Origin: a virus
Strand: one strand, 5' to 3'
Length of the DNA: 32,561 nucleotides
IMG/VR virus record: IMGVR_UViG_3300032213_000998
Coordinates: 1-32,561 of that record
The position numbers and the translations under genes are program-made. Under the pieces are notes generated by a model, which ran no database searches, was not told where the DNA came from, and saw only the letters and a list, made by a program, of their open reading frames with translations. The stretch's first letter is position 1, and every line of letters begins with the position of its first letter. Below, piece after piece: positions 1 through 32,561 of this stretch.

Positions 1-603
1 CCGTTCCACATCCCAAGTAATTGGACTAAATTTAGGGCTTGTGACTATGGATACGGAAGTTATAGTGCTGTGGTGTGGTTTGCTGTGTCTCCAAGTGAAC
101 AATTGGTCATCTATCGTGAGCTATATGTTAGCAAAGTACTTGCCAAAGACCTCGCTCACTTAGTAATGAGGGCTGAAGAGAACGATGGTCCTATGAGATA
201 TGGTGTATTGGACAGTAGTTGTTGGCATAAGCGTGGTGATACAGGTCCATCACTGGCAGAACAGATGATTGCAGAGGGTTGTAGGTGGAGGCCAGCGGAT
301 AGAAGTGCTGGAAGTAGGGTGTCTGGTAAGAATGAGCTGCATAGAAGACTACAGCTTGACCCCTTTACAGAACAACCAAGACTAGTTATAACAAGCAACT
401 GTGTAAATACGATTGCTCAGCTACCCATCATACCTTTGGACAAGAAAAACCCAGAGGATATTGATACTAAAGCTGAAGATCACTTATATGATGCTATTCG
501 TTATGGTGTGATGAGCAGACCTAGAAGTAGTTTGTTCGATTACAATCCATTAAATTCTGCTGGCTCTGGGATGAAGATGGCAGACCCCACATTTGGGTAT
601 TAA
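1..603 (+). CDS. Terminase large subunit, 3' part (nuclease domain)
   Basis: This is the C-terminal 200 residues of the packaging motor's large subunit; the reading frame is open from base 1, so the ATPase half lies outside the window. The visible part matches the RNase H-like nuclease that cuts concatemeric DNA at the start and end of packaging. An acidic residue in the strand FRACDYGYGSYSAVVWF (Asp15 of the visible frame), the segment GVLDSSCW in the middle and the late acidic helix HLYDAIRYG are the expected places of the metal-binding acids. The gene stops 9 bases before the portal gene, the usual terminase-portal order. Function is inferred from these motifs and the neighbour; the internal ATG at 70 is not a real start because homology-like sequence continues upstream of it. 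Confidence 0.88.
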   Translation, partial: PFHIPSNWTKFRACDYGYGSYSAVVWFAVSPSEQLVIYRELYVSKVLAKDLAHLVMRAEENDGPMRYGVLDSSCWHKRGDTGPSLAEQMIAEGCRWRPADRSAGSRVSGKNELHRRLQLDPFTEQPRLVITSNCVNTIAQLPIIPLDKKNPEDIDTKAEDHLYDAIRYGVMSRPRSSLFDYNPLNSAGSGMKMADPTFGY

Positions 604-612
604 AGGGTATTT

Positions 613-2703
613 ATGGCGCAAAACAATTTTATGGATGCTAAGTCCGTTGGTTTAGAAGATAAAAAAGAAGGTGAACTTACACCATTTGCTGGTGATAGTC
701 TCTTGAGTTTTCTAAACGAAAGATACACCAAGAGTGAAGAGAGTCGTAGACAAGACGAACAGCGTTGGCTGAGGGCTTATAGAAACTATCGTGGTCTTTA
801 TGGACCAGATGTTAAATTTACAGAGACAGAAAAGTCTCGTGTGTTTATTAAAGTGACAAAGACTAAGGTGCTTGCAGCATATGGTCAAATCACTGATGTG
901 TTATTTGCTAATAATAAATTTCCTCTTAGTGTTGATCCCACTGTATTACCAGAAGGTGTAGTAGATTCAGCACATATAGATCCTAAAGCTCCAGAAGAAG
1001 CTGAACCTGAGATGGCTTCTCCTTTTGGTTACAAAGGTGATGGTAAAGATTTGCCTCCCGGTGCTACATTAACAACTCTTATGGATCGTCTTGGTCCATT
1101 TAAAGACCAGCTTAAAGATGCTAAGAATCTTAAAGAAGGTCCGGGTGTAACTCCTACCTCCATTACATTCCATCCTGCAATGGTTGCAGCTAAAAAGATG
1201 GAAAAGAAAATACATGACCAGTTGGATGAGAGTGGTGCTAACAAGCATCTTCGCTCTACAGCTTTTGAGATGGCTCTGTTTGGTACAGGCATCATGAAAG
1301 GCCCATTTGCTAAGACAAAGGAATATCCAAACTGGGATGAAGAAGGTACATATACACCACAGATGAAGACAGTACCAGAGACATCACATGTTTCTATTTG
1401 GAACTTCTATCCTGATCCTGATGCTACTAACATGGAAGAAGCTCAATACATTATTGAGCGTCACAAGCTTAGCTCTACACAACTTAGAGCTTTGAAGAAT
1501 CGTCCACTGTTTAGAAACAATGTTATTGAAGAAGTGATTGAATCAGGTTCTACTTATGTTAAAAAATATTGGGAAGATGATTTAAAAGACTATGCTCCCA
1601 ACTTTGGTATAGATAGATTTGAAGTGTTGGAATATTGGGGCAATGTTGATATTGAATTGCTTAAAGAAAACGACATTACTATTCCAGAAGAATTTGAAGA
1701 CTTTAAAGAACTCCAAGCTAACGTATGGTTTTGCAATGGTAAAATTATGCGCTTAGTATTAAATCCGTTTAAGCCCGCCAACATTCCGTACTATGCTGCT
1801 CCTTGCGAATTAAACCCCTACTCTCTATTTGGCATTGGTGTCGCTGAAAACATGGACGACACCCAGACCCTCATGAATGGTTTTATGCGTATGGCAGTGG
1901 ACAATGCGGTGTTGTCGGGCAACCTTGTGTTTGAGGTTGATGAAACCAACCTTGTTCCCGGACAGGACATGTCTGTCTATCCCGGTAAAGTGTTTAGACG
2001 ACAGGGCGGTGCTCCCGGTCAAAGCTTGTTTGGAACTAAGTTTCCTAACGTAGCTGCTGAGAACTTACAACTGTTTGATAAGGCACGACAACTTGCTGAC
2101 GAATCTACAGGCATGCCATCATTTTCACATGGACAAACTGGTGTGAGTGGTGTTGGTAGAACAGCCTCTGGTATTTCTATGTTGATGAATGCTGCATCTG
2201 GCAGTGTTAAAACCATCATCAAGAATGTGGATGATTATTTGTTAGCTCCGTTGGGTAAGGCTTTCTTTAGCTTCAACATGCAATTTGACTTTGATAGATC
2301 AATCAGAGGAGACTTGGAAGTTACAGCTAGAGGTACAGAGAGCTTGATGGCGAATGAGGTGAGAAGTCAACGCTTGATGCAGTTCTTGCAAATTGCAAGC
2401 TCTCCTTCATTGATGCCGTTTGCTAAGTTTCCCTATATCATTCGTGAGATTGCGAAGAGTATGGACTTAGATCCAGACAAGGTTACTAACAACATGGAAG
2501 AAGCTATGCGTCAAGCTTTGCTGATGCAACAAGCTGCTGCACCTGCAGAGGGTGCTCCTCCTGTTGGTGGTCCAGAAGGTGGTCCTCCTCCAGTCGCTGA
2601 CATGACTGGTGGTGGTGGTGGAAATATTGGCGTTGGTGCAGCACCAGTGCCGGGTGAACAAGGATTTGCTGGTAATGCTCAAGCCGTACCTCCCCAAGCT
2701 TAA
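613..2703 (+). CDS. Portal protein (head-tail connector)
   Basis: A 696-residue protein directly after the terminase; size and place fit the dodecameric ring through which DNA enters and leaves the head. The N-terminal third is charged and helical, a long central part holds the clip/wing/stem-type mixed fold, and the tail from about residue 630 is low-complexity Pro/Gly/Ala (PVGGPEGGPPP, a run of five Gly) and probably disordered. GGG at 605-607 upstream of the ATG gives a modest ribosome binding site. Its end overlaps the next gene by 29 bases. Codons between about 1750 and 2040 are richer in C than the rest, which may be mosaicism or only local composition. I infer the role from position and length and from a general resemblance to portals of short-tailed phages; no single diagnostic motif was used. 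Confidence 0.85.
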   Translation: MAQNNFMDAKSVGLEDKKEGELTPFAGDSLLSFLNERYTKSEESRRQDEQRWLRAYRNYRGLYGPDVKFTETEKSRVFIKVTKTKVLAAYGQITDVLFANNKFPLSVDPTVLPEGVVDSAHIDPKAPEEAEPEMASPFGYKGDGKDLPPGATLTTLMDRLGPFKDQLKDAKNLKEGPGVTPTSITFHPAMVAAKKMEKKIHDQLDESGANKHLRSTAFEMALFGTGIMKGPFAKTKEYPNWDEEGTYTPQMKTVPETSHVSIWNFYPDPDATNMEEAQYIIERHKLSSTQLRALKNRPLFRNNVIEEVIESGSTYVKKYWEDDLKDYAPNFGIDRFEVLEYWGNVDIELLKENDITIPEEFEDFKELQANVWFCNGKIMRLVLNPFKPANIPYYAAPCELNPYSLFGIGVAENMDDTQTLMNGFMRMAVDNAVLSGNLVFEVDETNLVPGQDMSVYPGKVFRRQGGAPGQSLFGTKFPNVAAENLQLFDKARQLADESTGMPSFSHGQTGVSGVGRTASGISMLMNAASGSVKTIIKNVDDYLLAPLGKAFFSFNMQFDFDRSIRGDLEVTARGTESLMANEVRSQRLMQFLQIASSPSLMPFAKFPYIIREIAKSMDLDPDKVTNNMEEAMRQALLMQQAAAPAEGAPPVGGPEGGPPPVADMTGGGGGNIGVGAAPVPGEQGFAGNAQAVPPQA

Positions 2704-2887
2704 AGGCTTTGTAAACACTAACGCTACATGGGAAGCGTTCTTAGATATGCTAGATGCTGAGATTGCTCAGCAGCATAAAAATTTAGAACAAGCTGTTGAT
2801 GTGCGTGAGATTGGAAAGGCTCAAGGAGCCATTGCTGCTTTACGCAGACTAAGTTATCTTAAGGATGAAGTTAATGTACAACAATGA
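2675..2887 (+). CDS. Small helical protein overlapping the portal gene
   Basis: A 70-residue protein (MLKPYLPKLKGF... to ...KDEVNVQQ). The start at 2675 is preferred over an upstream ATG at 2609 because AAGGA (2661-2665) sits about 9 bases before it and because the earlier residues only mirror the Gly-rich portal tail in another frame. It overlaps portal by 29 bases and the next gene by 14 bases, so the three are translationally coupled. The residues from about 15 to 65 are predicted helical and amphipathic (WEAFLDMLDAEIAQQHKNLE). Position suggests a head-completion or packaging accessory role. No known domain is recognised. Confidence 0.7.
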   Translation: MLKPYLPKLKGFVNTNATWEAFLDMLDAEIAQQHKNLEQAVDVREIGKAQGAIAALRRLSYLKDEVNVQQ

Positions 2888-3827
2888 CACAGAAAAACTC
2901 TTTGCTGAAGGCGGCATGAATGATGAGGGTGGCACAGTAGATCCTGTGTCTGGTAATGATGTACCTACGGGATCTTTGCAGAAAGAAGTGAGGGATGATA
3001 TTCCTGCACAACTTAGTGAAGGCGAGTTTGTTATTCCTGCTGATGTTGTTAGATACATTGGCCTTGATCGCTTGATGCAACTAAGAGATAGAGCAAAAGA
3101 AGGACTGGCTAAGATGGAAGAGATTGGTCAGATGGGAAATGCTGATCAAGTAGAAAATCCAGAAGCTGAGCACGGTGATGACTTCTCGGATGAGATTGAT
3201 AGCATCATGGGCGAACTTGAGGGAGAGAAAAATAATTTAGCAGTGGGTGGTATGCCAGCTCCTAAGTCTACTCCTGAAGTAAAGCAATTTAGAAAGCCTG
3301 ATGGTAGTTCTATGTTTGTAACTTTCTTTAATGGAGAACCTGCAACTACTATTCCAGAAGGTGCTCAAGAAATAACAGCAGCAAATGCAACTCAAAAAGC
3401 TTCCTCTTCTTTAACTAATACTGAGAAAGCAGTTAATAAGAAAATTGATACTAAAGACATGTCTATGTTTGATGAAGAAGACATTGATAAAAAGTTTGAT
3501 AAAGCTTTCTTTGATGAAGTTGCTAGATTTGGCATGGAAAGAAAGAATAAAGAAGTAAGTGCTAAAACCACTCAAGCTGAAGTTCCTACCTACAAGATTG
3601 ATCAAGAGCTTTCAGATTTTTCAGATGCTTTAGATTACAAGTTAACAGGTGATACGGAATCAAGCATGCTATCTAAATCACTAGATGAAGCAGCTGCCCC
3701 TGCTACGGAACCAGCCGCACCTGCTGCTGAACCAACTGCTCCTGCTGCTGCGCCAGCTGAGGCCCCTCCTGTGGAGCCACCCCCTGAAATGGCTAAAGGT
3801 GGACTGGTACGCAGACGTAAGAAATAA
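2874..3827 (+). CDS. Putative virion structural protein with AKGG-type tail
   Basis: A 317-residue acidic protein between the portal and scaffold genes. The ATG at 2874 is chosen because AAGGA (2861-2865) lies 8 bases upstream; the ATG at 2865 has no spacing for a ribosome binding site. Residues 9-70 hold the segment FAEGGMNDEGG, then a conserved-looking block LSEGEFVIPADVVRYIGLDR followed by an amphipathic helix; the middle is charged and probably flexible; the last 50 residues are an Ala/Pro repeat (PAAEPTAPAAAP) ending in a basic peptide MAKGGLVRRRKK. Proteins with the SEGEFVIPADVV block occur next to head genes in phages of aquatic bacteria, so a virion or assembly role is likely, but the exact role is unknown. 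The basic tail could bind DNA or act as an incorporation tag; that is inference. Confidence 0.72.
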   Translation: MYNNDTEKLFAEGGMNDEGGTVDPVSGNDVPTGSLQKEVRDDIPAQLSEGEFVIPADVVRYIGLDRLMQLRDRAKEGLAKMEEIGQMGNADQVENPEAEHGDDFSDEIDSIMGELEGEKNNLAVGGMPAPKSTPEVKQFRKPDGSSMFVTFFNGEPATTIPEGAQEITAANATQKASSSLTNTEKAVNKKIDTKDMSMFDEEDIDKKFDKAFFDEVARFGMERKNKEVSAKTTQAEVPTYKIDQELSDFSDALDYKLTGDTESSMLSKSLDEAAAPATEPAAPAAEPTAPAAAPAEAPPVEPPPEMAKGGLVRRRKK

Positions 3828-3839
3828 TATATAATTAGC

Positions 3840-3891
3840 ATACTCAAGCCAGAGGTGGGCTGGCGAGTATCCACAATTTCCCACCGTTTTT
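3840..3891 (+). promoter_or_regulatory. Predicted H-type RNA pseudoknot before the scaffold gene
   Basis: ATACTC (3840-3845) pairs with GAGTAT (3865-3870) and GCCAG (3848-3852) with CTGGC (3860-3864), giving an 11-bp stem with an AA bulge. Six of the seven loop bases, GGTGGG (3854-3859), are exactly complementary to CCCACC (3880-3885). The interleaved pairing leaves a 1-nt first loop and a 9-nt last loop, which fits classical pseudoknot geometry. The alternative pairing GGTGGG/CCCACC followed by GTTTTT (3886-3891) could instead act as a weak terminator. Seen by eye; not folded by software. Confidence 0.45.
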
Positions 3892-3948
3892 GGCTACCTA
3901 TCTCCCTGTATTGACAGCTACAGTTAGCCCCAACTTAAAAGGTATGTT

Positions 3949-4815
3949 ATGACAGAAGCAGTGATTAATCCGAACCAACAGGCTCAGGCGTTCTCTCCAT
4001 TTGGTAAGCGTAATGCTAACAAAGATCGGATTGAACAAGAAGAAGCAGAATTGAAACGATTGGCTGAAGATAAGAACAATCCATCACAAGATCAACAAGA
4101 CAGTGGTGATGATAGTAACTTAAGCGGAGAAGAGAAAAGCTTTAAGAAGCGTTACGGTGATCTTCGCAGACACTCTCAGCAACAGCAAACAGCTTTGCAA
4201 AAGCAAATTGATGAACTTCGTTCACAACTACAGCAAAGCACAGAGAAGCAAATTAAGCTTCCTAAGAGTGAGGAAGAGTTGAATGAATGGGCAAAAACCT
4301 ACCCTGATGTTGCAAAGATTGTTGAAACAATTGCAATTAAAAAGGCTAAGGAACAAACCCAAGCATTGGATGAACGATTCAAACAGCTTGATGAGCGTGA
4401 GCATCAGACAGCTAAGGAGAAAGCAGAAGCTGAATTGATGCGTCTGCACCCTGACTTTGACTCCATCCGTGATGATGATGATTTCCACAACTGGGTTGAA
4501 GAACAACCTAAGTGGGTGCAAGATGCTTTGTATGATAATGACAGTGATGCAAAAGCTGCTGCTCGTGCCATTGATCTTTACAAGGCTGATAAGAATATTA
4601 AGACGAAGAAGCCTACCTCAGATAAGGGTGCAGCAGAAAGTGTTAACACCCGTGGTAGTCGTTCTGCGCCTACAGGCGAAAGCAAAGATGGTGTCTTTTA
4701 TGAGTCACAGGTAAATAAAATGTCTACCTTTGAATATGAAAAGAACCAAGAAGCTATTGCTAAAGCATTACAATCAGGTAAGTTTGTATACGATATTAGC
4801 GGAAGTGCTCGTTAA
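3949..4815 (+). CDS. Capsid scaffold / assembly protein
   Basis: A 288-residue, highly charged, Gln/Glu/Lys-rich protein immediately upstream (apart from an HNH gene) of the major capsid gene, the classical place of the scaffold. Residues 25-110 and 130-165 are predicted coiled coil (RLAEDKNN..., LQKQIDELRSQLQQ, ERFKQLDEREHQTAKEK). A compact block around residues 165-210 (LHPDFDSIRDDDDF, EEQPKWVQDALYDND) looks conserved, and the C-terminal 30 residues (FEYEKNQEAIAKALQSGKF) may form the helix that binds the capsid protein. AAAAGG (3937-3942) is the ribosome binding site. A TTGACA at 3911-3916 lies upstream but has only a poor -10 partner. No protease domain is visible, so the scaffold is probably released or cut by another protein. 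Confidence 0.8.
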   Translation: MTEAVINPNQQAQAFSPFGKRNANKDRIEQEEAELKRLAEDKNNPSQDQQDSGDDSNLSGEEKSFKKRYGDLRRHSQQQQTALQKQIDELRSQLQQSTEKQIKLPKSEEELNEWAKTYPDVAKIVETIAIKKAKEQTQALDERFKQLDEREHQTAKEKAEAELMRLHPDFDSIRDDDDFHNWVEEQPKWVQDALYDNDSDAKAAARAIDLYKADKNIKTKKPTSDKGAAESVNTRGSRSAPTGESKDGVFYESQVNKMSTFEYEKNQEAIAKALQSGKFVYDISGSAR

Positions 4816-4818
4816 GTA

Positions 4819-4846
4819 TTGACAAACCTGAAACAACTGGTATAAC
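4819..4846 (+). promoter_or_regulatory. Sigma-70-type promoter
   Basis: A perfect -35 box TTGACA (4819-4824), 16 bases of spacer, and -10 TATAAC (4841-4846, five of six). It starts 3 bases after the scaffold stop codon and would drive the HNH gene and perhaps the capsid gene. It implies recognition by host RNA polymerase. It is the best match to a host promoter that I found in the window. Confidence 0.6.
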
Positions 4847-4852
4847 TTTAAC

Positions 4853-4917
4853 AGAGCGAAAAGGGTAGCTCCCCTGACTGTGCCAATCCATAGTCTAGCT
4901 CTTTATCTGATTGGGGA
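4853..4917 (+). promoter_or_regulatory. Structured leader hiding the HNH ribosome binding site
   Basis: CCAATC (4883-4888) is complementary to GATTGG (4909-4914), and the second arm overlaps the GGGGA (4913-4917) that serves as ribosome binding site for the ATG at 4923. The hairpin loop holds GCTCT (4898-4902), which can pair with AGAGC (4853-4857), again giving an interleaved fold. Sequestration of the start region would keep nuclease levels low. Inferred from base pairing by eye. Confidence 0.35.
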
Positions 4918-4922
4918 TTGTT

Positions 4923-5450
4923 ATGGGTGAAGTTAAGACATGCCGCAAGTGCGGTGAAGTTAAGGAATTAGTTGACTTTGTTAAACATAAACAAAGCAAA
5001 GGTGGATATAAACATACCTGTAAACTGTGTGAAAAAGAGCAGAAAAAAGAATACTACTCTGAAAATAAAACTCATATTACAAATAGAAATAAAGAGTATC
5101 GTGTAGTAAATGGTATGTGGTACAACAAGTCTATTGAGCATAGGCTTCGATATGTAATTCAGACTGGTATCGTAAGAGCCAAAAAGAAAAACATTGAATG
5201 GAATTTAAGTTTGGAGTTTCTTTTACTTTTGTGGGAGAGGCAACAAAGTAAATGTGCATACTCTGGAGTACCCCTCACATATGAGGACAACTACTCGCAC
5301 ACTATCTCACTGGACCGTATAGACAGTTCAAAGGGATATACAGAGGATAATGTACAGTATGTCTGTACGATTGTTAATTACATTAAGCAAAGATTTGATG
5401 AAAAGCATTTCTTTGATTTCTGTAAACAAGTAGCGCAAAACTGTAAGTGA
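4923..5450 (+). CDS. HNH endonuclease, free-standing homing type
   Basis: A 175-residue nuclease gene inserted between scaffold and capsid genes. The N-terminus has a zinc-binding pair C7-x2-C10 and C33-x2-C36. The HNH core near the C-terminus reads CAYSG (111-115), SLDRIDSSKGY (129-139), then N143 and C148; D131 and the N/H positions are the expected metal and catalytic residues. The family cuts one or both DNA strands and often spreads its own gene between phage genomes. The ATG at 4923 is preferred over TTG at 4911 because GGGGA lies 5 bases before it. Flanking genes are complete, so this is a stand-alone gene and not an intron or intein passenger. Its lysine-rich, AT-rich coding differs from its neighbours, in keeping with mobility. 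Confidence 0.85.
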   Translation: MGEVKTCRKCGEVKELVDFVKHKQSKGGYKHTCKLCEKEQKKEYYSENKTHITNRNKEYRVVNGMWYNKSIEHRLRYVIQTGIVRAKKKNIEWNLSLEFLLLLWERQQSKCAYSGVPLTYEDNYSHTISLDRIDSSKGYTEDNVQYVCTIVNYIKQRFDEKHFFDFCKQVAQNCK

Positions 5451-5479
5451 GCAGATCACCCAGTCTAGTTAGCCCATAC

Positions 5480-5506
5480 TTATTAGATATTCTAGAGTTC
5501 TAATAA
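5480..5506 (+). other. AT-rich inverted repeat after the HNH gene
   Basis: TTATTAGA (5480-5487) and TCTAATAA (5499-5506) are perfect inverted repeats around an 11-base centre that itself holds TCTAGA. There is no following T run, so it is not a typical terminator. It could be an mRNA processing stem or a protein-binding palindrome. Confidence 0.4.
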
Positions 5507-5533
5507 ATGTGCACCTGATGTTAGATGGCCCTG

Positions 5534-5581
5534 TAGATCTTTGTGAGCGTATTTTTATATGCCTAACACATATCTAGGAGG
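5534..5581 (+). promoter_or_regulatory. Stem-loop plus strong ribosome binding site of the capsid gene
   Basis: An imperfect long hairpin TAGAT / TGTG / GCGTAT (5534-5552) - TTTT - ATATGC / CACA / ATCTA (5557-5576) ends exactly where AGGAGG (5576-5581) begins. The Shine-Dalgarno sequence is left single-stranded 8 bases before the ATG at 5590. Such stems protect mRNA or mark RNase III processing. The consensus-quality site suits the most highly made phage protein. Confidence 0.5.
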
Positions 5582-5589
5582 ATATTAAA

Positions 5590-6660
5590 ATGGCCTTTCC
5601 AAGTGCAGCAGGTTACGGTAACCTGCCAAATGGGAATTTTAGTCCCGTTATCTATAGTAAGCAAGTACAACTTGCCTTTAGAAAAGCGTCTACTGTTGAA
5701 GACATCACCAACAACGATTACTTTGGTGAAATCGCAAACATGGGCGACAGTGTCAAAATCATTAAAGAACCTGAAGTGTCTGTCCAGAGCTATGCTCGTG
5801 GTACACAGATCACTGCTCAAGATCTGAATGACGAAGACTTCACCTTGGTTGTTGACCAAGCTAACTACTACGCTTTCAAGATTGATGACATCGAAGCTGC
5901 TCACTCACATGTGAACTTCATGCAGATGGCTTCTGATCGTGCAGCGTATCGTTTGCGTGATCAGTATGACCAAGATGTGTTGGGTTACTTGTCTGGTTTT
6001 TCACAGTCTGCAAAGCATGTGAATCCTGATACAGCTCGTACAACAGCTTCTGGTACTAAGGCAGTTACTGCCGCTGGTGCTGATGAGTTGTTGGCTTCTA
6101 TGAAGCTGAAAAAAGGTAGCTTCGGTAACATCACTACAGCTTCTGCTGGTGAGCATTCCATTCCTCTGGCTCCCCGTCTGCCCGGTGCAACTGCACTGCC
6201 TACAGATGTGGCATCTCCATTGATGGTTGTGTCTCGCATGGGCCGCTTGTTGGATCAACAGTTTGTTGATTCCGCTGGTCGTTGGTTGGTTGTCGATCCC
6301 GTGTTCATTGAACTGTTGAAGGATGAAGACAGCCGTTTGTTGAACGGTGATTTTGGTGGTTCTGGTTTGCAGAACGGCTTGGTCATTAACAACTTGCATG
6401 GCTTCCGCATCTATGTTTCTAACAACCTGCCAAAGATTGGTACTGGTCCCGGCACTACAGGTACGGCTAACCAGAACTCCAACTATGGTGTGATTGTTGG
6501 TGGTCATGACTCTGCTGTTGCAACTGCTCAGCAAATCACTAAGACCGAGACATATCGTGATCCAGACAGCTTCGCTGACATCGTGCGTGGTATGCATCTT
6601 TATGGTCGCAAAATCTTGCGTCCTGAAGGCATCGTCACTGCTAAATACAACGCTGCTTAA
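5590..6660 (+). CDS. Major capsid protein
   Basis: A 356-residue protein with the strongest ribosome binding site of the block (AGGAGG). The order scaffold - capsid - decoration, the length, and the pattern of a helical N-arm region (FSPVIYSKQVQLAFRKAS), a beta-rich E-loop-like segment (SVQSYARGTQITAQDL), a long spine-like helix (FMQMASDRAAYRLRDQYDQD) and a C-terminal strand (GIVTAKYNAA) fit the HK97 fold used by all tailed phages. Several hundred copies would build the head shell. There is no separate N-terminal delta domain, so a separate scaffold is needed, as found upstream. Codon use is the most C/G-ending of the head genes, as expected for high expression. HK97 fold is inferred from family knowledge, not from structure. 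Confidence 0.9.
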   Translation: MAFPSAAGYGNLPNGNFSPVIYSKQVQLAFRKASTVEDITNNDYFGEIANMGDSVKIIKEPEVSVQSYARGTQITAQDLNDEDFTLVVDQANYYAFKIDDIEAAHSHVNFMQMASDRAAYRLRDQYDQDVLGYLSGFSQSAKHVNPDTARTTASGTKAVTAAGADELLASMKLKKGSFGNITTASAGEHSIPLAPRLPGATALPTDVASPLMVVSRMGRLLDQQFVDSAGRWLVVDPVFIELLKDEDSRLLNGDFGGSGLQNGLVINNLHGFRIYVSNNLPKIGTGPGTTGTANQNSNYGVIVGGHDSAVATAQQITKTETYRDPDSFADIVRGMHLYGRKILRPEGIVTAKYNAA

Positions 6661-6671
6661 GGAGAACAATT

Positions 6672-7079
6672 ATGTCTATCGTTCAATCTATTCGTCCCGT
6701 TCCCGTATTGCTTGAGAAGGATGTCTCTTTGGCTGCTACCTCTGGCACTACTGTGGGCATTTCTGTCCCTGCTGGTGCTTTGGTGCTTGCTGCTGGTTTT
6801 CAAAACTATACTGTGGTCCCTGATGTTACTACCTACACTGTCGCAGTGACAGATGGTACTACTACTTTCATGGCTGCTACTAGCTTTGACAACACTGCTG
6901 CAAACACAATCAAGGCTGGCACTACTGCTGGTTTGGCTGCTGCCGCTGATACCATTGATGTATTAACTTCTATCACTGGTTCTCCCGGCATCATCGCTGG
7001 TCGTGTGTGGGCTTTGGTGGTGGATGTCACCCAAGGCACTCGACCCGCAGCTGCTGTGGATCGTGAGCAACTGGCCTAA
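6672..7079 (+). CDS. Putative head decoration protein
   Basis: A 135-residue, Ala/Thr/Val-rich, beta-strand-rich protein starting 12 bases after the capsid gene, with GGAGA (6660-6664) as ribosome binding site. Strand-like segments such as VPAGALVLAAGFQNY, TTYTVAVTDGTTTF and GRVWALVVDVT alternate with Gly/Pro turns. Position after the capsid gene, size and composition fit a decoration (cement) protein on the head surface. Two hairpins follow its stop codon, the second terminator-like, so capsid and decoration transcripts may end here. The specific family is not recognised. Confidence 0.65.
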   Translation: MSIVQSIRPVPVLLEKDVSLAATSGTTVGISVPAGALVLAAGFQNYTVVPDVTTYTVAVTDGTTTFMAATSFDNTAANTIKAGTTAGLAAAADTIDVLTSITGSPGIIAGRVWALVVDVTQGTRPAAAVDREQLA

Positions 7080-7095
7080 TAGCTAGTTGATAGGA

Positions 7096-7150
7096 GGGGG
7101 AGGCTTCAGCGCCTCTCCCATTTCTGTATGCTCTATTAGAGAGCGTTTTT
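7096..7150 (+). terminator. Hairpin pair with terminator after the capsid/decoration genes
   Basis: First stem GGGGGAGGC (7096-7104) / GCCTCTCCC (7111-7119), nine pairs including one G-U, with a six-base loop but only ATTTCTGT after it. Second stem GCTCT (7130-7134) / AGAGC (7140-7144) followed by GTTTTT (7145-7150), an intrinsic-terminator layout with a short stem. Together they probably reduce read-through from head genes into tail genes. Confidence 0.6.
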
Positions 7151-7170
7151 AAAACTAAGAGGATTCTCTA

Positions 7171-7614
7171 ATGGCTATTACTTCTGCCCTTTGCACAAGC
7201 TTTAAAAAAGAACTGCTTGAGCGTAAACATGACTTTAATGCTACAAGCGGTCATACATTTAAGATTGCTTTGTACACATCTTCTGCCAACCTTGGTGCTT
7301 CAACCACAAACTACACAAGCTCTAACGAAGTTGTAGGCACTGGTTACACTGCTGGCGGTATTGCCTTGACAAACATTGATCCCACTAGCAGTGGCACTAC
7401 AGCATTCATTGACTTTGCTGATGCTACTTGGGCTAGTGCAACCATCACTGCTGCTGGTGCTTTGATTTATAACACAACCACTGACGGTGGCTCAGCTACA
7501 ACTAATGCTGTAGCTGTCATCTCTTTTGGTGGTGATAAAACATCTACCAACGGTGACTTTGTAATTCAATTCCCAACAGCAGACGCAAGCAACGCTATTG
7601 TTCGTATTGCATAA
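7171..7614 (+). CDS. Small beta-rich virion protein
   Basis: A 147-residue protein with AAGAGGA (7157-7163) as ribosome binding site. It begins with a short helix (FKKELLERKHDF), then strand-turn-strand repeats rich in Thr, Ser and Gly (FKIALYTSSANLG, GTGYTAGGIALTN, TTAFIDFADATW, NGDFVIQFP). Proteins with the 'KIALYTSSA ... VVGTGYTAGG' layout are common among structural genes of tailed phages. A head-surface or tail-adhesion role is plausible. It is in the tail-joining block, 13 bases before the next gene. No catalytic motif is present. Confidence 0.6.
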   Translation: MAITSALCTSFKKELLERKHDFNATSGHTFKIALYTSSANLGASTTNYTSSNEVVGTGYTAGGIALTNIDPTSSGTTAFIDFADATWASATITAAGALIYNTTTDGGSATTNAVAVISFGGDKTSTNGDFVIQFPTADASNAIVRIA

Positions 7615-7627
7615 GGAGTCGTAGGTT

Positions 7628-8536
7628 ATGGCTACGACAACCCGGTCGGGTGCAATATATGGCATTGGCGTATACGGGACATCCCGTTATGGCTTAAGCA
7701 ATGTTACATATGTTCCTGATGGGGTGCAAGGCACAGCAACATCCGATAGTGGTGTTGTTATTAGCGGTGATGCTAACCATGTAGTTGTTAGCTTAGTTGC
7801 TGTAGGTGCGACAGGTAGTGTAGGTGTAGTTGGTGTAGCAGTTACTAGTTTAGTTGGTGTATCTGCAACTGGCTTTGTCAATGATGGCGTATCGTTTAGT
7901 TTAGGCTGTAGGTTTGAAATTGGTAGCGTTAGTGCTACAGGAAGCATAGGCAGTGTTACTGCTGTTGCTAAAGCAGTTACCAGCTTAGTTGGTGTATCTG
8001 CACAGGGTAGTGTTGGTAGTGTTGTTGTTATTGCTAAGGCAAATATAACAATATCAGGTGTATCAGCTACAACAGCTATAGGCATTGTAGATGTTAGATC
8101 TATCAACAGAATCCCTGTAACTGGAATTGAAGCAACGACATCACTAGGTAGTGTTGTTGTAGTGGCGAAAGCAAACACTGGGTTAGTTGGTGTTGAAGGA
8201 ATAAGTAGTTTAGGTATTGTTGCTGCACTGGCTAATGCCTTAGTAGCAATATCTGGTGTAGAAGCTACAGCAGCTCTTGGTGATGTTGTAGTAGCTAATA
8301 ATGCTAGACCAACCTTTGATGGTGTGTCTGCTACAGGAGCTGTAGGTACAGTTGCTGTAACAACTACAATATTTGACTATCCTGCTGTAGCGCATCTTTA
8401 CGACAGAAGAAGAACTATATATGTTGAAAGACAGAGTACAGCTAAAGAAAGAACAGTGATGGTGTTAGCGCAATCTCGTAGGGTGTATGTTGATAAAAAT
8501 CCTACAGATTATGATAGAACATCTTATGTGGCTTGA
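7628..8536 (+). CDS. Virion protein of about eight 22-residue repeats
   Basis: A 302-residue protein whose central 210 residues are a tandem array of units of about 22 residues with the pattern SLVGVSATGSVGSVVVVAKA (G-V-S/E-A-T-x-x-x-G-x-V). The second unit carries an insertion (FVNDGVSFSLGCRFEIG). The N-terminal 35 residues are Gly/Tyr-rich (YGIGVYGTSRYGLS), and the last 55 residues (YDRRRTIYVERQS, RRVYVDKNPTDYDR) are basic and not repetitive, likely an anchoring domain. One-turn-per-repeat lengths near 22 suit a beta-solenoid or a stack of short hairpins. GGAG (7614-7617) is the ribosome binding site. It may be a fibrous surface protein. The family is not named. Confidence 0.65.
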   Translation: MATTTRSGAIYGIGVYGTSRYGLSNVTYVPDGVQGTATSDSGVVISGDANHVVVSLVAVGATGSVGVVGVAVTSLVGVSATGFVNDGVSFSLGCRFEIGSVSATGSIGSVTAVAKAVTSLVGVSAQGSVGSVVVIAKANITISGVSATTAIGIVDVRSINRIPVTGIEATTSLGSVVVVAKANTGLVGVEGISSLGIVAALANALVAISGVEATAALGDVVVANNARPTFDGVSATGAVGTVAVTTTIFDYPAVAHLYDRRRTIYVERQSTAKERTVMVLAQSRRVYVDKNPTDYDRTSYVA

Positions 8537-8561
8537 TAGCCTAGACAAGTATATACAGATG

Positions 8562-8577
8562 CTTCTACTAATAGAAG
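8562..8577 (+). other. Small hairpin between structural genes
   Basis: CTTCTA (8562-8567) and TAGAAG (8572-8577) form a six-pair stem with a CTAA tetraloop in the 67-base gap. No T run follows. It may be a processing or stabilising stem. Confidence 0.3.
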
Positions 8578-8603
8578 TGCTTTAGTGGAGTAGGAGTTTA
8601 ATA

Positions 8604-8921
8604 ATGTCTTTTCGATGGCCTAACAAAGATCCTGATGAGCTTTTAGACTACAGTGTAGACTGGTCTAGGTTTTTAGAAACAGCAACTATTAGTAGCTGTT
8701 CTTGGTTTGTTGATGACAGTACTGGCACAAAGACAGCCATTACTGCAGGGAACACTGTTAATGGCATTCAGAACGTAGCACAAACTATTTCTGGTGCTGT
8801 CACTACAATCAATCTTGGTTTAGGTACTAATAATAAAGAGTACAAATTCTATTGTAGAATTACAGATAATAGTGGAAATATCGCTGAGCGAGTTTCTCGT
8901 TTGCGTATTAAGGAACAATAA
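8604..8921 (+). CDS. Small virion protein, immunoglobulin-like fold likely
   Basis: A 105-residue protein starting FRWPNKDPDELLDYSVDWSR, followed by alternating strands (TISSCSWFVDD, TTINLGLGTNNKEYKFYCRITDNSG) and a final strand RLRIKEQ. Short proteins with the 'W-P-x-K-D-P-x-E-x-x-D-Y-x-V-D-W' opening are frequent near tail genes and appear to have an Ig-like beta sandwich (pattern C-W ... Y-x-C). TAGGAG (8591-8596) is the ribosome binding site and only two bases separate it from the adaptor gene. Role unknown; head-tail joining or decoration is inferred. Confidence 0.6.
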   Translation: MSFRWPNKDPDELLDYSVDWSRFLETATISSCSWFVDDSTGTKTAITAGNTVNGIQNVAQTISGAVTTINLGLGTNNKEYKFYCRITDNSGNIAERVSRLRIKEQ

Positions 8922-8923
8922 GA

Positions 8924-9649
8924 ATGGCATACGATTATCTTGGACTTACCAATGAAGTTAATAGAAGGCTTAACGAAGTTGAGCTTACTTCCGCAAACTT
9001 CCTTACTGCCACTGGTTTCTACGCTCACATCAAAGATGCTGTAAATGCTTCTATTAGAGATATCAACCACACTCACTATGAGTGGCCTTTCAATCATGTG
9101 CTTGCTGAGGAAACGCTGACAGCAGGTACAACTAGATATGCTTTCCCAGCTGATGCCAGCACCATTGACTTTGATACTTTCCGCATCAAGGAAAATGCTA
9201 CCTTAGCTAACGACACTGTTAGGCTTGGTGTCATCACTTATGACGACTTTCTTCAGAGATATGTAGACCAAGAATATTCTACTGATTCTAGTAAGCGTGA
9301 AGTACCTTCATATGTATTCCATGCTCCTAGTTTAGAATGGGGTGTTGTTCCTGCTCCTGATCAAGCATATCCAATTGTTTATGAATACTACAGAATTCCT
9401 GTAGATCTTCTTAATGCTACAGATGTTCCATCTATTCCTGAGAGATTTAAACAAGTTATTCTTGATGGTGCTATGTATCATGCCTATATGTTTAGAAGCA
9501 ATGAACAAGCAGCTACTATAGCTAAGAATAAGTTTGATGAGGGTATTAAGAAGATGAGGATTCTTCTTATCAATAGATATGTATATATGCAATCTACTGT
9601 CATTACACAATCTTCTGCTTTTGGTGGCTTCGGTGATAGGGTTAAATAA
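8924..9649 (+). CDS. Head-tail adaptor (tail tubular A-like)
   Basis: A 241-residue protein with a helical N-terminus (LTNEVNRRLNEVEL, FYAHIKDAVNASIRDIN), a central beta part (TLTAGTTRYAFPADASTIDF) and C-terminal helices (ERFKQVILDGAMYHAYMFRSNE, IAKNKFDEGIKKM). This helix-beta-helix layout, the length and the place directly before the nozzle gene fit the ring protein under the portal of short-tailed phages (T7 gp11 / P22 gp4 type role). The stop codon overlaps the next start by one base (TAATG), so adaptor and nozzle are made in step. Assignment is from context and layout. Confidence 0.75.
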   Translation: MAYDYLGLTNEVNRRLNEVELTSANFLTATGFYAHIKDAVNASIRDINHTHYEWPFNHVLAEETLTAGTTRYAFPADASTIDFDTFRIKENATLANDTVRLGVITYDDFLQRYVDQEYSTDSSKREVPSYVFHAPSLEWGVVPAPDQAYPIVYEYYRIPVDLLNATDVPSIPERFKQVILDGAMYHAYMFRSNEQAATIAKNKFDEGIKKMRILLINRYVYMQSTVITQSSAFGGFGDRVK

Positions 9650-11628
9650 TGGCTGATGGATGGCAGACATATCCCTTTGAATTTCGTGGTGGATTGATTT
9701 CAAATCTATCACCTCTTCAGCAAGGTACACAAGCACCGGGCAGCGGAAGACTCATGAAGAATTTTGAGCCTTCTGTTGATGGTGGCTATATGCGTATTGA
9801 AGGCTATGACAAATACGATAATGCTTTTGTTCCTGCCTATGGTGAACCTAAAGTGCAGGGTAGTGGACAAACTGGCACTACCTTAGTCATCTCTAACATA
9901 CTTTTTGCTCCTGCTGTTGGTAGTACATTTACTATTGCAGGTGTGACAGGGACATATACCATTGCTAATGCTGGTGTGTCATACAACTCCACATACAAGA
10001 TTGCTACAGTTACTTTAACAGCTTCATTAGCTTCAAGCCCCGCAGATAAAGCAGCTATAACCTTCACCTCTCATGACGGTGTTATTAAGGGGATAGCAGC
10101 ATGGAACAGCTTTGTTATTGCTTCTAGAAATGCTGACATTTATAGAACCACTGGTACAGGGTTTACCAAGATAAGTAAGCCTCATTACGGCACAGTGCTT
10201 GTCAATGGCGGTAGTCAGACAGGCACTAGTCTTACTATGGATGGGCTGATTAAAGCTCCCCAAATTGGTGATACCTTCAGTGTTGCTGGTATTGAAAAAG
10301 TATATACAGTATTGGCTGTACCTACAGTGACTTCTACATCTGCCACTGTATCCATCAACCCAGCATTAGCTTCTAGTCCTGCTGATAATGCTGCCATCAC
10401 TTGGTTATCTGCTGACAGATTTAGTAACTATAAAACACGCTTTAGTAAATATAGACTTAATAGCACTGAAAAGATTGTAGGTGTTGATGGTACAAACTAT
10501 CCATTCATTTATGATGGGTCTACATTTAAAGTGTTGTCAGATAAGACAACAGATATTTTAGGTGCTCAGTTTGTTCTTAGCCATAAGAATCAATTATTCT
10601 TTGCTAAGAATGAAAACATTATATTCACTGCACCATATACTGACGATGATTTTAATGCTGCTACTGGTTCTGGTATTATTAATGTTGGTGGAGTCATTAC
10701 AGGTATTGTTGTATTTAGGGAAACATTAATAGTATTTACAGAGAAAACTATTAGTCAGCTTACTGGTACAACCATACAAGACTTCGCTTTACAGCCCATC
10801 ACTAAAAATGTTGGGTGTGTGGCTGCTGACACCATACAAGAAGTTGGTGGTGATGTTATGTTCTTAGGGCCGGAAGGACTAAGACTCTTAGGAGCTACAG
10901 ACCGTATTGGAGACTTTAGCTTAGGTGTGGTATCTAAGCCTATCCAAGCTGAGATGACTTCTTTAATTAATGGCAATTCAACTTTTGCTAGTTGTGTTAT
11001 TAAACAGAAGTCACAATATAGAATATTTGGTTATAATAGTAATATTACTGCTTCAAATTCTAAGGGAGTACTTGGTACTCAAATGACTGGTGAATCTTCT
11101 GGTGGTGTAGCATGGGCTGAGCTTGTTGGATTTAAATGCTTCGTTGCTGATGGAGATTATCAAGATCAAACAGAAACCATTGTTTTTGCTAATAATGATG
11201 GATATGTTTATAAGATGGAAGAAGGAAGTAGTTTTGATGGTACAAACATCATTGCTTCCTTTGCCACCCCTTATGTACCTATTAATGATTTTAGGCTTAG
11301 GAAGACTTTTTATAAGCTTTACCTCTATACAGATCCACAAGGATCTGTTACAACATCAGTGAATTTGAAGCTTGATTTTGATGATCAAGGATCTGTTCAA
11401 CCACCAACAATTACACTATCAAATAGTGCAGGTAGTGTAGGTTTTTATGGTAACAGTGGTGCTAGATATGGAACCACCGTTTATGGCGATAAGTTGAAGA
11501 AGCAGTTTCAAACACAGGTGGTAGGCTCTGGATTCTCTGTATCATTACAGTTTGTTTCGGATAGCCAAGACCCTCCATTTTCTCTGGACGCTGCAACGCT
11601 AGAGTATGCTACACATGATAGAAGATAA
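9649..11628 (+). CDS. Tail nozzle (tail tubular B-like) protein
   Basis: A 659-residue, beta-rich protein with the opening FEFRGGLISNLSPLQQGTQAPGSGRLMKNFEPSVDGGYMRIEGY split here only for description (residues 11-52), a signature of the large tail-tip tube of short-tailed phages. The middle and later parts hold blade-like repeats typical of a propeller (FIYDGSTFKVLSD, FVLSHKNQLFFAKN, VVFRETLIVFTEKTISQL, DVMFLGPEGLRLLG). The closing part KFYKLYLYTD-like strands form a beta sandwich. Two copies of an extra 70-residue domain are inserted near the N-terminus (see the repeat entry). It is coupled to the adaptor gene by a TAATG overlap and followed by the fibre, which it probably carries. Confidence 0.78.
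   Translation: MADGWQTYPFEFRGGLISNLSPLQQGTQAPGSGRLMKNFEPSVDGGYMRIEGYDKYDNAFVPAYGEPKVQGSGQTGTTLVISNILFAPAVGSTFTIAGVTGTYTIANAGVSYNSTYKIATVTLTASLASSPADKAAITFTSHDGVIKGIAAWNSFVIASRNADIYRTTGTGFTKISKPHYGTVLVNGGSQTGTSLTMDGLIKAPQIGDTFSVAGIEKVYTVLAVPTVTSTSATVSINPALASSPADNAAITWLSADRFSNYKTRFSKYRLNSTEKIVGVDGTNYPFIYDGSTFKVLSDKTTDILGAQFVLSHKNQLFFAKNENIIFTAPYTDDDFNAATGSGIINVGGVITGIVVFRETLIVFTEKTISQLTGTTIQDFALQPITKNVGCVAADTIQEVGGDVMFLGPEGLRLLGATDRIGDFSLGVVSKPIQAEMTSLINGNSTFASCVIKQKSQYRIFGYNSNITASNSKGVLGTQMTGESSGGVAWAELVGFKCFVADGDYQDQTETIVFANNDGYVYKMEEGSSFDGTNIIASFATPYVPINDFRLRKTFYKLYLYTDPQGSVTTSVNLKLDFDDQGSVQPPTITLSNSAGSVGFYGNSGARYGTTVYGDKLKKQFQTQVVGSGFSVSLQFVSDSQDPPFSLDAATLEYATHDRR
9856..10416 (+). repeat. 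Duplicated 70-residue domain inside the nozzle gene
   Basis: Residues 70-142 and 186-256 of the nozzle protein align: GSGQTGTTL / GGSQTGTSL, APAVGSTFTIAGVTGTYTI / APQIGDTFSVAGIEKVYTV, and SLASSPADKAAITF / ALASSPADNAAITW. The DNA copies have diverged, so the duplication is old or domains were acquired separately. The repeated unit looks like a small beta barrel or sandwich inserted between propeller blades. Confidence 0.75.
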
Positions 11629-11637
11629 GGAATAGTT

Positions 11638-13638
11638 ATGACGGGATATGTTCGTAAAGACACCACCAACAACATTGCCGATGGCAATGTGATTAATGCT
11701 GCTGACTTAGATGCTGAGTTTGATGGGGTTAAAGACGCATTTCAAGCATCCACAGGACACAAGCATGATGGAACTACTGGTGAAGGTGCTCCCATAACTT
11801 CGCTTGGTCCTAATCAAGATGTCACTATCTCTGCTACTTTGTTGGCTCCTAAAACTACAAACACTGTAGACATTGGTAGTAGTGCTCTAAAATTTAAAGA
11901 CTTGTTCTTAGCAGGTAATGGCAGTGTTGGTGGCACATTGGCTGTCACTGGTGTGGCTACGCTTACAGCCAACCCAGTGTTATCAGCTGGCACTGCTAAT
12001 GGTGTTCCTTATTTGAACGGCTCTAAGGTTGTTACAAGCGGTTCTGCGCTTACTTTTGATGGTACTAACTTAGGTGTTGGAGGAACCGCATCAGGCGCAA
12101 AACTACATGTAATGAGTGCTGGCGGTGTTGGGGCTAAAGTTGAAAACACTCTTAACACGGGTGCGACAACATTTACATTAAAAAATACAGGCGGTTCATT
12201 TTATTTGGGGCAAGATTCAACTGGTGGTTATTTGGGCACTGACACAACAGCGCCAATAGTTTACTACATAAACAACACAGAACAAATGCGCCTAACCAGC
12301 ACAGGTCTGGGTATTGGTACAAGTTCGCCAACAAATCCTTTGCACATTGTAAGCAATACTGTTTCACAATTAAATGTTGCTGCTTCATCAGGAAATACAA
12401 ATGCACAAATAAATCTTGAACCAACTGGTACAGGTATTGCACTTATTGGCCCTGCAAATAATGTTGCTTTTGCTTTTAGAACAAATGCAACGGAGCGTAT
12501 GCGCCTTGACGCTTCAGGCAATCTAGGCTTGGGAGTTACTCCTAGTGCTTGGTCTTGGCCTAATGGTTCTGCGGGCGCTTTGCAATTGCAGTCTGGTGCG
12601 GGTTTGTCTGCTTACAACGCAACCACTTACCTGTCAAACAACTGGTATTACAACGCTGGCGAAAAATACATTGCCAATGGTTTTGCAACTCGCTACGAAC
12701 AAACAACTGGAAAGCACGTTTGGTACTACGCTGGCAACAATACATCTGGAGCAGGTGCTACTGTGTCTTGGACTCAGGCAATGACTCTGGATGCTAGTGG
12801 GAATTTGTTGGTTGGCACTACTTCTAATACAGGTGTTGATACTGGCGTCCAGCGTTTAGTTGTTAATGGCATTGCTGGAGGAGGTGGTGGCACTTTAGGT
12901 CTTATCAGCGATAGCCTTGGTAGAAACATTATTATTACCGATAGTTCTAAAACTGCTATAGGTGCTATTAATATCAGTTCTACTAACATGAGCCTTGGCA
13001 CAAACAATGGCTATCCATTGCTTTTTAACACCAACGGCTCAGAACGTGCCCGTATAGACTCAAGCGGTAACTTGCTGGTAAAGACTACAAGTGCAGGAGG
13101 TAATGGTTCCAATACTTATACTGCTGGCTCTTTATTGTTAGGTGGAACTGCTATTACTGCTGGATATAAATATTGCGTAATCAGTTATGCAACGGGTGGT
13201 TCTGGGTCTTCTGTTAGTTTTCAAAAAGACACGTCAGAAAAAGGAGCAATGTTTTTTAATGACGTTGATTCTCGTATATATATTTTTAATAATAATGCAT
13301 CTACAGGCGTTTATCTATCTGCTAATGCGACATCTTGGACATCCAATTCTGATGAAAGATTAAAAACTGATTTGATGCCAATTGAAAATGCGGTTGAAAA
13401 AGTTTCTACGCTTCGTGCAGTTACTGGTAGGTACAAAAAAGATGTAGAAGGGACAAGCAGAGCATTTTTAATTGCTCAAGATGTTCAAGCAGTATTACCT
13501 CAAGCTGTTGATGCAACTGACCCTGAAAAACTTGGCGTTTCATACACAGATGTAATTCCATTACTCGTTGCCGCAATCAAAGAACAACAAGCAATTATTG
13601 AATCACTCAAGGCACGTTTGGATGCCGCTAATCTTTAA
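11638..13638 (+). CDS. Tail fibre with C-terminal S74 self-cleaving chaperone
   Basis: A 666-residue receptor-binding fibre. The N-terminal 60 residues with GHKHDGTTGEGAPI resemble the virion-attachment head of short-tailed phage fibres. The shaft has repeated strand units such as RMRLDASGNLGLG, MTLDASGNLLVGTT and ARIDSSGNLLVKTT, at least five copies, consistent with a trimeric beta fibre. The C-terminus is an intramolecular chaperone of the endosialidase (peptidase S74) type: S571-D572-E573-R574-L575-K576 holds the Ser-Lys dyad, and about 95 residues after it, ending in a coiled coil (AAIKEQQAIIESLKARL), would be cut off after trimer assembly. GGAATAG (11629-11635) precedes the ATG. Fibre variability makes the exact receptor unknown. 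Confidence 0.85.
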   Translation: MTGYVRKDTTNNIADGNVINAADLDAEFDGVKDAFQASTGHKHDGTTGEGAPITSLGPNQDVTISATLLAPKTTNTVDIGSSALKFKDLFLAGNGSVGGTLAVTGVATLTANPVLSAGTANGVPYLNGSKVVTSGSALTFDGTNLGVGGTASGAKLHVMSAGGVGAKVENTLNTGATTFTLKNTGGSFYLGQDSTGGYLGTDTTAPIVYYINNTEQMRLTSTGLGIGTSSPTNPLHIVSNTVSQLNVAASSGNTNAQINLEPTGTGIALIGPANNVAFAFRTNATERMRLDASGNLGLGVTPSAWSWPNGSAGALQLQSGAGLSAYNATTYLSNNWYYNAGEKYIANGFATRYEQTTGKHVWYYAGNNTSGAGATVSWTQAMTLDASGNLLVGTTSNTGVDTGVQRLVVNGIAGGGGGTLGLISDSLGRNIIITDSSKTAIGAINISSTNMSLGTNNGYPLLFNTNGSERARIDSSGNLLVKTTSAGGNGSNTYTAGSLLLGGTAITAGYKYCVISYATGGSGSSVSFQKDTSEKGAMFFNDVDSRIYIFNNNASTGVYLSANATSWTSNSDERLKTDLMPIENAVEKVSTLRAVTGRYKKDVEGTSRAFLIAQDVQAVLPQAVDATDPEKLGVSYTDVIPLLVAAIKEQQAIIESLKARLDAANL

Positions 13639-13649
13639 AGGAAACTAAA

Positions 13650-13943
13650 ATGACTACCACATGGAAAATCACAAACCTCGATAGCAACACATCTGATGGT
13701 TTTGTAACAACAGCACATTGGACAGCTACAGCAGTAGATGGAGAGCATACCGCCTCTGCCTACGCAACAGTCTCATGGGCTGAAGGCACTCCCGCTATTG
13801 CCTACGCAAGCCTCACAGAAGCCACAGTCCTTAATTGGGTGTGGGAAAGCATCGATAAGGAAGCTACAGAGGCTTCTTTGGCGGCACAGATTGCTTTGCT
13901 TAAAGCACCCGTTAAAGCTACTGGTTTGCCTTGGGCGGCTTAA
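13650..13943 (+). CDS. Small conserved protein next to the fibre
   Basis: A 97-residue protein (MTTTWKITNLDSNTSDGFVT...), with AAGGAAA (13638-13644) as ribosome binding site, 11 bases after the fibre gene. Two strand pairs (WKITNLDS, HWTATAVDGEHTASAYATVSW) precede a helix with W-x-W (LNWVWESIDKEATEASLAAQIALL). The type recurs beside fibre genes of tailed phages of aquatic bacteria and is a domain of unknown function. It may help assemble or attach the fibre; there is no direct evidence. The stop is followed after one base by the next ATG. Confidence 0.65.
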   Translation: MTTTWKITNLDSNTSDGFVTTAHWTATAVDGEHTASAYATVSWAEGTPAIAYASLTEATVLNWVWESIDKEATEASLAAQIALLKAPVKATGLPWAA

Positions 13944-13944
13944 C

Positions 13945-14169
13945 ATGGAAGACGTAACACACGCCCAAATATATGAGCGTCTGTGTGCTGTCGAAGCTAA
14001 GGTAGACAAGCTAGACAAGAGCACAGAAGCTGTGGTGACTGCATTCAATGCAGCCGCTGGTGCTTTTGTTGTGCTTGAATGGCTTGCTAGAGCAGTGAAA
14101 CCCATCTTAGTTATTGGTGCATTCTGTGGTGCTATATGGCTAGCCATAGAAAACAAGTTGCATCATTAA
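13945..14169 (+). CDS. Small membrane protein, possible holin
   Basis: A 74-residue protein starting MEDVTHAQIYERLC. The reading frame extends upstream, but the upstream part only shadows the previous gene, so the ATG at 13945, one base after that gene's stop, is chosen. Residues 5-30 form a short heptad helix (RLCAVEAKVDKLDKSTEAV); residues 31-48 and 53-69 (KPILVIGAFCGAIWLAIE) are hydrophobic and could be two membrane spans. Together with the endolysin and spanins downstream this fits a small holin or holin regulator. It overlaps the next small signal-peptide gene. Function is inferred from topology and place only. Confidence 0.6.
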   Translation: MEDVTHAQIYERLCAVEAKVDKLDKSTEAVVTAFNAAAGAFVVLEWLARAVKPILVIGAFCGAIWLAIENKLHH

Positions 14170-14300
14170 TATTTTTATTAGTAACATCTTTCCCTGTTTC
14201 GTCCAAGGAGGAGAAGTATAGGTGTGTCCGATGGACATGGACTGGAGATGTGTATAACAGAAAAGTTGTATGCATTGAATGGAAGAAGGTTGAGCGATGA
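14136..14300 (+). CDS. Short secreted protein of 54 residues
   Basis: An unannotated-size gene found by reading the gap: MASHRKQVASLIFLLVTSFPVSS is a convincing signal peptide (basic n-region HRK, hydrophobic core, small residues at the end), followed by a mature part of about 30 residues with two Cys (YRCVRWTWTGDVYNRKVVC) and a basic end. It overlaps the possible holin gene by 34 bases in another frame and its stop overlaps the next start (ATGA at 14297-14300). The two Cys may form a disulfide in the periplasm. A GGAGG-like stretch at 14206-14212 is inside the gene and does not serve its start, so the start site has no clear ribosome binding site and translation may be coupled. Confidence 0.6.
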   Translation: MASHRKQVASLIFLLVTSFPVSSKEEKYRCVRWTWTGDVYNRKVVCIEWKKVER

Positions 14301-14797
14301 TTGATCCAGTAACGGCTCTAGCTGGCATACAGTCAGCAATATCTTTAGTTAAGAAAGCAGCAAAGGTTGCCAATGATTTAGGCTCTCTTGCCCCAATGAT
14401 TGGCAAGATGTTCGATGCCAAGTCTGTAGCTACCAAGGCTATGCTTCAGGCTAAGAGAGATAAGAAGGGTTCCAACATGGGAACAGCCCTTCAGATTGAG
14501 ATGGCTCTAGAGCAAGCCAGAGCCTTTGAAGAAGAACTAAAGATGTTGTTCATGCAAACAGGAAAGATAGATGTTTGGAACAAGATCAAGGCTAGACAAG
14601 CAGAGATGGATAGAGATGATGCCAAAGAGATGGCAGCGTTGAGAGCCGAGGAAAAGAGGGCCAAAGCTAAAGAACAAGAAGAAAAAGAGATAGTGATTGC
14701 TATTACTGCTATTTCCTTTCTTTTGTTTTTGGTTGGAATTGGAATTTATGAGTTGATGGAATTCTGTGAAACCACTAGACGTTGTGGTGGGCGATGA
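14297..14797 (+). CDS. Membrane protein with coiled coil and C-terminal anchor
   Basis: A 166-residue protein. Residues 1-50 (MIDPVTALAGIQSAISLVKKAAKVA...) form an amphipathic start, residues 60-125 are charged and helical (EQARAFEEELKMLF, KARQAEMDRDDAKEMAALRAEEKRAKAKE without interruption would be one long coiled coil), and residues 131-152 (IVIAITAISFLLFLVGIGIY) form one membrane span, leaving a short Cys-containing tail. The start overlaps the small secreted gene, the end overlaps the next start. Proteins with the MIDPVTA opening occur in the lysis/ejection region of phages of aquatic bacteria with unknown function. It may sit in the inner membrane or in the virion; both are open. Confidence 0.65.
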   Translation: MIDPVTALAGIQSAISLVKKAAKVANDLGSLAPMIGKMFDAKSVATKAMLQAKRDKKGSNMGTALQIEMALEQARAFEEELKMLFMQTGKIDVWNKIKARQAEMDRDDAKEMAALRAEEKRAKAKEQEEKEIVIAITAISFLLFLVGIGIYELMEFCETTRRCGGR

Positions 14798-14943
14798 ATG
14801 AATATCAAAAACAATTTAATTTGTTCTGTAAAGTATTCTGCTATGGCTGTGCAGCTTGGTGGTTTCTAGGCTTCTTAAAGTTTTTACCTGATGATTTATC
14901 AAACAGGATTGTTGCTCTTCTATTGGGAAAGGTTGGGTTATGA
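14794..14943 (+). CDS. Small hydrophobic protein of 49 residues
   Basis: ATG at 14794 overlaps the previous stop (ATGA) and the stop at 14941-14943 overlaps the next ATG. The product MNEYQKQFNLFCKVFCYGC... is rich in Phe, Leu, Cys and Trp, with a central hydrophobic helix (AAWWFLGFLKFLP) that could insert in a membrane. Tight coupling on both sides argues that it is a real gene in spite of its length. Function unknown; a lysis regulator or membrane-disturbing peptide is possible. Confidence 0.55.
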   Translation: MNEYQKQFNLFCKVFCYGCAAWWFLGFLKFLPDDLSNRIVALLLGKVGL

Positions 14944-15116
14944 AAATCACTACTTATCAGGCCAATGCAAACATGTTAAGAGAAGCTCAGCAGGTCATTC
15001 ATCAGAAGAACCTACAGGAACTTCAGAGATTGAATCATCAAAAAGAACAAACATACAAAGTGCAGCAAGTGAGAAATCAGTGGGCTAGAGCAAACTCTGT
15101 GGATGTAATGGTATGA
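14940..15116 (+). CDS. Small coiled-coil protein of 58 residues
   Basis: Starts in an ATGA overlap with the previous small gene and ends in an ATGA overlap with the lipoprotein gene. It is Gln/Asn/Lys-rich and helical over almost its whole length (NMLREAQQVIHQKNLQELQR), with no signal peptide or membrane span. The chain of overlaps 14794-14940-15113 suggests a polycistronic unit with coupled translation. Function unknown. Confidence 0.55.
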   Translation: MKITTYQANANMLREAQQVIHQKNLQELQRLNHQKEQTYKVQQVRNQWARANSVDVMV

Positions 15117-15340
15117 AATATTTATTATTGTTATTGCTGCTTGTTGGATGTGAAGACCGCTACAGGTACTTCTGTCAAAACCCTGAAAACTTTCATGCTG
15201 AGCAATGTCAGAAACCTAAATGTCAATTCACACAGACATGCCCTGAGTATTTAGTAGCACCCATCTTGGAGAAACAAATTGATAGAACAGCTAACAAAAA
15301 TGATGACACCAAGCCAGCCCAAACCAAGACTAACCCCTGA
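15113..15340 (+). CDS. Putative lipoprotein, Cys-rich
   Basis: A 75-residue protein with a classical lipoprotein signal: MKYLLLLLLLVGC, lipobox LVGC with the modified Cys at residue 13. The mature part EDRYRYFCQNPENFHAEQCQ holds further Cys residues (six in all with those of PKCQFTQTCPEYL), then a hydrophilic tail. Signal peptidase II processing would place it in the inner or outer membrane. Short lipoproteins of this 'C-E-D-R-Y-R-Y' type recur beside lysis genes. It could be a second spanin-like or superinfection-related protein; the later Rz/Rz1 pair already supplies the spanins. It overlaps the next gene by 62 bases. Confidence 0.65.
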   Translation: MKYLLLLLLLVGCEDRYRYFCQNPENFHAEQCQKPKCQFTQTCPEYLVAPILEKQIDRTANKNDDTKPAQTKTNP

Positions 15341-15818
15341 AGAGCTTGAGGTTAGGATATGGGGATTTGTGGTGGTGGCTATCACCATCATCCTCTTTGG
15401 TATTGTGTTTGCCTTGTTATATTCTGTTACCTTTGTAACACAGCCTATCAAGAGCATGGCTCCAATTGATCAGGCATATACAAAGATGCTCAATGACATT
15501 GTGCTATTGATTGTTGGTGGTATTGGTGGTATTGTAGGTAAGAGAGCTGTTAATACAGCAACTAACGCTTTCAAGCCTACAACGCCTACAGCCCCTACAG
15601 CTCCTCCAATGCAGCAGCCTTATGTAAGTAATACATATGCTCCTGCTCAGTCTGCTTATGGCCTACCTTCTCAGCCCTTTGGTGCTATGCCAGTATGGAA
15701 GAATCCAGAGCTTGATGAGAGCTGGACTCCCGGTCCTCCTCCAACAACTCCTCCAGAGCACATGGAACCTGATGAGGATAGAGAAGAGATAGCTGTAGCT
15801 AGGAAAGAAGCTAACTAA
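15279..15818 (+). CDS. Two-span membrane protein, candidate holin
   Basis: Two membrane spans are clear: residues 29-50 (FVVVAITIILFGIVFALLYS) and about 70-88 (DIVLLIVGGIGGIVGK), followed by a Pro-rich, acidic cytoplasmic tail (PTTPTAPTAPPMQQP to HMEPDEDREEIA). This is a class II holin-like topology, and the spanin and endolysin genes follow directly. The TTG at 15279 has GGAG (15268-15271) seven bases before it; the ATG at 15300 has no such site, so TTG is preferred, with ATG as alternative. Its stop overlaps the Rz ATG by one base (TAATG). The 80-residue soluble tail is longer than in most holins. Confidence 0.65.
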   Translation: MIEQLTKMMTPSQPKPRLTPEELEVRIWGFVVVAITIILFGIVFALLYSVTFVTQPIKSMAPIDQAYTKMLNDIVLLIVGGIGGIVGKRAVNTATNAFKPTTPTAPTAPPMQQPYVSNTYAPAQSAYGLPSQPFGAMPVWKNPELDESWTPGPPPTTPPEHMEPDEDREEIAVARKEAN

Positions 15819-16288
15819 TGTTTGGCATTCCTCTTCCTTGGATATTAGTGGGTGCAATGGTTGCACTGTTTGGAACATACAGAGGTGGCTATCACTTTGG
15901 TTGGGAAGATCGTGACCAAGAGATGCAGATAGAGATAGCTAAGAAGAACGAAGAGTCTAGGGTTAAAGAACAAGAGATGGCTGCTAAGCTTAGTGATAAA
16001 GAAGCAGCATTGAGAAAGGCAAACAATGAAGTATCTAAGAAACAGTCTGCTATGCGTGAGCTTGTTAGGGTTGGTGAGCTGCGCCTCCCCACCTCCAGTT
16101 GTGTACAAACCGCCACAAGTTCCCCCACTCCCGCAGGAAATAGCAACACCGATGCAGCCGAACTTGAGCGACAGACTATTAATGCTCTTATCGACATCGT
16201 TGCCGAAGGAGACAAAGCCATCAACAAGCTCAACCAATGCATCGCAGCCTATGACGAAGTAAGGAATTTAATCAATGGTAACCGCTGA
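15818..16288 (+). CDS. Inner-membrane spanin (Rz-like)
   Basis: A 156-residue protein: residues 6-24 (PWILVGAMVALFGTYRGGY) are one N-terminal membrane anchor, residues 30-90 a long charged coiled coil (EDRDQEMQIEIAKKNEESRV, ALRKANNEVSKKQSAMREL), and the rest a periplasmic domain. This is the i-spanin layout. A complete Rz1 lipoprotein gene is nested in the +1 frame. With it, the spanin pair spans the periplasm and fuses inner and outer membranes as the last step of lysis. The gene starts in a TAATG overlap and ends 14 bases inside the endolysin gene. Low sequence similarity between spanins is usual; the topology and nesting decide the call. Confidence 0.85.
   Translation: MFGIPLPWILVGAMVALFGTYRGGYHFGWEDRDQEMQIEIAKKNEESRVKEQEMAAKLSDKEAALRKANNEVSKKQSAMRELVRVGELRLPTSSCVQTATSSPTPAGNSNTDAAELERQTINALIDIVAEGDKAINKLNQCIAAYDEVRNLINGNR
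16026..16262 (+). CDS. Outer-membrane spanin lipoprotein (Rz1-like), nested
   Basis: A 78-residue lipoprotein wholly inside the Rz gene in a different frame. MKYLRNSLLCVSLLGLVSC is a lipoprotein signal with lipobox LVSC, Cys at residue 19; the mature part is Pro-rich (SPPPVVYKPPQVPPLPQEI), typical of o-spanins. AGAAAGG (16013-16019) lies about seven bases before the ATG. The local codon use of the host frame becomes unusually C-rich over this stretch because two proteins are read from the same DNA. Confidence 0.85.
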   Translation: MKYLRNSLLCVSLLGLVSCASPPPVVYKPPQVPPLPQEIATPMQPNLSDRLLMLLSTSLPKETKPSTSSTNASQPMTK

Positions 16289-16889
16289 ACATTTAAAACA
16301 ACTTCATATTGACCCATCATTAGCTGATAGTTTTAATGAGACATTTGAACGCTTTGGTATTAGTTCTCCTATTCAACAAGCTAGCTGGATAGGGCAATGT
16401 GGTCATGAGTGTGGCAACTTCCGCATCATGGAAGAGAATTTAAACTACAGGGCAGCTACGTTGCTTAAGCTATTCCCTAAGACACCTAAGCGTCAGTGGG
16501 GATTTACACCAGAGGAAGCTGCTGCCTATGAGAAGCAGCCACAGCGTATTGCCAATCGCATTTACGGCAACCGTATGGGCAACAGGGATGAAGCTTCTGG
16601 GGATGGGTTCAGGTTCCGTGGCTCCGGATTTCTCCAGCTAACTGGGCATAGCAACTTCTATCATGCAGGTCAAGCCTTGGGCGTAGATTTTGTTATGCAG
16701 CCAGAGCTTGTCCGTACCCCTAGATACGCTGCTCAAACTGCTGGTTGGTTTTGGCAGACACACGGCTTAAATAGGTTTGCAAATAGCAAAGATTTTGTTA
16801 TGATGACTAAGAAGATTAATGGTGGAACAATTGGACTAGAAGATCGTATTAAACATATCAACCATGCGGTGGATGTGTTATCTAGATGA
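16275..16889 (+). CDS. Endolysin, glycoside hydrolase family 19-like
   Basis: A 204-residue enzyme that cuts the cell wall glycan at the end of infection. The family's catalytic glutamate is in the motif GHECGNF (E45), followed by the EENLNY motif (residues 53-58); further landmarks are FRGSGFLQLTG (113-124) and KINGGTIG near residue 183, with a closing helix ENRIKHINHAVDVL-like end. It has no signal peptide, so it needs the holin to reach the wall. The gene overlaps Rz by 14 bases, completing a holin - spanin - endolysin cluster. Length is at the low end of phage chitinase-like lysins, a single domain without a wall-binding module. Confidence 0.88.
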   Translation: MVTAEHLKQLHIDPSLADSFNETFERFGISSPIQQASWIGQCGHECGNFRIMEENLNYRAATLLKLFPKTPKRQWGFTPEEAAAYEKQPQRIANRIYGNRMGNRDEASGDGFRFRGSGFLQLTGHSNFYHAGQALGVDFVMQPELVRTPRYAAQTAGWFWQTHGLNRFANSKDFVMMTKKINGGTIGLEDRIKHINHAVDVLSR

Positions 16890-16918
16890 TTGACTAAGTT
16901 TGATATTTGTGGTATGAC
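16890..16918 (+). promoter_or_regulatory. Possible promoter before the metallopeptidase gene
   Basis: TTGACT (16890-16895), 17 bases of spacer and an extended -10 TGG-TATGAC (16910-16918). It would give a leader of about 12 bases to the ATG at 16937. A TATAAT at 16933-16938 overlaps the start codon and has no good -35. Confidence 0.4.
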
Positions 16919-16936
16919 AATGAATAAAGAGTTATA

Positions 16937-17248
16937 ATGATGTTACCAACTTCTCTTAGTATTGTAGGCAGAGAAGTACCTGTAAAGGTTGTGGACGAAC
17001 TTCCTAATCAATTAGGTGAGTTTAGTTACGAAGAATATTCAATTAAAATTAAGTCTGGTCAGCACCCCTTAGCGGAGATGGATACATTGTTACATGAATG
17101 TATACACGCTATAGACGACTGCTTCCAATTAAACATGTCAGAAAGACAGGTGTATTGTTTAGCTGTAGGAGTGTTAGCACTCTTACGGGATAACAGAGAT
17201 ATGCTAACTTGTTTGACTGAAGCAATAGAGAACCCAAGAAAAGTATGA
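16937..17248 (+). CDS. Small HExxH metallopeptidase-like protein
   Basis: A 103-residue protein with a zinc-peptidase motif LLHECIHAID: H53, E54 and H57 form HExxH, and E69 in MSERQVYCLA is a candidate third ligand. The N-terminal half has strands and an acidic patch (YEEYSIKIKSG). Such short zincin-like proteins occur in many phages and are probably proteases or binding proteins with a metal; the substrate is not known. The position between the endolysin and a large virion protein suggests a role in virion maturation or in host takeover. Its stop overlaps the next start (ATGA, 17245-17248). Very short length leaves little room for a substrate-specific domain. Confidence 0.72.
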   Translation: MMLPTSLSIVGREVPVKVVDELPNQLGEFSYEEYSIKIKSGQHPLAEMDTLLHECIHAIDDCFQLNMSERQVYCLAVGVLALLRDNRDMLTCLTEAIENPRKV

Positions 17249-19722
17249 AAGATTTTACAGCACAACAAAAGGAAATAGTAGCTAGAAAACTAGGCTATGA
17301 TGGTCCTATGCAAGGCTTTGATGAGTTCATTGCTTCCTCTCCTGCGTTAGAGGCTAAGTATTCTGCCATCACTGGTAAGTATGCTGAGCGTATGGCTAAG
17401 GGTGGGCTTGTAAAAACTAAACGTAACTATCGTGTTGGTGGTGATCTTGTTGCTAAATATCAAATGGATGGTGGAGATGGCGTTATGGGAGTTGGTCTGC
17501 CTCCTTCTGGTGATAAAACACTAACAGATGATGACTTACCTACTTTGAACCCACCTACAACACCTGCTGCCGCCCCCGCTGCGAATCCGTGGGTTGAACC
17601 AACAACGTCTCCGGGAGAAGGCTATGAATGGATGCAGAATGGTTTTAATGTTGACGACACACCTGCCTACATCAAAGTACCTAAAGGTGCTGCAGGAAAT
17701 GCAGCAGTACAGCCAGCAACACCAGCTACACCTACAGCACCAACCACTGGAGGTTCAGCACCTACCGCATCGTCAGCTACATCAGGTGCTCCTGTTGCCG
17801 GAGAAGCTTCTCAAGTAACTGCTGCACAAATCACTCCTACTGATGCTCAAAAAATAAGCACAGAAAGCAGGGCTGGTGAGACAGCAACACAGGTAACAGG
17901 TGCTGCTACTGCTACAGCAGGACAAGCTACAGCCACTCAAACTGGACCAGCTGCTACATACGAAGCTTCTAAAGCTGCCCCTGCAATTGGAGAAGCATTG
18001 GCGGGTGTCACTGCAGCTAAGGGTGAAGTATCAAAAGAAGCACAAGTTACAGCAGCACAGGCTGGTCCTACAGCACTCACAGGTGCTGCTGATAGAGCTG
18101 CACAAATTGCAGAAGCACAAACTGTTAAAGCTCCTGAAGATAGAAAACTTGAAGAAGGTGAGAAGGTATCTGGCTCTGCTGTAGACATGGCTAAGGTGGA
18201 TAAGGAACTTGCCCAAGCTAAAGCCGCAGAAGGAACTGTCACTGAAGAGATGACTGTACAGGGACAGCTTACTAAACTAACTAAAGATTTTGATACTAAA
18301 AATCCCCCGCCTTGGGCTGCTGGAGCACTTAGGGCAGTGGCAGCAGAGATGGGTGCTAGAGGCTTAGGAGCTTCTAGTATGGCTGGTGCTGCTCTTGTAC
18401 AGGCTGCATTAGAAAAAGCTTTACCAATTGCTTCTGCTGATGCTGCTATATTTCAGCAAGTAGCTACACAGAATTTGTCTAATAGACAACAGGTAGCTAT
18501 GCTTACAGCACAGCAAAGAGCTGCCTTCTTAGGTCAAGAGTTTGACCAAAACTTCCAGTCCCGTGTTATCAATGCTTCTAAGATTTCTGACATTGCTAAC
18601 ATGAACTTCAATGCTAAACAGCAAGTAGCTCTTGAGAATTCTAGACTTGCTCAGTCTGTTGACTTAGCAAATCTTAATAGTAAACAAGCTGCTTTTATGG
18701 CTGAGCTTGCACAGACAGCTACACTTGAGACAGCTAATTTAAATAATAGACAGCAAGCTGCTGTTGCTAATGCTCAGGCTTTCTTAGCTATGGACATGAA
18801 GAACTTAGACAATGCACAACAAACCGTATTGTTTAAAGCACAAACAACAACACAAGCATTGTTATCAGACACTGCTGCTACTAATGCTGCTAAGCAATTT
18901 AACGCTGCTAGTGAAAATCAAGTTACGCAATTCAATGCAACAATGGCTACACAAGTTAGCCAATTTAATGCAGCACAAACTACAGCAGTTAGTCAGTTTA
19001 ACACTGATCAAACAAACTCTGTAGCTAAGTTTAATGCAGAAGCACAGAATCAAAGACAAGCCTTTAATGCTTCTCAACGATTGGTTATTGATCAATCTAA
19101 TGCTCAGTGGCAAAGAGAGATTTCAACTGCTAACACAGCAGCTACAAATGCAGCAAACAGCTTAAATGCACAATTGTCACAGAATATGACATTGGCAGAA
19201 TATAATAATCAGACACAGCTTTATAGAGACAGTGTTTCTTTTGCTTGGCAACAAGGACAGAACGATTTGGATAGAGCTAACAAGCTTGCAATTTCTGAAA
19301 TACAAGCAGATGCCACAAGGAATGCAGGGGTGGCAGCAGAAAAGACTAAAGCAAAAGGAAACCTCATAGGTACAGCAGCTAAAGCAGCAGCTATGTTTTT
19401 CTTGAGTGATGAACGCATGAAGGATATACAAGGACCAATCACCAATGCTTTAGATAAAATTAAAGAAATTGGTGGCTATTCTTATACTTATAAAGTAGAG
19501 GCTGAACCTTTTGGTTATAACAGTACAATCACTACAATGGGTGTATTGGCAGGACAAGTTAAGAAGGTGTTGCCAGAAGCTGTTAAGCCAGCTTCATTCA
19601 ACTCCACCTTTGATGTGGTGGACTATGCAGCAGTTAATGGTTTGTTAGTGGCTGCTGTTAATGAACTCATCACTAAGGTTGATTTGCTTTCTACACGATT
19701 GAATGAGTTGGAGAAGAAATAA
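17245..19722 (+). CDS. Large repeat-rich virion protein with S74 chaperone
   Basis: A 825-residue protein. Residues 1-75 are helical and end in the basic Gly motif RMAKGGLVKTKRNYRVGGDL. Residues 80-300 are low-complexity Ala/Thr/Gln/Pro (TATQVTGAATATAGQATATQ). A compact block follows (PPPWAAGALRAVAAEMGARG, LGASSMAGAALVQAALEKA), then a long helical region of 11/22-residue repeats (residues 410-644). The C-terminus is an S74 chaperone: S721-D722-E723-R724-M725-K726 carries the Ser-Lys dyad, with about 104 residues after it. The PPPWAAGALR and NLSNRQQ family is known from virion proteins of cyanophages and relatives. It is coupled to the metallopeptidase gene. Which part is packed or ejected is not known; two S74 proteins in one phage are unusual. 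Confidence 0.75.
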   Translation: MKDFTAQQKEIVARKLGYDGPMQGFDEFIASSPALEAKYSAITGKYAERMAKGGLVKTKRNYRVGGDLVAKYQMDGGDGVMGVGLPPSGDKTLTDDDLPTLNPPTTPAAAPAANPWVEPTTSPGEGYEWMQNGFNVDDTPAYIKVPKGAAGNAAVQPATPATPTAPTTGGSAPTASSATSGAPVAGEASQVTAAQITPTDAQKISTESRAGETATQVTGAATATAGQATATQTGPAATYEASKAAPAIGEALAGVTAAKGEVSKEAQVTAAQAGPTALTGAADRAAQIAEAQTVKAPEDRKLEEGEKVSGSAVDMAKVDKELAQAKAAEGTVTEEMTVQGQLTKLTKDFDTKNPPPWAAGALRAVAAEMGARGLGASSMAGAALVQAALEKALPIASADAAIFQQVATQNLSNRQQVAMLTAQQRAAFLGQEFDQNFQSRVINASKISDIANMNFNAKQQVALENSRLAQSVDLANLNSKQAAFMAELAQTATLETANLNNRQQAAVANAQAFLAMDMKNLDNAQQTVLFKAQTTTQALLSDTAATNAAKQFNAASENQVTQFNATMATQVSQFNAAQTTAVSQFNTDQTNSVAKFNAEAQNQRQAFNASQRLVIDQSNAQWQREISTANTAATNAANSLNAQLSQNMTLAEYNNQTQLYRDSVSFAWQQGQNDLDRANKLAISEIQADATRNAGVAAEKTKAKGNLIGTAAKAAAMFFLSDERMKDIQGPITNALDKIKEIGGYSYTYKVEAEPFGYNSTITTMGVLAGQVKKVLPEAVKPASFNSTFDVVDYAAVNGLLVAAVNELITKVDLLSTRLNELEKK
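18472..19176 (+). repeat. 11/22-residue repeat array in the 825-residue protein
   Basis: Residues 410-541 are six units of exactly 22 residues (NLSNRQQ..., EFDQNFQ..., NFNAKQQ..., NLNSKQA..., NLNNRQQ..., NLDNAQQ...). From about residue 546 the period becomes 11 (KQFNAAS, TQFNATM, SQFNAAQ, SQFNTDQ, AKFNAEA, QAFNASQ) for nine units. Such hendecads favour a straight, slightly right-handed coiled coil of about 35 nm if fully helical (inference). Confidence 0.75.
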
Positions 19723-19724
19723 TT

Positions 19725-19940
19725 ATGCAGAATTTTAAGAAGTATTACAGCAAGATAAATAGCATTGTTGAAAAGAACATGTCAGCATCTAAGCCCACTG
19801 CAGTATCAAAAGGTATTGTGGATCGTCCAACAAAGAAGGAAGCTGCTCCAGAAGGTAAGATGACTGCTGAACAACAAGTGGCTAAGTATGTTGAGATTAT
19901 TCGTAAACAAAAGAAGGAGCTTTTAAATGATAAAGGATGA
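19725..19940 (+). CDS. Small basic protein, function unknown
   Basis: A 71-residue Lys-rich protein (MQNFKKYYSKINSIVEK...) starting two bases after the large repeat protein. The centre is Pro/Ala/Lys and probably flexible; the end MTAEQQVAKYVEIIRKQKKE is helical. It overlaps the next gene by 14 bases, and AAGAAGGAGC (19911-19920) at its end serves the following start. No domain is recognised. It is part of the ejection-protein operon and may be a virion or assembly protein. Confidence 0.55.
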   Translation: MQNFKKYYSKINSIVEKNMSASKPTAVSKGIVDRPTKKEAAPEGKMTAEQQVAKYVEIIRKQKKELLNDKG

Positions 19941-20406
19941 AGATTTTTTAGAAGCTCCAATTCCCGGCATGTCTTTGACAACAGAGCCGGGCAGTGTGCC
20001 TTGGGAACAGCCGCCACAATTGGTAACTATCCAACAGGTAGCTGATTTTTATATTGATAAACTTACAGATGATCAAGATGCTATTGAAAAGAGTCTTGAT
20101 GCAATTGAACTAGGTGTGCCTCTTCAGTCATTGGCTAATGGAGCCATCATGTTTAATATGATGAAGGGTATTCACACTGTTGATGTTGGCTTCTTAGTGA
20201 TGCCTATCATTGTTGAATTGTTTATCACCTTAGCTGAATTAAACGGTATTGAATATTTTATAGCTGAAGAAGATAAATTAAAAGGTAAAGTTTTAGACAG
20301 AACTCTTGTAGAAAAGATTGTTAATAGTTCAGAAGCTAAAACTGAAGAAGCTATTCAATCTTTAGTTCCTGTTAATAAGGGTTTGATGTCTAAAGGAAAT
20401 ATGTAA
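19927..20406 (+). CDS. Putative virion protein with PIPGMSLTTEPG motif
   Basis: A 159-residue protein with AAGGAG (19914-19919) seven bases before the start. The opening APIPGMSLTTEPGSVPWEQP is conserved in proteins of aquatic-bacterium phages next to internal virion genes. Residues 32-60 and 95-120 are helical, with a hydrophobic stretch VDVGFLVMPIIVELFITLAE that may be buried or inserted in a membrane. The stop overlaps the next ATG by one base. Role: likely internal virion or assembly protein; the inference rests on the operon and the motif. Confidence 0.62.
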   Translation: MIKDEDFLEAPIPGMSLTTEPGSVPWEQPPQLVTIQQVADFYIDKLTDDQDAIEKSLDAIELGVPLQSLANGAIMFNMMKGIHTVDVGFLVMPIIVELFITLAELNGIEYFIAEEDKLKGKVLDRTLVEKIVNSSEAKTEEAIQSLVPVNKGLMSKGNM

Positions 20407-21788
20407 TGTCTTTTTTAATTCCACTATTACAAGGTGCTCTTGAAGGGTTTACTGAAAAGACCAAGCAGGAAGATGAAGTTAATGCTGCTTCTATTCAAGA
20501 GAAACTAAAAGCTTCTTATACAACTAGACTTGAAAAGAAAAAAGAACTTGATACCGAAAGAGCAGCAGCAACTAAGGTTGTTAATTCTCTTAGAGGTATT
20601 GAGTTTGCTGATGGTCCTTTGGATAATAGTCAACTAATTAATATTGCCACTAAACCTAAACTAGCTGAAAGTATTCTTAAGAAATTGGATGATGATCCAG
20701 AGTGGTTTAAGAAAACAAACAGAGGTTTCATTAGGCAAGTTGAAGGAGTTGATCCTACTATTGATATTAATAAACACTTTGATGATGTTTATCGCTTGCA
20801 GAAAGAAGCAGCAGTAAATGCTGAGGCGTTGTTTGCTGCTCCTGAAGATGCTTCCTTCTTTGAGAAGAGAACAGCTAGAAAGAATTTGCTTGTTGCTAAA
20901 CAAACAGCAGCTAAACTTGGTGTGTCTTTAGAAGACTTGATGTCTACATATAAGCCCTCCTCTGCCTTTGTTTCTAATATGGGTAGGGTGGATCCTTCTG
21001 CTTTAACTAAGCCAGAAGATTTTGATAAGATGGAGAAGAGGCTTAAGGCTGAGTTTATCACTGCTCAACAGTCTGGTGATAAAGAAGCAATTGCTAAAGC
21101 TGATGCCAACATTGGTAGGCTTGTCATCTTGAATGAGAAGATGAGGGTTGAAAAGAAATCTGAAGCTGAGATTCAAAGCGACATGGTTACAGAAATTCAA
21201 AAGGCCATGTCTGAAAAGAACCCAAGCAAAGCTAAGAATTTAGAAGCTCTCTTACAACAACGTAAAGTATTGCTTCGTGAGCTTCCAACACCTTCAGCAC
21301 CTGAGAAAACAACACAAAGCAATTGGATTACTATTGCTAATAGATCAGTGTCTTCTAGAATGGAAGAACTAATTCCGGGTAAGTTTATTTCTACGGTTGC
21401 CTTGGATGGTACAATTACTATGACACCTAAAGCAATTGGTGACACAGAGTTTAAAGCTGCGATGACTAAAGCTAAAAACGAAATTATTAATGACTTCACT
21501 ATTAATGGTGTTCCTAAGTCTGATTTTCATAAGAACGCTTTAATATCTATTGGTGTAAACTTCAGAAATGGAAAAGCTGTAGCTGGTGGTAATGTATTAA
21601 CTACCGCAGATGTAGACGCTGCTAAGGCTGCTGCTGCAGGAACTCCAGCACCTGCTGCACCCACTGCAGGTAGCCCTCGTTTAGGTGCTAGACCAACAGC
21701 TCCTGCTCCTGCAGCACCAGCATTAGCTCCACAAGCAGGTGGTACTCTTACTTACAATCAAGCTACAGGAAGATGGGAATATAAGTAA
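20406..21788 (+). CDS. Internal virion (ejection) protein candidate, 460 residues
   Basis: A mostly helical protein between two coupled genes (TAATG at both ends). Residues 1-15 (MSFLIPLLQGALEGF) are hydrophobic or amphipathic, residues 20-130 charged helices (RLEKKKELDTERAAATKVV), residues 140-300 further helices, and residues 395-450 an Ala/Pro linker (GTPAPAAPTAGSPRLGARP, PAPAAPALAPQ) that joins a short terminal block (GGTLTYNQATGRWEYK). There is no enzyme motif. In short-tailed phages such proteins lie just before the giant last protein and form the channel through the envelope with it. The function is inferred from position and composition. Confidence 0.6.
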   Translation: MSFLIPLLQGALEGFTEKTKQEDEVNAASIQEKLKASYTTRLEKKKELDTERAAATKVVNSLRGIEFADGPLDNSQLINIATKPKLAESILKKLDDDPEWFKKTNRGFIRQVEGVDPTIDINKHFDDVYRLQKEAAVNAEALFAAPEDASFFEKRTARKNLLVAKQTAAKLGVSLEDLMSTYKPSSAFVSNMGRVDPSALTKPEDFDKMEKRLKAEFITAQQSGDKEAIAKADANIGRLVILNEKMRVEKKSEAEIQSDMVTEIQKAMSEKNPSKAKNLEALLQQRKVLLRELPTPSAPEKTTQSNWITIANRSVSSRMEELIPGKFISTVALDGTITMTPKAIGDTEFKAAMTKAKNEIINDFTINGVPKSDFHKNALISIGVNFRNGKAVAGGNVLTTADVDAAKAAAAGTPAPAAPTAGSPRLGARPTAPAPAAPALAPQAGGTLTYNQATGRWEYK

Positions 21789-24700
21789 TGGCACAGATCG
21801 TTGATGTAACTGGTTATGGTTCTGTAGAGTTTCCAGATGGGATGTCTCAAGAGGATATGTTGGCAGCTTTAAAGAAGTTGCCACCTCTACCCCCCACAAC
21901 ACAACAAACTAATAAGATTGATCTAAGGGGTATGGCTACTCCAGATCAACAACCAGCGGCTGTTCCTCCTGCTCCAGCACCTGAGAAGCCCCCAGAAGAT
22001 TTAACTAAGCCCTCCTTCTTTGTTCGTCCACAGAAAGCTACAGCTTTAGTGGCAAGGGCAGCTAAAATTAAAGAAGAAGAGGCTGCTAAATATGCATATG
22101 ATGATTTGCATAAGAACCCAGAGTTGTTAAATAAATTAACAGCTTATGGTAGTGCTCGTTTAGGTAAGAACGGTGTTCCTCAAAAAGGTGAATCATCTAA
22201 GGATTATGTTGACAGAGTTATTAATCACATTAGAAGCATCACTGAAGATCCTAATCCCTTGCGTGTAACAGCAGAACAAGAATGGATTAATAATTCAAAA
22301 CCTGAAGATGTTGTTAAAGCAGGAGAAGCTTATAACATTCTTGAAAACACAGCTTCCTTCTTTGACCCTAGAGGACAAGCTCCTTTATCAGCATTAAAAA
22401 CCTATGCTGGATTGATGCTGTCTAACCCACTTACATATGCTAGCTTAGGTGTAGGCAAGGTAGCTGTTAATATAGTTGGTAAAGAGGCAGCTAAGGTAGG
22501 TATTAAGAAGGCACTAACAACAAAGATTGGTGCTACTGCTGCAGCTTCTCCTTTGTTATTTGAAGGAGCCAGCGGCACAGTTACTAACGTATCTAAACAG
22601 AAAAGAGAACTAGCTGTAGCTGATGCCACTGTTAGAGAGATGGAGAAGATTCTTCCGTCTTTGTCTGAAGAAGATCAAAACAAACTGCTGCCTAAAATAG
22701 AAGCAGAAAGAGCTAAAGTAGATAGAGGCATTAGTGTTTCAGAAGCTCTAGCAATGGGAGCCATTCAAGCTCCTTTTGGTTTGTTAGAAGTGGCTCCATT
22801 GATTGCTGCCTCTACAAGGGGAACAAAGTTTCTTAAGGGTGATAAGCTAACACTTAAAGACCTGACAGATGCCAGAAAGAAACAAACTGAAGTATCTGGT
22901 GGTTCTAAAAACTTAACTGGTGATGAAGCTGCTGACAATGTAGCTATGACAACCACTAACATCTATGATGGTGGTGATTTGTTAGATATGCAAGGATCAC
23001 CTACTAGCATTGCACAGATGCAAGTAAAGAATTCAATTGATAAACAAGCTGATCTTATTGCTGCCTCCATTTGGAAACAGATACCAGAATATGCTCCTAA
23101 GGCAGGGGAGAAAACATTTGAAGCTGTTCAAAGAACATTAGATAGTTTTGATAAGCTTCCTGACAATGTCATCAAGCAATCTATGGCAGACGCAGGAACT
23201 GACTTGCCTAATTTTATGGCAAGACTTGAAGCTGCTGGTTTAGATGAAGATGCTCTGAAGAAGTTCTCTTCTATGTACGGAGTATCTACAAGTGATGCTG
23301 CTCGTACATTGCAAAGCAAGTCTGTTATTAGCAGAATGCTTAACAAGATGAAAGAAGTAGATCCAGAAGGAGCTAAAGCAGTTGATGCTTTGTTTGGTAA
23401 GAAAGATCCAGTGGCTGGTCCAATGATGACTTTCAAAGGCTGGATTGATAAAGCTGACAGGAACATGATTACTGCCATGACTACCAACATGAGTACCGTC
23501 ATGCGAAATGCTTTTGGTGTTGGTACTAACTTAACTTATGGCGCAGTAGAAGAAGGCTTAGAATCTCTCATCTTTAATACTGGAAGAAAGATAGCAGGAA
23601 AGATGCGTGGATCTCCTGTGGCTGGAGACATTGGTAAAGGATTTAACGGTATTATTGATGACACTGTAAATGGGTATTTTTATTTAGGACAGGGCGATCT
23701 ATCAAGAGAGATTACAGAAGAAGCCCTTAAGAACAATCCAATGCTGATGAGCAAGATGTTAGCTACAGCAGAGGACATGAAGAATTCAGACTTGATAGCT
23801 CCTATTCGTATTTTAAATACACCTGCTGTTATCATGGATAACTATGTAAGAAGAGCTATCTTCTCTGCTTCTATCGATAACAATCTTAGGAAGACTGGTC
23901 TTAATTTAATTGATTTAATTGCACAGGATAAAAACATTCCTATCGATATCTTGAGACAAGGTGTTGATGATGCTCTTACGTTTACATTCAGTAAGACACC
24001 TACTGAAGGAATGGGCTTGGCTTTTGTTAAAGGTGTAGAAGCAGCTAGACCTCTCAGTACAGCAGTGTTTCCTTTTGCTAGATTCTTGGTGAATGCTACA
24101 CAGTGGACAGCTAAACATTACAACCCTTGGTATACAGGCAAGGGTGCAGCAGAAGCTATTGAGGGTGTCAGGCTTTTAAAGAATGGCGATGAGGCTGGTT
24201 CTAAATTGTTGTTGCAAGGCTCAGAGAGAATAGCACAGCAAGCTACTGGTATGGCTACTCTATTGGCTGCATATGCCTATAGAAAAGAAAACCAAGACAC
24301 ACCTTGGAATATAGCGAAGAGCGATGATGGGACTAATGTAGATCTTAAATATTTATTTCCAGTGAATGTCCCATTTGCTCTGGCTGACTTCTATTACAAA
24401 ATAGCTAATGGAAACCCAGAAGACTTTAAGGCAATGGATTTAGTTGAGGCTCTCACTGGCTTTAAGTCTGTAGGCTCTACTTCAGAATCACTTGAAAGAG
24501 TTAAGGAAGTTGCTTCTTCTGTGTTTGCCCCTGAAGGAGAAACAGATCAGACAGCGTTGAATAAAGTATCTAGATCTGCAGGTGATTTAATTGGTGCTTG
24601 GCTCGGTAGAGCTACTGTTCCACTTAACCAAGTTAGTGACATCATCAGTGCCTTCGATAGTAACGAAGCCCTGCCTAGAGACATCTATGTCACTAAGCCG

Positions 24701-27403
24701 GATGAAGAAAGAACATTCCTAACTGCTGTTGGTAAGAACATTCAAAAGGGCATCCCAATCTTAAAGCAAGCCTTGCCTGAATATCAACCAGCTACAAGAA
24801 CACAAGCCGCTTTCAGAGACACTGGCCCATTAAAACAACTGACTGGCTTGGCTTTAGTGCCACCAAAGAATGCTATTGAAACAGAGATTGAAGCTAGGAA
24901 GATTCCTTTCAATGCCATCTTCTCAACCACAGGCGATAAGACAGTGGATGCTGAGGCTAGAAAATTCATAGCTAACAATATTGATAACTATATTGGTCCT
25001 GTTATCAATATGGATTTGTATAAGAAAGCCACTGATGAAGGCAAAGCAATTGACTTAAAGAATGCTTTATCAGAACTTCAAAGTGAGGCAAAGAAATTAG
25101 CGATAGATCAATCAATTGCTCAGTTTTATAAGATGGAGAAAGTACCTCCAATTGAACAAAAACAATTTGAAGCTTTATCTCCTAAACTTCGTAGAATAAC
25201 TTTAGAGTTTTACAAACAACGAAACGGTAAGTCATTTGAAAGCGATACTGACTTTAGGAAGTATGGCATAGCTTTGGAAATTTCTAAAGCATTAAGTAAA
25301 GACGCTATTGCTGTGCAGGAACCAGTAAAGAAAGCTGCTGGTGGTGATGTTAAAGGGGTAAGCAAAGCTTCTTTGTATGAAAATCAAATGAAAAAGCTTA
25401 CAGCTTCTAAACTAAAAGTTATTAGTAGTGAGTTTAGAGAAGCATATGGTAGACCTTTTAATCCAGAGACAGACTATAGAGAAGCAATTAACTTAGCTAA
25501 AGATGTGGGCTTACTTGGTAGTAACTATGCTATGGGTGGTGTTGTTGGTTATCAAGTTGGTGGCCTAGCTGCTAAACAAATAGGTAAAGAAATTGGCTCT
25601 TCTGCTGTAATGAAGAGTTCTATGTCTTTGTTAAAAGAGATGCAGGATGCTGCAGCTAAAACAGCAGTGAAAGAAGCTCCAGTAGAGGCAGTAGCTGCTC
25701 CTGTAGTTAAAGAAGGTGCTGCATCGGCTATGGCTAAGAAGCCATACATCAAAAATAAGTATGGTCCTGCTTCCTCTAAACCTGTAGAAGAAGTCCCTAT
25801 GGATCTTCAAGCAGCACAGAAACCAGCACCACTAGATGCTGATATGGAGAAAGCTGTTATTGAAGCGGAAGCTTCATTTAAACCAACTCCTAAAGAAGAT
25901 GATTGGTGGAACACTGAGCCAGACTCTCCTAAATCAGCTCCCGCTAAAGATCCTGAGTTTGAGATTAAAGAAGTTGAGTATGATGATGAAGGCTTTCCTA
26001 TTGAGTCTGGCGGTAAAGTAACGCCACCTACTAAATCATTAGTACAGCCTAGAGTGAGCTTTTCAAAAATACCTGAGGGTAACTTGAATGCACAAGTTGG
26101 TAATGGTGTTAGCAGCACCGAAGCTAGAAAAGCTATGCTTGCTAAGATTAGAATGGATAGACAAGATGCTTTTGATTCCTTAATTTCTATGCCTGAAATT
26201 TCTAAACTGCCTGATGCAGAAGATGTTATGGCTGTGGTGCAGGGCGACTTCAGATATACAACAGGTAGAGAAATCAATTTAAACAGTGCAGAGGACATAC
26301 AAAAAGCTGCTGACATGGCTAAACAATATCAGGATAGGCTTAACAAACTCAGAGAAGAATATAAAGATGTTCCACCTATTAAACTATTTCATGGAAGATC
26401 TACATATAAAGAAGGTCCATCATTGAGATGGAAGACTGGCTTTGATGATCCCCAGTTTCATGGTAATGCACATAGTGAATTACATGTTGGTGGTACATCC
26501 TTCACTAGAGATATTAACTTAAACTTTGAAAGTGAAGCCTTTGGTGGGACTAACCCAACTAAACTTGTTTATACAAAAATACCTTATGCTGACTATATAT
26601 TCAGCAGGGTTCCAATGTCTAGCAAACAATATGGTATTGAAGACTTTAACACCATTGCCAGATCAATCAATGGATCTGAGAGGGTAGTTAGACCTGTTTC
26701 TCTTTCTCGTTCTGGTAGCTTCAAAGAAGCAGAGGACATGATTACTGAGACAGATAAACTTAGACCACAAGGAAAAGCTACAGGTAGACAACTAGAGGTG
26801 TTGTCTGCTGCTGAAGAAGCTAAGAAAGCTTTGGAGGGTGTTCCTTTAGTTGGAGAAGGAAAGACTCCTATGTTTTCTCAAGGAAGAAAAGAAAGCGTAG
26901 GCTTCACAGAAAGAGTAGATAAGAGCAAAAAGATAGCCCTTAATTTATTTGAATTGAATAATGTTTTTACTAATGCAAAGACAACAGAGAAAGATCGCAT
27001 CATTGCTGCGAACCAAGCATATAAAAATATTAAAGACTATTTTAATAATGCATTAGAGTATGGCTCTATCACTTCAACTAAAGAAGGTACTGGACAGCGT
27101 TACCACAATTTCTTAAGAGATGTATCAGAAGTTATTCAGGCAGAAGACTATCCCAAAACTTTTGAGAGTGGCAACTTAGCAGGACAAAGAAGAAGAGTTT
27201 ATACTGGTAAACTTTTAGAGAATACAGCAGAAGTTTTAAAAGCTAATGGATCAAAAGAAAAAGCTAAGCTGTTACTAGATCTAAAGAATGAACTAGGTAA
27301 GTTTCAATATGGTAATGATTTGAAGAAACAAATCAATGCTGTTGATAATGTCCGAAACCTCACTAGAAAATTTAATAAGGGTGGCTTAGCCAGCCGTAGG
27401 TAA
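21788..27403 (+). CDS. Giant internal virion / ejection protein, polyvalent type
   Basis: A 1871-residue protein, the largest here. Residues 1-31 (DVTGYGSVEFPDGMSQEDML) form a small N-terminal domain common in phage ejection proteins. Hydrophobic segments lie near 200-232 and 318-343. Residues about 640-900, with FPFARFLVNATQW (761-773) and adjoining helices, resemble the large polyvalent-protein domain 38 of proteins injected with phage DNA. Two 40-residue helical repeats occur at 1126-1170 and 1200-1245, then a Gly motif YAMGGVVGYQVGGLA. An acidic, Pro-rich linker leads to residues 1520-1660, where LFHGRST (R1537), GGTSFTRD (S1571) and GSERVV (E1631) suggest an ADP-ribosyltransferase-like fold. 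The C-terminus is KFNKGGLASRR. It overlaps the convergent gene on the other strand. Virion role is likely; enzyme activity is unproven. Confidence 0.75.
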   Translation: MAQIVDVTGYGSVEFPDGMSQEDMLAALKKLPPLPPTTQQTNKIDLRGMATPDQQPAAVPPAPAPEKPPEDLTKPSFFVRPQKATALVARAAKIKEEEAAKYAYDDLHKNPELLNKLTAYGSARLGKNGVPQKGESSKDYVDRVINHIRSITEDPNPLRVTAEQEWINNSKPEDVVKAGEAYNILENTASFFDPRGQAPLSALKTYAGLMLSNPLTYASLGVGKVAVNIVGKEAAKVGIKKALTTKIGATAAASPLLFEGASGTVTNVSKQKRELAVADATVREMEKILPSLSEEDQNKLLPKIEAERAKVDRGISVSEALAMGAIQAPFGLLEVAPLIAASTRGTKFLKGDKLTLKDLTDARKKQTEVSGGSKNLTGDEAADNVAMTTTNIYDGGDLLDMQGSPTSIAQMQVKNSIDKQADLIAASIWKQIPEYAPKAGEKTFEAVQRTLDSFDKLPDNVIKQSMADAGTDLPNFMARLEAAGLDEDALKKFSSMYGVSTSDAARTLQSKSVISRMLNKMKEVDPEGAKAVDALFGKKDPVAGPMMTFKGWIDKADRNMITAMTTNMSTVMRNAFGVGTNLTYGAVEEGLESLIFNTGRKIAGKMRGSPVAGDIGKGFNGIIDDTVNGYFYLGQGDLSREITEEALKNNPMLMSKMLATAEDMKNSDLIAPIRILNTPAVIMDNYVRRAIFSASIDNNLRKTGLNLIDLIAQDKNIPIDILRQGVDDALTFTFSKTPTEGMGLAFVKGVEAARPLSTAVFPFARFLVNATQWTAKHYNPWYTGKGAAEAIEGVRLLKNGDEAGSKLLLQGSERIAQQATGMATLLAAYAYRKENQDTPWNIAKSDDGTNVDLKYLFPVNVPFALADFYYKIANGNPEDFKAMDLVEALTGFKSVGSTSESLERVKEVASSVFAPEGETDQTALNKVSRSAGDLIGAWLGRATVPLNQVSDIISAFDSNEALPRDIYVTKPDEERTFLTAVGKNIQKGIPILKQALPEYQPATRTQAAFRDTGPLKQLTGLALVPPKNAIETEIEARKIPFNAIFSTTGDKTVDAEARKFIANNIDNYIGPVINMDLYKKATDEGKAIDLKNALSELQSEAKKLAIDQSIAQFYKMEKVPPIEQKQFEALSPKLRRITLEFYKQRNGKSFESDTDFRKYGIALEISKALSKDAIAVQEPVKKAAGGDVKGVSKASLYENQMKKLTASKLKVISSEFREAYGRPFNPETDYREAINLAKDVGLLGSNYAMGGVVGYQVGGLAAKQIGKEIGSSAVMKSSMSLLKEMQDAAAKTAVKEAPVEAVAAPVVKEGAASAMAKKPYIKNKYGPASSKPVEEVPMDLQAAQKPAPLDADMEKAVIEAEASFKPTPKEDDWWNTEPDSPKSAPAKDPEFEIKEVEYDDEGFPIESGGKVTPPTKSLVQPRVSFSKIPEGNLNAQVGNGVSSTEARKAMLAKIRMDRQDAFDSLISMPEISKLPDAEDVMAVVQGDFRYTTGREINLNSAEDIQKAADMAKQYQDRLNKLREEYKDVPPIKLFHGRSTYKEGPSLRWKTGFDDPQFHGNAHSELHVGGTSFTRDINLNFESEAFGGTNPTKLVYTKIPYADYIFSRVPMSSKQYGIEDFNTIARSINGSERVVRPVSLSRSGSFKEAEDMITETDKLRPQGKATGRQLEVLSAAEEAKKALEGVPLVGEGKTPMFSQGRKESVGFTERVDKSKKIALNLFELNNVFTNAKTTEKDRIIAANQAYKNIKDYFNNALEYGSITSTKEGTGQRYHNFLRDVSEVIQAEDYPKTFESGNLAGQRRRVYTGKLLENTAEVLKANGSKEKAKLLLDLKNELGKFQYGNDLKKQINAVDNVRNLTRKFNKGGLASRR

Positions 27404-27829
27404 TACAACATAAGATAGTCTATCAAGAGAGACTTTGTAAAAGAGTTCTCCTTGGTAGACATATTTGTTTCTAGACTCTTTAATTTCTGCAGCTAATACA
27501 GCAGCAGCTTCGCAATGAAACAAGGCTGTTCCATCTTTGTTAATTGAGAAGAAGTGTGTAGGCATCTCTTGTGTTAAGAGCTTCTTCTTCCTAGCAGGTA
27601 CATTCAAATCTTCATATGGAAACTCTATAGTTTTCCACGATAGTCTGACCTCTACCTCAGCATACCCCACCAACAAATCATCTTTATACAGATGCAGATC
27701 AATCCCATATCTATCGGGATTATCCCTAGCTTCCATATTCCAAAAAGAAGAGACATAGCTTTTAACTACATCTCTTCCAAACTTGTCGTAGGTGTCGTGG
27801 AGTTCTTTATCGAACCGCTTGGTAGCCAT
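27386..27829 (-). CDS. Protein of 147 residues, possible PD-(D/E)XK nuclease fold
   Basis: The last gene of the reverse block; its end overlaps the giant virion gene by 18 bases tail to tail. The ATG at 27829 is chosen because the upstream extension of the frame only mirrors the previous gene. Residues 28-66 (FWNMEARDNPDRYGID, LVGYAEVEVRLSW) show a D44 strand and an E58-V-E60-V-R62 strand, the arrangement of restriction-endonuclease-like cores, but with R where the canonical Lys should be. The rest is mixed alpha/beta. Similar uncharacterised proteins occur among phage early genes. Nuclease activity is a hypothesis; it could also be an inactive relative. Confidence 0.6.
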   Translation of the reverse strand: MATKRFDKELHDTYDKFGRDVVKSYVSSFWNMEARDNPDRYGIDLHLYKDDLLVGYAEVEVRLSWKTIEFPYEDLNVPARKKKLLTQEMPTHFFSINKDGTALFHCEAAAVLAAEIKESRNKYVYQGELFYKVSLDRLSYVVLPTAG

Positions 27830-27998
27830 TGAGTCTTTCAATGTTATCGAAGTAGCCACGGTCAAATCCCCGTTGCCATTCCTTACCTGCCACAGACAGT
27901 GGGTCATATTGATTGACCATCCATCCGTGTCTGAAAGCTTTATAGCCTTGTTCAAATTGAATACGCAGTGGTGCAGATCGTTCAGACTTGACTTGCAT
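27807..27998 (-). CDS. Small protein resembling ribosome modulation factor
   Basis: A 63-residue protein; ATG at 27998 has AGGGGA upstream (28005-28010), better than the earlier start of the frame. Residues 16-50 read EQGYKAFRHGWMVNQYDPLS, then KEWQRGFDRGYF. The pattern G-Y-x-A-x-x-x-G ... N-x-Y ... W-x-x-G is that of ribosome modulation factor, the small protein that makes inactive 100S ribosomes in stationary gammaproteobacteria. Related small proteins exist in phages and plasmids with other roles. It overlaps the following gene by 23 bases and follows the preceding stop after one base. The ribosome link is inferred from the motif only. Confidence 0.55.
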   Translation of the reverse strand: MQVKSERSAPLRIQFEQGYKAFRHGWMVNQYDPLSVAGKEWQRGFDRGYFDNIERLNGYQAVR

Positions 27999-27999
27999 G

Positions 28000-28206
28000 T
28001 TATTCCCCTGTAGATTTATTGCTATTAGTGAGCGATCCAATTTCATCAAACTCACCAATGTAGATGCTAATGAAAGGCAACTTGATTAGTATACCACTAT
28101 ATGCATACAGCTTATCAGTGTTTCCACCATCATTAACAATGTGACATATGTCATCATTATATTCAATGTCTAGTCCTATGCCTTGTCTGACATTAACAAC
28201 TATCAT
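28000..28206 (-). CDS. Small protein after nrdB
   Basis: A 68-residue protein (MIVVNVRQGIGLDIEYNDDI...) that starts in an ATGA overlap with the nrdB stop and ends one base before the next ATG. The tight packing supports a real gene. It looks like a small beta fold (IVVNVRQG, LIKLPFISIYIGEFDEIG) with no recognised motif; its place suggests co-expression with ribonucleotide reductase. Function unknown. Confidence 0.55.
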   Translation of the reverse strand: MIVVNVRQGIGLDIEYNDDICHIVNDGGNTDKLYAYSGILIKLPFISIYIGEFDEIGSLTNSNKSTGE

Positions 28207-29162
28207 GCTGCCTTACCCCATACATCATCCCAAGTACCAGTGGTAGCACCCTTGCTGTAGTCTGTTACACGCTGCTCAAAGAAGTTGGTGTGGCTAACAC
28301 CAAGCATACCATCTACCCACGGCAGAGGATTCTTCTTAATCTTGTAGATGCCCTTCATTCCCATAGAGATGAGTCTACGATCAGCAATGTAGCGGATGTA
28401 TTGCTTCACTTCTTCTTTCGTAAGCTTCTCGACCTCGACCATTGAAAAAGCCAGATCCACAAACTGATCCTCCAGACCCACCATTTGATGAGCAATTTCT
28501 TTAATGCGATCCGAAGTCGTTTCATCCTGATGGTGTTTAACGTATTCACGATAGACCTTAATCATGCCTTCAGCATGTTGAGTTTCGTCAACGATGGACC
28601 AAGCAATGATTTGGCCCAGCCCTTTAAGCTTACCATTCCTTGCGAAGTTTAGCAACATCACAAAGCTAGAGAATAGTTGCATGCCCTCACCAAAGGCAGA
28701 GATGGCTGCAATTTTTTCAGCCATTGGTGCTGCATTCAGATTGCTGATGTAGTCGTGCTTCTCCACCATCTCTTTGTATTGGAGGAATTCATTGTAGGTA
28801 GATTCAGGCAAGCCCAAGGTTTCAATGAGGTGAGCATATGCTGCCACATGCAAAGCTTCCCTACCTGCAAAGCCACTCATCATCATTCTTACTTCAGGTT
28901 GTTTGAACACTGGAATGTAGTGGTCATGATAACCACTGCCAATGTCCAAGTCACCTTGCACAAAGAAGCGTAAGATTTTAGTAAGAAACTCTTGCTCATT
29001 AGCACTGAGTTTTCTGTAGTCTTTAACATCCTCAGACATAGGCACTTCAGTATGAAGCCAATGGCTTTGCTCATGCTGAAGCCAAGCATCATATGCCCAA
29101 GGATATTTGAATGGTTTGAATGTTGTACGTTCTTGCGTAATATCTGCTTTTGTTCTTACCAT
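28203..29162 (-). CDS. nrdB: Ribonucleotide reductase class I, small subunit
   Basis: A 319-residue ferritin-like radical subunit that partners NrdA in making deoxyribonucleotides for phage DNA. Metal ligands are visible: D71 or D73 in VQGDLDIG, E102 and H105 in REALHVAAYAHL, E159 in FGEGMQ, E193 and H196 in DETQHAEG; Y109, four residues after H105, is at the place of the radical tyrosine (E-x-x-H-x-x-x-Y). The C-terminus is the acidic/aromatic kind that docks to NrdA (GTWDDVWGKAA). The ATG at 29162 is preferred over a GTG at 29174 since GAAGG lies before it and only one base separates it from the nrdA stop. The gene ends in an ATGA overlap with a small gene. Confidence 0.93.
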   Translation of the reverse strand: MVRTKADITQERTTFKPFKYPWAYDAWLQHEQSHWLHTEVPMSEDVKDYRKLSANEQEFLTKILRFFVQGDLDIGSGYHDHYIPVFKQPEVRMMMSGFAGREALHVAAYAHLIETLGLPESTYNEFLQYKEMVEKHDYISNLNAAPMAEKIAAISAFGEGMQLFSSFVMLLNFARNGKLKGLGQIIAWSIVDETQHAEGMIKVYREYVKHHQDETTSDRIKEIAHQMVGLEDQFVDLAFSMVEVEKLTKEEVKQYIRYIADRRLISMGMKGIYKIKKNPLPWVDGMLGVSHTNFFEQRVTDYSKGATTGTWDDVWGKAA

Positions 29163-29163
29163 A

Positions 29164-30945
29164 TCAACCTTCACATGCTAAACAAGTTTCACCATCAGCC
29201 ACAGTTTTCAAATCAATTTCATCTTCAATCTTCTGACGCTTGATTTGAGCACCAACCTTATCTGCTTTTCTTACCTTCTCTGAACGGAGATAGTATAAGC
29301 TTTTCAAGCCACTCTTCCAAGCAAGGAAGTGGATGGCATGCAAATATTTAATGGATACATTTGCAGGGAAGAACAGGTTAATGCTCTGGCCTTGGTCAAT
29401 GTATTGTTGTCTGTCTGCTGCTAGTTCAATGAGCCACCTCTGATCAATTTCCATAGCAGTTTTAAATACTTCCTTCAACTGTTCAGGAATGTCTAAGTGC
29501 TGTACAGATCCTTCATTGCTAATGATGGATGCCCACACATCGTCATTGTCCATATCCAGTGCAGCAAGTTGTGCCTTCAAGAACCTATTCTTATAGACGA
29601 ATGCTCCACTAAGTGTGTCCTGCCTAAAAACATTCGCTCTGTACGGCTCGACTGAAGGGCTAGTATTCCCCATAATAAGACTGCTACTGGCATTAGGAGC
29701 AATAGCAGTGTGATGACTAAACCTTCTACTAATATTATCAAGGCCAGCATCGATACAACTACCACGCTGTTGCTCCAAGACAGCATCAGCCCGTAGACAC
29801 GAAGCATGTATGTGTTTAAATATTTCATTGTTATAACTCTTAGCCATCACACCATCGATGGCTACACCTTTCTTCTGCAAAAAAGCATGGAAGCCTAGAG
29901 CACCCACACCAATACTACGCTCCATCATTGCACTAAGCTTAGCTCTGGCAATTGTTGATGGTGCTTTGTCAATGAAGTATTGCAAGACATTGTCTAACAT
30001 TTCCATAACATCTAGAATAAATTGTTTGTCGTTCTTCCACTCATCATAGTATTCCAAGTTGAGAGAAGACAAGCAACAAACTGCTGTTCGTTTCTCGTTA
30101 GTAGGTAGAAATATTTCTGTACACAGATTGCTACCATTAATCTTCAAGCCTTTATCACTCAACCACTTAGGCATAGCCTTGTTAGCTGTGTCAATGAATA
30201 CTAAGTATGGCTCACCAGTTTGCATCCTCAGGTCTAATATTTTCTGCCACAAATATTTAGCAGACACTGTCTCCACTACTTCACCAGTGGCAGGATTCTT
30301 TAATTCAAAGCTGTCATCAAAGTCTGGGTCTTTCATAGACTTCTCAATGATGGTCATAAATTCATCAGTGATGTTGATGCCATGATGTAGGTTTAGTGTG
30401 CGTACATTCTGGTCACCAGTAGGCTTACGCATCTCCAAAAACTGGATGATGTCAGGGTGGTGGATGTCTAGATAGGCAGCATAGCTGCCCCGTCTTGTAC
30501 GTCCTTGACGGTAGGCCAATGAGCTAGCATCGTAGATCTTAAGGTGGGGCATAACACCAGTAGACTTATCATCACTATTGCGGATACCCACATGCACACC
30601 GACACCACCACCATACATGGATAGCCAGTTAGTTTCTGATAGGTTGTCAACCAAGCCTTCTGCACTGTCATCCATGTAGTTAAGGAAGCAGCTGATAGGA
30701 AGGCCACGTTTAGAGCGACCAAACGATAGGATAGGTGTAGAGTAGCTGAGCCAATGCTTGCTGCTGTAGTCATACAGTCTTTGAGCATGTTCTTGATTTG
30801 AAGCAAACGATTCCGAAACATATGCAAATCTCTCTTGAGGACTGGCCTCTTCTTCTTTCATGTAACTTTCTCTTAATCTCTGAATGCCTAGTTCATCGAA
30901 CAATGCATCCCTAGACAGGTCAATGTTGACCTTAAACTTTGCCAT
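29164..30945 (-). CDS. nrdA: Ribonucleotide reductase class I, large subunit
   Basis: A 593-residue catalytic subunit that reduces ribonucleoside diphosphates. Active-site features: C86 in LPISCF and C290 in AVCCLSS form the redox pair; N273-x-C275-x-E277 (GSNLCTEI) holds the thiyl-radical cysteine; Y551-Y552 in LKSLYYLRS continue the radical path to NrdB; C588-x-x-C591 at the end is the mobile thiol pair for thioredoxin-type reduction. It is shorter than bacterial NrdA and lacks an N-terminal ATP-cone, as in many phage enzymes, so dATP inhibition is probably absent. AGGAG upstream of the ATG is the ribosome binding site. An intrinsic terminator sits 23 bases before the start. Confidence 0.95.
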   Translation of the reverse strand: MAKFKVNIDLSRDALFDELGIQRLRESYMKEEEASPQERFAYVSESFASNQEHAQRLYDYSSKHWLSYSTPILSFGRSKRGLPISCFLNYMDDSAEGLVDNLSETNWLSMYGGGVGVHVGIRNSDDKSTGVMPHLKIYDASSLAYRQGRTRRGSYAAYLDIHHPDIIQFLEMRKPTGDQNVRTLNLHHGINITDEFMTIIEKSMKDPDFDDSFELKNPATGEVVETVSAKYLWQKILDLRMQTGEPYLVFIDTANKAMPKWLSDKGLKINGSNLCTEIFLPTNEKRTAVCCLSSLNLEYYDEWKNDKQFILDVMEMLDNVLQYFIDKAPSTIARAKLSAMMERSIGVGALGFHAFLQKKGVAIDGVMAKSYNNEIFKHIHASCLRADAVLEQQRGSCIDAGLDNISRRFSHHTAIAPNASSSLIMGNTSPSVEPYRANVFRQDTLSGAFVYKNRFLKAQLAALDMDNDDVWASIISNEGSVQHLDIPEQLKEVFKTAMEIDQRWLIELAADRQQYIDQGQSINLFFPANVSIKYLHAIHFLAWKSGLKSLYYLRSEKVRKADKVGAQIKRQKIEDEIDLKTVADGETCLACEG

Positions 30946-30968
30946 ATAAATACTCCTGTTATGGTGGG

Positions 30969-30990
30969 AAAAAAGGGAGCCGAAGCTCCC
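30969..30990 (-). terminator. Intrinsic terminator between thyX and nrdA
   Basis: On the minus strand GGGAGC (30990-30985) and GCTCCC (30980-30975) form a six-pair GC stem around a TTCG tetraloop, followed directly by six T (30974-30969). This is a textbook Rho-independent terminator for transcription from thyX. The + strand reading has no T run. Confidence 0.85.
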
Positions 30991-31036
30991 GTGAAAAGAA
31001 AGGTAGTTATACCTCAGATGGCTACTGCTTGCTCTA

Positions 31037-31648
31037 CTAAAACAAGGATGGGACTAAGTTAGTTAGTACTACTTTACATTGGTCTGCTATTTCACGATGT
31101 TCTTTCTGTGTTGCTTTGTCACAGCGAATGTCAACATAGTGCAGCCAGCTTCTCAGTGTACCATTCATGTACATTCTACTGGTAGTTAATCCTTCAGGCA
31201 ACACTTTCCTAGCCACTTCCTTGGCTATGCCCATGCCCAATGCAGCCTCATAGGACCGCTTAGCAGCGATTAAAACGTCTGTCTGTAGCTCTTCCCATAC
31301 CTTGATGAGTTCACGGTCTTCTACGGGGATTGAGTTCTGTCTATTCTTATTGTCCTGTAGCCTTGCCTCACTGGTTTCATAGCGTGAGGAAATGGCATAC
31401 CGCTGTGAGAATTCTTGGAAGCTGAAGCTTCTGTGTCGCAGGATTTGACGGGCAATGTCACGGGTGGTTTCAATTTCCATGCAGACATTGACCATTTCAA
31501 ATGGACTCCAATGTTTGTTGTCCATCAAATACTTTAATAGCTTAGGAGCTGTCTCAGGGTTGTTCTGATTCTCTGGGTTGCTCACCCTCGCCATGTACGC
31601 TATCAGATGTTCCGCATTCGGGGTTGCCCAGACTAGTGTCACCGACAT
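31037..31648 (-). CDS. thyX: Flavin-dependent thymidylate synthase
   Basis: A 203-residue enzyme making dTMP from dUMP with FAD, NADPH and methylene-tetrahydrofolate. The ThyX signature RHR-x7-S is exact: R71-H72-R73 ... S81, continuing Q-R83-Y84 (RHRSFSFQEFSQRY). A second substrate-binding part is ERARKVLPEGLTTSRMYMN-like around residues 155-175 (VARKVLPEGLTTSRMYMNGT). The ATG at 31648 with AAGGAG before it is preferred over an upstream start. The gene overlaps the preceding small gene by 95 bases. It makes the phage independent of host thymidylate supply and of ThyA, and works with NrdAB. Confidence 0.94.
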   Translation of the reverse strand: MSVTLVWATPNAEHLIAYMARVSNPENQNNPETAPKLLKYLMDNKHWSPFEMVNVCMEIETTRDIARQILRHRSFSFQEFSQRYAISSRYETSEARLQDNKNRQNSIPVEDRELIKVWEELQTDVLIAAKRSYEAALGMGIAKEVARKVLPEGLTTSRMYMNGTLRSWLHYVDIRCDKATQKEHREIADQCKVVLTNLVPSLF

Positions 31649-31787
31649 ATTTAGCTCCTTCATTAATGCCATTCTTGATGGCTGTAATTATACCAAGATT
31701 AAGTAGGATGTTACGCTCTTCCCAATTCAATTCAAATGTAAAGGTTGCGCTACCATCATCATGCTCTTCTATCATTTCTACTTTCAT
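31554..31787 (-). CDS. Small protein overlapping thyX
   Basis: A 77-residue protein that starts in an ATGA overlap with the HNH gene. The first half (MKVEMIEEHDDGSATFTFEL, then EERNILLNLGIITAIKNGI) is a beta-hairpin followed by a helix, a layout seen in many small phage early proteins; the second half, which lies in the thyX coding DNA, is low-complexity and acidic (GEGEQPRESEQP) and may be a by-product of the overlap. Function unknown. The overlap couples it to thyX. Confidence 0.6.
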   Translation of the reverse strand: MKVEMIEEHDDGSATFTFELNWEERNILLNLGIITAIKNGINEGAKYVGDTSLGNPECGTSDSVHGEGEQPRESEQP

Positions 31788-32167
31788 TTCTTTTTCCTTT
31801 CTGCTTTCTCTTCATCTGTCTTCACCTTGTGACAAGGCTTACACAACACTTGTAGATTTTCTATCTCACAAAAGATACGATCAATGAACAAGTCCCAACT
31901 AACAAAGCCTTCTGTTGGAGATACTACTGGGAGTATATGATCTACCTGTACATCAGCAGCAACAAAATGCTTCTTACATTTGGCACATTTGTAATGCATT
32001 GCCAGCTTGCCTGTCTTCTTGTTAGTCTTCCTACCAACGAAAGCTTCTTTCAAAGCTTTGAACTTAGGAGGCCAACGCCTAGAGGCTGCTCTCAATGCAG
32101 AGGTGACAAAGCTTCTGAACCTAGAGTCAGTCCACTCACCACCATTTCTTTTTTTGTTATCTACCAA
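31784..32167 (-). CDS. HNH endonuclease, small
   Basis: A 127-residue nuclease with a zinc knuckle and HNH core: C61-x2-C64, D76-H77 in VQVDHILP, N104 in EIENLQVLC, and C109-x2-C112-H113 (LCKPCHKVK). The N-terminal 40 residues are basic, probably DNA-binding (RAASRRWPPKFKALKE). The gene lies in the middle of the reverse operon with short overlaps on both sides, more like a fixed early gene than a recent insertion. It is unrelated to the HNH gene at 4923 beyond the core fold. Possible roles are host DNA breakdown, homing or packaging. Confidence 0.85.
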   Translation of the reverse strand: MVDNKKRNGGEWTDSRFRSFVTSALRAASRRWPPKFKALKEAFVGRKTNKKTGKLAMHYKCAKCKKHFVAADVQVDHILPVVSPTEGFVSWDLFIDRIFCEIENLQVLCKPCHKVKTDEEKAERKKK

Positions 32168-32357
32168 CTGGTGTATCTACTAAATGCGACATGTCAGCAG
32201 CATCGTAATGCACAAATAAATCTCTGGTTATTGCCAGTGCTTCGTCAACATCCAGAGCAACAAACTCAGACAGGAATTTATCATATTCGGATTCAGCAAG
32301 ATGCTCAACAACAAAGCCATTGCTTGCTTCCCTAATAGTTACAGAGTTGATTTTCAT
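32157..32357 (-). CDS. Small acidic protein
   Basis: A 66-residue acidic protein (MKINSVTIREASNGFVVEHL...) starting in an ATGA overlap with the previous gene and overlapping the HNH gene by 11 bases. Beta-hairpin start (SVTIREASNGFVVEHLA) followed by a helix (ESEYDKFLSEFVALD, DEALAITRDLFVHY). This type of small protein is frequent in phage early operons. Function unknown. Confidence 0.6.
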   Translation of the reverse strand: MKINSVTIREASNGFVVEHLAESEYDKFLSEFVALDVDEALAITRDLFVHYDAADMSHLVDTPVGR

Positions 32358-32530
32358 TCTAGTCCTTCCACATCCACATGCTTGAATACCACTTCATATG
32401 AATCCATTTTTTCCAATGAGGCTGTGAGGTTTTCAATGATCACCTCGCTCAACACTTCTTCATTCAGATAGACATTAGGTAGGTCTTCTGGTTTAAAGAA
32501 TACTTTTAAACTAATGTCTACTGTGATCAT
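32354..32530 (-). CDS. Small protein of 58 residues
   Basis: Found by reading the end of the window: ATG at 32530, stop at 32354-32356 overlapping the next ATG (ATGA). The product MITVDISLKVFFKPEDLPNV... ends VVFKHVDVEGLE, with strand - helix - strand pattern and many acidic residues. AAAGAATTGAAAAG before the start gives a weak ribosome binding site. Tight coupling supports the call. Function unknown. Confidence 0.6.
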   Translation of the reverse strand: MITVDISLKVFFKPEDLPNVYLNEEVLSEVIIENLTASLEKMDSYEVVFKHVDVEGLE

Positions 32531-32561
32531 AGCTTTTCAATTCTTTCTTCAACCAGTCTAG
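32511..32561 (-). CDS. 3' end of an upstream gene (partial)
   Basis: An open frame from the window edge reads LDWLKKELKSYDHSRH and stops at 32511-32513, overlapping the next gene by 20 bases like its neighbours. Only 16 residues are visible, so the product cannot be named. Confidence 0.4.
   Translation of the reverse strand, partial: LDWLKKELKSYDHSRH

Follow-up and report, generated by a model that had tools for sequence, protein, structure and literature searches.

CCWGG is excluded from the genomes of a broad range of HMO-2011-type phages, and the exclusion is specific to the W form and largely all-or-none. The window, i.e., the whole stretch of DNA analysed here, is an entire IMG/VR record from one such phage (32,561 bases, 41.4% GC), and direct counting finds zero CCAGG and zero CCTGG in it. 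By inspection, CCWGG is a short palindrome; EcoRII, PspGI and MvaI are type II enzymes of this specificity. The probable explanation for the missing word, in our view, is removal of the sites of type II restriction enzymes that the phages encounter in their natural hosts.

The absence, which an earlier note had reported from reading the sequence by eye, holds against five nulls that together predict 28 to 48 sites. Base composition gives an expectation of 34.7, and 100 dinucleotide shuffles give 45.5 (sd 6.5). The Markov models, which the earlier note had suggested as a yardstick, give 36.0 (maximal order, both strands) and 48 (second order). Shuffling synonymous codons 1,000 times gives 27.8 (sd 4.2), with a minimum of 14. 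CCWGG is thus strongly under-represented relative to both composition and codon nulls, which is the mark of type II site avoidance, and CCAGG/CCTGG is the most depleted strand-paired 5-mer in the window. The earlier estimate of about 16 CCCGG/CCGGG sites proved exact, and two of its positions needed correction by one base (9736 rather than 9737, and 19963 rather than 19962). Likewise, the impression that about 15 Pro-Gly pairs use CCC or CCG was borne out: all 15 do in the called ORFs that are 100 aa or longer (nine CCC, six CCG), and CCA or CCT makes up 366 of the 445 Pro codons in the same ORFs.

The identity of the portal protein to its homologs in MW202701 and HMO-2011 (see table) places the phage in the HMO-2011-type group, and its portal and capsid proteins are homologous to those of HMO-2011-type podoviruses and lie in the same order. 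Marine relatives of this type and MW202701 have genomes of about 52.7 to 56.2 kb, related records reach 58.8 kb, and the window is 32.6 kb.

Table. Genes and CCSGG sites in the window.
Feature	Position	Strand	Remark
Portal protein	613..2703	+	Identity 77% to MW202701, 72% to HMO-2011
CCSGG sites in portal gene	1057, 1141, 1957, 1981, 2014 (span 1057..2018)	+	S form is what relatives' CCWGG swaps to
Small ORF directly upstream of capsid gene	4911..5450	+	Clusters with relatives' EndoVII-like ORFs (iterated HMM search)
Major capsid protein	5590..6660	+	Bait for relatives and basis of tree
CCCGG sites in major capsid gene	6181, 6448 (span 6181..6452)	+	
Other CCSGG sites	2650, 6984, 7641, 9736, 15729, 17611, 19963, 19987, 21375 (span 2650..21379)		
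Ribonucleotide reductase, small and large subunits	28203..30945	-	
ThyX thymidylate synthase	31037..31672	-	
HNH endonuclease ORF	31784..32167	-	Relatives in only some CCWGG-free genomes

Relatives were gathered by four capsid scans that kept the best 80 loci each; three of the four filled that limit, and the relatives that exist number at least those fetched. CCWGG is absent from 66 of the nearest 80 capsid relatives fetched, and the long relatives G003, G002, G007, G044 and MW202701 have zero sites against expectations of 105, 73, 79, 81 and 75, respectively. Scoring required at least 5 expected sites, which left 43 of 294 rows unscored. Among the matches listed, 190 of the 251 scored rows have at most 0.1 of the expected CCWGG, 49 have at least 0.4, and the 12 in between were kept apart. 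Row L101, from IMG/VR, repeats HMO-2011. Exactly zero sites occur in 184 of 189 CCWGG-poor rows; the window and three deposited phages are among these 189. The pooled count (0 of 1,009) is not independent evidence because the loci were picked for lacking CCWGG, and the same goes for the pooled 5 of 2,978. On the capsid tree, the CCWGG state changes approximately 15 times. Chance or an assembly artefact is practically impossible as a cause, as the same absence recurs across many separate IMG/VR records as well as in isolate genomes that have been deposited.

CCWGG is lost by change of W to S, mostly at Pro-Gly codons, and not by cytosine deamination. In one discordant pair of genomes, 12 of 14 aligned CCWGG sites have moved from W to S, and CCSGG stands at 2.41 times expectation in the 189 CCWGG-poor rows (1879/780) vs 59/85 in 46 CCWGG-bearing rows. 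For AT-rich CCWGG-bearing phages we prefer CCGG counts, because their CCSGG expectations are small. The earlier claim of strong selection against the W form is therefore upheld. A purely mutational alternative would have Dcm-like methylation of CCWGG followed by deamination to CTWGG, and we regard it as very unlikely: neither the aligned sites nor the row counts show the excess of CTWGG/CCWAG expected from it (0.79 in CCWGG-poor vs 0.70 in CCWGG-bearing rows), the loss goes to CCSGG instead, and a count of zero is too clean for a window in which at least 27.8 sites are expected. We found no evidence in favour of either deamination or chance.

The exclusion also reaches into coding sequence. 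Pro before Gly uses a CCS codon in 1,603 of 1,608 cases in CCWGG-poor rows vs 47 of 512 in CCWGG-bearing rows, and Pro-Gly itself occurs at 0.73 of expectation in the former vs 1.15 in the latter. The control dipeptides GP, PA and AG do not differ significantly between the two. In independent pairs, the Pro-Gly effect has a median p of 0.07, and the AG control leans the same way (3.7 for vs 1.2 against, median p 0.45). With relatedness allowed for, the depletion of Pro-Gly is suggestive of a cost to phage proteins.

The earlier note had also proposed that the absence could help to find the host, and this part of its interpretation is not supported. CCWGG is missing from HMO-2011 (SAR116 host), HTVC115P (SAR11 host) and MW202701 (Manatee Spring), and the ban extends to phages of Roseobacter hosts. 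Observed/expected counts are 30/26, 54/58, 1/19, 0/28 and 0/14 for phages isolated on strain HTCC1062; 30/41 and 0/38 for HTCC7211; 12/75, 32/63, 24/29, 19/33 and 2/71 for FZCC0023; and 1/113, 0/35, 12/30 and 29/38 for FZCC0040. Phages of the same strain are thus discordant for all four strains, or for two of the four if only HMO-2011-type phages are counted. Because same-strain phages differ and SAR116 and SAR11 phages share the ban, using one host enzyme as a host label is unsupported; CCWGG is, moreover, not the only word that the window lacks.

This discordance counts against restriction by natural hosts as the cause, as does the absence of GATC from 75 of 80 HTVC115P-group loci (among the matches listed), given that SAR11 genomes are reported to be without restriction-modification (PMC9516812). 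Both the discordance and that report, together with the span of the ban over phages of SAR116, SAR11 and Roseobacter hosts, point to an alternative: the reader of CCWGG could be an undescribed defence or element, other than a classical host restriction enzyme, present in several aquatic bacterial groups. We find this unlikely: the other words missing from this phage family are known type II sites and together resemble a list of them, and natural hosts are poorly sampled. With similarly low confidence, one may picture a steady, non-classical CCWGG barrier that confronts the phages of unrelated aquatic bacteria, many of them streamlined. Phage families would respond with sets of forbidden words that are inherited and can be switched, and that are strict enough to remove Pro-Gly (and, in some pelagiphages, Gly-Pro) from their proteomes.

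Known enzyme families were sought in 398 genomes sampled from one phylum. EcoRII-C occurs in 21 of them and MvaI_BcnI in 10, a distribution that is patchy for so steady a ban, and the search for both matched none of 14 control genomes. A capsid scan of genome contigs found no relative, and the HTVC019P capsid, used as bait for SAR11 genomes, gave three matching records, none named SAR11. Annotated integrases in related phages also count against the restriction explanation; site elimination is reported to be less common in temperate phages (PMC6286503). By ARAGORN, the window, G003 and G002 have no tRNA, and Rfam scans found no tRNA remnant in the integrase-holding part of G003 or in G044. G007 and G006 do contain tRNAs (ARAGORN).

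The ban could instead come from the phage, if a phage-encoded nuclease cuts CCWGG (e.g., to degrade the DNA of the host or of rivals) and the phage escapes cutting through lacking the site. Small EndoVII/HNH-like ORFs are common among these phages, and the best-associated protein family is in six of eight long CCWGG-free genomes and none of six long CCWGG-bearing ones. However, no BLAST-level family is in all eight and none of the six (1,972 ORFs from 42 genomes, at least four of which miss up to about 5 kb). EndoVII-like ORFs turned up in 13 of the 26 CCWGG-free genomes and in 4 of the remaining 16, and none was found in G044, HMO-2011 or HTVC115P. The window's member of this group has only a sub-threshold Pfam match, to another family, and no PADLOC match, and the group's presence does not track CCWGG exclusion. 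Relatives of the window's HNH ORF are in G003, G002, G007 and MW202701 but missing from the remaining four long CCWGG-free genomes. Several words being missing at once also argues against a single nuclease, so we judge this reading to be quite improbable; gene-presence tests over these genomes, some of them incomplete, and the methyltransferase searches below found no phage methyltransferase or nuclease that explains the ban.

Self-methylation as protection for CCWGG-keeping phages was rejected: PF00145 (C5 cytosine methyltransferase) matched none of 50 and none of a further 50 records, many of them fragments. In the first 50, one or more CCWGG sites lay within the fetched stretch of 25 records (just one site in L052). 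Searching Pfam at E up to 1 gave no match for a CRP-2 gene annotated as a Dcm methylase. Two protein families are limited to CCWGG-bearing genomes of one branch (6 and 5 of 13, and none of 23 CCWGG-free genomes); neither has a PHROG or Pfam match, and there may be a protective gene in that branch.

CCWGG is accompanied by other gaps. The window lacks GGYRCC (16.7 expected), CGCG (16.7), GRGCYC (7.0), CCATGG (5.6) and GCAGGC/GCCTGC (10.7), none of which the earlier note had mentioned. It retains GATC (88/117 observed/expected), and other lineages of the family lack GATC, GGCC or CCGG.

Our preferred explanation remains purging of restriction sites. Steady purifying selection would have stripped the lineage of all its CCWGG sites, since each one would expose incoming DNA to a type II enzyme of EcoRII, PspGI or MvaI specificity, carried by part of the natural host population. 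The host EcoRII/PspGI-type enzyme to which the earlier note pointed is a candidate for this agent. Sites would leave by W to S change, often synonymously, as when Pro CCA/CCT ahead of Gly becomes CCC/CCG; a second exit is probably that the Pro-Gly pair itself disappears. The gaps at GGYRCC, CGCG, GRGCYC and CCATGG may be read likewise, which would therefore give each lineage its own set of forbidden words, with entries added and dropped as it evolves. We infer that a restriction enzyme reads CCWGG and that its carriers are natural hosts, either instead of the isolation strains or in addition to them.

HMO-2011-type phages are regarded as abundant in the sea and many of their hosts are uncultured. 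Lineage by lineage, the clean set of missing words may document the DNA-cutting defences of those hosts. One missing word should not be taken as a host label. The results suggest that selection on DNA can alter protein sequence, and isolates of opposite CCWGG state on one strain offer a direct test of the explanation.

A limited literature search found no paper that describes the loss of CCWGG from HMO-2011-type phages or the loss of Pro-Gly. Site avoidance by prokaryotic viruses has been described (Rusinov et al. 2018, PMC6286503), and that paper puts complete or near-complete elimination at about a tenth of viral genomes, mostly for orthodox type II sites; here, in contrast, the ban spans different hosts and same-strain phages differ. 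Another known case is the depletion of GANTC in some pelagiphage clades (PMC9516812), likewise a clade-wise loss of a methylation word with hosts reported to be without restriction-modification. Our case differs in its words (CCWGG, GATC, GGYRCC, CGCG and CCGG), in the phage group and in the counting of codon and dipeptide effects. Among individual phages, MW202701 (0/75 over its whole genome) and the Puniceispirillum phage HMO-2011 (GU557055, 0/74 in 49,983 bases) lack CCWGG as the window does. GATC is a further word missing from HMO-2011 (0/149) but kept in the window. HMO-2011 is annotated with an adenosylcobalamin-dependent ribonucleotide reductase, whereas the window encodes large and small subunits.

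Neither CCAGG nor CCTGG occurs anywhere in the window, which is a complete IMG/VR record of 32,561 bases. The earlier note was therefore right that CCWGG is missing throughout: the expected count runs from 27.8 (1,000 synonymous-codon shuffles, lowest 14) through 34.7 (base composition), 36.0 (maximal-order Markov model) and 45.5 (dinucleotide shuffles) to 48 (second-order Markov model), so the Markov comparison it suggested gives zero against 36.0 or 48. CCSGG has 16 sites where 5.6 to 10.2 would be expected, bearing out the note's further claim of selection against the W form alone. The word is thus genuinely and strongly excluded, in its W form only, and selection explains this best.

The window seems to hold part of an HMO-2011-type podovirus genome. 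Its portal protein shares 77% identity with that of MW202701, whose source is Manatee Spring, and 72% with that of HMO-2011; its genes include portal, capsid, tail, endolysin, ribonucleotide reductase, ThyX and HNH. The reductase is of the large and small subunit type, whereas HMO-2011, CRP-1, CRP-2 and CRP-3 have one annotated as adenosylcobalamin-dependent. In both the window and MW202701 a small EndoVII-like ORF lies immediately upstream of the capsid gene; HMO-2011 and CRP-1 have none annotated there. In the relative G003, an AT-rich inverted repeat of ~88 bases weakly matches unrelated Rfam hairpin models.

Features and counted stretches
Feature	Record	Positions	Strand
Ribonucleotide reductase, large and small subunits	window	28203-30945	
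EndoVII-like ORF	window	4911-5450	
EndoVII-like ORF	MW202701 (L081)	29578-30147	
Inverted repeat	G003 (L086)	14195-14282	
Gene annotated as Dcm methylase	CRP-2 (L311)	2541-3278	
460-aa protein	L320	7234-8616	-
532-aa protein	L314	8703-10301	-
Stretch with CCNGG = 0	HTVC019P (L308)	1-42084	
Stretch with CCNGG = 0	HTVC011P (L366)	1-20001	
Stretch with CCNGG = 1	HTVC026P (L309)	1-32480	

CCWGG is also absent from 66 of the 80 nearest capsid relatives among the matches listed. Long relatives without it (observed/expected) include G003 (0/105, 58.8 kb), G002 (0/73, 46.4 kb), G007 (0/79, 57.5 kb), G044 (0/81, 54.7 kb), MW202701 (0/75) and HMO-2011 (0/74 in the 49,983 bases covered), while G026 (37/42, 51.5 kb), G051 (42/44), G052 (35/40) and G024 (33/41) keep it. 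Three more capsid scans added at least 205 loci, and 251 genomes or loci, comprising the window, loci and deposited phages, had at least 5 expected sites and were scored: 190 were CCWGG-poor (a tenth of expectation or less), 49 CCWGG-bearing (at least 0.4) and 12 between. The state changes ~15 times on the capsid tree of all 251. A 235-row subset needs 12 changes, whereas 50 label shuffles average 41.8 and never need fewer than 37, so the state is inherited but switchable.

Sites are lost by W-to-S change, leaving CCSGG in related genomes without CCWGG. For example, L261 (no CCWGG) has CCSGG at 12 of 14 alignable sites of L060 (17 CCWGG), and smaller pairs give 2/2 (L136/L144) and 3/4 (L168/L148). 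Across 189 CCWGG-poor rows, CCSGG totals 1879 against 780 expected; the words that inner-cytosine deamination would produce reach 0.79 of expectation in these rows versus 0.70 in 46 CCWGG-keeping rows.

Pro followed by Gly is necessarily encoded as CCNGG, making Pro codon choice there informative. CCWGG-poor rows use CCC or CCG there 1,603 times out of 1,608, CCWGG-bearing rows 47 times out of 512. Pro-Gly itself is at 0.73 of expectation in the former versus 1.15 in the latter (15 against 31.3 in the window), with no significant row-by-row difference for three control dipeptides (GP p 0.29, PA p 0.07, AG p 0.40). This protein cost is only suggestive because rows are related: 11 independent pairs average 5.5 for and 0.6 against (median p 0.07, not significant), and the control AG leans likewise (3.7 for and 1.2 against; median p 0.45).

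Other words are missing too. GGYRCC, CGCG, GRGCYC and CCATGG are absent from the window, as is non-palindromic GCAGGC/GCCTGC (10.7 expected); GAGACC occurs 3 times against 155 expected in pooled CCWGG-free loci of the clade. Among the matches listed, 75 of 80 IMG/VR loci in the HTVC115P group (L181-L260) have no GATC at all, nor do 36 of the 79 loci scored in the HMO-2011 group, and it is likewise missing from the stretches covered of HMO-2011 (0/149), HTVC115P (0/142) and HTVC103P (0/150). G044 lacks GGCC (0/67). Some CCWGG keepers avoid CCGG (G009 0/10, G051 and G052 each 0/19, CRP-2 1/28), with no such ban in keepers G024 and G021; where scorable, CCGG is missing from 3 of 19 CCWGG-bearing versus 0 of 159 CCWGG-poor rows. 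Since CCGG lies within CCSGG, banning both it and CCWGG is incompatible with encoding Pro-Gly. The CCNGG-free pelagiphages HTVC019P and HTVC011P (20 kb) have zero Pro-Gly (0/21.8 and 0/11.0), and equally zero Gly-Pro (0/21.8 and 0/11.0), whereas HTVC010P, which shares their host, reaches 15/17.7 for Pro-Gly and 11/17.7 for Gly-Pro. HTVC026P, also from that host, has Pro-Gly 1/16.9 and Gly-Pro 0/16.9.

Phages of one isolation strain show opposite CCWGG states in 4 of 4 strains. This holds among HMO-2011-type phages alone on HTCC7211 (HTVC103P 30/41, HTVC115P 0/38) and FZCC0040 (CRP-235 29/38, CRP-212 0/35); the CCWGG-poor phages of HTCC1062 and FZCC0023 (HTVC019P, HTVC011P, HTVC026P, CRP-4) belong to other groups, and CRP-1 is intermediate. 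CRP-9, -13, -207, -212, -235 and HTVC011P were scored from 17 to 20 kb. Isolation-strain enzymes alone therefore do not set the state, unless CCWGG-bearing phages have an unrecognised anti-restriction function.

In two sets of 50 phage records, none showed a C5 methyltransferase. The CRP-2 record gave no PF00145 match, and its annotated Dcm methylase gene matches nothing in Pfam even at E values up to 1. At BLAST level and over the stretches covered, no protein family occurs in all 8 long CCWGG-free genomes and none of 6 long CCWGG-bearing ones (the best reaches 6/8), and EndoVII-like nucleases do not track the state (13 of 26 CCWGG-free versus 4 of 16 other genomes). The 460- and 532-aa proteins, which lack PHROG or Pfam matches, occur in 6 and 5 of 13 CCWGG-bearing genomes and in 0 of 23 CCWGG-free ones. 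Restriction-modification is reported absent in SAR11 (PMC9516812). Suitable nucleases exist, but are patchy in the one phylum sampled (EcoRII-C in 21 and MvaI_BcnI in 10 of 398 genomes).

The likeliest account, and one we consider probable, is that pressure from natural hosts would have purged CCWGG as a type II restriction site. The spread of the ban over hosts and strains keeps alive the idea that something of another kind than a type II enzyme reads CCWGG, though we think this unlikely. The phenomenon falls within known restriction-site avoidance, to which this analysis adds a list of missing words that spans the family and switches within it, together with the mark left on Pro-Gly.

Follow-up and report, generated by a model that had tools for sequence, protein, structure and literature searches.

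Conserved RNA structures in the leader of a putative scaffold gene of HMO-2011-type phages

The alpha-operon (S4) has a pseudoknot leader RNA for autogenous translational control, and the scaffolding protein of phage P22 (gene 8) reportedly restricts its own production at a post-transcriptional level. In the T4 gp32 operator, a 5'-terminal pseudoknot nucleates gp32, and an adjacent component carries the ribosome binding site (RBS) (PMC535899). HMO-2011-type phages are described in a survey as ocean-dominant and broadly distributed (PMC9038755); a text search of this survey finds neither a leader nor a noncoding RNA mentioned. No earlier description of the element reported here was found in the open-access papers searched.

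The leader and its gene

The DNA analysed is a 32.6-kb virus record (IMGVR_UViG_3300032213_000998, positions 1 to 32,561; hereafter the window) of the HMO-2011 phage type. The genes around the leader are:

613-2703: portal-like gene
2865-3827: gene of unknown function
3949-4815, + strand: putative scaffold gene, phrog_13678 (unknown function), between the portal and major capsid genes, with a coiled-coil model
4911-5450: endonuclease VII/HNH-like gene, between the putative scaffold and capsid genes
5590-6660: major head (capsid) protein gene

The phrog_13678 gene is flanked by portal and capsid genes in the window, HMO-2011 and CRP-1. Its product is predicted to be almost wholly helical, with long coiled coils (AlphaFold; pLDDT 76, pTM 0.33), and the protein family has an invariant RY-D motif within a K/R-rich stretch. 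Position between portal and major capsid, and a helical coiled coil, are thus both found as in phage scaffolding proteins. Searches of Pfam, PHROG and PDB found no homologous structure or named scaffold family: the product has no Pfam family, its PHROG label is unknown function, there is no PDB sequence or profile match, and Foldseek gave no confident fold match. Because it comes from genomic place and a helical model, without a named family, the label "scaffold" is positional and the gene is treated as putative.

Scaffold homologs 78-81% identical to that of HMO-2011 also occur in contigs of metagenome-assembled genomes (MAGs) labelled Bacteroidetes/Flavobacteriales (L420, L421), which are probably phage contigs binned with host. 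Elsewhere in the head region of the window, the endonuclease VII/HNH-like gene (4911-5450) has its own promoter-like sequence (TTGACA-16-TATAAC, 4819-4846) and a leader with inverted repeats, and GC-rich hairpins followed by TTTTT at 7091-7155, after a gene ending at 7079, resemble an intrinsic terminator in the head operon.

The upstream pseudoknot

An earlier note on this DNA, made from the sequence alone, placed an H-type RNA pseudoknot in the leader of this gene, with an 11-bp stem, a 7-nt loop, a 6-bp GGTGGG/CCCACC helix, a first loop of 1 nt and a last loop of 9 nt. These coordinates are all correct, and the stem does have 11 bp, although its description omitted a 2-nt AA bulge (3846-3847). 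The features of this element, E1, are as follows:

3830-3835, + strand: TATAAT -10-like box; the predicted +1 is A3842
3840-3852, + strand: 5' strand of stem S1 (ATACTC 3840-3845, bulge AA 3846-3847, GCCAG 3848-3852)
3853, + strand: loop L1, a single nucleotide, A (either A or U among homologs)
3854-3859, + strand: 5' strand of S2, GGTGGG in the hairpin loop, with three covarying versions among homologs
3860-3870, + strand: 3' strand of S1, CTGGCGAGTAT (CTGGC 3860-3864 and GAGTAT 3865-3870)
3871-3879, + strand: loop L3, CCACAATTT, 9 nt (A-rich and about 8-13 nt in homologs)
3880-3885, + strand: 3' strand of S2, CCCACC, with 100% of cells paired in 23 leaders
3887-3891, + strand: T run TTTTT, after GGTGGG...CCCACC, in the window

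The loops fit groove crossing, with L1 (1 nt) spanning the 6-bp S2 and L3 (about 8-13 nt) spanning 9-11 bp of S1. None of 2000 dinucleotide shuffles of the leader reached the pseudoknot score. When both strands of the window are searched, the score of E1 is equalled at four other loci; thus, the window sequence alone is not decisive, and proof of the pseudoknot from a single sequence was rejected.

Parsing for the pseudoknot pattern before scaffold homologs in viral contigs yielded 57 distinct parses, one of them a shifted duplicate, and 56 usable distinct E1 leaders. Pair statistics were taken from a gap-anchored alignment of 23 distinct leaders. In this alignment, 96.8% of E1 cells hold standard pairs, compared with 83.9% after shuffling and 33-57% when the strands are slid by 1-3 columns. 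Double-sided compensatory cells number 48 versus 13 in shuffles, counted as sequences rather than events and inflated by related leaders. Double-sided changes are seen at 10 of 15 pairs (8/9 in S1, 2/6 in S2), the retrieval pattern being one that loosely fixes S2 letter classes and could favour S2 but not S1. S2 occurs as GGUGGG/CCCACC, GACGGG/CCCGUC and GAUGGG/CCCAUC, and its double changes (G-C to A-U, U-A to C-G) are present in the RNAalifold result too. S1a is found as ATACTC/GAGTAT, TACCT/AGGTA, ATATTG/CAATAT, TATCG/CGATA, TATTGG/CCAATA, TACCGT/ACGGTA, TACCAA/TTGGTA and TACTA/TAGTA, and further S1 versions are CCAG/CTGG, GTCTG/CAGAC, CCCG/CGGG and CTAG/CTAG, that is, repeated changes with pairing retained.

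The compensatory changes in homologous leaders that the earlier note had named as a check are therefore present in both helices, as expected of an H-type pseudoknot. On this homolog covariation, E1 is accepted as a real, evolutionarily conserved H-type RNA pseudoknot. The estimated pseudoknot energy is equal to or below the nested minimum free energy (MFE) in 51 of 55 leaders, with a rough pseudoknot penalty of 9.6 kcal/mol. The nested MFE alternative shares S2, and was rejected with an outer helix that is 79% paired and without any double-sided change. A 3-bp alternative pairing of S1b with P1 of the second element (below) is kept in most leaders.

An exact TATAAT lies at a fixed spacing in 51 of 55 pseudoknot leaders. 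In 54 of 55 leaders a purine stands at the predicted +1, the seventh base past this box, and in most leaders this base opens S1a. Because the box keeps its distance and the predicted +1 falls on the first base of the stem, transcription probably starts on the pseudoknot (at A3842 in the window), which would make E1 5'-terminal. The -35 of the window is weak, a generic promoter scan does not list the TATAAT promoter at 3830-3835, and no good -10 is present in L081 and L169, two divergent E1 leaders.

A second element beside the Shine-Dalgarno

A further element, E2, lies between the pseudoknot and the Shine-Dalgarno (SD) at 3890-3933 and is absent from the earlier note. Its sequence is UUGG CUAC CUAUCU CC CUGUAUUGACAG CUAC AGUUAG CC CCAA, with a pseudo-two-fold symmetric fold, P1-CUAC-P2-CC-P3-CUAC-P2'-CC-P1':

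3890-3893, + strand: 5' strand of P1, UUGG, pairing with 3930-3933 (TTGG/CCAA, CTGG/CCAG or CTAG/CTAG)
3894-3897, + strand: internal loop A, CUAC, opposite CC 3928-3929; CUAC in 74 of 82 distinct E2s
3898-3903, + strand: 5' strand of P2, CUAUCU, pairing with 3922-3927 with a central U-U mismatch
3904-3905, + strand: internal loop B, CC, opposite CUAC 3918-3921; required by the parser and invariant in alignment A3
3906-3917, + strand: P3 hairpin, CUGU-AUUG-ACAG; the sequence varies and pairing is retained
3918-3921, + strand: second CUAC; CUAC in 70 of 82
3922-3933, + strand: P2' AGUUAG, CC and P1' CCAA
3939-3942, + strand: Shine-Dalgarno AAGG, 5 nt past E2

Since each strand carries G-CUAC-P2-CC-C, the two internal loops are copies across the pseudo-two-fold axis, and the E2 module can be written G-CUAC-helix / helix-CC-C. 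The covariance model R1 has a sole match in the window, at 3890-3933 (31.5 bits, E 9e-8). The parser yielded 82 distinct E2 instances, separated by a score gap from nearly all chance matches, and one chance match (L177) was removed by hand. Among these instances there are 42 distinct P1/P2 combinations, and at one P2 pair the double-sided changes reach 37 of 82, the highest count; P2 versions include CUAUCU/AGUUAG, UCACU/GGUGG, UUAUC/GAUAA, UUAAC/GUUAA, CUAACG/CGUUAG and CCUCAA/UUGUGG. The pairs of P2 and P3 lie far above shuffles, and at most P2 pairs the observed covariation was reached by 0 of 1000 shuffles. Alignment A3 is 91.8% paired, with a covariation of 0.450 versus 0.245 shuffled and at most 45% pairing in slid versions, and RNAalifold recovers the structure unprompted. 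P1-P3 pairs include about 68 G-U cells versus 6 A-C cells, indicating that the folded strand is the + (sense) RNA. An SD-like motif lies 0-7 nt past E2 in 79 of the 82 distinct leaders and overlaps P1' in the other three.

Single-sequence folding of E2 often favours a shifted register (GGCUAC/GUGGCC), and so it is possible that E2 is a two-state element or that the register is partly wrong. The shifted register was rejected, as its pairing is impossible in eight leaders that retain CUAC. That E1 and E2 are both real RNA structures is, in our judgement, nearly certain.

In three leaders (L222, L230, L236), a TATAAT-like box lies 0-2 nt 5' of GGCTAC; a start from this box would fall within E2, and the 5' strand of P1 would be lost.

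Two gene-blind DNA-pattern scans found 165 E2 places in the fetched contigs. A scaffold-family gene starts just past E2 in all 154 of those with enough downstream sequence to be tested. The E2 model clearly matches the leader and nothing else in the window, in the complete genomes of HMO-2011, CRP-1 and MW202701 and in four UViGs about 57 kb long; more divergent isolates have weak or no matches to it. Phages with E2 are of the HMO-2011 type or related to it, and their hosts are SAR116, Roseobacter, SAR11 and Rhizobium. The module is present in 16 of 20 isolate leaders (0-4% in shuffles). It is a single copy in CRP-2, -9, -13, -207, -235, -603 and HTVC033P and nested in CRP-3, CRP-212, RHph_N3_19 and phiM6, whereas HTVC103P, HTVC104P and HTVC115P have two hairpins in tandem. 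The module scan gave no match in CRP-345, CRP-738, CHOED and Slicky01. Weaker look-alikes (ACAC or AUAC) occur in Aeromonas 1233, MQM1, CHOED and CRP-738, and nothing in the Slicky01 leader is recognisable as a module. In CRP-345 (L426, MZ892990.1), the annotated scaffold start (locus 500) falls within E2; this start codon is thus probably annotated too early.

When mapped onto a tree built from 103 scaffold proteins, the presence of the pseudoknot requires three changes, compared with 16.9 for shuffled labels. This fits one gain in the clade of the window, with subsequent losses (for example L080 and L224), and fits E2 being older and more widespread, with the pseudoknot a later addition. L080, a close relative that has lost the pseudoknot, has a single module, TG-CGAC-CTGC AAGT GCAG-CC-CA, with CGAC replacing CUAC, and a GACGAAG/CTTCGTC hairpin upstream of it. 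Leaders without E1 have a hairpin around the stop codon of the upstream gene, usually ending 4-8 nt before E2, with a stem of at least 6 in 71 of 119 distinct leaders versus 8% of shuffles. As this hairpin occupies the same place as E1, the leader plan appears to be an upstream helix, a short spacer, E2 and the SD, with the pseudoknot as one version of the upstream helix.

In these hairpins (L235, L394 and L234 among them), the stop codon sits in the loop and the stem is half coding and half noncoding, with pairing kept despite variation. Many different upstream genes (L169-L405) share the C-terminal tails GGLASR or KRGLATR followed by the stop, as would be expected if tail, hairpin and E2 moved together in a single cassette.

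Proposed role and known systems

Taken together, E1 and E2 resemble a previously undescribed element that would control the making of virus shells. That they act in cis on scaffold expression is likely. In the fuller reading, which in our view has about an even chance of being right, positions 3842-3948 form a composite cis-acting leader RNA by which the translation, and probably also the stability, of the putative scaffold mRNA are set. Because E2 is fixed before one gene across host groups, has repeated identical loop modules and adjoins the SD, the preferred explanation is an operator that serves a phage-encoded protein; it would control translation of the scaffold gene in cis, probably with a protein bound. 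Its persistence across phages of SAR116, Roseobacter, SAR11 and Rhizobium also fits a phage-encoded partner. A protein, most likely one of the structural proteins of the phage, would recognise the modules; the scaffold product is the first candidate because its gene accompanies E2 everywhere and the protein has a conserved basic stretch. As free protein accumulates, it would bind E2, clamp P1 and P2 beside the SD and lower initiation, and E1 would be a 5'-terminal nucleation site or end-protector of a transcript begun just upstream. Alternatively, the capsid protein or a protein of the host could be the partner, or there could be none, and autoregulation by scaffold or capsid specifically is put forward tentatively. 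The position of the leader is consistent with control of the scaffold-to-capsid ratio. Possible, but more doubtful, is that E2 is a symmetric two-module (CUAC/CC) operator to which scaffold or capsid protein binds as a multimer, such that the state of head assembly directly tunes scaffold translation, with the 5' pseudoknot added later in one clade, together with its promoter, to nucleate binding or protect the transcript.

The strongest rival, although unlikely, is a constitutive mRNA stabiliser and initiation standby without ligand or feedback, with E1 blocking 5'-end-dependent decay and E2 fixing the geometry of the ribosome site. A predicted +1 on the first base of S1 is the ideal place for a 5'-end protector, and E2 is indeed fixed beside the SD. 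However, conserved loop letters would not be needed for this, yet across hosts CUAC/CC is retained whether the module is single, nested or in tandem. Decidedly less probable is that a host factor, such as a ribosomal protein, RNase III/E or another RNA-binding protein, uses the leader as an operator or processes it. Bacteria commonly have leader operators to which ribosomal proteins bind, and the AU-rich spacer of 4-8 nt from the upstream helix to E2 could be a cleavage site, but RNase III would be acting on short helices in E2 (4 + 5-6 + 3-6 bp), the same module is seen across several alphaproteobacterial host groups, and E2 was not found elsewhere in the phage genomes searched.

The small-molecule riboswitch suggested in the earlier note is improbable. 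SAM-II-like marine motifs do use compact pseudoknots near start codons (PMC2704228), and the E2 loop letters are conserved; however, the association is with a phage structural gene alone, never with a metabolic one, and Rfam covariance models gave no match to the window leader at gathering thresholds and no match to known riboswitch or cis-regulatory families, for E2 included, beyond chance (E up to 10; window leader, HMO-2011 E2 and L206). A DNA-level packaging, recombination or replication signal, to which strong nucleotide conservation and one copy per genome would point, is very improbable given the excess of sense-strand G-U over A-C pairs and the fixed adjacency to the SD and start codon. 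Weakest of all is the switch between pseudoknot and intrinsic terminator that the earlier note drew from the window T run past CCCACC: homologs contradict it, as the run is seen in the window alone and is not conserved (E1-E2 spacers in 56 leaders are ATAT in 15, ATTATT in 11, ATCATT in 8 and GTTTTT in 1), and a terminator scan called no site at 3887-3891.

The protein-bound operator remains the preferred reading, and a conserved modular RNA before a putative scaffold gene would be a concrete candidate for tuning head-protein stoichiometry in tailed phages. E2 is available in isolates, namely HMO-2011, CRP and HTVC phages, RHph_N3_19 and phiM6.

A link to P22 is that the HMO-2011 coat protein is annotated as P22-coat-like; to our knowledge, no RNA operator of the E1/E2 kind is known in P22. 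Mu-gpT-DE RNA (RF03012) is an RNA family named for a phage head gene, but its match in the E2 flank of HMO-2011 is at chance level only (9-bit, E 8.5). E1 resembles the Ca. Pelagibacter methionine-associated motif and SAM-II in being a small marine pseudoknot near a start codon (PMC2704228); those are tied to methionine genes, unlike the window leader, which has no Rfam match. As in S15 rpsO (PMC3014915), a pseudoknot is found in a leader RNA, there for autogenous translational control; S15 rpsO and the S4 alpha-operon are however host ribosomal genes, and the present leader has no Rfam match.

Gene 32 of T4, T2 and RB69 is a different gene to which no sequence relation was found. Its second component consists of less structured UUAAA/UAAA repeats, whereas that of the leader is the conserved symmetric stem E2, with a single UUAAA before the SD in place of RBS repeats of the gene 32 type. 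Since the second component differs, the leader is not a member of the gene 32 system. The two are nevertheless alike in that the product of gene 32, as of a scaffold gene, is needed in stoichiometric amounts, and in that an H-type pseudoknot, 5'-terminal in gene 32 and predicted to be so in the leader, is followed by a contiguous second component holding the RBS (PMC535899, PMC3014915).
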